64,000 bases of DNA from Panorpa germanica (Eukaryota > Arthropoda > Insecta > Mecoptera > Panorpidae), in contig OY783206.1 in assembly GCA_963678705.1 (NCBI GenBank), positions 27,477,807-27,541,806 on the forward strand, given 5' to 3'. The notes under the pieces were generated by a model that saw only the letters and a list, made by a program, of their open reading frames with translations, did no database searches and had not been told where the DNA came from. Below are positions 1 to 64,000 of this stretch, one piece after another. The position numbers were made by a program, and so were the translations under genes. Positions within the stretch are counted from its first letter, which is position 1; every line of letters begins with the position of its first letter.

Positions 1-690
1 TTTGGGTATTGTAAAAATGATAACTATCAACAACAACAATTTATGAAATATGGTTCTTTTTTAGAAATAGTATGCATAATTTTTTTTTATTGCTAGTTTT
101 CCTGGAGTATTATACCATTTTGGAATCCTGAAGAGTTGCGCCAATTTTTAAAAAAACTTGCCATAGTAGTGTTCATACTTTTTTTTTACACCACGATGAG
201 TTAAAGTGGACTGAAAGTAAAAATCTTTAAAAAATTTAGGGAAAAGAGTAATTTCGATTGATTTTTGTGTAAAAACTACTAGCATTCTGGGAGTTTTAAT
301 GGTTGTGATGGATAGCAGTGCTATTTAGGTTGCTAATACAAAAAAAAAATCAGAAACATTTGAAAAATTGTCGTCATGGTAGTTAAAAACATCTTAAGAT
401 GTTTCAATTTTCGAAAAAAAAATTATTTTTTTTCTAATTCCTAGACAAAATGAGATAAATTTTTTTTTTCTTCTTTTCTTGTGTAGTCATGAGCAGGACC
501 ATCTTCTGGTGCCGGCTTATCGTTGAATTTTGGGACACCCTGTATATATAAATATCTATGAGTTCTTATGAGTTTTCCATGTTAAATTGGAACATTACGA
601 ACATTATAATAGGTAGATATCATTATTTAACCATCATGAAAATTTGAAGTGGACTGATCGTTTAGAACCATGAACCCCACAATATGGACT
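1..690. repeat. Gene-free left edge, probable transposon remnant and array spacer
   Basis: No coding frame is recognisable. The first 540 bases are poly-A/T rich and end near 527-545 in GGGACACCCTGTATATA, a type of end often seen in insect transposon debris; the family is not identified. From about 575 onward the sequence matches the spacer that recurs at 7210-7310, 15835-15900, 29370-29440 and 35740-35820, so this is the left margin of the tandem array. Confidence 0.3.
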
Positions 691-1111
691 CTAATATAAC
701 ACTAGAGTGCGCAAGAGGCTGAATACTGTAATATAAGCAAAGAGAGAGATAGCCACGAATGTCCATTGTGTCTCTTTCGAGCCGAGTACTGTGATTGAAT
801 GCCGCGCTAACGAAAATATAGCTATAATAGTTGGGGCTGTCGGTGTCTTTATTTATTATCTGGACGTTAAAATGCTTTGAATATATTATTTAAAATTTAC
901 TGTATGCTGCACTAACTAGTTACAAATATTTGTATCTTTATTTTTATTTTAACTATAGCGTCTGCTTGCTTGTTTACCCTCTACCACACCGCCAATCAAC
1001 CAAGCCGGCAGCAGCGATTCGGATAGGAAGAAACAGATAGGACACTTGGCAGCTATCTCTCTCTTTGCCTTTATCGCTTCCTCTTACACGCGGCCGTACA
1101 CTTCGCGTATA
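691..1111. mobile_element. Degraded copy of the TTAA-site MITE
   Basis: The internal sequence matches the elements at 15903-16335 and 29440-29870, from the CTAGAGTGCGCAAGAGGCTG side to the CGTACACTTCGCGTA side. The terminal CATAGAGATATAAGA inverted repeats are missing from both ends, so this copy has lost its termini. No coding potential. Confidence 0.55.
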
Positions 1112-1709
1112 CAGTACAAACTTCAACCCCTAATAATTTGTTGGTGAGACGTTCGATGTTATGGGACGTCAGGGGATTACAGGATGCGCCTATAGCATAT
1201 AGCATGCAACCCGCAAATCACACTTCAATTATTATATTAAATTATTCATAAATAAAACCGTTTATTATATTTTTTATATTAAATTTTATTAACTAATAGA
1301 GAAAAAAATAAAATAATAAATTTGACAAAAATAAAAAATTACTACAATAATAAATAAATAATAAAATATAAGTCCTTTCTTTACTTGCATAATACTTCAA
1401 ATCTGAAAATAAAAATTAACTTAATTTTAGATAAGTACTTGATATTATGAATTATAGTTATGGTACCTACATATTTGGAATAGGTTTCATCTGTGTATTT
1501 TGGGAAAATTAAGATACAAATAAGATATTTAACGCATAATAAATTTATGAATTATTTCCAGAAATAATGTGATATTGAAATTAATTAGAAATAGTGTCTT
1601 AGGTAGTGTAGTGGTTAATGTGACAACTGTTTGTTCTTGAGATTATCTGGCAGAGTAAAAGTTCTCCTTTGTTAAGTTTAATTTGGTATGCCAGTGTGTC
1701 GAACTCAAG
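1112..1709. other. Spacer and 3' flank of array gene A
   Basis: AT-rich sequence downstream of gene A (minus strand). It is repeated with few changes at 7330-7904, 21080-21525 and 29890-30470, so it belongs to the array unit. It would hold the 3'UTR and cleavage site of gene A. No reading frame or RNA gene is seen. Confidence 0.6.
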
Positions 1710-2210
1710 TTAGGTCTGTCTAGTAGCTTCTTCTCCAGTTTTCTGTTGTTTCAAGCAAGAACAATCCCTGAGATGGCCCTCCTCGTTCTCCAACATTAAC
1801 TTCACATGAGCGTGAACGACTGACGCTACTTTCTCTAGAGTTTGTTCGTATAGACAATTTAAATCTGTTTTAATTAGGTCAACAATATTGCGCATGAATG
1901 TGATGGTGTAACTTTTTTTCCGATCAAATGATTGTATGTCGTCAGAATTTAGTTTTTTAACTGCCAAACGAATTTTTTTAAACATGTGGTTATTCAGGGC
2001 CATATACTGTTTCAACAAACGCTTATCTTGTCCTGGATGTTTGTACTTCGAGCGGAAGACAACATCATAGAGATCTCTAAATTCGTCCACATTTTGAGAT
2101 GTTATGTATCGGTCTGCGGGATCCTCATTTAACAACTTTAACAATACCGAACTAGCCACAAGGACAGCGAACATATAATTAACATCGATGTATTCTAGTG
2201 TCGGCATAAT
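1710..2210 (-). CDS. Array gene A, terminal exon (C-terminal region)
   Basis: This exon has 166 codons plus TAA. It is preceded on the minus strand by TTGTTTTGCAG, a good 3' splice site, and starts in phase 0 with ATT ATG CCG. The partner donor is AAG|GTAAAT at 2854/2853, giving a 643-nt intron. The encoded segment has no family I recognise. It begins with a variable, hydrophobic stretch, then a block beginning DPADRYITSQNVDEF that is the same in all four complete copies, a variable helical middle, and a conserved end rich in His, Glu and Cys. Because gene A is frameshifted upstream, this exon is probably translated only if that lesion is bypassed. Confidence 0.7.
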   Translation of the reverse strand: MMPTLEYIDVNYMFAVLVASSVLLKLLNEDPADRYITSQNVDEFRDLYDVVFRSKYKHPGQDKRLLKQYMALNNHMFKKIRLAVKKLNSDDIQSFDRKKSYTITFMRNIVDLIKTDLNCLYEQTLEKVASVVHAHVKLMLENEEGHLRDCSCLKQQKTGEEATRQT

Positions 2211-2853
2211 CTGCAAAACAATGAATTTTTATGAAGTCAGATCGTGTGGTCAAATTACGAATATAGACGTTTACCTAATTTTTAAATCCTTGTTAAGAAA
2301 AAAGAAAGAGACATTTAAAAATGGCGTTCAAGAAGATGTACGGATGATAACAATTAATAATTTAACCGCAGGTAATAATTTAAAGAAAATCAAAAAAATG
2401 AAATATTAAGAAACCAGTGTCGGTTGGGTTTAATAAATACATGGTAGGCGCCGATCGTGCAAATCAATATCTTTCATCACAAAGCGTGATTCTATTTTAA
2501 GTTTAAATAACTGTACGGATGCAGTTTGCTTTGCCAGAGAATTATTTATTGTGAACTACACTCAAATGCACTAAAATTATTTTCCTGATCAATTGAATTG
2601 TTCCACAATGTAAAACAGCGTGACGTTTTTGATTGTGGTTACACAATAATGAGGCTTAACGAGACAATGATTGGACGCGATGGATAATGGGACACTTTTC
2701 AGTGAATTTCTTCCACTTGTGTGGCAAATGACTCAGAGCACCATCTGACGTCATGAAATATAAACCTCTACAGACTGCATTTTAAATAACACGGCATTAG
2801 TACGGAGACATTGAAAATGTTTAATTTTCGAATCATCAGCCGCATATATTTAC
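2211..2853 (-). other. Intron of gene A
   Basis: The donor AAG|GTAAATA and acceptor TTTTGCAG are conserved in place in genes A to D. The intron holds a short plus-strand open frame (2188-2409) that recurs in every copy; see findings. No other feature is seen. Confidence 0.65.
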
Positions 2854-5800
2854 CTTATTTATCAAGTGCATATAATGTACTCCATGTATCGTTAAGTCGT
2901 TTGGCGGAAGATAACTGCCTATTGAATCAATAGCATAAAATAATAACCATAATTCTATATGGTTATCATCGGCGTAGTGGTGGGGGAAGTAACCGTCATT
3001 ATCCGGCGTATATTCAAATTTTCTTTCAAATTTCGCAAAGTCCTCTCCAAATATTTCATCACACGAACTAGCTGCAGCCACGTGTAGGATGCTGCGTCCC
3101 TTGGAGTCAGGTCCAAATCTAAGTGAATTGAAATCGCTGTTTCTTTCAAGGTATTTCCGTAATTCTTTTCTTTGCACAGCATTGTGTAACGGTAGGCCCC
3201 GTGCGACGTAATCCTCTTCCATTATGTCTGCCCTTAGACAGTCTTCTTTCATAAAGCTACCATAAACCTGTTTAAGCAGATTGAATACTTTATTACGACG
3301 TGTAATCAATTGATGGGGGTACACGCCTAACTTGTTGTCTCTGCTGTACTCAGCTCTGTGATTTGCCAGGAGTTTTATCGCATCTTTATCTCTCATGAAA
3401 GCTGCAACGTGTAAAGGCGTGAGGCCTAATTCATCTTTTGAATTCAGATTTTCTTCTTTAAAATGAATAATATCTTCTTTGCATTGACTTATAACCGCCA
3501 CATGAAAAGGTGAGTTCCTGGAATACTTCAATAAAAAGTAACGCGCGTAGTCGTCTATGTTAGAATCTAATAACAATAAACCAAGTAGGGGGCCATACCG
3601 AGGATATTTCTTCAAGTTAGAAGCCAACCACCAAAGCACTAGTTTCGCACTGATTATCGAGGTTATTTCTAGCCTATATAAGTCCAAGTCTGCAACATTT
3701 TCCACCGTTAAGTTATATCCGTTGAACAAAATATATTTTGAAGCTTTGTAATTATTAACTAGATTCGCATAGTGCAGTACGTCTCTTCCTATCGGGTCTA
3801 GCTCGTTGAATTTGTCAATATACTTCCCTAGCGAATTATTTAACTCATCTTCCTCCTCTGTATTTAATATCAGACTAAATAGTGAATTTGTGTTATTTAT
3901 AATTGACGACATGAAATAGTCCACTTCTGTGGGGAAGCTATAGCGTGAATTTCCAGGATGGTCAACGTATTCCTTATATCTATCCCTATTTCTTGCGAAC
4001 CAGTGTCCGCAGAAATATTCGGCAAAAGATTGGTGAATAAAGATCGGTTTATCATCCTTGATTTTGCTAACAAGACCCAAATATTCAATTCCTTCGGATA
4101 AAGAATCGAGGACATCTTTACACTCTGCTTTTATATTCCATTTCGATTCAGACATTCTGTCCTTGCCAAATATAACCCACACTGCAATTATTTCAAAGTT
4201 CTTCATCGTCTTTTCTTTGTTCTTTTTCATTTCAATTCTTGTTGCTGGTGCACTAGTGTTAACTTTATTCTTTTCGTAATATACTTGGAATTTGAGCTCA
4301 ATGAATTTGTCGTATAGATCAACTTTGCTTTTAATGGCATCTACTGAATGTTTAAAATTTCTGCCATTTATGATATCTCCAATCATTTTGCAAAATAAAG
4401 GAATGACACAAAGTTTTTCTTCAGTTTCACCTAGATTACAAAACTTTTCTCCGCAATACTTATTTAGAAATTGTTTAGCTTCATTCAAAGAAAACTCAGC
4501 CAAAGTCCAAAATGCTTGGTCAAAATATTTGTTCATCTGGTCGTTTAAAATAGTTCTTGTTGACACCCAGAGCTGCACGTGAAACTCAGCACGGATGGCC
4601 TGTATAATGAGACAAACTGTTTCGAAATAATACGGATTGATTTCGTCCATGCCATCCAAGAAGATCACCATATTGTTATCGCCTTCTAGACAGTACCTAA
4701 ACATATCGTAGTCCACCGTACCTGTCTTTACACCAGCTAATTCCTGCAAGAAATCTTCCGCCAACTTTTTCTTATCAGTGGTGGCCAAAGTATTTGGTTG
4801 GTCAGTGACTTGATTCAGATAATCGGTGTGACTCAGTAGATTTTCTCTGATGACGTATTTCAATGGGTTCGAGTTCTTTATCTGAAACGCAGTTTGAGTA
4901 AAGAACTCGCTCTTTCCCATTCCTGGTGGGGCGCTTAGGATTATAAATTGTTGATCTAAAATATTGGTATCCACAATATCGTTCTCCACTTTTCTTTCTA
5001 TGTAATATTCTACCGGGGGTGCTAAAGTTTTTCCTACACTCACCAAGCTGCCCTTTTCTTGGCAAATGTGTTTGATTATTAACTTTCTGCACAGCTCAGG
5101 ATTTGTCCTTTGTCTTTGCATGTCATTGAGTCTCACCTTAAATCTCTGAAAGTTGATGGTCACATTGAACAACACCCCAGAGTGCCGACTCAGCCACATG
5201 GAGTTGTTCTCTGTGATGAACCTCACGCATCTTCGGGAGAGATATTTTCGCAATTTCCATAATTCTTTAATGTATTTTCTAGATTCTTTTTTAACAATGT
5301 TGTATCATTTTGGTTGGAGAAGAAGACCACCTTTTTAATGAACTCACTGATTTCTGCTTTCGTGGCGTAGAACGGTTTGTTGTAATCCTGTATTTTCTTC
5401 CAGAGGGTTTCGTTTTTCTCTTCCCCGTTGAACGTAAACACCGTGGATGGGCTCTCCGTCTCCAAGATTCTGCGGCAGAAGGAGTTAGCTTCAAAGGTGT
5501 CTTCGTCAAACTCAAAACTGGCGTTGGTGTACATAACCAGGGTGACTTCTTGCTCCAAACATTCATCGAGGACGGGATCATTGAATTTCTTTATCAATCC
5601 TTGTATCTCTTTGTATCCTTCGAAATATTTTTGCAGCTTGTATGGTCCTTTTCCTTTTCCTGCGACATCCTGCCACGTGATGTTCTTAGTAGTTGTCTCC
5701 TTGTGTTTCAGCTGCACGCAGATCAACTCTCTGAGAATGTCGTCTGCCCCAGGAGTCTTCCGCTTGACTTTAATGATGACGTCGTCGAAGGCACCCATGC

Positions 5801-5999
5801 CATCCACATTGTCCGTGATGTAGAACTCCTGGACGTCTTCCTCTTCAAGGAGCTTCAGCAGCACCCACAGCAGCATGTACTTCTCGTAATCGAAGCCCTT
5901 GTTGTCGGTGCCGGTCCTCTTCTTGACTTGGAGACCGTTTGAAACATCTTTGGAGACCGCGCTGTCCAGGGGTCTCTTGGTGATCGAGTGTCCGTCCAT
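2854..5999 (-). pseudogene. Array gene A: nuclease-like/NACHT/ankyrin protein, type I, frameshifted
   Basis: The likely start is MDGHSITKRP at 5999. The type I N-terminus is a PD-(D/E)XK-like fold candidate (FDYEKY, GAFDD, CVQLKH). The NACHT domain follows, with Walker A APPGMGKS, Walker B VIFLDGMDE and a sensor STRT, then HQSFAEYF and ankyrin-like repeats with LHVAA and LHNAV cores. Compared with gene D, 13 nt are missing at 5226/5227, where D has them at 33711-33723. The N-terminal frame (5999-5223) therefore ends shortly after, and NACHT-ankyrin continues in another frame (5253 leftward). The rest of the frame is open to the splice donor, which suggests a recent lesion or an assembly error. 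The domain calls come from motifs; the defence or sensor role is inferred. Confidence 0.8.
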
Positions 6000-7035
6000 G
6001 AGATAGAATAATGTTAACCCAAGTATGCTTAAGGTTGTACACCAGTGACAACCGTTGGCAAAAGTATAGTTGTATAGCAAGTGTGTTCAAAGCACTGAGT
6101 TTAGCTGAATATAAATGATATAAAATTATAAAAGTAAACAATTAAAATAAGTTCTCCATTTACACAACGCGAAGTAAGAAACAGAGACTCACCTGAACGT
6201 TGGCCTCGTCTGTTAAATTGTCTTTGGTTCGTCACGTGACCAAGTGGAGCTTCTTATCAACTAGAGATGATAACAAGTACTGCAAAATTAGATAACGGGG
6301 GCGGTCCGTAAACTGCTGGAAACACACAAACTGTCAAATTGATAGTTTAGCTATTACGTCAGGCCCACAGAATGGCCTGTTGTCGTTTCTTGCCACCCAG
6401 CCGCTGCCAATAAACCTAATTGACTTTATGATTAAATCTAATTTAAACACACGTATTTATAAATGCACAAATTGTTTCCAGTGCTAATGAGTTGAAATAA
6501 ACTCACCTGGTTACTAAGGTTCATGAATCACTTTTCTCGGTTCACTTTACTTTATCACTTATTAGTAAGCAAATGGATTTCACAATGAGGCGTTTGCAAA
6601 ATTATAGACCCGTATATAAGGGCCTGTTATTTAGATATCTGGATAAGAAATTGATAAGTTCCATGATAATTAATTAATTTTAGCTGATAACACGTCTGTT
6701 ATTGCAAAACAAATTCATCACGTCTAATTGTTCGCACTCGAAGTATCAGCGCATGTTCCAGTGGCGTAACTAGGCAGAAAGTTAGAAAGTTGAAATTTTA
6801 TAGAAAGACTAACTTTGGTACCTAATTTACAAACCGAAAACAAAATTCACCTATTTTGAGTTGGTCAAATAATGTACAAATTTTGAAAATTAAAATAATT
6901 AAGAAAATTTGAAATTAAATTACGAATTATTTTATTGAAATCAAATCTTACACATTAAAAAGACGTCGCTTTACGACGGGGGTAACCTCTGGTGTGTTGA
7001 TAAAGTTGGGTACCAGAATGTTCTATTATTTCGAT
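6000..7035 (-). promoter_or_regulatory. 5' region of gene A: non-coding exon, splice sites, GATA-rich upstream DNA
   Basis: On the minus strand a strong donor, TTCAG|GTGAGTCTC, ends an upstream exon at 6193. An acceptor ATATTCAG at 6105 opens the exon that carries the start codon. A second donor-like site, CCAG|GTGAGTTT, lies near 6508 and may mark an alternative first exon. Around 6630-6700 there are several GATAA motifs close together (GGATAAG, TGATAAG, TGATAAT, TGATAAC), with more near 6255-6295. The same layout recurs upstream of gene D (34612-35220). No TATA box was assigned. Confidence 0.5.
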
Positions 7036-7904
7036 TCAATTCGCAATTAAAGGGGTGTTCAATTCATTCGTGATGAGAATTGATAAGGGAGAAAACACCA
7101 CACAAAGATTAGCTAGTAATAAATATTGCAGAGTTATTATTTCAGCTGGAACAAAGTTTGTATTATAAGCTAAATGTAAAGGGAGACATCTACAGAGGGT
7201 TGTACATTTTTGCACAATTATAAAGCATATCATTATCCAACCATCATAAAAATTTGAAGTGGACTGACAGTTTAGAACCACTAACCCCACAATATAGACT
7301 GTTAAGTCAGTACAAACTTCAGTCCCTAACAATTTGTTGGTGAGACGTTGGACGTTATGGGACGTCAGGGGATTACAGGATGCGCCTAAAGCATATAGCA
7401 TGCAACCCGCAAATCACACTTCAATTATTATATTAAATTATTCATAAATAAAACAGTTTATTGTATTTTTTATATTAAATTTTATTATAAATATTAATAA
7501 AAAAAAATAAAATAATAAATTGGACAAAAATAAAAAATTACTACAATAATAAATAAATAATAAAATATAAGTCCTTTGCTTGCATAATACTTCAAATCTG
7601 AAAATGAAAATTAAGTTAATAGTAGATAAGTACTTGATATTATAAATTATACTTATGGCACCTACTTATTTGAAATAGATTTCATCTGTGTATTTTGGGA
7701 AAATTAAGATACAAATAAGATATTTAACGCATAATAAATTTATGAATTATTTCCAGAAATAATGTGATATTGAAATTAATTAGAAATAGTGTCTTAGGTA
7801 GTGTAGTGGTTAATGTGACAACTGTTTGGTCTTGAGATTATCTGGTAGAGTAAAAGTTCTCCTTTGTTAAGTTTAATTTGTTATGCCAGTGTGTCGAATT
7901 CAAG
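7036..7904. other. Spacer between gene A promoter and gene B 3' end
   Basis: Array spacer without genes. It keeps the empty target sites of two MITEs that are present in other units: GCACAATTATAAAG near 7214 (AT-flanked MITE absent) and GACTGTTAAGTCAGTAC near 7300 (TTAA-type MITE absent). The remainder is the AT-rich 3' flank of gene B. Confidence 0.6.
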
Positions 7905-8405
7905 TTAGGTCTGTCTAGTAGCTTCTCCTCCAGTTTTCAGTTGTTTCAAGCAAGAACAATCCCTGAGATGGCCCTCCTCGTTCTCCAACATTAACTTCAT
8001 ATGAGCGTGAACGACTGACGCTACTTTCTCTAGAGTTTGTCCGTATAGACTATTTAAATCTGTTTTAGATAGATGAACAATATTGTTAATGAATGTTTCC
8101 ATGTAACTTTCTATCCTAATGAATGATCGTCTGGCGTCAGTATTTAGTTTTTTAACTGCCAAACGATATTTTCTACGCATGTGGTTGGTCAGGGCCTTAT
8201 ACTGCTTCAACAAACGCTTATCTTGTCCTGGATGTTTGTACTTTGAGCGGAAGACAACATCATAGAGATCTCTAAATTCGTCCACATTTTGAGATGTTAT
8301 GTATCGGTCTGCGGGATCCTCATTTACCAACTTTAACCATACCGAACTAGTCACAAGGAAAGTGAACATAGAATTAGCATCGATGTCTTCTAGTGTCGGA
8401 AAACT
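7905..8405 (-). CDS. Array gene B, terminal exon
   Basis: The exon follows TTGTTTTGCAG and starts in phase 0 (AGT TTT CCG). It is the same length as in A, C and D (501 nt with stop). The start of the exon and its middle differ from the other copies mainly by amino-acid changes, while the DPADRYITSQNVDEF block is unchanged. The matching donor is at 9050/9049. Because gene B has an upstream stop codon, this exon is not expected in a full-length product. Confidence 0.7.
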   Translation of the reverse strand, partial: SFPTLEDIDANSMFTFLVTSSVWLKLVNEDPADRYITSQNVDEFRDLYDVVFRSKYKHPGQDKRLLKQYKALTNHMRRKYRLAVKKLNTDARRSFIRIESYMETFINNIVHLSKTDLNSLYGQTLEKVASVVHAHMKLMLENEEGHLRDCSCLKQLKTGGEATRQT

Positions 8406-9049
8406 CTGCAAAACAATTAATTTTTATGAAGTCAGATCGTGCGGTCAAATTACGAAAATAGACGTTTACCTAATTCTTAAATCCTTGTTAAGAAAAAAGG
8501 AAAAGAAATTTAAAAATGGCGTTCAAGAAGATGTACGGATGATAACAATTAATAATTTAACCGCAGGTAATAATTTAAATAAAATCAAAAAAATTAAATA
8601 TTAAGAAACCAGTGTCGGTTGGGTTTAATAAATACATGGAAGGCGCCGATCGTGCAAATCAATATCTTTCATCACAAAGCGTGATTCTATTTTTAAATTC
8701 AAACAGCTGTACGGATGCAGTTTGCTTTGCCAGAGAATTATTCATTGTGAACTACACTCAAATACACTGAAATTGTTTTCCTGATCAATTGAATTGTTCC
8801 ACAATGTAAAACAGCGTGACGTTTTTGATTGTGGTTACACAATAATGAGGCTTAACGAGACAATGATTGGACGCGATGGATAATGGGACACTTTTCAGTG
8901 AATTTCTTCCACTTGTGTGGCAAATGACTCAGAGCACCATCTGACGTCATGAAATATAAACCTCTATAGACTGCATTGTAAATAACACGGCATTAGTACG
9001 GAGACGTTGAAAATGTTTAATTTTCGAATCATCAGCCGCATATATTTAC

Positions 9050-12000
9050 CTTATTCATCATGTCTGTATAATGTACTCCATGTATCGTTAAGTCCTCTGG
9101 TGCAAGATAACTGCATATGGTACCAATAGCATAAGATATTAACCATTCTTCTATATAGATATCATCGGCGTAGTGGTAGGGGAAGTAACCGTTATTATCC
9201 GTCGTATATTTAAATTTTCTTTTAATTTTCGCAAAGTCTACGCCAAGTATTGCATCACACGAACTAGCTGCAGCCACGTGTAGGACGCTGCGTCCCTTGA
9301 AGTCAGGTCCAAATCTAAATGAATTGAAATCGCTGTTTCTTTTAAGGTATTTCCGCAATTCTTTTCTTTGCACAGCATTGTGTAACGGTAGGCCCCGTGC
9401 GACGTAATCCTCTGCCATTATGTCTGCCCTTAGACAGTCTTCTTTCATAAAGCTACCATAAAACTGTTTAAGCAGATTGTATATTTCTTTCTCATAACAT
9501 CGAATCAATTGATGGGGGTACACGCCTAACTTGTTGTCTCTGCTGTACTCAGCTCTGTGATTTGCCAGGAGTTTTATCGCATCTGCATCTCTCATGAAAG
9601 CTGCAACGTGTAAAGGCGTTAGGCCTAAGTCATTTTCTGAATTTATGTTTTCCTTTTCAAGATTTATAATTTCTTCTTTACAACGATTTAAAATCGCCAC
9701 ATGAAAAGGTGAGTTCCTGGAATGCTCCAATAAAAAATAAGGTGCGGTGTCCTCTATTATAGAATATAATAACAATACACCAAGTAGGGGGCCATACCGA
9801 GGATATTTCTTCAAGTTGAATTCCAACCATCTAAGTATTAGTGTCGCACTGATTATCGAGGTTATATCTGGCCTATATAAGTCGAAGTCTGAAACATTTT
9901 CCTCCGTCAAGTTATATCCGTTGAACAAAACATATTTTGAAACTTTGTAATTATTAACTAGATTCGCATAGTGTAGTACGTCTCTTCCTATCGGGTCTAG
10001 CTCGTTGAATTTGTCAATATACTTCCCTAGCGAATTATTTAACTCATCTTCCTCCTCTGTATTTAATATCAGACTAAATAGTGAATTTGTGTTATTTATA
10101 ATTGACGACATGAAATAGTCCACTTCTGTGGGGAAGCTATAGCGTGAATTTCCAGGATGGTCAACGCATTCCTTATATCTCTCTCTATTTCTTGCGAATT
10201 AGTGTCCGCAGAAATATTCGGCAAAAGATTGGTGAATAAAGATCGGTTTATCATCCTTGATTTTGCTAACAAGACCCAAATTTTCAATTCCTACGGATAA
10301 AGAATCGAGGACATCTTTACACTGTGCTTTTATATTCCATTTCGATTCAGACATTCTGTCCTTGCCAAATATCACCCACACTGCAATTATTTCAAAGTTC
10401 TTCATCGTCTTTTCTTTGTTCTTTTTCATTTCAATTCTTGTTGCTGGTGCACTGGTGTTAACTTTATTCTTTTCGTAATATACTTGGAATTTGACTTCAA
10501 TGAATTTGTCGTATAGATCAACTTTGCTTTTAATGGCATCTACTGAATGTTTTAAATTACTGCCATTTATGATATCTCCTATCATTTTGCAAAATAAAGG
10601 AATGACACAAAGTTTTTCTTCAGTTTCACCTAGATTACAAAACTTTTCTCCGCAATACTTATTTAGAAATTGTTTAGCTTCATCCAAAGAAAACTCAGCC
10701 AAAGTCCAAAATTCCTGTTCACAATATTTCTTCATCTGGTCGTTTAAAATAGTTCTTGTTGACACCCAGAGCTGCACGTGAAACTCAGCACGGATGGCCT
10801 GTATAATGAGACAAACTGTTTCGAAATAGTACGGATTGATTTCGTCCATGCCATCCAAGAAGATCACCATATTGTTATCGCCTTCAAGACAGGATCTAAA
10901 CATATCGTAGTCCACTGTACCTGTCTTTACACCAGCTAATTCCTGCAAGAAATTTTCCGCCAACTTCTTATTACCAGTGGTGGCCAAAGTATTTGTTTGT
11001 TCAGTGACTTGATCTAGATATTCGGTGTGACTCAGTAGATTTTCTCTGATGACGTATTTCAATGGGTTCGAGTTCTTTATCTGAAATGCAGTTTGAGTAA
11101 AGAACTCGCTCTTTCCCATTCCTGGTGGGGCGCTTAGGATTATAAATTCCTGATCTAAAATATTGGTATCCACAATATCGTTCTCCACTTTTCTTTCTAT
11201 GTAATATTCTACCGGGGGTGCTAAAGTTTTTCCTACACTCACCAAGCTGCCCTTTTCTTGGCAAATGTGTTTGATTATTAGCTTTCTGCACAGCTCAGGA
11301 TTTGTCCTTTGCCTTTGCATGTCATTCAACTTCACCTGAAATCCCTGAAAGTTGATGGTTACGTTGAACAACACCCCAGAGTCTTGACTCATCCACATAT
11401 CATTGTTTTCGGTAATAAAGTTAACAGCTCTTTGTGACATATATTCCAGGGGAACATCTTCTTCAACGAAATAGTTTCCAAGTTTCTCTATAAGAGTTTT
11501 ATGTAGATCAGCGGTGGTACTTTGGTTTGAAAAGAACAGGAGCTGTTGCAAAAACAGCTGTCCTTCCACATCTTTAGTTATCGGGCTATTATTTCTTTTT
11601 AGTTCATCGTGAATTTGTTCAAACCGATCTGTTGAATTGAAACTAAATACGTTTGATGCGTTTCCTCCAGTTTCCAGCAGTTTCCGGCACAGAGAATCCT
11701 TTGGACAGTTGTTGTCCCCCAAGTTGCACACGGTGTTTGTATAAATGATGAATGTCATGTCCTCTATCTGACATTTGTTCAGAACAGCATCTTGAAACGT
11801 TCCAATTTTATTCATTACAGATTTGAAGTCGCTGTAATACTTCGTTAAATTGAAATGCCCACCACCGAAAGCTGCTGTCAGCGAAGCCAACGTTACAGAT
11901 CTGCTCTTCATATGCTTCAGTTGGACCAAGAATAGTCTAGTTAGAGGTTTGTCTTCCAGAAGAGGTTTGTACTCGACCAAGAAGACTAAATCGTCGAAGG

Positions 12001-12181
12001 CCCCTACTTCTTCCACATTCTGGGCGATATAGAATCGCTTAATGTGGTCGTCTTCCAGTATCCTTATTAAAGTTAAAAGGAACATGAAGTTCTCATAATT
12101 GACGCCTGTATTTGTGGCGGCGCCACCTCTCCTGTTTACACGAATGCCGTGGCTGTCGGAATGATCTAATTTTTGGTCCAT
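9050..12181 (-). pseudogene. Array gene B: nuclease-like/NACHT/ankyrin protein, type II, premature stop
   Basis: The start MDQKLDHSDS at 12181 follows an acceptor TTTTACAG|GG at 12200/12199; an in-frame upstream extension to 12274 crosses that acceptor and is probably not translated. The type II nuclease-like N-terminus has YENF, GAFDD and VQLKH. NACHT motifs GMGKS and FLDGMDE are intact. At 10201-10199 the Trp codon found in A, C and D in ...YFCGHW... is TAA, and the frame then continues open to the donor at 9050. The product as written would be about 660 residues: nuclease-like plus NACHT without the ankyrin part. This could be a dead copy or a truncated variant. Confidence 0.8.
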
Positions 12182-14388
12182 GTTCTGGGAAGACGCGCCC
12201 TGTAAAATATGAAACAGTTTTTTAATTTTCTTTACAATTCTTAAAAGATAACCATATGTTTCTAGAACCACCAAATTCTAAGATAACAACCATTATTTTA
12301 ATGTTCCTTGTATTCTAATAAACTATTCGACATTCAACTAGGGAACATAATTCTGGGATTCGGGAGCGTACCTGTCTTGTGGTCCCGATAATCCGGGTGT
12401 CGATAAACCCAGAGTCCCGGGATTTTCAGGATTATTTGAAAAGTGAAGATTTAAGTATTTAAATCAAAACAATAATCTTTTAGATTATTCGAATCCATCC
12501 CACTATACAATTCAAAAGCAAACCTGCAATTGTTATGTTTCCACAAACAAAGACTTTTATAATTGTTGAAGAAATCACTTTGCGTCAACAAACAAAATGT
12601 GTGACCATTTAGTATTATTTTGTGCAGATGCATTGACGACATTTTGAATGACAGTTGTACAAATCACAGATTTCTGTGTCAAATTAATTCTGTCGGACTA
12701 ATGTATGAAATGAAAACTTCAATAAAATAATAAAATACCTTAGGGCAGACTGAAACAATAATTGAGCAAAGGGTTGGGGCCCGTTGTCTGTGATAGGCCG
12801 TACGCGAATAACGAATATCTTGACGAACACTTGAAGGGTTACTGTTATAGGATATTAATTGAGCTGCTTTTTATTTTAATTATATTAATTAAAAAGAGTA
12901 ATCATAATTATGCGTTTAATTAACATTCTAAATGCTACAATCAATCGAATGACCTGATAAGAAACGCGAATGATAAGATAAAGACTCAAATTTATTTAGC
13001 TGTCAAATAACGTTTCAACTTCTTTGAAATGTTTAAGACATGTGACGTCACACGTCTTTCAAAACACGTTTACCAATCAAATTACCAATAATTGAAATTT
13101 AATTATTTCACGAAAATAAAAGGGAAGGGTATTTTAAAAGGAACAAAGAAATTTATATGAATTTATAGAAGATAGGGGCCCGATACTTAACACTTAGGGC
13201 TAATAACAACTTCAGGACACTAATAAGTTGAACTAAACACACCTGGTTACTTTTAAAGTGCACTGTCTTTTGTTTAACTTTCACAAATCACTTTTCTCAG
13301 TTCACTTTACTTTTTCACTTATTCCGACGTCGTGTAAATTATCCTTCGGACGTCAGTTGTCAGGTTATTTATTAGGTAATATTTTTGAGAATTGAGGGAA
13401 TGGTTTTCACAATGCCATTATCGCGGGGCCTATTTAGATATCTCAATACGAAATAGATAAGTTCGAAGCAAATCAATTCATGTATACAGTAGCATATATT
13501 TACGGTAAAAGATCCAAGCACAAAACTAGTTCACATTCTAATTAACTAATTCTGCGTGTCAAAAATTATTGATGTTATTATTAATGATGTTTGTTTGTAT
13601 AGTGTTCTGTTTTACCGACCACAGTCATTTACAGAACTACACAAGCAGCAAAACAAAACCAACACACTAACCACTTCTCTGTTATCACTGTTTATATTGT
13701 TATCTGCGCTTAATATTAATGTAATCGCAATATTTATTTGTTATTAACAATTAGAATTAGTGCAGAGGCTTTGCAATGGCCAACAACCACGTCAAACTAA
13801 AGTTAAAGTTGTATCGATGTGTCAACGATGTCCGCTGAGCCCGCAGCGATAGGGAATACCGGGAATACAATGAATCACTTGGGCCGTTCCATGTCAAATT
13901 GAAAGAATCCCAGAGATTCGTACTGATAAAGTTAAAACTTCCACTATTAGAAACCAATATTTATAAATTAAAAACACTATGTTATATTCTAACCTCCAAA
14001 ATGTGACAATCTGTCAAAATGCAGGAGGATTTATTTTTAAAAGAAGTTCAATGTCAGTTTGTCAAAAATAAAGAAGTAAAAACAATTTCTATTACTAATT
14101 GTTATTAAAAACAGCAATTTTAATTATTCCACATTCAATTTTGTCCAACTGTCGAACTGTCAAAATTTATATTGCTAACGACGCATGCGCACCAACTATT
14201 CTTTTATATTTATTTGCCTTGACTTTTATTCGTCATAGCCACCATCAATTAAATCAACTAAACTTAAATTAAAACACGAATGTGACAAGGAATGCCTATT
14301 CGGCAAACTCAAATCTAGTTTAAAATATGAAATAAAAACGTAAATTAAATATTAAAACAGTGAGTGGGAATTCCATGTGTTACATAAT
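12182..14388 (-). promoter_or_regulatory. Upstream region of type II gene B
   Basis: The 3' splice site at 12200 shows that at least one 5' exon lies upstream. Donor candidates on the minus strand are ACAG|GTACGC near 12370, AAG|GTATTT near 12740 and CCAG|GTGTGT near 13240; the last sits at the place of CCAG|GTGAGT in type I genes. The stretch is nearly the same as 25811-27946 in front of gene C. A GGGAATTCC (NF-kB/Rel-like) site at 14366-14374 is noted without proof. No other gene is supported here. Confidence 0.4.
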
Positions 14389-14832
14389 GGGCTTGTGAAG
14401 TCATTTTTCAATTGTTGATTGAACTTGATGTTAACAAATGTGTATTGGCGTGTCTATTTTATTAAATATCTAAATGTTGACGGAGATATAGCAACTAAAA
14501 GTTTGAATTGTAGTTTTAGCGCTAGAAATGGTCGACCATATTTATGACGTAATATGTCGCACTATTAAGGGATATGTCAGTTATTTGTTTTGTGGAGTTC
14601 TGTGTTAAGTATGCTATCTCTTTTCCGCTGAGATGGCAACATAGCGGACGTGACGTCACATGTCTTGGAATATTCTACAACGTTGGATCCCTTTACTAAT
14701 TAAAATGAAAAAATGATTATTTTAATTGTTAATATCTCCTAACATATATCGAGTTATTATGTGAGGTTCTGGTAGCTAACTTTATTAATATGTTGCACAG
14801 TTTTATGGAAATTAAGGCACGGTTCACAAGCC
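14389..14832. mobile_element. Older relative of the AT-flanked MITE
   Basis: It starts GGGCTTGTGAAGTC and ends GGTTCACAAGCC. The interior resembles the younger MITE at 15198-15829, for example the ATTTTATTAAATATCTAAAT segment. The ends are imperfect inverted repeats, so it is an old or diverged copy. A matching copy lies at 27947-28389 in the sister unit, so it was present before the unit duplicated. Confidence 0.6.
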
Positions 14833-15005
14833 GCAGTGCGTCCTAGGCATTCTTTGAGAATGGTACATACACACACACGCGCAGCCAACCAGCAACAGTG
14901 TGTGTGATTATAAGTGAGATTATGTGTGGATGTGTGTGTTTTGTTAATACTCAGTTCTTATCATAAGCAAATTCTAAGAAGCGAGCGAACCACACTGGAG
15001 CTATC

Positions 15006-15039
<34 letters not shown>

Positions 15040-15197
15040 GGAGGAAAACTTGACTTTAATTCTGGTATCGCAACACCACACAAAGATTAGCTAGAAATAA
15101 ATGTTGCAGAGTTATTATTTCAATTGGAACAAAGTTTGTATTATAAGCTAAATGTAAGTAGAGGCATCTACAGAGGGTTGTACATTTTTGTACAAAT
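14833..15197. repeat. Spacer with (TG)n microsatellite
   Basis: A TG dinucleotide tract lies at about 15009-15037, with shorter CA/TG runs before it. This spacer block (from the AAGCAAATTCTAAGAAGCGAG side) recurs at 28510-28733 and also 3' of a zinc-finger gene at 44330-44538. No gene is seen. Confidence 0.7.
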
Positions 15198-15829
15198 GGG
15201 CTTGTGTCCTCATTTTTTAGTGGTCGGTTTTTAAATTGTTGATTGAAATTGATGTTAATAAATGTGTATTGACATGTCCATTTTATTAAATATCTAAATG
15301 TTGACGGAGATATAGCAATTAAAAGTTTGAATTGTAGTTTTAGCGCTAGAAATGGTCGGCCATATTTGTATGACGTGAAATGCATTTTAACGTCAGTTAT
15401 TTGTTGAGTAGGTCAGTGCTGTAGTAATGTTTTGTAGCTGTTGGTAGTCAAATAATCAAGTCAAGTCAAAGAATAATGAGTTTTTATTTTATTTAACCCT
15501 GCTAAGGCAGACATAATATTGAAATTTGATTGTTCCTTGAAATAGCTGTAAATAATATTTGATATTTTGATATATAAATACATATAGCAGAGATTTATGA
15601 GCTGTAAGGTTGGTAACCTTACACAAGGATTGTGATGTCACATGCACTTGGAATGTGTACAACGTTGAATCCCTTTAATAATTAAAGGGAAAAAAGACTT
15701 TTTTAATTGTTAATATCTTCTAACATATAAGGAGTTATTAAAAAATAATTAAACATTTGAGGTTCTAGTAAACCACTTTATCAATATATAGTACACTTTT
15801 ATAGAAATTAAGACACAGGACACAAGCCC
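15198..15829. mobile_element. MITE with 13-bp inverted ends and AT flanks
   Basis: The ends are GGGCTTGTGTCCT and, inverted, AGGACACAAGCCC. The element is flanked by AT on both sides. Array units A and D lack the element and show the joined flank CAATTATAAAG, consistent with a 2-bp AT target duplication. No transposase is encoded. An AT duplication fits ISL2EU-like DNA transposons; that family assignment is an inference. Confidence 0.75.
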
Positions 15830-15902
15830 ATTATAAAGCATATCATTATCTAACTATCATGAAAATTTGAACCATGAACCCCACAATATGGACTGTTAAC
15901 TT

Positions 15903-16335
15903 CATAGAGATATAAGACTAGAGTGCGCAAGAGGCTGAATACTGTAATATAAGCAAAGAGAGAGATAGCCACGAATGTCCATTGTGTCTCTTTCGAGCCG
16001 AGTACTGTGATTGACTGCCGCGCTTACGAAAATATAGCTATAATAGTTGGGGCTGTCGGTGTCTTTATTCATTATCTGGACGTTAAAATGCTTTGAATAT
16101 ATTATTTAAAATTTACTGTATGCTACACTAACTAGTTACAAATATTTGTATCTTTATTTTTATTTTAACTATAGCGTCTGCTTGCTTGTTTACCCTCTAC
16201 CACACCGCCAATCAACCAAGCCGGCAGCAGCGGTTCGGTTAGGGAGAAACAGGTAGGACACTTGGCAGCTATCTCTCTCTTTGCCTTTATCGCTTGGCCG
16301 TACACTTCGCGTACTCTATTCTTATATCTCTATGG
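15903..16335. mobile_element. MITE with CATAGAGATATAAGA ends at a TTAA(C) site
   Basis: Inverted terminal repeats of CATAGAGATATAAGA and its complement are flanked by TTAAC on both sides. The empty site in the gene A unit reads GACTGTTAAGTCAG, consistent with TTAA target duplication as used by piggyBac-type elements. It is non-coding. Confidence 0.7.
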
Positions 16336-16482
16336 TTAACTCAGTACAAACTTCAACCCCTAATAATTTGTTGGTGAGACGTACGATGTTCTGGGGCGTC
16401 AGGGGATTACAGGATGCGCCTATAGCATATAGCATGCAACCCGCAAATCACACTTCAATTATTAAATTAAATTATTTATAAA

Positions 16483-16688
16483 TATTGAAGCAGATATTAT
16501 ATGCACAGTTATATATTAAAATATTTTATTAATCAATAAGTCCTCAGACTGAAATTATACAGAAAGAAATCAGAAAAAATTTCTTATAGACATAAAACAA
16601 TTGAATTTAATATAATAGTTTTATATAAACAAAAACAAAACCAGTTTCAGTAATTTAATTTAAGAATGAATGTATTGTAATTCCAACA
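16483..16688 (-). repeat. 3' LTR of the Copia element
   Basis: On the minus strand it starts TGTTGGAATTAC and ends CTTCAATA. It is preceded by a purine-rich tract CTTGAGGGGGTG (16689-16700), the likely polypurine tract for plus-strand priming. Confidence 0.9.
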
Positions 16689-16717
16689 CACCCCCTCAAG
16701 ACATTCATTTCAACAAT

Positions 16718-19700
16718 TTAAATAATTTGAAGTCCCAATCCTTCAGTGAATTTTTCATGTAACTCTCTTGGCAGTGATTTTGTTAAAATATCCGCAACCA
16801 TTTCATTAGTTGATACATGACGTAATTTAATAATTCCTTCATCAACTACATCACGAACAAAATAATGACGAATATCTATATGTTTTGTACGTGCATGATA
16901 AATCGAGTTCATTGCCAGTTGTTCAGCTCCACGATTGTCAATTAATATTTTAATTTTCAAAAAATTTTCTTGCTCTAGTTCAGTCAATAAATCATTTAAA
17001 TATATTGCTTCTTTTACAGCTTCTGATAAACTAACATATTCTGATTCAGTAGATGAAAGTGCCACAGTTCTTTGTTTTTGAGATTTCCAGCTCACAGCAC
17101 CCCCTGCCAACATAAATACATATCCAGAATATGATCTTCGATCTTCAAGACAACCTCCCCAATCAGCATCACAGTATCCAATCATAGATTTTGTTTCTTT
17201 AGTATAAAGTATTCCTAATTCTATTGTACCAGCTAAATATCTCAATATTCTCTTAACTCCCAACCAATCTTGTTTACTTGGTTTGTTTACAAATTGAGCT
17301 AATCTTGAAACAGTATTTGCAATATCTGGTCGAGTTCCAACCACTAAATACATTAGTGCTCCAATAACTTCTCTATAAAATTTACTATTAATTTCTTCTT
17401 TTTCAGTTGAATAAAATATTTTCTTCTTTTGTAATTCTGCTGGCGTTTTAACTGGATTGCAATTATTCATTTCATATTTTTTAAGTAAATTGATAATATA
17501 TCTTGATTGATTAATAAAAATATATTGATCTGATTGATTAATTTCTATTCCCAAACATTGTTTTGCAAGACCTAGATCCTTAATTTCAAATTCTTCTTGT
17601 AGTTTAATTTTAATTTCATCAATCCAATCAACATCTGATGATGCAATTAAGAAATCATCAACATAAACTAGAAATAATAAAATATCTTTACCACGTTTTG
17701 CATAATACAAACAACTCTCCTTTTTTGTTGACTTTAGTCCAATACTTTCCAACTTATTTGATAATTTTTCATTCCATTGTCGAGCAGCTTGTTTAAGACC
17801 ATAGAGAGCTTTATTTAATTTACAAACATCACCTCCTTCTTCAATACATTTTAACATTTTTGTAGCTTTATTTTTTAATTCTTCAGACACCTGACTATCA
17901 TCAATTATCCACATCAAAATTTCATGTAGCATATCCGGTATTTCCATATAAACATTTTCTTCTAATATTCCATTTAAATAGGCAGTTACAACATCAAATT
18001 GTCTTATTACAAGTTTTAATTCCACAGACAATGCAATTAAAAGTCTCATTGATTCCATTCTTGCAACTGGAGCAAAAGTTTGATCATAATCAATACCATA
18101 TTTCTGACTATAACCTTTTGCAACAATACGAGCTTTTCTTTTTTCAATAAGCCCATCTGATCCAAATTTATTTGTTAAAATCATTCGACTTCCCACAACA
18201 CTTTGACCTTCAGGTAATTTTACAATATTCCAAGTATCATTTTTTAATAAACTTATGACTTCTGATTTAATTGCTCTCTTCCACTCAGCACACTCTTGAG
18301 AATTAATAGCATCTTCCAATTTAACTTCAGCTACTCCAACAAATATATTATCATTATCATTATCATCTTCATTAGAATCAGATTCAATCCTTTCTTTAAC
18401 TTCACAATTATTAACTTTTGAAAATAATTTTCTGGGACGTCCTTTCAAACCTGTTTTAATTAATTTTGGTCTTCCTGGTCCTCTTCTTTCTTCTCTAGTA
18501 TATTCTCTTGAGTTTCTTCTAGGAGTTTCTTGAATAGATGATTGAATACCAGATGAATTTTCATTTTCTTCATTATCTTCTAAATTTTCTTCTGGAATTC
18601 CATCTAAAGTTTCTGTCTCATTACTATTTTTAAATCCTGTTATCAATTCAATCCATGGTTTATCCTTGTTTTCAAAATCATTAATAATCAGCTGTTTAAT
18701 CTCTTGGTTCTTTAAAACTGTAGTAACATTATCTTCAATAAATTTCACATCACGAGCAACAATAAATTTTCTCTTTTCTGGTAACCAAATTCTGTATCCT
18801 TTTGATTCACGTGGATAACCTACAAAAATTCCTTTCATTGATCTATCAGATAATTTGCCTTTTGTTGGATCTTTATCTAAGACATATACAGTTGATCCAA
18901 ATGCTCGTAAATAATTTAAATGAACTTTATCCCTGTTGAACCATCTCTGATAAGGAGTATCTCCATTAATACTTCTTGAAGGACATCTGTTTCTCAAATG
19001 ACATGCTGTAGCTACAGCATCAGTCCAAAACATATCCGATAAATTTGATTGAAGTAATAAACATCGTCCCATTTCAACTAATGTTCGATTTAAACGTTCA
19101 GCAACACCATTTTGCTGAGGTGTTCTTACAACACTTAATCGACGTTGAATACCTTGATTACGCAGGAAAGAATCCATCTCAGTATTACAATACTCTTTAC
19201 CATTATCACTTTGAAGATACTTAATCTTCTTCCCTGTCATACGTTCAGCTTGATTTTGATACATTTTGAAAGCTTCTAGTGCACCACTCTTCTGTTTAAG
19301 AAAGTATACTTCACACCATCGAGAATAATCATCAATAAATGTAATAAAATATTTTGCTCCATTCACTGATTGTGTCCTAAACGGTCCAACAATATCTGTA
19401 TGAACTATTTCAAGAAGTTCTTCACTCTGTCGTTCACTTCCTGAAAACGGTAACCCTGTCATCTTGCCTCGTAGACACACTTCACATCTTGACAAACATT
19501 TCAATTGTTCAGAGGTTACTTTACTTGTAGTATTCTGATTAATCACCCGAAATAAATCCTTAGCATTTAAATGACCCATACGACAATGCCACATCAATAA
19601 CTCAGAATTAGCTTTATCTTCTCCAATACAAGCTTCTTCATTACCTTCTTGTAAATAATAGAGATCACCACGCCTTTCAGCAACAAATTTAACATTTCCA

Positions 19701-20839
19701 GTCATATCCATAATTACAGCTGAATCTTTTTTAAATAGAATTTCATGATCCTTATTAGTAATTTTAGCAACTGATACTAGATTTGACCTTAAATCTGGTA
19801 CAAATAATGTGTTTGAAAAATCTACTGACCTCAGCTGTTTACCATTACTAATCGACAAATTAACAGTACCTTTTCCTTTGATTTCACTATTTGCTTGATT
19901 AGCCAAATTTATTTTCCCACTAATTTCTTCATTTAAAGACTTAAATAATTGTTTATCACCACATAAATGTGTTGTACAGCCACTATCAAGAATCCAAGGT
20001 CGACAACTTGGAACACTACCAGCAAATTCAACATTAAGTACTGCAAAAGTATCATCATCCGCTTGAGAACATTGGTTTTCTTGTGTGTATCTATTCTGTC
20101 TATCTGGTCTATTTCTTCTGAAATTTGGTTTCAATTGAGTTGGACATTCAGGAGACTTATGTCCTTGTTTTCCACATTTAAAACAATATCCTTTAAAAAT
20201 ATTTTTGTAACTCGGTTGATTTTCAGCCCTTACATTTCCAGCTAACTCAACAACTGAATTTGAACCAATTTCACTCTTCTCAAGTATCTTAACCTTAAGA
20301 GCTTCAACCTCCAAGAGTTCATCACGTGATTCCATAGCACATTTAAAGCCTTCATAGCTATCTGGTAGACTATATAATAACATTACAGACAATAAATCTT
20401 TATTCACTTCAATATCCATAGCTCCAAGTCGATCAACTATATCCGAAAACTTGTTTACATGATCCCTGACATCACCACATTCAGACATCTTGTGAAGCAT
20501 AAGTTGCTTAAGTAATAAAGCTTTTCTTGCAGGTCCTTTGGAAGCATAAACTGAGGCAAGTTTTTGCCAAACTTCATGAGAAGTATTACAACCTCGGACA
20601 TGCTGCAATTCCGTTGAACTAATTGCTAATATTACTTCTGACTTAGCTTTACGATCAATTTTCATCCATCCATTTCTTTCTTCTTGATTATTTTCCGCAG
20701 CAACAGGAATCGGTTTTTCACCACTGACATATTCCCACAAATCATTTTTGATCAATAGCGCCTCAACATGAATTTTCCAGGCTTCATAATTGTCCTTACT
20801 CAACAGCTCAAATCTTGTAGCACTCACTGATGTCGTCAT
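16718..20839 (-). CDS. Copia gag-pol polyprotein
   Basis: One uninterrupted frame of 1373 codons encodes the whole element protein. The order is Copia type, with integrase before RT. A gag region with a CCHC zinc knuckle (CFKCGKQGHKSPEC, residues about 219-232) is followed by a protease with DSG near residue 285. The integrase has an H-H-C-C zinc-binding region (CRMGHL...C..C) and a DDE core from about residue 480, with the NGVAERLNRT segment. The reverse transcriptase has LVYVDDF near residue 1058, and an RNase H domain follows with SSTESEY. Length is in the usual range for a one-frame Copia. No stop or frameshift is visible, so the element could be active; that is inference. It has no role in the neighbouring array genes. 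Confidence 0.95.
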   Translation of the reverse strand: MTTSVSATRFELLSKDNYEAWKIHVEALLIKNDLWEYVSGEKPIPVAAENNQEERNGWMKIDRKAKSEVILAISSTELQHVRGCNTSHEVWQKLASVYASKGPARKALLLKQLMLHKMSECGDVRDHVNKFSDIVDRLGAMDIEVNKDLLSVMLLYSLPDSYEGFKCAMESRDELLEVEALKVKILEKSEIGSNSVVELAGNVRAENQPSYKNIFKGYCFKCGKQGHKSPECPTQLKPNFRRNRPDRQNRYTQENQCSQADDDTFAVLNVEFAGSVPSCRPWILDSGCTTHLCGDKQLFKSLNEEISGKINLANQANSEIKGKGTVNLSISNGKQLRSVDFSNTLFVPDLRSNLVSVAKITNKDHEILFKKDSAVIMDMTGNVKFVAERRGDLYYLQEGNEEACIGEDKANSELLMWHCRMGHLNAKDLFRVINQNTTSKVTSEQLKCLSRCEVCLRGKMTGLPFSGSERQSEELLEIVHTDIVGPFRTQSVNGAKYFITFIDDYSRWCEVYFLKQKSGALEAFKMYQNQAERMTGKKIKYLQSDNGKEYCNTEMDSFLRNQGIQRRLSVVRTPQQNGVAERLNRTLVEMGRCLLLQSNLSDMFWTDAVATACHLRNRCPSRSINGDTPYQRWFNRDKVHLNYLRAFGSTVYVLDKDPTKGKLSDRSMKGIFVGYPRESKGYRIWLPEKRKFIVARDVKFIEDNVTTVLKNQEIKQLIINDFENKDKPWIELITGFKNSNETETLDGIPEENLEDNEENENSSGIQSSIQETPRRNSREYTREERRGPGRPKLIKTGLKGRPRKLFSKVNNCEVKERIESDSNEDDNDNDNIFVGVAEVKLEDAINSQECAEWKRAIKSEVISLLKNDTWNIVKLPEGQSVVGSRMILTNKFGSDGLIEKRKARIVAKGYSQKYGIDYDQTFAPVARMESMRLLIALSVELKLVIRQFDVVTAYLNGILEENVYMEIPDMLHEILMWIIDDSQVSEELKNKATKMLKCIEEGGDVCKLNKALYGLKQAARQWNEKLSNKLESIGLKSTKKESCLYYAKRGKDILLFLVYVDDFLIASSDVDWIDEIKIKLQEEFEIKDLGLAKQCLGIEINQSDQYIFINQSRYIINLLKKYEMNNCNPVKTPAELQKKKIFYSTEKEEINSKFYREVIGALMYLVVGTRPDIANTVSRLAQFVNKPSKQDWLGVKRILRYLAGTIELGILYTKETKSMIGYCDADWGGCLEDRRSYSGYVFMLAGGAVSWKSQKQRTVALSSTESEYVSLSEAVKEAIYLNDLLTELEQENFLKIKILIDNRGAEQLAMNSIYHARTKHIDIRHYFVRDVVDEGIIKLRHVSTNEMVADILTKSLPRELHEKFTEGLGLQII

Positions 20840-20847
20840 ATTAATTG

Positions 20848-20862
20848 CCTGGGCCCATAACC
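20848..20862 (-). promoter_or_regulatory. Primer binding site of the Copia element
   Basis: Directly after the 5' LTR the minus strand reads GGTTATGGGCCCAG, complementary to the anticodon region of initiator tRNA-Met. Drosophila copia uses this internal tRNA fragment as primer instead of the tRNA 3' end. Confidence 0.8.
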
Positions 20863-21068
20863 TATTGAAGCAGATATTATATGCACAGTTATATATTAAA
20901 ATATTTTATTAATCAATAAGTCCTCAGACTGAAATTATACAGAAAGAAATCAGAAAAGATTTCTTATAGACATAAAACAATTGAATTTAATATAATAGTT
21001 TTATATAAACAAAAACAATACCAGTTTCAGTAATTTAATTTAAGAATGAATGTATTGTAATTCCAACA
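20863..21068 (-). repeat. 5' LTR of the Copia element
   Basis: It has the same 206-bp sequence as the 3' LTR apart from about two substitutions (near 20958 and 21019). It should carry the promoter of the element. Confidence 0.9.
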
Positions 21069-21525
21069 ATAAATAAAACAGTTTATTATATTTTTTATAT
21101 TAAATTTCATTACCTAATAGAGAAAAAAATAAAATAATAAATTAGACAAAAATAAACAATTACTACAATAATATATAAATAATAAAATATAAGTCCTTTG
21201 CTTGCATAATACTTGAAATCTGAAAATAAAAATTAAGTTAATAGTAGATAAGTACTTGATATTATGAATTATACTTATGGTACCTACTTATTTGGAATAG
21301 GTTTCATCTGTGTATTTTGGGAAAATTAAGATACAAATAAAATATTTAACGCACTATAAATTTATGAATTATTTCCGGAAATAATGTGATTTTTAATTAA
21401 TTAGAAATAGTGTCTTAGGTAGTGTAGTTGTTAATGTGACAACTGTTTGGTCTTGAGATTATCTGGAAGAGTAAAAGTTCTCCTTTGTTAAGTTTAATTT
21501 GTTATGCCAGTGTGTCGAACTCAAG
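21069..21525. other. 3' flank of gene C
   Basis: Array spacer that continues the sequence interrupted by the Copia insertion. It is AT-rich with no frame. The 3'UTR of gene C is expected here, and transcripts running further would enter the Copia 5' LTR. Confidence 0.55.
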
Positions 21526-22026
21526 TTAGGTCTGTCTGGTAGCTTCTCCTCCAGGTTTCAGTTGTTTCAAGCAAGAACAGTCCCTGAGATGGCCCTCCTC
21601 GTTCTCCGACATTAACTTCACATGAGCGTGAACGACTGACGCTACTTTCTCTAGAGTTTGTTCGTATAGACAATTTAAATCTGTTTTAAATAGGTCAACA
21701 ATATTGCGCATGAATGTGATGATGTAATTTTCTGTCCTAATGAGTGATCGTCTGACGTCAATATTTTGTTTTTCAACTGCCAAATGATATTTTCTACGCA
21801 TGTGGTTGTTCAGGGCCATATAATGTTTCAACAAACGCTTATCTTGTCCTGGATGTTTGTACTTCGAGCGGAACACAACATCATAGAGATCTCTAAATTC
21901 GTCCACATTTTGAGATGTTATGTATCGGTCTGCGGGATCCTCATTTACCAACTTTAACCATACCGAATTACGCAGAAGGAGAGTGAACATAGTAATAGCA
22001 TCGATGTCTCCTAGTATCGGAAAAAT
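21526..22026 (-). CDS. Array gene C, terminal exon
   Basis: This is the second coding exon of the intact copy: 166 codons and TAA. The acceptor TTGTTTTGCAG lies directly upstream, and the phase-0 join to the donor AGG|GTAAAT at 22664/22663 keeps the frame. The exon replaces a short read-through tail (VNICG and stop) that would follow the large exon if the intron were retained. It contains the invariant DPADRYITSQNVDEF block and variable flanking segments. No known domain was recognised; a ligand-binding or oligomer-stabilising role is possible but not shown. Confidence 0.8.
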   Translation of the reverse strand: MFPILGDIDAITMFTLLLRNSVWLKLVNEDPADRYITSQNVDEFRDLYDVVFRSKYKHPGQDKRLLKHYMALNNHMRRKYHLAVEKQNIDVRRSLIRTENYIITFMRNIVDLFKTDLNCLYEQTLEKVASVVHAHVKLMSENEEGHLRDCSCLKQLKPGGEATRQT

Positions 22027-22663
22027 CTGCAAAACAATGAATTTTTATGAAGTCAGATCGTGCGGTCAAATTACGAAAATAGACGTTTACCTAATTTTTA
22101 AATCCTTGTTAAGAAAAAAGAAATTTAAAAATGGCGTTCAAGAAGATGTACGGATGATAACAATTAATAATTTAACCGCAGGTAATAATTTAAATAAAAT
22201 AAAAAAAATGAAATATTAAGAAACCAGTGTCGGTTGGGTTTAATAAATACATGGTAGGCGCCGATCGTGCAAATCAATATCTTTCATCACAAAGCGTGAT
22301 TCTATTTTAAATTTAAATAACTGTACGGATGCAGTTTGATTTGCCAGAGAATTATTTATTGTGAACTAGACTTAAATGCACTAAAATTATTTTCCTGATC
22401 AATTGAATTGTTCCACAATGTAAAACAGCGTGACGTTTTTGATTGTGGTTACACAATAATGAGGCTTTACGAGACAATGATTGGACGCGATGGATAATGG
22501 GACACTTTTCAGTGAATTTCTTCCACTTGTGTGGCAAATGACTCGAAGCACCATCTGACGCCATGAAATATAAACCTCTATAGACTGCATTGTAAATAAC
22601 ACGGCATTAGTACGGAGACTTTGAAAATGTTTAATTTTCGAATCATCAGCCGCATATATTTAC

Positions 22664-25600
22664 CCTATCTATCATGTCCATATAATCCACTCCATGTATC
22701 GTTAAGTCCTTTGACGGAAGATAACTGCATATGGTACCAATAGCATAATATATTAACCAATATTCTATATTGATATCATCGGCGTAGTGGTGGGGGAAGT
22801 AACCGTCATTATCCGGCGTATATTTAAAATTTCTTTCAATTTTCACAAAGTCCTCTCCAAATATTTCATCACACGAACTAGCTGCAGCCACGTGTAGGAC
22901 GCTGCGTCCCTTGTAGTCAGGTTCAAATCTAAGTGAATTGAGATCGCTGTTTCTTTCAAGGTATTTCCGCAATTCTTTTCTTTGCACAGCATTGTGTAAC
23001 GGTAGGCCCCGTGCGACGTAATCCTCTGCCATTATGTCTGCATTTAGACAGTCTTCTTTTATAAAGCTACCATAAAACTGTTTAAGCAGATTGTAAACTT
23101 CTTCATTACGTCGAATCAATTGATGGGGATACACGCCCAACTTGTTATCTCTGCTGTACTCAGCTCTGTGATTTGCCAGGAGTTTTATCGCATCTTCGTC
23201 TCTCATGTAAGCTGCAACGTGTAAAGGCGTTAGGCCTAAGTCATTTTTTGAATTTAGGTTTTCTTTGTTAAGATTTATAATATCTTCTTTACATTGATAT
23301 AAAATCGCCACATGTAAAGGTGAGTTCCTGGAATGCTCCAATAAAAAATAGGGTGCATAGTTCAATATTTTAGAATTTAATAACAATAAACCAAGTAGGG
23401 GGCCATGCCGAGCATTTTTCTTCAAGTTAGAAGCCAACCACCTAAGCACTAGTTTCGCACTGATTATCGAGGTTATTTCTGGCCTATATAAGTCCCAGTC
23501 TGCAACATTTTCCACCGTCAAGTTATATCCGTTGAACAAAATATATTTTGAAGCTTTGTAATTATTAACTACATTCGCATAGTGCAGTACGTCCCTTCCT
23601 ATCGGATCTAGCTCGTTGAATTTGTCAGTATATTTCCCAAGCGAATTCTCCAACTCATCTTCCCCCTCTGTATTTAATATCAGACTAAATAGTGATTTTG
23701 TGTTATTTATCATTGACGACATGAAATAGTCCACTTCTGTGGGGAAGCTATAGCGTGAATTTCCAGGATGGTCAACGTATTCCTTATATCTCTCTCTATT
23801 TCTTGCGAACCAGTGTCCGCAGAAATATTCGGCAAAAGATTTGTGAATAAAGATCGGTTTATCATACTTGATTTTGCTAACAACTCCCAAATATTCAATT
23901 CCTTCGGATAAAGAATCGAGGACATCTTTACACTGTGCTTTTATATTCCATTTCGATTCAGACATTCTGTCCTTGCCAAATATCACCCACACTGCAATTA
24001 TTTCAAAGTTCTTCATCGTCTTTTCTTTGTTCTTTTTCATTTCAATTCTTGTTGCTGGTGCACTAGTGTTAACTTTATTCTTTTCGTAATATACTTGGAA
24101 TTTGACTTCAATGAATTTGTCGTATAGATCAACTTTGCTTTTAATGGCATCTACTGAATGTTTCAAATTACTGCCATTTATGATATCTCCTATCAATTTG
24201 CAAAATAAAGGAATGACACAAAGTTTTTCTTCAGTTACACCTAAATTACAAAACTTTTCTCCGCAATACTTATTTAGAAATTGTTTAGCTTCATCCAAAG
24301 TAAACTCAGCCAAAGTCCAAAATTCCTGTTCAAAATATTTCTTCATCTGGTCGTTTAAAATAGTTCTTGTTGACACCCAGAGCTGCACGTGAAACTCAGC
24401 ACGGATGGCCTGTATAATGAGACAAACTGTTTCGAAATAGTACGGATTGATTTCGTCCATGCCATCGAAGAAGATCACCATATTGTTATCGCCTTCAAGA
24501 CAGGACCTAAACATATCGTAGTCCACCGTACCTGTCTTTACACCAGCTAATTCCTGCAAGAAAATTTCCGCCAACTTTTTCTTATCAGTGGTGGCCAAAG
24601 TATTTCTTTGTTCAGTGACTTTATCTAGATATTCGGTGTGACTCAGTAGATTTTCTCTGATGACGTATTTCAATGGGTTCGAGTTCTTTATCTGAAATGC
24701 AGTTTGAGTAAAGAACTCGCTCTTTCCCAGTCCTGGTGGGGCGCTTAGGATTATAAATTCCTGATCTAAAATATTGGTATCCACAATATCGTTCTCCACT
24801 TTTCTTTCTAAGTAATATTCTACCGGGGGTGCTATAGTTTTTCCTACACTCACCAAGCTGCCCTTTTCTTGGCAAATGTGTTTGATTATTAGCTTTCTGC
24901 ACAGCTGATGATTTGTCCTTTGCCTTTGCATGTCATTCAACTTCACCTGAAATCCCTGAAAGTTGATGGTTACGTTGAACAACACCCCAGAGTCTTGACT
25001 CATCCACATATCATTGTTTTCGGTAATAAAGTTAACAGCTCTTTGTGACATATATTCCAGGGGAACATCTTCTTCAACGAAATAGTTTTTGAGTTCTTCT
25101 GTAAGAGTTTTATGTAGATCAGCGGTGGTACTTTGGTTTGAAAAGAACAGGAGCTGCTGCAAAAACAGCTGTCCTTCCAAATCTTTAGTTATCGGGCTAT
25201 TATTTCTTTTTAGTTCATCGTGAAATTTTTCAAACCGATCTGTTGATTTGAAACCGAACACGTTCGATGCGTTTCCTCCAGTTTCCAGCAGTTTCCGGCA
25301 CAGAGAATCCGCGGGACAGTTGTTGTCCCCCAAGTTGCACACGGTGTTTGTATAAATGATGAATGTCATGTCCTCTATTTGACATTTGTTCAGAACAACA
25401 TCATTAAATGTTCCAATATTATTCATTACAGATTTGAAGCCGTTGTAATACTTCGTTAAATTGAAATGCCCACCACCGGAAGCTGATGTCAGGGAAGCCA
25501 ACGTTACAGATCTGCTCTCCATATGCTTCAGTTGGACCAAGAACAGTCTAGTCAGAGGTTTGTCTTCCAGAACAGGTTTGTACTCGACCAAGAAGACTAA

Positions 25601-25792
25601 ATCGTCGAAGGCCCCTACTTCTTCCACATTCTGGGCGATATAGAATCGCTTAATGTGGTCGTCTTCCAGTATCCTTATTAAAGTTAAAAGGAACATGAAG
25701 TTCTCATAATTGACGCCTGTATTTGTGGCGGCGCCACCTCTCCTGTTTACACGAATGCCGTGGCTGTCGGAATGATCTAATTTTTGGTCCAT
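22664..25792 (-). CDS. Array gene C: intact nuclease-like/NACHT/ankyrin protein, type II
   Basis: This is the only copy without a visible lesion: 1043 codons here plus 166 in the terminal exon, about 1209 residues. The start chosen is MDQKLDHSDS at 25792, just inside the acceptor TTTTACAG at 25811. Residues 25-150 form a PD-(D/E)XK-like nuclease candidate (Glu30, Asp63/Asp64, Gln87-Leu-Lys89). NACHT lies at about 340-660: Walker A GLGKS (354-358), Walker B with Asp443/Asp446/Glu447, sensor STRT near 475, then HKSFAEYF near 650. Ankyrin-like repeats run from about 730 to 1010 (LHYAN, SPLHVA, TPLHVAA, LPLHNAV, SVLHVAA). There is no signal peptide or membrane segment, so it is probably cytosolic. 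An NTP-driven sensor with a nuclease effector is inferred from STAND proteins. Confidence 0.85.
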
Positions 25793-25810
25793 GTTCTGGG
25801 AAGACGCGCA

Positions 25811-27946
25811 CTGTAAAATATGAAACAGTTTTTTAATTTTCTTTACAATTCTTAAAAGATAACCATATGTTTCTAGAACCACCAAATTCTAAGATAACAA
25901 CCATTATTTTAATGTTCCTTGTATTCTAATAAACTATTCGACATTCAACTAGGGAACATAAATCTGGGATTCGGGAGCGTACCTGTCTTGTGGTCCCGAT
26001 AATCCGGGTGTCGATAAACCTAGAGTCCCGGGATTTTCAGGATTATTTGAAAAGTGAAGATTTAAGTATCAAAATAATAATCTTTTAGATTATTCGAATC
26101 CATCCCACTATACAATTCAATAGCAAACCTGCAATTGTTATGTTTCCACAAACAAAGACTTTTATAATTGTTGAAGAAATCCTGCAAAAAGCGTAATTCA
26201 CTTTGTGTCAACAAACAAAATGTTTGACCATTTAGTATTATTTTGTGCAGATGTATTGACGCCATTTTGAATGACAGTTGTACAAATCACAGATTTCTGT
26301 GTCAAATTAATTCTGTCGGACTAATGTATGAAATGAAAATTTCAATAAAATAATAAAATACCTTAGGGCAGACTGAAACAATAATTGAGCAAAGGGTTTG
26401 GGCCCGTTGTCTGTGATAGGCCGTACGCGAATAACGAATATCTTGACGAACACTTGAAGGGTTACTGTTATAGGATATTAATTGAGCTGCTTTTTATTTT
26501 AATTATATTAATTAAAAAGAGTAATTATAATTATGCGTTTAATTAACATTCTAAATGCTACATTCAATCGAATGACCTGATAAGAAACGCGAATGATAAG
26601 ATAAAGACTCAAATTTATTTAGCTGTCAAATAACGTTTCAACTTCTTTGAAATGTTTAAGACATGTGACGTCACACGTCTTTCAAAACACGTTTACCAAT
26701 CAAATTACAAATAATTGAAATTTAATTATTTCACGAAAATAAAAGGAAAGGGTATTTTAAAAGGAACAAAGAAATTTATATGAATTTATAGAAGATAGGG
26801 GTCCGATACTTAACACTTAGGGCTAATAACAACTTCAGGACACTAATAAGTTGAACTAAACACACCTGGTTACTCTTAAAGTGCACTGTTTTTTGTTAAA
26901 CTTTCACAAATCACTTTTCTCAGTTCACTTTACTTTTTCACTTATTCCGACGTCGTGTAAATTATCCTTCGGACGTCAGTTGTCAGGTTATTTATTAGGT
27001 AATATTTTTGAGAATTGAGAGAATGGTTTTCACAATGCTATTATCGCGGGGCCTATTTAGATATCTCAATACGAAATAGATAAGTTCGAAGCAAATCAAT
27101 TCATGCATTCATGTATACATGCATATATTTACGGTAAAAGATCCAAGCACAAAACTAGTTCACATTCTAATTAACTAATTCTGCGTGTCAAAAATTATTG
27201 ATGTTATTATTAAAGACGCACCGTTTGCTTGTATAGTGTTCTGTTTTACCGACCACAGTCATTTATAGAACTACACGAGTAGCAAAACAAAACCAACACA
27301 CTAACCACTTCTCTGTTATCACTGTTTATATTGTTATCTGCGCTTAATATTAATGTAATCGCAATATTTATTTGTTATTAACAATTAGAATTAGCGCAGA
27401 GGCTTTGCAATGGCCAACAATCACGTCAAACCACAAACGTCAAACTAAAGTGAAAGTTGTATCGATGTGTCAACGATGTCCGCTGAACCCGCAGCGATAG
27501 GGAATACCGGGAATACAATGAATCACTTGGGCCGTTCCATGTCAAATTGAAAGAATTCCAGAGATTCGTACTGATAAAGTTAAAACTCCCACTATTAGAA
27601 ACCAATTATATAAAATGTGACAATCTGTCAAAATGCAGTAGGATTTATTTTTAAATGAAGTTCAATGTCAATTTGTCAAAAATAAAGAAGTAAAAACAAT
27701 TTTTATTACTAATTGTTATTAAAAACAGCAATTTTAATTATTCCACATTCAATTTTGTCCGACGCATGCGCACCAACTATTCTTTTATATTTATTTGCCT
27801 TGACTTTTATTCGTCATAGCCACCATCAATTAAATCAACTAAATTAACTAAACTTAAATTAAAACACGAAATTTAGTTTAAAATATGAAATAAAAACGTA
27901 AATTAAATATTAAAACAGTGAGTGGGAATTCCATGTGTTACATAAT
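25811..27946 (-). promoter_or_regulatory. Upstream region of gene C
   Basis: This region is nearly a duplicate of 12200-14388 upstream of gene B, with the same acceptor and donor candidates and a GGGAATTCC site at 27924-27932. No separate gene is supported; the short open frames here do not start or end at splice sites. Confidence 0.4.
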
Positions 27947-28389
27947 GGGCTTGTGAAGTCATTTTTCAATTGTTGATTGAAATTGATGTTAACAAATGTG
28001 TATTGGCGTGTCTATTTTATTAAATATCTAAATGTTGACGGAGATATAGCAATTAAAAGTTTGAATTGTAGTTTTAGCGCTAAAAATGTCGGCCATATTT
28101 ATGACGTAACATGTCGCACTATTAAGGGATATGTCAGTTATTTGTTTTGTGGAGTTCTGTGTTAAGTATGCTATCTCTTTTCCGCTGAGATGGTAACTTA
28201 GCGGACGTGACGTCACATGTCTTGGAATATTCTACAACGTTGGATCCCTTTAATAATTAAAATGAAAAAATGATTATTTTAATTGTTAATATCTCCTAAC
28301 ATATATCGAGTTATTAGGTTAGGTTCTGCTAGCTAACTTTATTAATATGTTGCACAGTTTTATGGAAATTAAGGCACGGTTCACAAGCC
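27947..28389. mobile_element. Older relative of the AT-flanked MITE, second copy
   Basis: It starts GGGCTTGTGAAGTC and ends GGTTCACAAGCC, at the same place in the unit as 14389-14832. It is therefore an orthologous insertion inherited by duplication. Confidence 0.6.
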
Positions 28390-28733
28390 GCTGTGCGTCC
28401 TAGGCATTCTTTGAGAATGGTACATACACACACGCGCAGCCAACCAGCAACAGTGCGTGTGTGAGATTATGTGTGGATGTGTGTGTTTTGTTAATACTCA
28501 GTTCTTATCATAAGCAAATTCTAAGAAGCGAGCGAACCACACTGGAGCTATCCATGTGTGTGTGTGTGTGTGTGAAGGAGGAAAACTTGACTGTAATTCT
28601 GGTATCGCAACACCACACAAAGATTAGCTAGAAATAAATGTTGCAGAGTTATTATTTCAGCTGGAACAAAGTTTGTATTATAAGCTAAATGTAAATGGAG
28701 ACATCTACAGAGGGTTGTACATTTTTGTACAAT
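28390..28733. repeat. Spacer with short (TG)n tract
   Basis: The TG tract at 28555-28574 is shorter than in the gene B unit. Otherwise it matches 14833-15197. No gene. Confidence 0.65.
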
Positions 28734-29366
28734 GGGCTTGTGTCCTCATTGTTTAGTGGTCGATTTTTCAATTGTTGATTGAAATTGATGTTAATAAATG
28801 TGTATTGGCGTGTCTATTTTATTAAATATCTAAATGTTGACGGAGATGTAGCAATTAAAAGTTTGAATTGTAGTTTTAGCGCAAGAAATAGTCGGCCATA
28901 TTTGTATGACGTGAAATGCATTTTAACGTCGGTTATTTGTTGAGTAGGTCAGTGCTGTAGTAATGTTTTGTAGCTGTTGGTAGTCAAATAATCAAGTCAA
29001 GTCACAGAATAATAAGTTTTTACTTTATTTAACCCTGCTAAGGCAGACATAATATTGAAATTTGATTGTTCCTTGAAATAGCTGTAAATAATATTTGATA
29101 TTTTGATATATAAATACATATAGGAGAGATTTATGAGCTGTAAGGTTGGTAACCTTACACAAGGATTGTGATGTCACATGCACTTGGAATGTGTACAACG
29201 TTGAATCCCTTTAATAATTAAAGAGACAAAATGACTTTTTTAATTGTTAATATCTCCTAACATATAAGGAGTTATTAACAAATAGTTGGACATTTGAGGT
29301 TCTAGTAACCCACTTTATCAATATATAGTACACTTTTATAGAAATTAAGACATAGGACACAAGCCC
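28734..29366. mobile_element. MITE with 13-bp inverted ends and AT flanks, second array copy
   Basis: The ends are GGGCTTGTGTCCT and AGGACACAAGCCC, flanked by AT. It is in the same position in the unit as 15198-15829. Confidence 0.75.
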
Positions 29367-29439
29367 ATTATAAAGCATATCATTATCTAACTATCATGAA
29401 AATTTGAACCATGAACCCCACAATATGGACTGTTAACTT

Positions 29440-29870
29440 CATAGAGATATAAGACTAGAGTGCGCAAGAGGCTGAATACTGTAATATAAGCAAAGAGAGA
29501 GATAGCCACGAATGTCCATTGTGTCTCTTTCGAGCCGAGTACTGTGATTGATTGCCGCGCTAACGAAAATATAACTATAATAGTTGTGGGCTGTCGGTGT
29601 CTTTATTCATTATCTGGACGTTAAAATGCTTTGAATATATTATTTAAAATTTACTGTATGCTGCACTAACTAGTTGCAAATATTTGTATCTTTATTTTTA
29701 TTTTAACAATAGCGTCTGCTTGCTTGTTTACCCTCTACCATACAGCCAATCAACCAAGCCAGCAGCAGCGGTTCGGTTAGGAAGAAACAGATAGGACACT
29801 CGGTAGCTATCTCTCGTTTTGCGTCTATCGCTGCGTACACTTCACGTACTCTATTCTTATATCTCTATGG
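29440..29870. mobile_element. MITE at TTAA(C) site, second complete copy
   Basis: CATAGAGATATAAGA inverted ends with TTAAC on both sides (29433-29437 and 29871-29875). It matches 15903-16335. Confidence 0.7.
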
Positions 29871-30470
29871 TTAACTCAGTACAAACTTCAGTCCCTAATA
29901 ATTTGTTGGTGGGACGTACGATGTTCTGGGGCGTCAGGGGATTACAGGATGCGCTTATAGCATATAGCATGTAACCCGCAAATCACACTTCAATTATTAA
30001 ATTAAATTATTTATAAATAAAACAGTTTATTATATTTTTTACATTAAATTTTATTAACTAATAGAGAAAAAAAAAAAAAAATAAATTGGACAAAAATAAA
30101 AAATGACTACAATAATAAATAAATAATAAAATATAAGTCCTTTGCTTGCATTACACTTCAAATCTGAAAATAAAAATTAAGTTAATAGCAGATAAGTACT
30201 TGACATTATGAATTATAGTTATGGCACCTACTTATTTGAAATAGGTTTCATCTGTGTATTTTAGGAAAATTAAGATACAAATAAAGTATTTAAAGCATAA
30301 TAAATTTATGAATTATTTCTAGAAATAATGTGATATTGAAATTAATTAGAAATAGTGTCTTAGGTAGTGTAGTGGTTAATGTGACAACTGTTTGGTCTTG
30401 AGATTATCTGGCAGAGTAAAAGTTCTCCTTTGTTAAGTTTAATTTGGTATGCCAGTGTGTCGAACTCAAG
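29871..30470. other. 3' flank of gene D
   Basis: Array spacer equivalent to 1112-1709. It contains a poly-A run near 30065-30085. No gene is seen. Confidence 0.55.
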
Positions 30471-30971
30471 TTAGGTCTGTCTAGTAGCTTCTTCTCCAGT
30501 TTTCTGTTGTTTCAAGCAAGAACAGTCCCTGAGATGGCCCTCCTCGTTCTCCAACATTAACTTCACATGAGCGTGAACGACTGACGATAATTTCTCTAGA
30601 GTTTGTTCGTATAGACAATTTAAATCTGTTTTAAATAGGTCAACAATATTGCGCAAGTATGTGTCGATGTAACTTTGTTTCCTAAAGAATGATCGTCTGG
30701 CGTCAGTATTTAGTTTTCTTAATGCCAAACGATATTTTCTACGCATGTGGTTGTTCAGGGCCACGTACTGCTTCAACAAACGCTTATCTTGTCCTGGATG
30801 TTTGTACTTCGAGCGGAACACAACATCATAGAGATCTCTAAATTCGTCCACATTTTGAGATGTTATGTATCGGTCTGCGGGATCCTCATTTAACAACTTT
30901 AACAATACCGAATTCTGCAGAAGGAGAATGAACATAGAATTAGCATTGTTGTGTCCTAGTGTCGGCTGAAT
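30471..30971 (-). CDS. Array gene D, terminal exon (probably not translated in frame)
   Basis: An intact 501-nt exon with acceptor TTTTGCAG, same design as in A to C. In gene D the large exon now ends in a stop codon 8 nt before the donor, so this exon would be 3'UTR unless the upstream frame is corrected. Its own frame is open, which argues that the upstream change is recent. Confidence 0.6.
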   Translation of the reverse strand: MQPTLGHNNANSMFILLLQNSVLLKLLNEDPADRYITSQNVDEFRDLYDVVFRSKYKHPGQDKRLLKQYVALNNHMRRKYRLALRKLNTDARRSFFRKQSYIDTYLRNIVDLFKTDLNCLYEQTLEKLSSVVHAHVKLMLENEEGHLRDCSCLKQQKTGEEATRQT

Positions 30972-31616
30972 CTGCAAAACAATGAATTTTTATGAAGTCA
31001 GATCGTGCGGTCAAATTACGAAAATAGACGTTTACCTAGTTCTTAAATCCTTGTTAAGAAAAAAGAAATTTAAAAATGGCGTTCAAGAAGATGTACGGAT
31101 GATAACAATTAATAATTTAACCGCAGGTAATAATTTAAATAAAATTAAAAAAATGAAATATTAAGAAACCAGTGTCGGTTGGGTTTAATAAATACATGGT
31201 AGGCGCCGATCGTGCAAATCAATATCTTTCATCACAAAGCGTGATTCTATTTTAAATTTAAATAACTGTACGGATGCAGTTTGCTTTGCCAGAGAATTAT
31301 TCATTGTGAACTACACTCAAATACACTGAAATTATTTTCCTGATCAATTGAATTGTTCCACAATGTAAAACAGCGTGACGTTTCTGATTGTGGTTACACA
31401 ATAATGAGGCTTTACGAGACAATGATTGGACGCGATGGATAATGGGACACTTTTCAGTGAATTTCTTCCACTTGTGTGGCAAATGACTCGGAGCACCATC
31501 TGACGTCATGAAATATAAACCTCTATAGACTGCATTTTATATAACACGGCATTAGTACGGAGACATTGAAAATGTTTAATTTTCGAATCATCAGCCGCAT
31601 ATATTTACCTTATTTA

Positions 31617-34496
31617 TCATGTCTGTATAATATACTGAATAATATAATATAATCCATGTATCGTTAAGTCCTCTGGTGCAAGATAATTGCATATTGAACC
31701 AATAGCATAAGATGTTAACCAGAATTCTATATAGATATCATCGGCGTAGTGGTGGGAGAAGTAACCGTTATTATCCGGCGTATATTTAAATTTTCTTTCA
31801 ATTTTCGTAAAGTCTCCACGTATTTCATCACACGAACTAGCTGCAGCCACGTGTAGGACGCTGCGTCCCTTGTAGTCATCTCTCATGAAAGCTGCAACGT
31901 GTAAAGGCGTTAGGCCTAATTCATCTTTTGAATTCAGATTTTCTCCTTCAAAATGAATAATATCTTCTTTGCATTGACTTATAATCGCCACATGTAAAGG
32001 TGAGTTCCTGGAATACTCCAATAAAAAATAAGGCGCAAAGTTCCGTATAATTATTAACAATAAACCAAACAAGGGGCCATACCGAGGATATTTCTTCAAG
32101 TTGGATTCCAACCATCTAAGCGCTAGTTTCGCACTGATTATCGAGGTTATTTCTGGCCTATACAAGTCCAACTCTGCAACATTTTCCACCGTCAAGTTAT
32201 ATCCGTGGAACAAAATTAATTTTAAAGCTTTGTAATTATTAACTAGATTCGCATAGTGCAGTACATCCCTTCCTATCGGGTCTAGCTCGTTGAATTTGTC
32301 AATATACTTCTCTAGCGAATTCTTTAACTCATCTTCCTCCTCTGTATTTAATATCAGACTAAATAGTGAATTTTTGTTATTTATCATTGACGACATGAAA
32401 TAGTCCACTTCTGCGGGGAAGCTATAACGTGAATTTCCAGGATGGTCAACGTATTCTTTATATCTCTCCGTATTTCGTGCGAACCATCGTCCGCAGAAAT
32501 ATTCGGCAAAAGATTGGTGAATAAAGATCGGTTTATCATCCTTGATTTTGCTAACAATGCCCAAATATTCAATTCCTTCGGATAAAGAATCGAGGACATC
32601 TTTACACTGTGCTTTTATATTCCATTTCGATTCAGACATTCTGTCCTTGCCAAATATCACCCACACTGCGACTATTTCAAAGTTCTTCATCGTCTTTTCT
32701 TTGTTCTTTTTCATTTCGATTCTTGTTGCTGGTGCACTAGTGTTAACTTTATTCTTTTCGTAATATACTTGGAATTTATCTTCAATGAATTTGTCGTATA
32801 GATCAACTTTGCTTTTAATGGCATCTACTGAATGTTTCAAATTACTGCCATTTTTGATATCTCCAATCATTTTGCAAAATAAAGGAATGACACAAAGTTT
32901 TTCTTCAGTTTCACCTAGATTACAAAACTTTTCTCCGCAATACTTATTTAGAAATTGTTTAGCTTCATCCAAAGTAAACACAGCCAAAGTCCAAAATTCC
33001 TGTTCAAAATATTTTTTCATCTGGTCGTTTAAAATAGTTCTTGTTGACACCCAGAGCTGCACGTGAAACTCAGCACGGATGGCCTGTATAATGAGACAAA
33101 CTGTTTCGAAATAATCCGGATTGATTTCGTCCATGCCATCCAAGAAGATCACCATATTGTTATCGCCTTCAAGACAGGACCTAAACATATCGTAGTCCAC
33201 CGTACCTGTCTTTACACCAGCTAATTCCTGCAAGAAATTTTCCGCCAACTTTTTCTTATCAGTGGTGGCCGAAGTATTTCTTTGTTCAGTGACTTGATCT
33301 AGATATTGGGTGTGACTCAGTAAATTTTCTCTGATGACGTATTTCAATGGGTTCGAGTTCTTTATCTGAAACGCAGTTTGAGTAAAGAACTTGCTCTTTC
33401 CCATTCCTGGTGGGGCGCTTAGGATTATAAATTGTTGATCTAAAATATTGGTATCCACAATATCGTTCTCCACTTTTCTTTCTATGTAATATTCTACCGG
33501 AAGTGCTATAGTTTTTCCTACACTCACCAAGCTGCCCTTTTCTTGGCAAATGTGTTTTATTATTATCTTTCTGCACAGCTCAGGATTTGTCCTTTGTCTT
33601 TGCATGTCATTCAACTTCACCTGAAATCCCTGAAAGTTGATGGTCACGTTGAACAACACCCCAGAGTGCCGACTCAGCCACATGGAGTTGTTCTCTGTGA
33701 TGAACCTCACGGCCCTCTGCAACGCATCTTCGGGTGAGATATTTTCGCAAGTTTTATAATTCTTTAATGTATTTTCTAGATTCTTTTTTAACAATGTGGT
33801 ATCATTTTGGTTGGAGAAGAAGACCACCTTTTTAATGAACTCACTGATCTCTGCTTTCTTGGCGTAGAACGGTTTGTTGATATCCTGTATTTTCTTCCAG
33901 AGGGTTTCGTTTTTCTCTTCCCCGTTGAACGTAAACACCGTGGATGGGCTCTCCGTCTCCAAGATTCTGCGGCAGAAGGAGTTAGCGTCAAAGGTGTCTT
34001 CGTCAAACTCAAAACTAGCGTTGATGTACATAACTAGGGTGACTTCCTGTTCCAAACATTCATCCAGGACGGGATCATTGAATTTCTTTATCAATCCTTG
34101 TATCTCTTTGTATCCTTCGAAATATTTCTGCAGCTTGTATGGTCCTTTTCCTTTTCCTGCGACATCCTGCCACGCGATCTTCTTAGTAGTTGTCTCCTTG
34201 TGTTTCAGCTGCACGCAGATCAACTCTCTGACAATGTCGCCTCCCCCAGGAGCCTTCCGCTTGACTTTGATGATGACGTCGTCGAAGGCACCCATGCCAT
34301 CCACATTGTCCGTGATGTAGAACTCCTGGACGTCTTCCTCTTCAAGGAGCTTCAGCAGCACCCACAGCAGCATGTACTTCTCGTAATCGAAGCCCTTGTT
34401 GTCGGTGCCGGTCCTCTTCTTGACTTGGACGCCGTTTGAAACATCTTTGGAGACCGCGCTGTCCAGGGGTCTCTTGGTGATCGAGTCTTCGTCCAT
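31617..34496 (-). CDS. Array gene D: nuclease-like/NACHT/shortened ankyrin protein, type I
   Basis: A continuous frame of 959 codons from MDEDSITKRP, the first ATG after the acceptor at 34612. The type I nuclease-like N-terminus has Glu39, Asp72/Asp73 and Gln96-Leu-Lys98. NACHT has GMGKS (364-368) and FLDGMDE, followed by HQSFAEYF. Compared with gene C, an in-frame loss of about 279 nt (junction near 31878) removes about 93 residues from the ankyrin region, joining LHVAAFMRD directly to DYKGRSVLHVAA. A 17-nt insertion at 31636-31652 shifts the frame and gives a stop at 31619-31617, just before donor AAG|GTAAAT (31609/31608). The product may still be made, lacking the C-terminal exon. Function is inferred only. 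Confidence 0.8.
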   Translation of the reverse strand: MDEDSITKRPLDSAVSKDVSNGVQVKKRTGTDNKGFDYEKYMLLWVLLKLLEEEDVQEFYITDNVDGMGAFDDVIIKVKRKAPGGGDIVRELICVQLKHKETTTKKIAWQDVAGKGKGPYKLQKYFEGYKEIQGLIKKFNDPVLDECLEQEVTLVMYINASFEFDEDTFDANSFCRRILETESPSTVFTFNGEEKNETLWKKIQDINKPFYAKKAEISEFIKKVVFFSNQNDTTLLKKNLENTLKNYKTCENISPEDALQRAVRFITENNSMWLSRHSGVLFNVTINFQGFQVKLNDMQRQRTNPELCRKIIIKHICQEKGSLVSVGKTIALPVEYYIERKVENDIVDTNILDQQFIILSAPPGMGKSKFFTQTAFQIKNSNPLKYVIRENLLSHTQYLDQVTEQRNTSATTDKKKLAENFLQELAGVKTGTVDYDMFRSCLEGDNNMVIFLDGMDEINPDYFETVCLIIQAIRAEFHVQLWVSTRTILNDQMKKYFEQEFWTLAVFTLDEAKQFLNKYCGEKFCNLGETEEKLCVIPLFCKMIGDIKNGSNLKHSVDAIKSKVDLYDKFIEDKFQVYYEKNKVNTSAPATRIEMKKNKEKTMKNFEIVAVWVIFGKDRMSESKWNIKAQCKDVLDSLSEGIEYLGIVSKIKDDKPIFIHQSFAEYFCGRWFARNTERYKEYVDHPGNSRYSFPAEVDYFMSSMINNKNSLFSLILNTEEEDELKNSLEKYIDKFNELDPIGRDVLHYANLVNNYKALKLILFHGYNLTVENVAELDLYRPEITSIISAKLALRWLESNLKKYPRYGPLFGLLLIIIRNFAPYFLLEYSRNSPLHVAIISQCKEDIIHFEGENLNSKDELGLTPLHVAAFMRDDYKGRSVLHVAAASSCDEIRGDFTKIERKFKYTPDNNGYFSHHYADDIYIEFWLTSYAIGSICNYLAPEDLTIHGLYYIIQYIIQT

Positions 34497-35500
34497 GAGA
34501 TAGAATAATGTTAACCCAAGTATGTTTAAGGTTGTACACCAGTGACAACCGTTGGCAAAAGTATAGTTGTATAGTAAGTGTGTTCAAAGCACTGAGTTTA
34601 GCTGAATATAAATGATATAAAATTATAAAAGTAAGCAATTAAAATAAGTTCTCCATTTACACAACGCGAAGTAAGAAACAGAGACTCACCTGAACGTTGG
34701 CCTCGTCTGTTAAATTGTCTTTGGTTCGTCACGTGATCAAGTGGAGCTTCTTATCAACTAGAGATGATAACAAGTACTGCAAAATTAGATAACAGCGGCG
34801 ATCCGTAAACTGCTGGAAACACAGAAACTGTCAAATTGATAGTTTAGCTATTACGTCAATCCCACAGAAAGGCCTGTTGTCGTTTCTTGCCACCCAACCG
34901 CTGCCAATAAACCTAATTGACTTTATCATTAAATCTAATTTAAACACACGTATTTAGAAATGTACAGATTGTTTCCAGTGCTAATAAGTTGAAATAAACT
35001 CACCTGGTTACACTTAAAGTGCACTATTTTTTGTTTAAGTTTCATGAATCACTTTTCTCGGTTCACTTTACTTTGTCACTTATTAGTAAGCAGATGGATT
35101 TCACAATGAGGCGTTTGCAAAATAATACACCCGTATATATAAGGGCCTGTTATTTCGATATCTGGATAAGAAATTGATAAGTTCCATGATAATTAATTAA
35201 TTTTAGCTGATAACACGTCTGTTATTGCAAAACAAATTCATCACGTCTAATTGTTCGCACTCGAAGTATCAGCGCATGTTCCAGTGGCGTAACTAGGCAG
35301 AAAGTTAGAAAGTTGAAATTTTATAGAAAGACTAACTTTGGTACCTAATTTACAAATCGAAAACAAAATCCACCTATTTTGAGTTGGTCAAATAATGAAA
35401 ATTTTGAAAATTAAAATAATTAAGAAAATTTGAAATTAAATTACGAATTATTTTATTGAATTCAAATCTTACACATTAAAAAGACGTCGCTTTGCGACGG
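34497..35500 (-). promoter_or_regulatory. 5' region of gene D
   Basis: The donor TTCAG|GTGAGT at 34690/34689 and acceptor ATATTCAG at 34612 define a 78-nt 5'UTR intron. A second donor-like CCAG|GTGAGTTT lies near 35002. GATAA motifs are dense at about 35157-35215. The region matches 6000-7035 upstream of gene A. Confidence 0.5.
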
Positions 35501-36051
35501 GGGTACACTCTAATATATTGATAAAGTTGGGTACCAGAATGTTCTATTATTTTGATTAAATTCGCAATTAAAGGGGTGTTCAATTCATTCGTGATGAGAA
35601 TTGATAAGGCCACCACACAAAGATTAGCTAGTAATAAATGTTGCAGAGTTAATATTTCAGCTGGAACAAAGTTTGTGTTATAAGCTAAATGTAAATGGAG
35701 ACATCTACAGAGGGTTGTACATTTTTTGTACAATTATAAAGCATATCATTATCCAACCATCATACAAATTTGAAGTGGACTGACCGTTTAGAACCACTAA
35801 CCCCACAATATAGACTCTAAACTCAGTACAAACTTCAACCCCTAATAATTTGGTGGTGAGACGTTGGACGTTATGGGACGACGGAAAGCATATAGCATTC
35901 CACCCGCAAATCACACTTCAATTATTATATTAAATTATTCATAAATAAAACAGTTTATTATATTTCTTATATTAAATTGTATTAATAATATTAATAGAGA
36001 AAATAATAAATTAGACAAAAATAAAAAATTACTACAATAATAAATAAAAAA
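35501..36051. other. Spacer of truncated unit E
   Basis: Array spacer with empty sites for both MITEs (GTACAATTATAAAG near 35728; CTCTAAACTCAGTAC near 35815). It has no gene and leads into a Helitron insertion. Confidence 0.6.
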
Positions 36052-36387
36052 TCTTAATATATATAAATTACGTGTCACGTTGTCTCTCCGCGATGGACTC
36101 CTAAACTACTTAACCGATTTTAATCAAATTTGTACACCGTGTGCAGTTTGATCCAACTTGAAAGATAGGATAGCTTACATCTCAATTTATTTATCTTATT
36201 GCAAATTATTTGTCTATTAATTATCTGTATATGACATATGACATCTGGCGACGATGATGGCGACATCTGTTGACTAGATTGAGTAAATATTCTGTTGACT
36301 AGATTGAGTAAATATTCAATAGATGGCGCTATGTAATGTAATATGACAAAAACGTTAGTCACAGCAACGCGTGGCCGGGACAGCTAG
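36052..36387 (+). mobile_element. Non-autonomous Helitron
   Basis: It begins TCTTAATATATATAAATTAC, ends GGGACAGCTAG, and sits between A (36051) and T (36388), as Helitrons do. Other array units show the uninterrupted host sequence at this point (for example about 7555). It contains a 25-bp tandem duplication (TGTTGACTAGATTGAGTAAA core) near 36267-36318. No Rep-helicase is encoded. Confidence 0.7.
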
Positions 36388-36531
36388 TAAAATATAAGTC
36401 CTTTGCTTGCATAATACTTTAAATCTGAAAATAAAAATTAACTTATTATTAGATAAGTACTTAATATTAAGAATTATAGTTATGTTAACTTTGTTAAGTT
36501 TAATTTGATATGTCAGTGTGTCGAACTCAAG

Positions 36532-36778
36532 TTAGGTCTGTCTGGTAGCTTCTCCTCCAGGTTTCAGTTGTTTCAAGCAAGAACAGTCCCTGAGATGGCC
36601 CTCCTCGTTCTCCGACATTAACTTCACATGAGCGTGAACGACTGACGCTAATTTGTCTAGAGTTTGTTCGTATAGACAATTTACATCTGTTTTAAATAGG
36701 TCAACAATATTGCGTATGAATGTGTCGGTATAACAATCTTTCCTAATGAATCTAATGATGAATAGTCTGGCGTCAGCA
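36532..36778 (-). pseudogene. Array unit E: truncated terminal exon
   Basis: It matches the 3' half of the terminal exons of A to D, including the TAA stop at 36534-36532 and the segment encoding the conserved C-terminus. It breaks off near 36778, where unrelated sequence starts. A 3' flank piece (36388-36480) is joined to it with an internal deletion. This marks the promoter-side end of the array. Confidence 0.75.
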
Positions 36779-37477
36779 TAATAATGTAATTATCATTACA
36801 CCACTGTTGTGAAATAATCACAACTCATAGGTCCATGTAGCCGGGTATCGTTACTTCCCAGCCTCGCTTGGTTACGTGCAATCACGTATAAACTAAAGGC
36901 GGCACTTTGATCTACGTACGTGTGAACCATATTATAAAGTACTAACTCGCCCATTTGTAGAAGTATTTTGAAGCATTTTAATATTTAAAAAATTTCGGGT
37001 AAAATTTAAACCTTTTTGGATTGAATATTTACTTCAGATTCGTTCAAGTAAAATGTTACATATATATTACATAACAACCATCTTTAAAGCAGAAAAATAG
37101 TCGCGGCCCTTTTGTAGAATCCAGGATCCGCGACATTTTGTAACAGGCAACAAACGCTGTGCGCGCTGTACGGATTGTCTATATAAAACTTATGTCCGTT
37201 GAAAACTATAAATTATTGAATAAGATATTTAGCTATAGTATGTAATTAGGATTGCATACCACAAAACAACCAGGCGCTAATATAGTTATCTGTATGTAAA
37301 GGTTTGCGTCTTTGTTAACTACATGATAAATAAAAGAAAATGTTTTTTATAAAATATACTTTTATTTATTTAAAACGCGTCAAATAATTTAAAATACAGT
37401 TTAATAATAAAAGCGTGGGGCACACTTGATAATAATATACACATTCATATATCTTTAAATCTCGTATATAATTTGTA
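36779..37477. other. Transition from NACHT array to zinc-finger cluster
   Basis: No gene is seen. From about 37100 there is loose similarity to 45870-46090 and 41360-41520, which are upstream parts of the zinc-finger units, so the second tandem family seems to start here. Confidence 0.4.
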
Positions 37478-37921
37478 ATGTATAAGTTTTTTAAATTTTG
37501 TGTTTTTGTTATTTGTCACTTAAGGCCTGCTTTGCTAACCTGTTCTTTGACGTCATGCGTCGTGAATTCCGTACGTGCGATATTTGTTTGTTGCATTTGT
37601 ACAGCTCCAGTAACAATTAGAATTATTTTGCTATCCGCGAAATCTTATCTGGCTTTTAGTTTACTTTTAGATTACAAAAAGAAAACTCCACAAATCTTCA
37701 AATCTCCACTCGCCCCTGCAAAGCAAAGCGCTTTTATGAATTTAGAGCGGCTCAATTGGAGGATTGTGCAGGGACGAAGATCTTCACCGACGTGTTCCGG
37801 TTTTATTCCAGATGTTAAACTAATTCTTGAGCCACCCACACACGTGATGTTGTGCCAGTGTCGGATTCCCGCAGGACATGAAACGGACCTGGAAAACGAG
37901 TTCAAAATTAGTGAATTGTAA
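37478..37921 (+). CDS. Open frame of unknown nature
   Basis: 147 codons with a hydrophobic, Cys-rich start and a polar second half. The stretch about 37680-37905 is richer in GC than its surroundings and is open on both strands (minus-strand frame 37905-37672). I recognise no domain and see no matching splice sites. It could be a remnant exon, part of a transposon, or chance. Confidence 0.15.
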   Translation: MYKFFKFCVFVICHLRPALLTCSLTSCVVNSVRAIFVCCICTAPVTIRIILLSAKSYLAFSLLLDYKKKTPQIFKSPLAPAKQSAFMNLERLNWRIVQGRRSSPTCSGFIPDVKLILEPPTHVMLCQCRIPAGHETDLENEFKISEL

Positions 37922-39857
37922 ACGTAGTAATTAGGGAAATCATTATCTCACTTGGAGGAAGTCTTCTTCAAATAAAGTGGCGATTAATTGCAAAGCGCTT
38001 CGTCTTTAGCGAGCCTCGTAAAAGCTAATTAAATGGGAGGCTTGCTGGTGATGTAATACTATTTTCCAGTTTCTCCTTATCCTGCAAGGTCTTGCTTAAA
38101 TGTAATACTTATCATCGCACAGACAACATAATCAATATCAGCATTGATTGATTGTAATGATTAATGACGCTTTCCTCGACTTTCGATGTGTCATGCTTTG
38201 TGCCATTAGCCTTTAGTGCTTAAAACAATAAATTAGTTATTTGTGACTGTAATTAACATTAATTAATACGAAGTCATCCGAACCGTTACTAATTACTTGA
38301 CATTCCAGTTGAAATACTGGCAGCAACTTACAACTGTTTCCTACTCCTAAAGTCTAAACGGTCATGTTCATTCTTGTGGTGCCCCCAACTCCAGCACTGG
38401 GGAGCAATGATCAACACTTCAGATGCAATAATATTTTATTTATATGATAATCATAATCACTTACTGTATTGACATCTTCAGACATTTCTACTTTCGATTA
38501 ATATTTGACAGGTTGTGTTTGATGTTTAGGTATATTTGATAGAGGTTATGTAAAAAGAACATAAACCTGTAAACTTATTGATTGCGCAGAATATAATATT
38601 ATGATCCAGCAGGTCCAATATTATCGTTACGAGCCACATCAACACTTAATTGTATTAAAATATCTATCACTCTAAACCGTTTAAAAAAGGAAAGTGTTTT
38701 CTATAGCATTCCTAACCCTATTCTTTGTTACTGCTCACTACAACTCACTACAACTTGATACCGTACTTGCAACAATAATATGAATACACAATAATGTAAA
38801 TAGAAAAATACTCAAACACTAGTCTCACAGGTCATTAGGTTTTAAAGAGTTTATATTCCACTTGTCACTTTGGACCTGTCAACAATTCAAGAACATTCTG
38901 GAACAAATAACCGTGGTTAACGACCTTACGGGCGTGGCGTCTTAAGTGAATAAGTCAGGTAATATCCTACATATTTACTTTAGCTAGTTCTTTTTTAATT
39001 ATTTGTTTTTTATATATAATTTTAAGATTTATTAACGATATACTTTTTTAAATAGTGGTTTTAAAACGTTGTAATGTTCTTTAGACTCATCAAGTTATAT
39101 TAGATATCTATCTAATGTGCACAAACTATCAAACTGTAACTGATAATATAATTAATATAAATCTAATTTTAAGATTTACATTTTGAAACTATTTTTAAGG
39201 TAAAAGCACGTCAATAATATTATTATTAAGGCTTTTGATAATTATGCAAAGTACCTCCGTCTTTTAAAAATAAACTTGTAAAGACACCACAACATTTTCG
39301 TATGGTTTATGATGATTTTAATATCGTCAAAACATGTACAAATCAGACGTAATATTTATTATACCACTTGTTGTTAAGAAATAGACAATATTAATGATTA
39401 AAGTTGACCAATAAATAAGAATTATGACATCACTAATTTCGTTGACAGTTGGTTAGTAGAATACAGACTTAGTAAGATTCAAACCAATAATAGATTTGTG
39501 TGAAGAGTTTGAATATTTGATAAAACCAATTTATAAAGGTTTATTTGTATGATTATAAAAGATTGTCAAGTTAAATTAATTATGTACATACATAATCATT
39601 ATTTTATTAGGCAGCGGTGGGCTATATTATATATATACATCACGACATCACAAATACTGCCAACATGGTAGAGAGTCGTCAGTGATAGAACTCAACATCG
39701 GAAATAGTCCAACGTTAAAATATTAATATTAATTATATATTAATATACAAATGTGACTACACAATTTGAGACACAGCAACTTTAAAAATAAATCGTTTTT
39801 GAATGTAATTCTACTTACAGTTATTAATTTTGTTTGATCAATGATAATTGTTTTACA
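37922..39857. other. Upstream region of zinc-finger gene 1
   Basis: AT-rich and gene-free. Parts (38840-38940) match 41640-41710 upstream of gene 2. The 5' exon of gene 1 was not located with confidence. A TATATATATACATC stretch occurs near 39628. Confidence 0.4.
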
Positions 39858-39863
39858 GTGAAA

Positions 39864-40991
39864 ATGAATAACATTAATGCCAAGTTGGAAACTGTATCTG
39901 CAGTATTTTCTGACATCAAAACAGAAACTGATGTCTTTGTTGTTGAAATAACCAATGTTAAAACAGAAATAAAAGAGGAGTATGAGGACGAAGATATCGC
40001 ACCTGAAGGACCACCAAATGAACCCTTTACTGACTATTTAAAATATGGGGATGCTGGTTCCTCGAAACAAGAATACTGCGAAACCTGTGGAGTTTATTGC
40101 AGAGACACGCATAGTTCGGGATGTAAGAAATTAAATGACGACCGGACCTTCGATGAAGATATTCTTGATTACAATTTACCGAACGACAGATTTAGACTTC
40201 TTCCAAACGTGAACCCTATTATGTCGTTTGTTAAACAAAATAAAAAGACAATAATTGTTAAACCCGATAAACCAATAAAATATTATACCTGCGACGTGTG
40301 TCAAATTTCTTTTACTGCAAAGAAAAGATTAGTGAAACATATTAAAAGTCATACTGCAGAACGCCCGTATCCTTGTGACGTATGTAACAAGTCTTTTACC
40401 AGAAAGGGGAACTTAAATGTACATAAACTAATTCACAGCCAAAAGAAGCCTTTTTCATGTGATGTATGTGGCAAGACTTTTACTCGAAAGAATAATCTGA
40501 ACACACATAAGCTAATGCACAGTGGGGAGCGCCCATTTTCATGCGACGTCTGCAACCAGGCTTTTACAATAAGAAGCCACCTAAATACGCACAAAGTAAT
40601 ACATAGCGGAGAAAGGCCATTTTCATGTGACGTGTGTAACCGGACTTTTACTCGAAAGAGTAACCTTAACAGACATAATGTTGTTGTCCATAGCGGAGAA
40701 AGGCCATTTTCGTGTGATGTATGTAGCCAGACTTTTACTCTTAAGGGTAACCTAAACTCACACAAGGTAATGCATACTGGGGAAAGACCATTTTCATGTG
40801 ACATTTGTAATCAGACCTTTACTCTAAGTAGTAATCTAAATAAACATAAACTAATCCATAGTGGGGAGAAACCGTTTTCCTGTGACCTTTGTAACAAGAC
40901 ATTTACTTTAAAGTGTAATCTAAATACACATAAGCTAGTACATGAAAAACATAAACAAATGTTTCATTATACTAATTTGTTTAATGAATAA
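39864..40991 (+). CDS. C2H2 zinc-finger protein 1 (8 fingers)
   Basis: The start ATG at 39864 lies 5 nt after an acceptor TGTTTTACAG (39849-39858), so a 5' exon exists upstream. The protein has 375 residues. The acidic N-terminus carries IKTETDVFVVEI, VKTE and IKEE, which are psi-K-x-E sumoylation consensus sites. A small Cys cluster (YCETCGVYC...C) follows. Then come eight C2H2 fingers of the FSCDVCNKTFTRK-x-NLNTH type joined by HSGERPF linkers; finger 5 has one extra residue between its histidines. The product is probably a nuclear DNA-binding regulator; targets are unknown. Closest relatives are the two genes downstream. Confidence 0.88.
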   Translation: MNNINAKLETVSAVFSDIKTETDVFVVEITNVKTEIKEEYEDEDIAPEGPPNEPFTDYLKYGDAGSSKQEYCETCGVYCRDTHSSGCKKLNDDRTFDEDILDYNLPNDRFRLLPNVNPIMSFVKQNKKTIIVKPDKPIKYYTCDVCQISFTAKKRLVKHIKSHTAERPYPCDVCNKSFTRKGNLNVHKLIHSQKKPFSCDVCGKTFTRKNNLNTHKLMHSGERPFSCDVCNQAFTIRSHLNTHKVIHSGERPFSCDVCNRTFTRKSNLNRHNVVVHSGERPFSCDVCSQTFTLKGNLNSHKVMHTGERPFSCDICNQTFTLSSNLNKHKLIHSGEKPFSCDLCNKTFTLKCNLNTHKLVHEKHKQMFHYTNLFNE

Positions 40992-41889
40992 AATTTTGGA
41001 TATTTTGGATATTGTATTGTCTTTCTATTGTATTCACATGTGCAGTTGTACTCTTTCGTTTCAACATAATTTGAACGGCCTTAAAGATTTAAACCTCTCT
41101 AACATAACTACCTGTGTCTAAACTGAACATGTGTCTCCTTGGGGCACACTCTCTTTTCGTCCATTGTTCTGTTCCCTTCACTTTCTCCCTATTAAAGTTA
41201 AACACAGAACATGATCAATATAACTTTCTTTGACATCATGCGCCATGAATTATACTACTGTGATATTCATTTCATTATTAATGACAAATAAAAATGTAAT
41301 TAATGTTGCTATTAGATCAGGAGTTTCTGGTGCTAGAACAATTATTTTATTTCATTCGTGCGTCTTTCTTATTTAGAGAACTGCAAAAGTTATGGCTGCT
41401 GAAAGCAACTAACGCATTAATTATAATATGTAGTTTACATTGCATGCATTTGAAATGTCAGGCGCTTCTACAGTTCTCTGTATTGAAAGGTTTACGTCAT
41501 CGATAATTACTTTATAATTAAAATGAAATAGAAAAAACATTTTTTCTATTTCAAAACTTATATTTATTTAAAATGCTTAAAATATTTAAAGCCTAAAAGA
41601 ATTAATTTACTAATAAAATAATAGAACCTACTAACTAGGAAGGTTGTATTCCACTTGGCATTTGGGGCTGTCAACAATGCAGAACACTCTGGTACGATTA
41701 TACGGGCCTTGCTGCTGAAGTTTAATGTCAGATTAATATTCTACATAAAAATAAGCATCTTGGCCGTTTTTTAAGTGTTTCTCTTTTTCTATATAGGTTT
41801 AAGTGTTATAAACGATATTCACTTTTTGAAACAAATGTTATAGTACATTGTATGTACTTATTGAGCTCATAAAGCGTATCTTAGGGATA
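40992..41889. other. Spacer between zinc-finger genes 1 and 2
   Basis: It contains the AATAAA overlapping the stop of gene 1, and a repeated GTTGCTATTAGATCAGG motif (41304) that recurs near 42461, 45367, 50738 and 57978. No gene is supported. Confidence 0.45.
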
Positions 41890-41955
41890 TAACCTATAAA
41901 TGCAGTTGCTGTCAAATATAAATCAAATGCAGAAAGACTTCAAGTTATAAATACG
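41890..41955 (+). other. Candidate 5' non-coding exon of zinc-finger gene 2
   Basis: The segment ends in the donor ACG|GTAAGT and matches 47240-47310 upstream of gene 3, which ends GCA|GTAAGT. It would splice to the acceptor at 42554. The exon start is not determined. Confidence 0.45.
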
Positions 41956-42559
41956 GTAAGTGATAATGTTCAATATAATAGTAATTTTGAGAAATTAAGT
42001 GTTTGAAGAAAATCTAATTTGTTACTAGGATTTTACCTAATTATGTAGCTTACTTTGTCTTTTAAAATTTTAATTATAAAGAACCACCGTATTTTGTCTG
42101 GTTTGGTATTACTAGGTTTAGTTTTATATAATACTGTAATATTCATTATGTCATTCTTTGTTAAGAATAGACAATTTTAATAGTTGAAGCTTATAAATAA
42201 ATAAAAATATAACAGTATCTTTTACTGTAATCTAATTAATACAGACTTATTAAGAATCAAATCAATTAGAAATATATTTGATAGGTTAGAATATATGATA
42301 AACATATTTTTATTTACTCACGTATATAATAATATTTACAGGAAATAGTTTGAAGAGCGTCTTTAGGATTATATAGGATTAGAATATCAGTTTTACAGTT
42401 TCATAGAAATTAAGTCATGGTTGATTATTAATATTGAAAAATAAAAATGTAATTAGTGTTGCTATTAGATCAGGAGTTACTGGTGCTAGAACAACTTGCA
42501 ACTTATGGTTATTAAATTTATTAAATGAGTTACAGTTTTAATATTGTTTTACAGTTAAA

Positions 42560-44257
42560 ATGGAAAACGCAGGGGCCAATATGGAAGATGTGACTGAAAT
42601 ATTCCCCGGCAACAAAAGCATCGACATCAAAACAGAAACTGATGTTTTTGTCGTTGAAATAACGAATATTAAAACAGAAATTAAAGAGGATGCAGATGAA
42701 TCACTCACTGATTATGTCGAATATGAGGAACCGTGCTCCTCGAAAGAAACTGAACTGAGCAATGTTGTTCTCCACGATGTTCAAAATGTTAAAGTAGAAA
42801 TAAAAGATGAGGATGCCGATAATATTCTACTAGAAAGTCCACAAATCGAACCATTTACTGACTATTTAAAATATGAGGAAGTTTCGTCAGAAGCAGGGGA
42901 CTGCGAAACCTTGGAGAAAACTAGCGCTAAGGCAATTGTTGAACCGTCTAAGGAGACTTCAAATAACAATTCCGATTTAGCAAAGGAGTGTTATACCTGT
43001 GACATCTGTCAACTATCTTTTACTGGAAAAGAAATCTTAGCAAAACACAACCAAAGGCATACGGTAGAGCGGCCATTTCCGTGTGACATATGTAACAAGT
43101 CGTTCACTCGAAAGAGTGACGTAAACATACATAAAGTAACTCATACAGGGGAGAGACCATTTTCCTGTGACGTGTGCGTCCAGACCTTTACTCGAAAGTG
43201 TGCCTTAAAGAAGCATATGCTAATACACAGTGGACAAAGACCATTTTCATGTGATGTGTGCAGTTTAACTTTTACTCTAAAAGGAACTTTAAATTCACAT
43301 AAACTAATCCATAGTGGAGAAAAACCATTTTTATGTGATGTGTGTAACAAGACGTTTACTCAAAGGGGTGCGCTAAATATTCATAAGCTTATCCATACTG
43401 GAGAAAAGCCATTTTCATGTGATCTATGTAACCAGTCCTTTGCTCTTAAGGGTGCCCTAAATTCACATAAACTATTACACAGTGGAAAACTACCATTTTC
43501 ATGTGGTGTGTGTAATCAAGGTTTTATTCTTAAAAGTGCCTTATACACACATAAACTGATCCATAGCGGAGAAAGCCCGTTTTCTTGTGACGAGTGTAGC
43601 CAGACTTTCACTCGGAAGGGTGCCCTGAAGGCACATAAACTAATCCATACTGGAGAAAGACCATTTTCTTGTGACGTCTGCAATAAGTCATTTTCTCGAA
43701 AAGATACTTTAAATACACATAAACTTAGTCATAGTGGAGAAAGACCTTTCTCATGTGAGGTGTGCAATCAGTGTTTTATTCTAAAGAGTGCCCTAAATAC
43801 GCATAGACTAATCCATAGTGAGAAACGACCATTTTCATGTGAGGTGTGCAACCAAGGTTTTATTTTAAAAAGTGCCCTAAATACGCACAAGCTGATCCAT
43901 AGTGGAGAGAGGCCATTTTCTTGTGACATATGTAACCAGACTTTCACTCAAAAGGGTGACCTAAACAGACACAAACGAATCCATAGCAGCGAACGGCCAT
44001 TTTCATGTGAGGTGTGTAGCCAGACCTTCACTGCCAAGGGCAACCTAATTAAACATAACCTAGTTCACAGTGGAGAAACGCCATTTTCATGTGATATGTG
44101 TGACAAGACTTTTTCTCGAAAGGGTAACCTTAACGCACATAAACTAGTTCACAGCGGAGTAAGGCCATTTTCGTGCGACGTATGTAACAAGACTTTTACA
44201 CGAAAGAGCCGGTTAAATAAACACAGATTGGAGCACACGGAGAATAGTGCTCGGTGA
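42560..44257 (+). CDS. C2H2 zinc-finger protein 2 (15 fingers)
   Basis: The ATG at 42560 follows the acceptor ATTGTTTTACAG at 42554; the region around it is the same as at gene 3. The protein has 565 residues. The N-terminal part (about 130 residues) repeats the IKTETDVFVVEI / IKTEIKE / VKVEIKDE psi-K-x-E motifs. It is followed by fifteen C2H2 fingers with standard C-x2-C-x12-H-x3-H spacing and mostly HSGERPFSC linkers. Several fingers are near copies of each other (for example those with GFILKSALNTHKLIH), showing growth by internal duplication. The frame is intact. Probably a nuclear transcriptional regulator; DNA target unknown. Confidence 0.9.
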   Translation: MENAGANMEDVTEIFPGNKSIDIKTETDVFVVEITNIKTEIKEDADESLTDYVEYEEPCSSKETELSNVVLHDVQNVKVEIKDEDADNILLESPQIEPFTDYLKYEEVSSEAGDCETLEKTSAKAIVEPSKETSNNNSDLAKECYTCDICQLSFTGKEILAKHNQRHTVERPFPCDICNKSFTRKSDVNIHKVTHTGERPFSCDVCVQTFTRKCALKKHMLIHSGQRPFSCDVCSLTFTLKGTLNSHKLIHSGEKPFLCDVCNKTFTQRGALNIHKLIHTGEKPFSCDLCNQSFALKGALNSHKLLHSGKLPFSCGVCNQGFILKSALYTHKLIHSGESPFSCDECSQTFTRKGALKAHKLIHTGERPFSCDVCNKSFSRKDTLNTHKLSHSGERPFSCEVCNQCFILKSALNTHRLIHSEKRPFSCEVCNQGFILKSALNTHKLIHSGERPFSCDICNQTFTQKGDLNRHKRIHSSERPFSCEVCSQTFTAKGNLIKHNLVHSGETPFSCDMCDKTFSRKGNLNAHKLVHSGVRPFSCDVCNKTFTRKSRLNKHRLEHTENSAR

Positions 44258-44309
44258 TAGAACAGTGATAGATGTAGTTTAGTATATTCTTTATTAGTAG
44301 TTTACCATC

Positions 44310-44538
44310 CTATACAATGGGCAATAAGCAAATTCTAAGAAGCGAGCAAAACACACTGAGCTATCCATGTGTGTGTGTGTGTGTCAAGGAGGAAACTTGA
44401 CTTTAATTCTGGTATCGAAACACCACACAAAGATTAGCTAGAAATTGCAGAGTTATTATTTCAGCGGGAACAAAGTTTGTATTAAAAGCTAAATGTAAAT
44501 GGAGACATCTACAGAGGGTTGTACATTTTTGTACAAAT
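44310..44538. repeat. Piece of the NACHT-array spacer, 3' of zinc-finger gene 2
   Basis: It matches 14960-15197 and 28510-28733 of the array, including the TG tract (44369-44384) and the CTACAGAGGGTTGTAC segment. The AT-flanked MITE follows at the same point as in the array, so a block of spacer plus MITE has moved or been copied between clusters. Confidence 0.7.
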
Positions 44539-45159
44539 GGGCTTGTGTCCTCATTTTTTAGTGGTCGATTTTTCAATTGTTGATTGAAATTGATGTTAAT
44601 AAATGTGTATTGGCGTGTCTATTTTATTAAATATCTAAATGTTGACGGGGATATAGCAATTAAAAGTTTGAATTGTAGTTTTAGCGCTGGAAATGGTCCG
44701 CCATTTGTATGACGTGAAATGCATTTTAATGTCAGTTATTTGTTGAGTAGGTCAGTGCTGTGGTAATGTTTTGTAGCTGTTGGTAGTCAAATAATCAACT
44801 CAAGTCAAAGAATAATAGATTTTTATTTTATTTAACCCTGCTAAGGCAGACATAATATTGGAATTTTATTGTTCTTTGAAATAGCTGTAAATAATATTTG
44901 ATATTTTGATATATAAATACATATAGCAGAGATTTATGAGCTGTAAGGTTGGCAGGGATTGTGATGTCACATGCATTTGAAATTTGTACAACTTTGAATC
45001 CGTTTAATAATTAAAGAGACAAAATGACTTTTTTAATTGTTAATATCTCTTGAAATATAACGAGTTATTAAAAAATAATTGAACATTTGAGGTTCTAGTA
45101 ACCCACTTTATCAATATATAGTACACTTTTATAGAAATTAAGATATAGGACACAAGCCC
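44539..45159. mobile_element. MITE with 13-bp inverted ends and AT flanks
   Basis: It starts GGGCTTGTGTCCT, ends AGGACACAAGCCC, and has AT on both sides. It is non-coding and the same family as 15198-15829. Confidence 0.75.
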
Positions 45160-46380
45160 ATTTTGGATATAGTAGATTTTTTGTATTTATCTAAACCGTC
45201 GTAAAATGTAAATATATCATATGAGTAAATTCAGTGACTTAAATAAAAATAATGGTAATTCTATAGCTCAACTGCAGCTTTTGTAGATGTAGATTCGTAA
45301 CAATATATGAATAATAATCATATCATAAACATTAATCCTAAATTCATTATTTCTGTGTTTCCTATGTTGCTATTAGATCAGGCGTTACGGGTGCTGCAAT
45401 TTTATTATTTTATTTCTGTGTATTCATTGTTTGATGGAGTGCTGGTAACCCGAGGGACGTGGTGGTTAAATATCTGAGAAAGAGATCGCATGTAGACAAA
45501 AATCAATAAAAATAACTAAAGTACATGTTACATGTTGTACATGGATGGACATGTTAAAACGTAATTCGTATAAGAAAAATATATATAGTTTTTTACTGTA
45601 ATAAAATAACGTAAAATTTCATGGAGTTAATGGGTAGCACTGCGCCTGGATTAATAGCAACACAAATGACATCTGTAATTTACTTGTGTATATTAAATAA
45701 ATATCTTTACTGTGATGTTTTGCTAGTGGTTCTCCTAAGCTACTTAGTTATGGTATTCACAAGTGTGTTGTTTTAAATATAAGGGAGTCGCATCAGGGCT
45801 AGATTAACGTACGTAGGTAACTCGTGGACAACGAACACTTTTGTCTGTAGTTTCTCACTATAACCTAGGATTCGCAACAATTTATAACAGGTACCTATAA
45901 TTAATAGCTTTCTACGAAATGTAACGCTGTAAAGATTGTCTCTATAACATTCTTGGTCCCTGAAAGCAACTAATAACTACATAACGTATATACTTAAATA
46001 TTAGATTGCATGCATTTGAATTACTATGCGCTTGTATAGTTCTCTGTATTGAAGGGTTTACGTCTTTGCTAATTACTTTAGAAATAAAAAATCATTTTTT
46101 ATAAAATAATTATCGCACTAAAAGGAGATTTTAGAGCAACAAGTTAATATCAGTTTAATATATAGTTTAATAATAAAAGCGAGTTCGCTCTTGATAATAT
46201 AACGCTAAATTTATAAAGCTTCATATCTTCTGTGTGCCCAAGGTGTGTACGAAAGAGAAAGGTATATGTTCCTACTTGTTCTTTATGCGCATTCGTCGAG
46301 ATTGTTACGAGCTGTCAAAATATAATAAATATTAATATTTTATTACGAATTAATAGATAGAAATAGATAGAAATATAAAT
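45160..46380. other. Spacer upstream of the THAP exons
   Basis: AT-rich. Segments resemble upstream parts of the other zinc-finger units (45870-46090 against 37100-37330). No gene is seen. Confidence 0.4.
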
Positions 46381-46912
46381 ATGCCTTGCGTATATTGCGT
46401 CCTATGTGGCAATCGCAAAAACTCGGTTTCTTATCATGCGTAAGTACATGTAAATATAAGTTAGATGTATTGATAACGTAGAATTCTGTGATGACATATC
46501 TGTGATGTTAAATGTTGTCCTCAATTAAATAAACACATACAGTATTTTGTTACACCTAACAAATTATGTAACAATCTGTTTTCTTATTAACAGATTTCCC
46601 AAACAAGAGGAAAATCGTAAGAAGTGGCTAACATTTTGTCGTATCGAAGAAAATGTTCTTAACACCGTCACTAAACTATGTTCAAATCATTTTCGTGATG
46701 AAGATTTGATTTGGAAAGCTAAAGGGGCGAATGTGAAACCCAATGTTGTACCATTGTTTCAAACAAAAAAAAGGAAAATGCTCGCACAAGCAGATTCTAC
46801 TGTTAATGAAGCTAATGCCGCAAAAATTAAATGCATTGTTACTCATAATTTAAACGCCAATAACAATATATCAGGTAAGGGTAATAATAATAATAATAAT
46901 CAACCTTATTGA
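46381..46912 (+). CDS. THAP-domain gene or exons
   Basis: Exon 1 (46381-46439) starts MPCVYCVLCGN and ends at GC|GTAAGT. The acceptor TTATTAACAG (46593) opens exon 2, and the joined frame reads ...SYHAFPKQEENRKKW. Together they form a THAP zinc finger: C-x2-C near the start, the HxFP motif, KKW, then C-x2-H in LCSNHF and a final VVPLF like the AVPTIF box. THAP domains bind DNA and occur in transcription factors and transposase-derived proteins. The frame runs to a stop at 46912, but a donor TCAG|GTAAGG at 46874 offers an alternative join to the exon of zinc-finger gene 3 in a compatible phase. Whether it is an independent short protein or the N-terminus of a fusion is open. Confidence 0.75.
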
Positions 46913-48182
46913 TTTTATAAACAAAACCAATTTAATCTCTTTATTGTAAGTATGTTGTGTTAAAAACATTAGTATTGAAACTTATATTAACTTGCGTTTA
47001 TTTGACGAGGCAAAGTGTTAGACATACATCAATTAATCTCATAATTAACAACTGTCACTTTCAACGGGTCTTGCTGCTAAACATCCGATTAATATTCTAA
47101 ATGAAAATTAGCTAATTAGTCGCTTAGAAAGTGTTTGTTTTTTCTTGTATAAGTTTAGAGTTATAAACGATATCAACTTCTTGGAAGAAACGTTTTAAAA
47201 CAATGTAATATTCTTATGAACTCACACAGCGTAACTTTGTAACATAACCTATAGGTTCACTTGCTGTCAAATATAAATCAAACGCAGAATGAATTCAAGT
47301 TATAAATGCAGTAAGTCGTAATGTGGAATATAAAAGTAATGTTGAGAATTATTTTATTATTAAGACATTCAGTAATTATGTGGTAATTATGTAGTAATTG
47401 TAAACAAAGTACCGAATTTTCTACTATTTTTTGGGGATTTTAATTTACTCTATAGAAATCCAAATCATTATTTAATATTCACTTTTCATCACTTTTAATT
47501 AAGTGCTAGACAATGTTAATGATTAAAGTGGACCAATAAATATATACGATGACATTATCACATCAATTCTTTGACAGTTGCTACTTGTAAAACAAACTCA
47601 TTAAGATTCGAGCCCATAATAAATGTATTGCATATTTAAATATATAATTAAATACATTTCTAATTTATTACTAATTTAGTAAATATAGTCTTTTAAAAAT
47701 CGTCAGCAAAAAGTTAACAGCAGCTAGTTAAAAAGTTACAAAATGTGGGTCTGTTTACAAAATTTACAGCCACTAACTCGTGATGTTTCATTATGATACA
47801 TTGATGTACTCGCGATTTTTTTCATTGACAAAGGTTATTTATTTATCAGCAAGATATAATTATAAGCAATTTTTGTCAAACTATTCAAATTTAAGTCAAA
47901 TTATTACAAAGTATTAATTTCCAATGAGGCTTTTTAACAGTGATGGTCACTTTAAACTGAAAATATTTGCTTATGATTAGTTTTACCCTCCAACAACTGC
48001 TTTACATTTTCTCCTTAACATTAGAAGTCGATCGAATGATTATTTCTAGAAGTTTGCTAAATCACTACTTAATAGAAAGTATATTACACATGGATGACGG
48101 ACAGACAATAGTTTCTTTGAGACTTCATTTGTACAGTTATTTCATTTATTAAATGAGTTACAGTTTTAATATTGTTTTACAG
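46913..48182. other. Upstream region of zinc-finger gene 3
   Basis: It contains a candidate 5' exon ending at 47310 (GCA|GTAAGT), similar to 41890-41955. The final 40 nt before the acceptor at 48182 match those upstream of gene 2. No other gene is seen. Confidence 0.4.
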
Positions 48183-48187
48183 TTAAA

Positions 48188-49381
48188 ATGGAAAACGCAG
48201 ATGACAACATGGAAGCTGCGCCTGAAATACTCCCTGACATCAAAAACATCGACGTCAAAACAGGGACCGATGTTTTTGTCGTTGAGATAACGAATATTAA
48301 AACAGAAATAAAAGAAGAGGTCCTTGAAAATGAAGAACCAGGAAGTCCACAAAATGAATCATTTGACTATATGAAATATGAGGAAGCGAGTTCCTCGGAA
48401 GCAGTATACTGCGAAACTTGCGGGACTTACTGCAAAGACACGGATTGTTGTAAGGAGCACCTGGAATTAAATCCTGAATGTAAGAAATTAAATAGCGACC
48501 ACACTGTCGATGAAGATATCCTTGATTACAATTTACAGGAGGACAGCTTTAGTAATCACATGCCTCAGCAACCTGTTGAACCTGGTGATACAGACGTAAG
48601 CCATGGGTCATCTGGTGAACCGCTTAAAGAGACACCATGTATTAAATCCGATTTAGCAAAGAAATATGACACCGGTATCATTAGTCAACAATCTTCTACT
48701 GCAGAGAAAAGCAACCAAAAGCTTGAAGTAGAAAGACCGTTTCCATGTGACCTATGTAACAAGTCCTTCATTCGAAAGGATGCTTTGTTTTCACATAAAC
48801 TAATCCACAGCGGGGAACGCCCATTTTCGTGTAATGTATGTAACAAAACGTTTACACAACGAGGTTCTCTGAATACGCATAAACTAATCCATAGCGGAGA
48901 AAGACAATATGCATGTGACGTATGCAACCAGAGTTTTATTTTAAAGGGAACTTTAAATTCACATAAACTGATCCATAGTGGAGAGAGGCCATTTTCATGT
49001 AACGAGTGTAGCCAGAGCTTCACTCAGAGGGGTGACCTAAACAGACACAAACGAATCCATAGTAGCGAACGCCCATTTTCATGTAACTTGTGTAACCAGA
49101 CTTTTATTTTAAAAGGTGCTCTCAATACGCACAAACTAGTCCACACTGGAGAAAGGCCCTTTTCTTGTGAAGTGTGTAACAAGACCTTTTCACGAAAGGG
49201 GACCCTGAATACACATAGACTAAGTCATACCGGAGAAAAACCATTTTCGTGTGACCTATGTAACGAGACCTTTAGTTTGAAGGGAAACCTGAACACGCAT
49301 AAATTGATCCATACCGGAGAGCGACCATTTTTATGTGACGTGTGCAACGAGACATTCACTCAGTGCAAAGAGCCACCTTAA
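48188..49381 (+). CDS. C2H2 zinc-finger protein 3 (7 complete fingers, frameshifted eighth)
   Basis: The ATG at 48188 lies after the acceptor ATTGTTTTACAG (48182). The protein has 397 residues. The N-terminus shares MENADDNME, VFVVEI and IKTEIKEE with gene 2, and YCETCGTYC with gene 1. Seven complete C2H2 fingers follow. The eighth starts FLCDVCNETFTQ and then ends CKEPP with stop. An extra 4 nt near 49364-49368 shift the frame; the alternative frame would supply the missing SHLNKHKL part of the finger. The last finger is therefore lost. The protein may still function with seven. Nuclear regulator by family, target unknown. Confidence 0.87.
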   Translation: MENADDNMEAAPEILPDIKNIDVKTGTDVFVVEITNIKTEIKEEVLENEEPGSPQNESFDYMKYEEASSSEAVYCETCGTYCKDTDCCKEHLELNPECKKLNSDHTVDEDILDYNLQEDSFSNHMPQQPVEPGDTDVSHGSSGEPLKETPCIKSDLAKKYDTGIISQQSSTAEKSNQKLEVERPFPCDLCNKSFIRKDALFSHKLIHSGERPFSCNVCNKTFTQRGSLNTHKLIHSGERQYACDVCNQSFILKGTLNSHKLIHSGERPFSCNECSQSFTQRGDLNRHKRIHSSERPFSCNLCNQTFILKGALNTHKLVHTGERPFSCEVCNKTFSRKGTLNTHRLSHTGEKPFSCDLCNETFSLKGNLNTHKLIHTGERPFLCDVCNETFTQCKEPP

Positions 49382-49629
49382 CAAACATAAACTTACTAGT
49401 GCACACACGAAACAGGAAACGATAAAAAAGTATTCATAACTTTATTTGAATGCCTATAACTCTATCCAATTTCAAGTATTGTGGACTTTTATGTTTCTAT
49501 GCAAAACTCTGAGAAATGTGAATATAATTCAGGGCGTACCTTGTGTCCATGCAGCAGTTGGAACTTTACAACAGAGATGGGGTTTCCACATATGTGTGGG
49601 AGCGTTGGCATGGCACGAAACATTTAAAT

Positions 49630-50248
49630 GGGCTTGTGTCCTATGTCTTAATTTCTATAATTTCTATAAAAGTGTACTATATATTGATAAAGTGAGTTAC
49701 TAGAACCTCAAATGTTCAATTATTTTTTAATAACTCCTTATATGTTAGGAGATATTAACAATTAAAAAAGTAATTTTGTCTCTTTAATTATTAAAGGGAT
49801 TCAACGTTGTACACATTCCAAATGGATGTAACATCACAACCGCTGCCAACCTTACAGATCATAAATCTCTGCTATATGTATTTATATATCAAAATATCAA
49901 ATATTATTTACAGCTATTTCAAGGAACAATAAAATTTCAATATTATGTCTGCCTTAGCAGGGTTAAATAAAATAAAAACTTATTATTCTTTGACTTGACT
50001 TGATTATTTGACGACCAACAGCTACAAAACATTATCACAGCAATGACCTACTCAACAAATAACTGACGTTAAAATGCATTTCACGTCATACAAATATGGC
50101 CGACCATTTCTAGCGCTAAAACTACAATTCAAATTTTTAATTGCTATATCTCCGTCAATATTTATATATTTAATAAAATGGACACGCCAATACATATTTA
50201 TTAACATCAATTGAAAAATCGACCACTAAAATATGAGGACACAAGCCC
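49630..50248. mobile_element. MITE with AT flanks, inverted orientation
   Basis: It has GGGCTTGTGTCCT and AGGACACAAGCCC ends flanked by AT (49628-49629 and 50249-50250). The orientation is opposite to the array copies. Confidence 0.75.
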
Positions 50249-50513
50249 ATTGAGTGGTGGTACCTGCTTTAAACCATATCGGGCTCAAGACCACTGCGGT
50301 TTTCTTATATGATGTAAGAAGTTGTAATAAAAAACAATATTTACTAAAAAAAGTATAAAATGTTTTTATTCCTTTAGCCATAGTTGCGATAATTAAAGCT
50401 AAAACAAAGTGTCCAAATAAAAGCACATTAAACGGCGCTGTAACACTGGCTGCGTCCTCAGTAGCGGTGTAGAGCGGCGTGGAGTTCCTATCCACTGCTT
50501 CCTGCAGGATGTC

Positions 50514-50687
50514 CTAGAGTTGGCTAGCGGACATGTACCGCCCCCTCCTAAGTTCGCTTTTCTGACAGGGTCGGTACATGCAGCAAATGACACACAGGGC
50601 TATCAAGAGGATCAGTAACACTGCAGAGATGGGCCCCCAAATACGAAGCTCCTGGTAAATTTCTTCCCTCTTCATTGCTTTTTCTCT
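50514..50687 (-). CDS. Duplicate terminal exon of a membrane protein
   Basis: After the acceptor CAAATTTCAG the frame encodes 57 residues and TAG. It contains a hydrophobic helix (ISAVLLILLIALCVICC) followed by a short basic tail ending MSASQL. It is the same as the exon at 57756-57929 apart from synonymous change. It lies on the far side of the LINE from the upstream exon (58832-58974), so it could be a spare or alternative last exon, or an assembly duplicate. Confidence 0.55.
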   Translation of the reverse strand, partial: REKAMKREEIYQELRIWGPISAVLLILLIALCVICCMYRPCQKSELRRGRYMSASQL

Positions 50688-51215
50688 CTGAAATTTGTAA
50701 TCATGTTATTAGCAAGTAAACTATTGCGTTTGTAGTGTTGCTATTAGATCAGGCGTACTGACCCTAGCATAACTTTTATTTGATACGTCCACCTTTCTTA
50801 ATTGAAGGCCTGACTTTCTTACGAAATAGACTATTTCAAGGCAACGATGTTGTTGCACAAATAATGTAATGACAACAAATATTAAAATGTACTGCATATT
50901 GATAAAGTTGGCTACCTCACCTCACCTCAAATGTCCAATTATTTTTATTCAATTCGTAATATTATAGAAGTTATTAACGATTAAAATAGTCATTTTTCGG
51001 TTTTATAATTAAAGGGTTAAAAATTAACGACGTTATTGCTTCCTCACCTTCTTGTCACTACCCTTTGCCAATCTTTACCATCACTGTTAAACAAGAGAAG
51101 TGCAAAAGAGATGCAGAATTAAACGTCAAAGCTATAGCAGCTGTTGAATCAAGGCATAATGTTCCAATATAATAATGTCTGATGTAAAACAAAAAATAAA
51201 TAACATTACTTGATA
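50688..51215. repeat. Left copy of a direct repeat flanking the LINE
   Basis: Together with 50280-50687 it matches 57535-58405. It differs from the right copy mainly near 50785-50880, where the right copy has a MITE end instead. No gene beyond the exon above. Confidence 0.6.
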
Positions 51216-51704
51216 TATATTTTTTTTTATATTTATTTTCTTCTTTGCCTTGACTTTCTTTCGTCATAGCCACCATCAAATAATTTTTTAACATCTTTTA
51301 TAATTTATAATTCAATTTTACACAATTCTAAATATTTCAATAATTCACTAATTAATTTTGAATCACTTAACAAAAATTTAGTATTAACAGGAAAAGTTTT
51401 AATCACATCTAATATACCACTATTCAATTTTGATCTTTCTAAACTATAATTTATGCATTCAAATAAAATATGATCAAAAGTTCCTTCTTCACCACATTGA
51501 CATCTATCGTCAGATTTAATATTAATTTTGTACAGATGAGCTGGAGTTTTGCAATGATTACTTTTGATCTGATTATAGTTGATATAATTTAGCGGGACTC
51601 ATTTCTAAACTATTTCTTCTTACTTAAATTTGGATGTAACATATAATAATCTCTTCCTTTTAACTGACTTTTGTTAATGAAATCTGTGTTTCTTAAATTG
51701 AAGT

Positions 51705-52148
51705 TTAATTTTTTGATATATTAAAAATTTCATATGAAGGTAATTTCACTCTCATCTCAATTTCCAAATTTATTGATTCCTTTGCCAATTTATCCGCAAT
51801 TTCGTTTCCTCTTATTCCACAATGTCCTGGTATCCACATAAATTTTATGGTATTATTCCTATTTATTATATTGAAATACATCTCCTTAATTTTGCATGTT
51901 AAAATATTATTATTTAATTTGTTATCATTAGAATTTAAATTTTTTAAAACACTTAAAGAATCCGTTATTATTATAATTTTATTGTTGTTGATATTTTCAT
52001 TAATTTCCAATGCTTTTAATAATGCTAATTTTTCTCCAGAGTAAGAGCAAACTTTGTTATTTAATTTATAATTATAATATCTTAAATTTATCTGTTCATA
52101 TATAGCAAATCCTGCTTTATTTCTTTCTAAATCAATGGACCAATGCAT
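51705..52148 (-). pseudogene. RNase H domain of the LINE
   Basis: The conserved Asp of TDSLSVL and the WIPGHCG...ADKLAKE segment identify RNase H. It is out of frame with the RT part, and a 1-nt deletion near 51717, compared with the second LINE copy, ends it early. Confidence 0.8.
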
Positions 52149-52252
52149 CTGTATATATTATTTTTGTAAAATTTGTATTAAATTGATGCATTAGATTTAA
52201 AAAAATTTCATTATTTATCGCATTATTAAAAGATTTTGACAATAATTTTGTG

Positions 52253-52983
52253 TTAATATATATCCATAGGTTTAATTAATGATTCAAAAGGAATAGAGTA
52301 TATAGGCGATTTGGAATTTCTTTGTATATTTAGATCCTTTAATTTCATGTAACTATTTATTAAAATAGGTTTATTCTTTTTGTTCCAGTAAGAAGAGTTT
52401 TGAATATATGTAGTTAATAATTTAATTTTATCAATAATTTGGAATTTCGATAATGTTTCACATTTAACATAAAATTTATCACTAAGCAGTTGGTTTCTAA
52501 ATTGTAATGGAGCTATATTAGATTCAGCTTGAAGTATATGAGTTGGAGTTGAAGTCATGCAACCTAAAGCGATTCTTAAGCTTCTGTATTGTATTCTATC
52601 CAATTTTAATAATCTTGATTTGGAAGCTGTACTAATTAATATACTTGAATAGTCTAAATGTGAACTTATAATTTCTTGATAAATTTGTAGTAAAGAGATA
52701 AGATGAGCTCCCCATTTACTTCCTGCTAGACTTCTTAAAACATTTATTCCTCTGTTGCATTTAAGTATAATTTTATCAATTTCGAAGCTCCAAGTAGGTT
52801 TACAGTCAAACCAAATACCTACAAATTTTGCTCTATTTGATATAATAATATTTTTGTTATTATATATTATCCTCGGACTTGATATAATTTGGTGTCTAGT
52901 AAAAATGACAGCTTGAGATTTTTCTACTGAGATTTCTAATTCAATTTTGTCTAATATATCTCTTAATTTGCATAATTTCTTGT
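52253..52983 (-). pseudogene. C-terminal RT segment of the LINE
   Basis: Thumb and post-RT region (SQAVIFTR, FVGIWFD, HLDYSS, DRIQYRSLRIALG). Its natural upstream half lies at 56656-56143, on the other side of the BEL element; the frame is continuous if that element and one 5-bp duplication are removed. Confidence 0.8.
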
Positions 52984-53291
52984 TGTACGAAATAAAACCA
53001 TGCGAGTATTTGTAGATTGAATAATTATTCAATTGTTTAATGATAAAATAATTTTACACTTTTTAATAACTTTGAACCAACATTCTTATAATAACAAGAT
53101 GGTTGGGAATTATGATCTTGACAGTGTAGAAGCCCAAAACACAACTGACCTGATTGCCATACGGCCGTGTCGTACACAGCAGTCATCGTATTGCTGTCAT
53201 GCGCATTACTTCTATTAGAGACAACAATGTATTATAATGTTGGAATGCCAACAGAGACATCTTATGTTCTGTGCTAATTTTGTACTGAACA
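52984..53291 (-). repeat. 3' LTR of the BEL/Pao element
   Basis: On the minus strand it starts TGTTCAGTACAAAATTAG and ends TTTCGTACA. Confidence 0.9.
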
Positions 53292-53446
53292 TAAATTGCC
53301 GGCCAGCAGAAATAGATAAGCTCACAACCAATATCAAATTATACAATGTTACATAAAATTATTATAAACCAATTTACAAAAAATAATGTGAACTTCTTAA
53401 AACTATTATAAACAAAATTACACAAAATAACATAAACTTCTTAACT

Positions 53447-55159
53447 CTATGGTAGTCTACATAATTTTGTGAAAATAATATAAAACAAATTAATTACTAT
53501 CCTAAATATAACAGAAACCATAATTATCAATGTAGCATACATTATCATTTGCATAATGTACACAACAATCATCAACTCAATAGTTACAATGTTATTGAAA
53601 CAATTATCTTTTAACAATTCCAACAGTACAGATGTTTGTTTTACATCAATGTTGTAAACATTGCAATTAATATCTGATGGAAGTATTGTATTTGAATCAA
53701 AAATTTTATTTGTTGCTTGTTTGATTCGCACCAGCAACACTGCGCTAATAATCTCAAGCTGGGGTATTGTAAGTACCTTACTTGATGGAGCTACACTGGA
53801 CTTGTAGCAAATTAAATTTGTTTTTATTTTAATATTTATAAAAATAATATTGTGTTTTAAACCTAATGTCATAATACTGGTTGATCTGTTTAATAATGTT
53901 TTATAAACCTCCAATAATGAAGGATTGTGTCTAAATCTTTTTTCCAACACATTAAATCTTTGCGGGGCAACTGAGAAAGAATCCTCCAATTCTATTTTAT
54001 TTACTAGGCTGAGTAATGGCAAATCAACAGTTAAATTATTTTTAAGTGCTACTGAATTCTGAAATTTATGTTCAGCCTTTAAGTAATCCTCAGAAAACTT
54101 ATCTGATTCCTCTGGGACTTTCTCAGTTGTCCAAGATTGTTCCATAACATTCTCAAGGTTTGTATATTCACAAATAGCAAGATTACATTCAATATTATTA
54201 TGTGAATACTTATTTTGATTATACAATTTTCTTGGAACCACATTTCCAAATGTGTTTTGTGGATCAATAAATTTTTCTTTATTATTATTGTCATGTGACA
54301 TATTTTTATAATCTAAACTATACTCAAGTGCAATTGCACGTCTTTCTAAAAATGAAATAAATTCTGCCATAGTAGGCAGTTCTTCTAAATTTCTTTCCAT
54401 GTGGAAAGTGCGGTTAGTAACGATATCTAATTTTCTACTTAAGGCCGAGATTAAAATCATATCCCATTTGTCTACAGGCTCATCAAGATTTTTTAACGCT
54501 TGTAATTGCTGTTTTACTTGACATAAAAAAGCCCTTATATCGACTGCAGTACCTTTCTGCATGTTGGGAATATCAAGTAGTATATTAATGTGATAAAAGA
54601 TTAATCTTGCCTTATTTTCATACCGCGCTAACAATAAATCAATAGCCTCTTTGTATGAACTGTTCACAAGCGGCAGATTTATAATTATTGAGAGAGCCTC
54701 ATCAACGAGATACTTTCTCAAATAAAAAAGTCTTTGAACATCGGACAATGATGCATTATTGTGAACCACTGCTTGGAAGAGCTCATAAAAGGGCTTAAAC
54801 CTGGTTATATCCTTGCCATCGAAGGTTGGAATTTCCACCGCTGGGAGCTTCAATGGAACTAATTCAGGCCTATTAACTTCTTTTAACTTATTGATGCTAG
54901 CATTTAATTTTGCAATAATGTTAAAATACTTCTCTTCAACTTCTTCAATGTCTTCCTCATCTTGATCATCAATTTCTAAAATGCTGTACTGCGTGAGCTC
55001 GTACGATTGGAATGTAGTCATCATCTTTTCTTTTTTCACCTGCAGCACCTCCACTGTAGCGGAGTCGAGAGCCCTTGGGTCGCTGACGTAATTGTCCATC
55101 CGTGATATTGCACTTTTTGCAGCCGTCCGCGCCGATCTAAGCCTTTTCAATCCCTCCAT
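53447..55159 (-). CDS. BEL/Pao gag protein with pol remnant
   Basis: 570 codons from MEGLKRLRSA. Residues about 100-270 are the DUF1759-type gag of Pao/BEL elements (LPAVEIPTFDGKDITRFKPF, then LFYLRKYL). Later, at residues about 454-481, VAPSSKVLTIPQLEIISAVLL matches the RT-proximal region of BEL pol. Protease, RT core, RNase H and integrase in between and after are missing, so this is an internal deletion derivative. The final 40 residues are hydrophobic and probably translated non-coding sequence. Gag would form the particle; mobilisation would depend on a full-length relative. Confidence 0.85.
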   Translation of the reverse strand: MEGLKRLRSARTAAKSAISRMDNYVSDPRALDSATVEVLQVKKEKMMTTFQSYELTQYSILEIDDQDEEDIEEVEEKYFNIIAKLNASINKLKEVNRPELVPLKLPAVEIPTFDGKDITRFKPFYELFQAVVHNNASLSDVQRLFYLRKYLVDEALSIIINLPLVNSSYKEAIDLLLARYENKARLIFYHINILLDIPNMQKGTAVDIRAFLCQVKQQLQALKNLDEPVDKWDMILISALSRKLDIVTNRTFHMERNLEELPTMAEFISFLERRAIALEYSLDYKNMSHDNNNKEKFIDPQNTFGNVVPRKLYNQNKYSHNNIECNLAICEYTNLENVMEQSWTTEKVPEESDKFSEDYLKAEHKFQNSVALKNNLTVDLPLLSLVNKIELEDSFSVAPQRFNVLEKRFRHNPSLLEVYKTLLNRSTSIMTLGLKHNIIFINIKIKTNLICYKSSVAPSSKVLTIPQLEIISAVLLVRIKQATNKIFDSNTILPSDINCNVYNIDVKQTSVLLELLKDNCFNNIVTIELMIVVYIMQMIMYATLIIMVSVIFRIVINLFYIIFTKLCRLP

Positions 55160-55829
55160 CTTGCTTAGGTGATAGATTCGTACTTATATGATAGATGAAA
55201 CGTGGATGACAAACTAATCCAGGTTAATCCAGCAACATGAGAAGTTTTTAATAGATTGGTACTTGCAGATAGTAATAATAACTTTGTACCTTCATGAGTA
55301 AAGAAGTATTTTACTCTCCTCCAGCATCCATGTATCCTCTTCCGTAATGAATAATTTTTCTTAAAATATAAACGTGTAGTAATCCAAATTATATGCGAAT
55401 CCGCTTAAATCAAACGTTGCATTACCCAATCAATGGCAATTGATGACTTGCCAGGCCGCCATAGGGTAAATGTAACAAAATAGCTTGCACTTGTGCTGGT
55501 TACTATACAGATGTAACCTCAAAACACCACGAAATCACACGCGGGTACCAATGGCTTGTAAGGCCAGTTTTTTTTTTTTTTGTAGGATTTAAAACCTTCT
55601 TGAAATGTAATTGTAAAATATCCAGCTTCGCTTGTAAGGCTTCTGGAAATGTAATTGTAAAATATCCAAATCCTCCGTGAATCCGCCAAAATAGAGCGTC
55701 CCATTTACCCAATCAATGGCAATCGCCAAGGGGCAAATGTAATAAAACGCCAAAAATACAATGAAAAACACACGCGGTTAATAAACTCGAAGGATCGGCT
55801 TTGTAAGGCATCGAAGGACCAGCTTCGCA
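55160..55829 (-). other. Leader of the BEL/Pao element
   Basis: Between 5' LTR and gag. It holds short direct repeats (AATGTAATTGTAAAATATCC twice near 55608-55670) and an oligo-T run at 55567-55580. No separate gene is supported. Confidence 0.5.
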
Positions 55830-56137
55830 TGTACGAAATAAAACCATGCGAGTATTTGTAGATTGAATAATTATTCAATTGTTTAATGATAAAATAATTT
55901 TACACTTTTTAATAACTTTGAACCAACATTCTTATAATAACAAGATGGTTGGGAATTATGATCTTGACAGTGTAGAAGCCCAAAACACAACTGACCTGAT
56001 TGCCATACGGCCGTGTCGTACACAGCAGTCATCGTATTGCTGTCATGCGCATTACTTCTATTAGAGACAACAATGTATTATAATGTTGGAATGCCAACAG
56101 AGACATCTTATGTTCTGTGCTAATTTTGTACTGAACA
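55830..56137 (-). repeat. 5' LTR of the BEL/Pao element
   Basis: It is identical by eye to the 3' LTR and should hold the element promoter. Confidence 0.9.
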
Positions 56138-56829
56138 CTTGTAAATTCTCTTCCTTAAACATTCTATGGATGGGCCAATACTATATAAATCAATATCATC
56201 TGCAAATTGTAAAATAAATGAGTGATCGTCCTTTAATTTAGAAATGTCTTTAGAATATATTGTGTATAAAGGTGGACTAAGAATAGATCCTTGAGGTAGG
56301 CCTTTATTGCAGGTAAATGGTCCTATTAAATTTTCTTCATTTTTTACATAAATGGATCTCAATTCAAAATATGACATTAACCAATTTGTAATTTTGCTGG
56401 TTATTCCAATTTCTCTTAATTTCAGTTGTAGGTTACGATATGTAACTGCATCATAAGCTCCCTTAATATCTAAGAACACAGCTAGCATGTATTTATTAGA
56501 GCTATACGTTTTTTGAATGTCCAGATTAAATATATTTAAGCTGTCATGCACACTTCGATTTTTTCTAAATCCAAATTGCGAATCTGGTAATTTATTATTG
56601 TGTTCTAAATACCATTCGTTTATTTCATAATATTTTCCATTGTTTTCGCTACGCATGATATTAAAGTAATTGGTCGATATGATGATGCTACTTCAGGATT
56701 CTTTCCAGATTTTAAAATAGGGACAATAATATGATTTTTCCAATCACTAGGAATTATTCTGGTATTAAATATGTTATTAAAATTGTTAATTAGGGCAATT
56801 TTGGCGCTTTTAGTTAAGTTTTGGATCAT
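56138..56829 (-). pseudogene. N-terminal RT domain of the LINE
   Basis: It contains SYRPITLISC, RKNRSVHDSL, VFLDIKGAYD, GLPQGSILSP and FADDIDLYS. It is split into two frames near 56640 (a frameshift), and its C-terminal half is displaced by the BEL insertion. Confidence 0.8.
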
Positions 56830-56922
56830 TTCATATGAGATTCTGTCAATACCAGTGCTTGTTTTCTTGTTATGATTTAAACTGTAATTTAATCCTTCTA
56901 ACTCTATTGATTTATATAAAAA

Positions 56923-57531
56923 TTATACTACTTTAAAATTTTGAATATACGGCCTTGAAATGATATTGTAGTTACCACAATAATTTCTAGCAAACTCTTC
57001 AATCCAATCATTATTCATACTTCTGGTGTTCTGATTTATTTTCGGTCTTGATAATTTATGCACTACTCCCCAAATTAATTTAGCTGGAGTTTTTGGCTTA
57101 ATATTTTCACAAAATTTCTTGTATTCCTTCTTCCTTCTTATCCTAAAATACTTTTGTGTGTTTGCTTGTTCCTTTTTAAAATTTAGATAATTTTCCATAT
57201 TAGAATTTCTATTAAATTTAGTTAAAGCTAATCTTCTTTTAGCAACCATTTTATTACAATTGCTGTCCCACCATAGGGGTTTTTCATGTTTTGGATCCTT
57301 ATTATAAATTTTAGTGCACGGAATACTTTCCTCCGCTGACTCATTCATGGTATTAATTAAATGCTCATAGCTGATATATAAATTTGAACCATTATCAAGT
57401 TTATTGGATATAATATTTTGATATTCTTTCCAGTCAGCTCTTTTGAAATTTCTTCTAGTGATATAATTCCTTGTTCTACCTATGTCAACATTATTTGAAT
57501 TTGTTAAATTAAAAAGTATGGGATAATAATG
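56923..57531 (-). pseudogene. Linker region of the LINE between endonuclease and RT
   Basis: The frame with KPLWWDSNCNKMVAKRR and RRKKEYKKFCENIK is typical of the segment after the APE endonuclease in Jockey-like elements. It is open upstream to the truncated 5' end near 57531. Confidence 0.65.
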
Positions 57532-57755
57532 ACTTCTGCGGTTTTCTTATATGATGTAAGAAGTTGTAATAAAAAACAATATTTACTAAAAAAAGTATAA
57601 AATGTTTTTATTCCTTTAGCCATAGTTGCGATAATTAAAGCTAAAACAAAGTGTCCAAATAAAAGCACATTAAACGGCGCTGTAACACTGGCTGCGTCCT
57701 CAGTAGGGGTGTAGAGCGGCGTGGAGTTCCTATCCACTGCTTCCTGCAGGATGTC

Positions 57756-57929
57756 CTAGAGTTGGCTAGCGGACATGTACCGCCCCCTCCTAAGTTCGCT
57801 TTTCTGACAGGGCCGGTACATGCAGCAAATGACACACAGGGCTATCAAGAGGATCAGTAACACTGCAGAGATGGGCCCCCAAATACGAAGCTCCTGGTAA
57901 ATTTCTTCCCTCTTCATTGCTTTTTCTCT
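57756..57929 (-). CDS. Membrane protein gene, terminal exon
   Basis: 57 codons and TAG after the acceptor CAAATTTCAG (57930). The start REKAMKREEIYQEL continues the charged helix of the upstream exon in phase 0. A single membrane helix follows (WGPISAVLLILLIALCVICC) and a short cytosolic-like tail with YRPCQKSELRR. I do not recognise the family. Too short for automatic calling, but both splice sites and the join support it. It is duplicated at 50514-50687. Confidence 0.65.
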   Translation of the reverse strand, partial: REKAMKREEIYQELRIWGPISAVLLILLIALCVICCMYRPCQKSELRRGRYMSASQL

Positions 57930-58831
57930 CTGAAATTTGTAATCATATTATTAGCAAGTAAACTATTGCGTTTGTAGTGTTGCTATTAGATCAGGCGTAC
58001 TGACCCTAGCATAACTTTTATTTGATACGTCCACCTTAATGGACTTGTGTCCTATGTCTTAATTTCTATAAAAGTGTACTGCACATTGATAAAGTTGGCT
58101 ACCAGCAACTCAAATGTCCAATTATTTTTATTCAATTCGTAATATTATAGAAGTTATTAAGGATTAAAATAGTCATTTTTTGGTTTTATAATTAAAGGGT
58201 TAAAAATTAACGACGTTATTGCTTCCTCACCTTCTTCCCCACTACCCTTTGCCAATCTTTACCATCACTGTTAAGCAAGAGAAGTGCAAAAGAGATGCAG
58301 AATTAAACGTCAAAGCTATAGCAGCTGTTGAATCAAGCCATAATGTTTCAATATAATAATGTCTGATGTAAAACAAAAAATAAAAAAACATTACTTGATA
58401 TATTCTAACGACAATTAGTCTATTCTGGTTGTATACTAAGATAACAACCAGAATATTACGCAGTGCAATGTACGTTTCGTATTTTAAATAAATAATTAAA
58501 AAATCGATCCCTAAAAAATGATTTCAGAATCCAATTGTAGAATATTTCCAGATAAAGTCGAAGCGGACTTGTGTGTTCGGGTTCGGATATTTGCTTCGGG
58601 CATGTTCGGGTACCGTACACACATGCGTTGACGACTATGACATTAAAACATTTGTCAAGTATTTATTTTATAGTAAACAAGCCACTGTAATAACCTCACT
58701 TCTATTTCATTTAAACGAATGTGTCATAAGTTAAGACGAATGTTCCAGAGATATTTTAAAAACAAAGTAAAAATATATTCTAGCGGTGTAATGAGTGTTG
58801 CAGTGTGTTCAGGCGTCGTGCAGAGTCTTAC
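57930..58831 (-). other. Intron of the membrane protein gene with a MITE end
   Basis: An intron of 902 nt. At 58036 a MITE end (ATGGACTTGTGTCC) starts; its other end is not preserved. No further gene. Confidence 0.5.
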
Positions 58832-58974
58832 TTCATAATCAGCTATAATTTGCTCTCTCAGCTCTTGCTCTCTCTGTCTCTCTTCTTCACGGTACTGGTC
58901 ATATATCCATCCTCTCTTTCTTCTTATTTTTGGTAAATTGGGGTCCGGGACATTGTTGACCGGAAACGCACCGC
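58832..58974 (-). CDS. Membrane protein gene, upstream exon
   Basis: The acceptor ATATTTTCAG and donor GAA|GTAAGA bound a 143-nt exon. It encodes a basic patch (KIRRKRGWIYDQYR) and a Glu/Arg-rich helix (EEERQREQELREQ), likely coiled coil, leading in frame to the terminal exon. Further upstream exons should lie to the right; none was found with confidence, and a plus-strand gene occupies 59.9-60.8 kb. Confidence 0.55.
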
Positions 58975-59454
58975 CTGAAAATATAAAAACAATAAATATT
59001 CGAATTTAATGAAATTTTATTTTTGTGTTTGGTGCGAGTATGTAAGCAACATATACCGTTTACCCCGTCGCACAGCGACGTCTGTTTCATGGATACATGA
59101 TGTAGGGCCTTACATTGATCCGACGTCGGACTTGGTAGAAATCTATGCTATTCTATATAAAAACTAATCTTTTTTCAAATATTGAATGATATTGAACATA
59201 AAACATATGAAAATGCAGTAATTTTTGTACAAGTTAAAAAAAGTGGTCCAGCTAATTAAATAATTGCCTATAATTTTTTTTAATATAAGGTAAGTATATT
59301 TGCAAATACGAATTATGTTTTAATATTTTTTATAGGTTATTTAATACTTTGGCTTTAAAAAATTATAGGTTAGGATTATTTGACAAGAGCAACAAACGAT
59401 TATAATAATGTAGTTATTTGACAGTTTCGATGATGTGTTTCTTTAGGTAATGGG
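58975..59454. other. Gene-free interval
   Basis: AT-rich with no frame or known repeat seen. Confidence 0.4.
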
Positions 59455-59625
59455 CTTGTGTCCTCATTTTTTAGTGGTCGATTTTTCAATTGTTGATTGA
59501 AATTGATGTTAATAAATATGTATTGGTGTGTCTATTTTATTAAATATCTAAATATTAAAAGTTTGAATTGTAGTTTTAGCGCTAGAAATGGTCGGCCATA
59601 TTTGTATGACGTGAAATGCATTCCT
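59455..59625. mobile_element. Left part of an AT-flanked MITE
   Basis: It starts GGGCTTGTGTCCTC after AT and follows the family for about 170 nt, then breaks into unrelated sequence. It lies just upstream of the 5' exon of the next gene and could supply promoter DNA. Confidence 0.65.
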
Positions 59626-59689
59626 GCAAAATCCTGTTTTCGCACTTCTAGCCTGTCCATGTCTCTGGTCTCTGCACAGCGTGACTGAC

Positions 59690-59894
59690 GTATTGTAAAG
59701 TGCATTCTCTACATTTCACCGTTTGGAGATAGACGTTAGAGGTAAATAAACTATAAAAGTAAATAGTAACTTATTCAATTTTAGCAGTCGGTGCGTGAAC
59801 ACGTCGTTGAATTTAACCTCCAAGTTATTTAAGCAGTTCGGGCATATAGCGTGTGATAGTGTGATCAGTTCAAGAAGTGATAACTGTGTTTTGA
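59690..59894 (+). other. Candidate 5' exon of the small gene
   Basis: It ends in a strong donor TTGA|GTAAGT at 59894/59895, matching the acceptor TTTTCAG at 60315. The exon start is not determined. It is non-coding as far as can be seen. Confidence 0.5.
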
Positions 59895-60343
59895 GTAAGT
59901 ATTTTAAATAAATTATTGTACATTTACACATGTTCGCAAATAGATTCGCGAACTCATTTTTCAGGGGTTGTTTTTGTGATTCGTTTAATTCCGTAATTGT
60001 TTATTGAAATGTAGTTTTACATGTCGAACACATTAACTATTTACTGAAATTAAACAAATTACCGGTTGACAAATTATAATGGGCATGGCTTTGTACGTAA
60101 AGCTTGAGATTGTGTTTTTCTGTAAAAGACTGACGTCATACGTGAGAGAAGGACAGACTTCCGGTGCACGAAGCCTCCGCCATAGTCTTAAAGACATTTG
60201 ATTTTCTGTCAGTCAACTTTATTTATAGAAATTAAGACATGATTCACAAATTCATTTTTGAATAACATTTGTTAATTATTAATTTCCTAATTTTTTATTG
60301 TACTTTTGTTTTCAGATACCTGTTCAAATTAAAAACGATAAAG

Positions 60344-60802
60344 ATGGCTCCAACAATAGCAAATTTTGAAGTTGTGTTCCCAACACCAACCCTAACCCCG
60401 AAATTTAAAATTCCAAAAAAGAAAACTCAAACCGGAACTAAAAAAGTAACGGCAGTATTGCAGTCCGCCTTCATGGACCAGCCTCCCCTAGACAGATTTA
60501 AGGAGAAGGACAGAATATTTACCGAAAAACTTGAATCTAGAAGAACAACTTCCATCCTGTCTAAAGAAGGAAAGAAGTCGAAAATCTTAAAAACACTAAG
60601 ATGGCGACGAGATGCTGAATTAGTGGAAACAAAACTGTTCGAAGTGATCGACGGAGAACGGGTCAATGTCAATAAAGTCCCTAAAGCCATACCCGGGGAA
60701 AGAATCGACGGTCCAAACAGAGTGATCGAACATTCCGACAGGCCGTGGCCAGAACCGAAGGACCCGCCAAGCAATGGTTTAGTGAGCCCCAATAAACAAT
60801 AA
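60344..60802 (+). CDS. Small basic protein of unknown function
   Basis: 152 residues from the ATG at 60344, the first after the acceptor at 60315; the open frame upstream crosses the acceptor. It is rich in Lys, Arg, Pro and Glu, with a basic N-terminal stretch (KFKIPKKKTQTGTKK), a charged central helix and a Pro-rich end (RPWPEPKDPP). No signal peptide, membrane segment or known domain. Codon use and GC content are higher than in the flanks, which supports a real host gene. An AATAAA overlaps the stop codon. Confidence 0.7.
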   Translation: MAPTIANFEVVFPTPTLTPKFKIPKKKTQTGTKKVTAVLQSAFMDQPPLDRFKEKDRIFTEKLESRRTTSILSKEGKKSKILKTLRWRRDAELVETKLFEVIDGERVNVNKVPKAIPGERIDGPNRVIEHSDRPWPEPKDPPSNGLVSPNKQ

Positions 60803-61829
60803 AATGGGCGCATGCAATCAATACTTAATGCCCTGTTAACTCAATGATCGACAATCAAATTAAAGTGCTACCTGTGATAATTGTTAATCAATGTATATTA
60901 AGTTTTGTGTAAAATGAATCATTTTTAATTAAATATAAATGTTCTCCTATTTGTGCCATTATTTATAGAACTTTTGACTTTTTGACTCCGAAAGAATTCT
61001 ACCAAGATTCTACCAACATAAATAAAATATTTCTTATATTATGTGTTAGGCAGTGGTACCACTGAACATTTTACGTTCAGATACGTAAAACTATAAAATA
61101 ATAAATAAATTTTGTTACGTAAAATGTTAAAGGTTTTATTTTCTTGGTAATTTTATAAAAAGTTGAATGAAAACCAATTTGAAAATTTATAACGAATCTT
61201 GACGTAACTTTTTATGCTGATTTCAAATATGCAATTTATTTTTAGCTAGGTCTCTCCGTTTACGAGATATTTCGGTATCAAAGGTTAAATAATGGAGATA
61301 TTCCAAAATGGTTTCCAAATTTAAAATCTGCATTAGAAACTACGACAGAAAACATTTAAAAGTATGAAAAAATAATTATTTTTTCTAATAATACTTAAAT
61401 GAAAATAGAATTTAAGACGCCTGAATACTATGCAACACTTGCAATAGCCATGTATTAAGCAGCACGAATAAAATCAATAAATTAACATAGAGATTTATAC
61501 TTTAAGTAACAACAAAAATTAAATAGTATTTTGTTACTTAAACTTATAATTAAATCTCTATTAGCTTTTATTAATTACATAAAAGTAATTTATCAAAAAC
61601 TAAAACCAAAAGTATACCATCTATTAAACAGTAAATAAAACATACAGTTAAAGATTAGTTCTACAGATGGCGCTGGTAGTTTATAAATTACACCGCCTGA
61701 TTCGACTGCTACTATTCATACACACATAACTATATTACCTAACCAAAAACATTTTCTTAATAAAAAGGTTTGCTTTGACAAATTATTCAACTTTTGTCCT
61801 TTCTTAAAAATTACAAATGGGGTTAATTA
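60803..61829. other. Gene-free interval
   Basis: AT-rich 3' flank of the small gene and spacer. No frame, repeat family or RNA gene is recognised. Confidence 0.4.
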
Positions 61830-62584
61830 AAGTTGGCTATCAGGACCTCAAATGTACCAATTATTTGTTAATAACTCGCTGTATTTTAAGAGATCGTAAC
61901 AATTGAAAGAGACATTTTTTGCTTTTGTAGCGCGTATACGTCTGCTTATACGTCGCTTAAATACGGCTTCAGTGTGCGAGGGCGTTGTTGGTCCCTTGTA
62001 GGTTGCGTTAAGTGTGCGTGTGTGTGGGGAGGGGAGGGGGTGGGGTAGTGTTTGTTCAAGGCAATACACAAAAAGCATATTTTCGATAATGTTTTTTCAC
62101 GACACAGTTAATATGTAATTATTTATATAATTACTACATGATAAAATAACATTTAAAGAATATTTTGTGAAATTTTCCAAATGCATGTGACATCAAAACC
62201 TTACAGTTGCATGTATTTATATATCAAAATATCAAATATTATTTACAACTATTTCAAGGATCAATAAAATTTCAATATTATGTCTGCCTTAACAGGGTTA
62301 AGTAAAATAAAAATTGATTATTCTTTGACTTGACTTGATTATTTTGAGTACCAACAGCTACAAAACATTACCACAGCACTGACCTACTCAACAAATAACT
62401 GACGTTAAAATGCATTTCACGTCATACAAATATGGCCGACCATTTCTAGTGCTAAAACTACAATTCAAATTTTTAATTGCTATATCTCCGTCAATATTTA
62501 AATATTTAATAAAATAGACACGCCAATACACATTTAATAACATCAATTGAAAATTCGACCATTAAAAAATGAGGACACAAGCCC
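61830..62584. mobile_element. AT-flanked MITE, inverted, with internal insertion
   Basis: The right end AGGACACAAGCCC with AT (62585-62586) is intact. The left end is degraded, and about 61920-62180 holds foreign sequence including a G-rich run (GGGGAGGGGAGGGGGTGGGG). It corresponds to 49630-50248. Confidence 0.6.
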
Positions 62585-62637
62585 ATTGATTGGTGGTACC
62601 TGCTTTAAACCATATCGGGCTCAAGACTTCTGCGGTT
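62585..62637. repeat. Short unique flank shared with 50249-50300
   Basis: It contains GGTGGTACCTGCTTTAAACC and ends ACTTCTGCGGTTTTC, where the LINE starts. The same CTTCTGCGGTTTTC lies at the other (5') end of the first LINE copy (57532-57545), as expected for a target duplication. Confidence 0.6.
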
Positions 62638-64000
62638 TTCATATATTTTTTTTTTATATTTATTTTCTTCTTTGCCTTGACTTTCTTTCGTCATAGCCAC
62701 CATCAAATAATTTTTTAACATCTTTTATAATTTATAATTCAATTTTACACATTTCTAAATATTTCAATAATTCACTAATTAATTTTGAATCACTTAACAA
62801 AAATTTAGTATTAACAGGAAAAGTTTTAATCACATCTAATATATCACTATTCAATTTTGATCTTTCTAAACTATAATTTATGCATTCAAATATAATATGA
62901 TCCAAAGTTCCTTCTTCACCACATTGACATCTATCGTCAGATTTAATATTAATTTTGTACAGATGAGCTGGAGTTTTGCAATGATTACTTTTGATCTGAT
63001 TATAGTTGATATAATTTTGCGGGACTCATTTCTAAACTATTTCTTCTTACATAAATTTGGATGTAACATATAATAATCTCTTCCTTTTAACTGACTTTTG
63101 TTAATGAAGTCTGTGTTTCTTAAATTGAAGTTTAATTTTTTGATTATATTAAAAATTTCATATGAAGGTAATTTCACTCTCATCTCAATTTTCAAATTTA
63201 TTGATTCCTTTGCCAATTTATCCACAATTTCGTTTCCTCTTATTCCACAATGTCCTGGTATCCACATAAATTTTATGGTATTATTCCTATTTATTATATT
63301 GAAATACATCTCCTTAATTTTGCATGTTAAAATATTATTATTTAATTTGTTATCATTAGAATTTAAATTTTTTAAAACACTTAAAGAATCCGTTATTATT
63401 ATAATTTTATTGTTGTTGATATTTTCATTAATTTCCAATGCTTTTAATAATGCTAATTTTTCTCCAGTATCAGAGCAAACTTTGTTATTTAATTTATAAT
63501 TATAATATCTTAAATTTATCTGTTCATATATAGCAAATCCTGATTTATTTCTTTCTAAATCAATGGACCAATGCATCTGTATCTATTATTTTTGTAAAAT
63601 TTGTATTAAATTGATGCATTAGATTTAAAAAAATTTCATTATTTATCGCATTATTAAAAGATTTTGACAATAATTTTGTGTTAATATATATCCATAGGTT
63701 TAATTAATGATTCAAAAGGAATAGAGTATATAGGCGATTTGGAATTTCTTTGTATATTTAGATCCTTTAATTTCATGTAACTATTTATTAAAATAGGTTT
63801 ATTCTTTTTGTTCCAGTAAGAAGAGTTTTGAATATATGTAGTTAATAATTTAATTTTATCAATAATTTGGAATTTCGATAATGTTTCACATTTAACATAA
63901 AATTTATCACTAAGCAGTTGGTTTCTAAATTGTAATGGAGCTATATTAGATTCAGCTTGAAGTATATGAGTTGGAGTTGAAGTCATGCAACCTAAAGCGA
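62638..64000 (-). mobile_element. Second copy of the dead LINE, cut by the window edge
   Basis: From its A-rich 3' tail it follows 51216-52580 closely. RNase H is at 63576-63037 (longer open frame than in the first copy) and the RT C-terminal segment at 63986-63681. It shares the same stop after PMDIY and the same RT/RNase H frame break as the first copy, so both derive from one already defective element. Confidence 0.85.

What the first reader, a model, noticed from the sequence alone, without database searches (positions are those of the whole stretch)
1710..36778. Tandem array of insect STAND proteins with nuclease-like, NACHT and ankyrin parts
The sequence shows four and a fraction head-to-tail copies with Walker A (GMGKS/GLGKS), Walker B (F-DGMDE), the SFAEYF motif and ankyrin cores, preceded by a YE...FDD...QLK pattern. 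That pattern fits PD-(D/E)XK nucleases with the QxK variant (Mrr/Cap4-like). Nuclease + NACHT/STAND + repeat sensor is the layout of bacterial Avs proteins. Insects are usually said to lack classic NLRs, so an expanded family of this kind would be a candidate innate sensor system. The function itself is inference.
Basis: partly seen in the sequence, partly recalled or inferred. Interest (0 to 1): 0.87.

Follow-up and report, generated by a model that had tools for sequence, protein, structure and literature searches.

The report
Insect nuclease-NACHT-ankyrin receptor-like gene family
This insect carries a large gene family whose proteins are built like bacterial anti-virus alarm proteins (a DNA-cutting head, a molecular switch and a variable recognition tail), although insects are usually said to lack this class of immune receptor.

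Summary
The window has four head-to-tail copies (A-D) plus a fragment (E). Only copy C is intact: A has a frameshift, B an in-frame stop, D a deletion and a frame change. The genome (an insect: 145 matches to the odorant-receptor family) holds at least 41 related loci; 28 have an open frame of 1,000 aa or more and 22 lie in 1.6 Mb of one contig (rows grouped by me). The N-terminal domain keeps E/D/Q-x-K in 28-30 of 30 heads and aligns with bacterial LmuA/Cap4-type nucleases (hhalign score 74.8; best of 60 shuffles 14.7). The middle is NACHT; ankyrins follow. New here: in the closest subfamily a spliced last exon encodes a second, degenerate nuclease-like domain (hhalign probability 98%) without the catalytic residues. 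It shows signs of diversifying selection while NACHT is conserved. Nuclease heads have been exchanged between copies. Best reading: an NLR/Avs-like immune receptor family with a nuclease effector and a fast-evolving ankyrin plus pseudo-nuclease sensor. Function is inferred. No structure prediction could be run.

The parts
1710..5999 (-). Copy A: exon 1 in two frames (5223-6086 and 2836-5304, frame change between), intron 2211-2853, exon 2 1710-2210; nuclease type I
7905..12277 (-). Copy B: exon 1 frame 10199-12277 ends in an in-frame stop, then 9032-10198; intron 8406-9049; exon 2 7905-8405; nuclease type II
21526..25792 (-). Copy C, intact: exon 1 22664-25792, intron 22027-22663, exon 2 21526-22026; nuclease type II
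25085..25759 (-). Copy C nuclease domain (frame residues 44-268); E62, D96, Q119, K121
23822..24757 (-). Copy C NACHT NTPase with the EYF motif (frame residues 378-689)
22667..23326 (-). Copy C ankyrin part (frame residues 855-1074)
21526..22026 (-). Copy C exon 2: degenerate second nuclease-like domain, fast evolving
30471..34496 (-). Copy D: exon 1 31617-34496 with an ankyrin deletion and a changed end frame; exon 2 30471-30971; nuclease type I
36532..36789 (-). Fragment E: part of an exon 2 only

Best explanation
These are STAND (NLR/Avs-like) receptors. Shown from sequence: an N-terminal Cap4/LmuA-type PD-(D/E)XK nuclease domain with its catalytic residues kept; a NACHT ATPase switch; ankyrin repeats; and, in the closest subfamily after an intron, a degenerate second nuclease-like domain. 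Inferred: at rest the NACHT is closed. A foreign ligand bound by the ankyrin plus C-terminal module lets it exchange nucleotide and oligomerise. The clustered nuclease heads then cut DNA, foreign or self, as an effector of cell-autonomous immunity. New copies arise by tandem duplication and by exchange of nuclease heads, and the sensor end diversifies.
For: Catalytic E 28/30, D 29/30, Q 30/30, K 29/30. Homology to bacterial LmuA/Cap4-type domains (controls). In L121, L125 and L126 that bacterial domain shares one frame with a P-loop (read by eye). NACHT: Pfam at E <= 0.01 in 22 of 27 members, best solved relative NLRP3. At least 41 loci, 28 with a frame of 1,000 aa or more. Graded selection, M0 omega: NACHT 0.34, nuclease 0.44, post-NACHT 0.55, ankyrin 0.72, C-terminal exon 1.97 in A-D. 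M2a over M1a for that exon: 2dl 29.95 (A-D) and 61.8 (8 sequences), 0 of 60 simulations as high for A-D; NACHT p 0.31. Exon 2 diverged 8.2-9.8% against 2.35-3.3% for the adjoining intron.
Against: No expression, infection or biochemical data. No fold prediction. Pfam Cap4_nuclease hits none of the 28 heads scanned. The LmuA model hits 3 of 10 constructs (A twice, D once); D loses it when trimmed, and L012 and L031, of the same head type, miss it. Whole copies C and D did not hit it; 1 of 28 heads did. The bacterial set for hhalign was chosen by that same LmuA profile, so it is not fully independent. A1 found no credible match in 252 gammaproteobacterial genomes. Within exon 2, N against S is significant in only 1 of 6 pairs, and synonymous change (4-8%) also exceeds the intron rate, so the intron may be homogenised or constrained. 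Three of four full copies in the window, and 13 of 41 loci, are broken or short of 1,000 aa.
Confidence: 0.62

Rival explanations
1. Same receptor layout, but the nuclease head is a scaffold or signalling domain rather than a DNA cutter.
For: L034 lacks E, D and K, and L026 has K for E. No activity has been shown.
Against: E/D/Q/K are almost invariant while heads are 29-86% identical to copy C. The C-terminal copy shows what happens without that constraint.
Confidence: 0.15
2. A selfish or intragenomic-conflict family (for example a drive-like toxin, or control of mobile elements) rather than pathogen immunity.
For: Copy-number expansion, broken or short copies (13 of 41 loci), relic fragments on C1 and C7, a copia element inserted among the copies.
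Against: 28 of 41 loci keep a frame of 1,000 aa or more. Selection is concentrated at the sensor end and not at the nuclease. No transposase or mobility gene was seen in the repeated unit in the frames listed.
Confidence: 0.12
3. A non-immune STAND family (development, signalling, chromatin) that happens to be expanded.
For: No functional data. NACHT domains also occur outside immunity (recalled).
Against: Recent tandem expansion, head exchange, diversifying selection, and homology of the head to bacterial defence nucleases.
Confidence: 0.11

Closest known systems
Bacterial Avs / bacterial NLR-related STAND defence proteins
   Same: N-terminal effector, central NTPase, C-terminal sensor (PMC10286901, passages); head homologous to Cap4/LmuA domains
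   Different: Ankyrin plus pseudo-nuclease sensor instead of the usual repeats (TPR, recalled); an intron; no model named Avs among the PADLOC matches
Cap4 (CBASS) and LmuA (Lamassu) nuclease effectors
   Same: YE/YQ...DD...QxK core, downstream motif and profile match
   Different: Here fused to NACHT-ankyrin; E in place of the bacterial Q at the first motif; partner proteins (SAVED, SMC) were not searched for
Animal NLRs (NLRP3, NOD and others)
   Same: NACHT switch; expanded, clustered family with a variable C-terminus
   Different: No LRR, death-fold, CARD or PYD family among the matches of the scans made; effector is an enzyme. [quoted passage not shown]
Plant NLRs with integrated decoys (recalled, no call)
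   Same: A degenerate copy of a functional domain sits in a receptor and evolves fast
   Different: Bait function not tested here; the degenerate domain copies the receptor's own effector head

Membership tests
NACHT / STAND NTPases | Walker A GxGK[ST] | tested here: met
   28 of 28 rows with sequence there
NACHT / STAND NTPases | NACHT-type Walker B (DGxDE) and STR sensor | tested here: met
   DGxD[E/Q] 28 of 28 with one DQ; STR 27 of 27; that this Walker B form marks NACHT is recalled
NACHT / STAND NTPases | Profile match to NACHT | tested here: met
   Pfam NACHT at E <= 0.01 in 22 of 27 members, best 5.6e-9; copy C's own segment is not among them and whole copy C reaches only E 0.011, under the cut-off; NLRP3 best solved hit, E 4.8e-5
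Cap4/LmuA-type PD-(D/E)XK nucleases | E/Q, D and QxK catalytic residues | tested here: met
   E 28/30, D 29/30, Q 30/30, K 29/30; bacterial set of 8 invariant Q, D, Q, K
Cap4/LmuA-type PD-(D/E)XK nucleases | Profile homology | tested here: met
   hhalign prob 96.7, E 3.5e-10, score 74.8 against 14.65 (best of 60 shuffles) and 15.55 (reversed); PADLOC LmuA 1.2e-9 for A and 1.3e-7 for D, 3 of 10 constructs
Cap4/LmuA-type PD-(D/E)XK nucleases | Pfam Cap4_nuclease (PF14130) match | tested here: not met
   0 of 28 heads in the Pfam scan; 0 in own genome, with 0 controls ringing, though the model does ring in 5 of 274 bacterial genomes
Cap4/LmuA-type PD-(D/E)XK nucleases | Restriction-endonuclease fold and DNA cleavage | not testable with these tools
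Animal NLR, bona fide | C-terminal LRR and N-terminal death-fold domain | tested here: not met
   Ankyrin instead of LRR; no LRR or death-fold family listed
Bacterial Avs families | Match to a known Avs model | tested here: not met
   No model named Avs in PADLOC scans of whole proteins, 28 heads and 27 NACHT domains; that PADLOC holds such models is recalled
Bacterial Avs families | Effector - STAND - repeat sensor layout | tested here: met
   layout only, not membership

The most novel reading that the evidence does not exclude
The C-terminal exon is an integrated decoy. The receptor carries a dead copy of its own nuclease head as bait for pathogen proteins that block such nucleases. Binding of the inhibitor to the bait triggers the live heads. 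That would be an insect STAND system with a self-copied bait under diversifying selection.
Probability: 0.27. Interest if true: 0.92.

Novelty: new variant of a known kind. Interest (0 to 1): 0.79.

Why it matters
Drosophila and various other arthropods are said to lack bona fide NLRs (PMC7308585, passages). A family of at least 41 loci with the layout of bacterial STAND defence proteins, an enzyme head of bacterial-defence type and a sensor end under diversifying selection would be a missing class of intracellular receptor in insects. It gives testable genes for how insects detect intracellular viruses, bacteria or symbionts. The degenerate nuclease tail makes a specific prediction: bait for nuclease inhibitors.

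Tried and rejected
Pfam, PADLOC and NCBIfam on whole copies C and D gave ankyrin or weak ATPase hits; domain-wise and family-wise scans were needed. PADLOC on the 27 NACHT segments gave mad8 (12 members, best 1.6e-5) and Csx3 (8 members), which I take as shared ATPase features. PDB search with the head profile gave nothing relevant (SmhB, E 0.18). Searches for relatives in bacterial genomes by pattern, viral contigs, plasmids and 252 gammaproteobacterial genomes by profile (three weak, implausible matches) found none, so a recent bacterial or viral source is not shown; other insects could not be searched. PF14130 against the own genome rang nowhere, controls included. hhalign of the C-terminal exon directly against the bacterial set failed (prob 0.05): its kinship to the head rests on comparison within the family. 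Considered and rejected: that exon 2 is a chance frame. Of 16 loci checked, 13 have an exon 2; 12 of these keep the donor in phase and D does not; L025, L018 and L020 show no such donor. Acceptor AG in 13 of 13. Literature: ten searches listed no paper whose title or abstract start tells of an insect nuclease-NACHT-ankyrin family. I saw listings, two of them capped (15 of 26; 15 of 23), and opened passages of six papers; the library holds open-licence PMC papers only.
Full report
What is there. The minus strand of 1710-36789 holds four copies (A 1710-5999, B 7905-12277, C 21526-25792, D 30471-34496) and a fragment E of a last exon at 36532-36789. Aligned blocks of 1.8-6.6 kb, non-coding sequence included, are 92-95% identical, so these are duplications. 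A copia-type element with two 206-bp LTRs, 99.0% identical, lies between B and C. Only C has an unbroken frame. A changes frame between the nuclease and the NACHT part. B has a stop after FAEYFCGH (one TAA). D lacks about 90 residues in the ankyrin part and leaves the family frame at the end of exon 1.

Gene structure. Of 13 copies with a second exon, 12 keep the donor in phase (ten AAG|GTA, one AGG, one CGG); D does not. Three further members checked (L025, L018, L020) show no such donor. The intron is 637-644 nt in A-D. The acceptor AG is present in 13 of 13. The last exon codes for 150-189 aa in 12 copies; in L011 it is broken after 90. The peptide F..LQ, as before exon 2, precedes the start Met in many copies, so a 5' non-coding exon is likely (inference, DNA not checked).

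How many. The window is part of a 464-Mb genome. The odorant receptor family 7tm_6 (insect-specific, recalled) matches 145 times there and in none of 14 control genomes, whose make-up is not shown. Copy C gave 60 match rows, which I grouped into 41 loci, a lower bound. Of these, 28 have an unbroken frame of 1,000 aa or more; 22 lie at C3:26.03-27.61 Mb. The head alone matches in 74 rows, many of the weaker ones short relics with stops on C1 and C7. The last exon matches in 20 rows: three are nuclease heads; the other 17 are 15 places, 13 of them beside members I read, plus fragment E and a broken one on C2. It was not seen beside the more distant members whose flanks I read.

The head. In 30 heads E62 is kept in 28, D96 in 29, Q119 in 30, K121 in 29 (numbering of the copy C frame, start 25888). 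PADLOC's LmuA model hits copy A at 1.2e-9 and D at 1.3e-7 but not trimmed D, L012 or L031, which have the same head type; L031 and L035 hit models named 'Effector, Endonuclease' at about 0.004 (that these are CBASS models is recalled). Among 28 heads scanned together one hit LmuA (1.4e-4) and none hit Pfam Cap4_nuclease. I therefore fetched bacterial proteins found by the LmuA model (2 of 5 genomes; 10 of 274). Of 13 distinct places I used 8 and dropped L118 (motif unclear) and L119, L124, L128, L129 (stop, fragment or C-terminal part by the table). Pfam Cap4_nuclease matches five of the same places, including L117, L120 and L122 of my set. Invariant in the set are Q, D, Q, K, at the places of the insect E, D, Q, K. 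hhalign gives probability 96.7, E 3.5e-10 over 173 columns; score 74.8 compares with a maximum of 14.65 in 60 column shuffles and 15.55 reversed. The choice by LmuA makes this less than fully independent. In L121, L125 and L126 the domain shares one frame with a P-loop, and in L122 a P-loop frame adjoins across a run of N (by eye): the same layout.

The switch and the repeats. NACHT motifs are near-invariant. Pfam NACHT is found at E <= 0.01 in 22 of 27 members, and NLRP3 is the best solved relative of the profile (E 4.8e-5). Copy C alone stays under the Pfam cut-off. Ankyrins are significant in all four copies.

The tail. The last exon resembles the head: hhalign probability 98.2, E 5.7e-14; score 95.8 against a shuffle maximum of 21.3. 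blastp against my small set of frames found the same kinship at 2e-11. E is gone in 13 of 13, Q in 13 of 13, K in 10 of 13, while D stays in 11 of 13. It is a degenerate second nuclease-like domain.

Selection. Among A-D, exon 2 differs by 8.2-9.8%, the adjoining intron by 2.35-3.3%, the 300 bp downstream by 4.6-5.6%. Non-synonymous change exceeds the intron rate in all six pairs (P 2e-4 to 1e-8), but N over S within the exon is significant in only one of six, and synonymous change (4-8%) also exceeds the intron rate. Pairwise dN/dS is 1.3-2.3 for A-D and 0.36-1.35 in the other pairs. My own codon-model code gives M1a against M2a 2dl 29.95 for A-D and 61.8 for eight sequences; overall omega is 1.97 (p 0.02) and 1.27 (p 0.10). 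Simulation under M1a for A-D gave 0 of 60 values as high, 3 of 60 over 5.99 and a maximum of 18.2, so the chi-square p is too small in the tail. Other parts: NACHT p 0.31, post-NACHT p 0.10, nuclease p 0.007 with one site, ankyrin p 4e-6 with four sites. In A-D the selected sites of exon 2 lie at 2-23 and 70-113, none at 24-69. Gene conversion could inflate such tests; I did not correct for it.

Exchange of heads. On 19 sequences, A, D, L012 and L031 share one head type and B, C, L009-L011 another, yet the NACHT of A, D and L012 sits with B and C. The NACHT data reject one clade for A, D, L012, L031 (AU p 3e-6) and the head data reject one clade for A-D, L009-L012 (p 2e-4) (quick trees, and the groups were known from the alignments). 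Synonymous divergence jumps at the head-NACHT border.

Mechanism. Central NTPase, N-terminal effector and C-terminal sensor is the plan of bacterial NLR-like defence proteins (PMC10286901, passages). Cap4 is thought to be switched on by oligomerisation, and the Cap4 domain also serves Lamassu (PMC10586767, passages). I infer ligand binding by ankyrin plus tail, NACHT oligomerisation, and DNA cutting by the heads. The tail may be bait for nuclease inhibitors, the most novel reading; it could as well be a plain binding surface or an inhibitor of the heads.

Novelty. [quoted passage not shown] A termite transcriptome reports NLR-annotated sequences and one NACHT-WD40 protein (PMC3712931, passages). 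My ten searches listed no paper on this architecture in insects; uncharacterised database entries may well exist (not tested).

Noticed in passing
16483-21068: Copia-type LTR element between copies B and C; 206-bp LTRs 99.0% identical, one long gag-pol frame: a recent insertion.
   Followed up: partly
39834-49381: Three frames of tandem C2H2 zinc fingers (84-nt units) on the + strand beside the array.
   Followed up: no
51705-56656: Pieces of retroelements, in part Pao type (DUF1759, peptidase A17, RT, RNase H).
   Followed up: no
14963-15832, 28510-29369, 44324-45162, 49623-50252, 62211-62588: An interspersed repeat of up to about 860 bp, two copies inverted, 90-93% identical.
   Followed up: no
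G000 C1 and C7: Many short nuclease-domain fragments with stops, several of nearly the same stretch (83-163), as if spread with a repeat.
   Followed up: no
L018, about 2.4 kb past the exon 1 end, + strand: A neighbouring open frame with a different P-loop (GMGKTT) that looks like another STAND-type gene.
   Followed up: no
G000:C8:9366883-9367539 and C7:9700473-9700847: Distant head relatives (27% and 31%) in frames of 1016 and 597 aa, outside the main family.
   Followed up: no
G000:C11:10.60-10.86 Mb: A dense tandem cluster of odorant-receptor matches.
   Followed up: no
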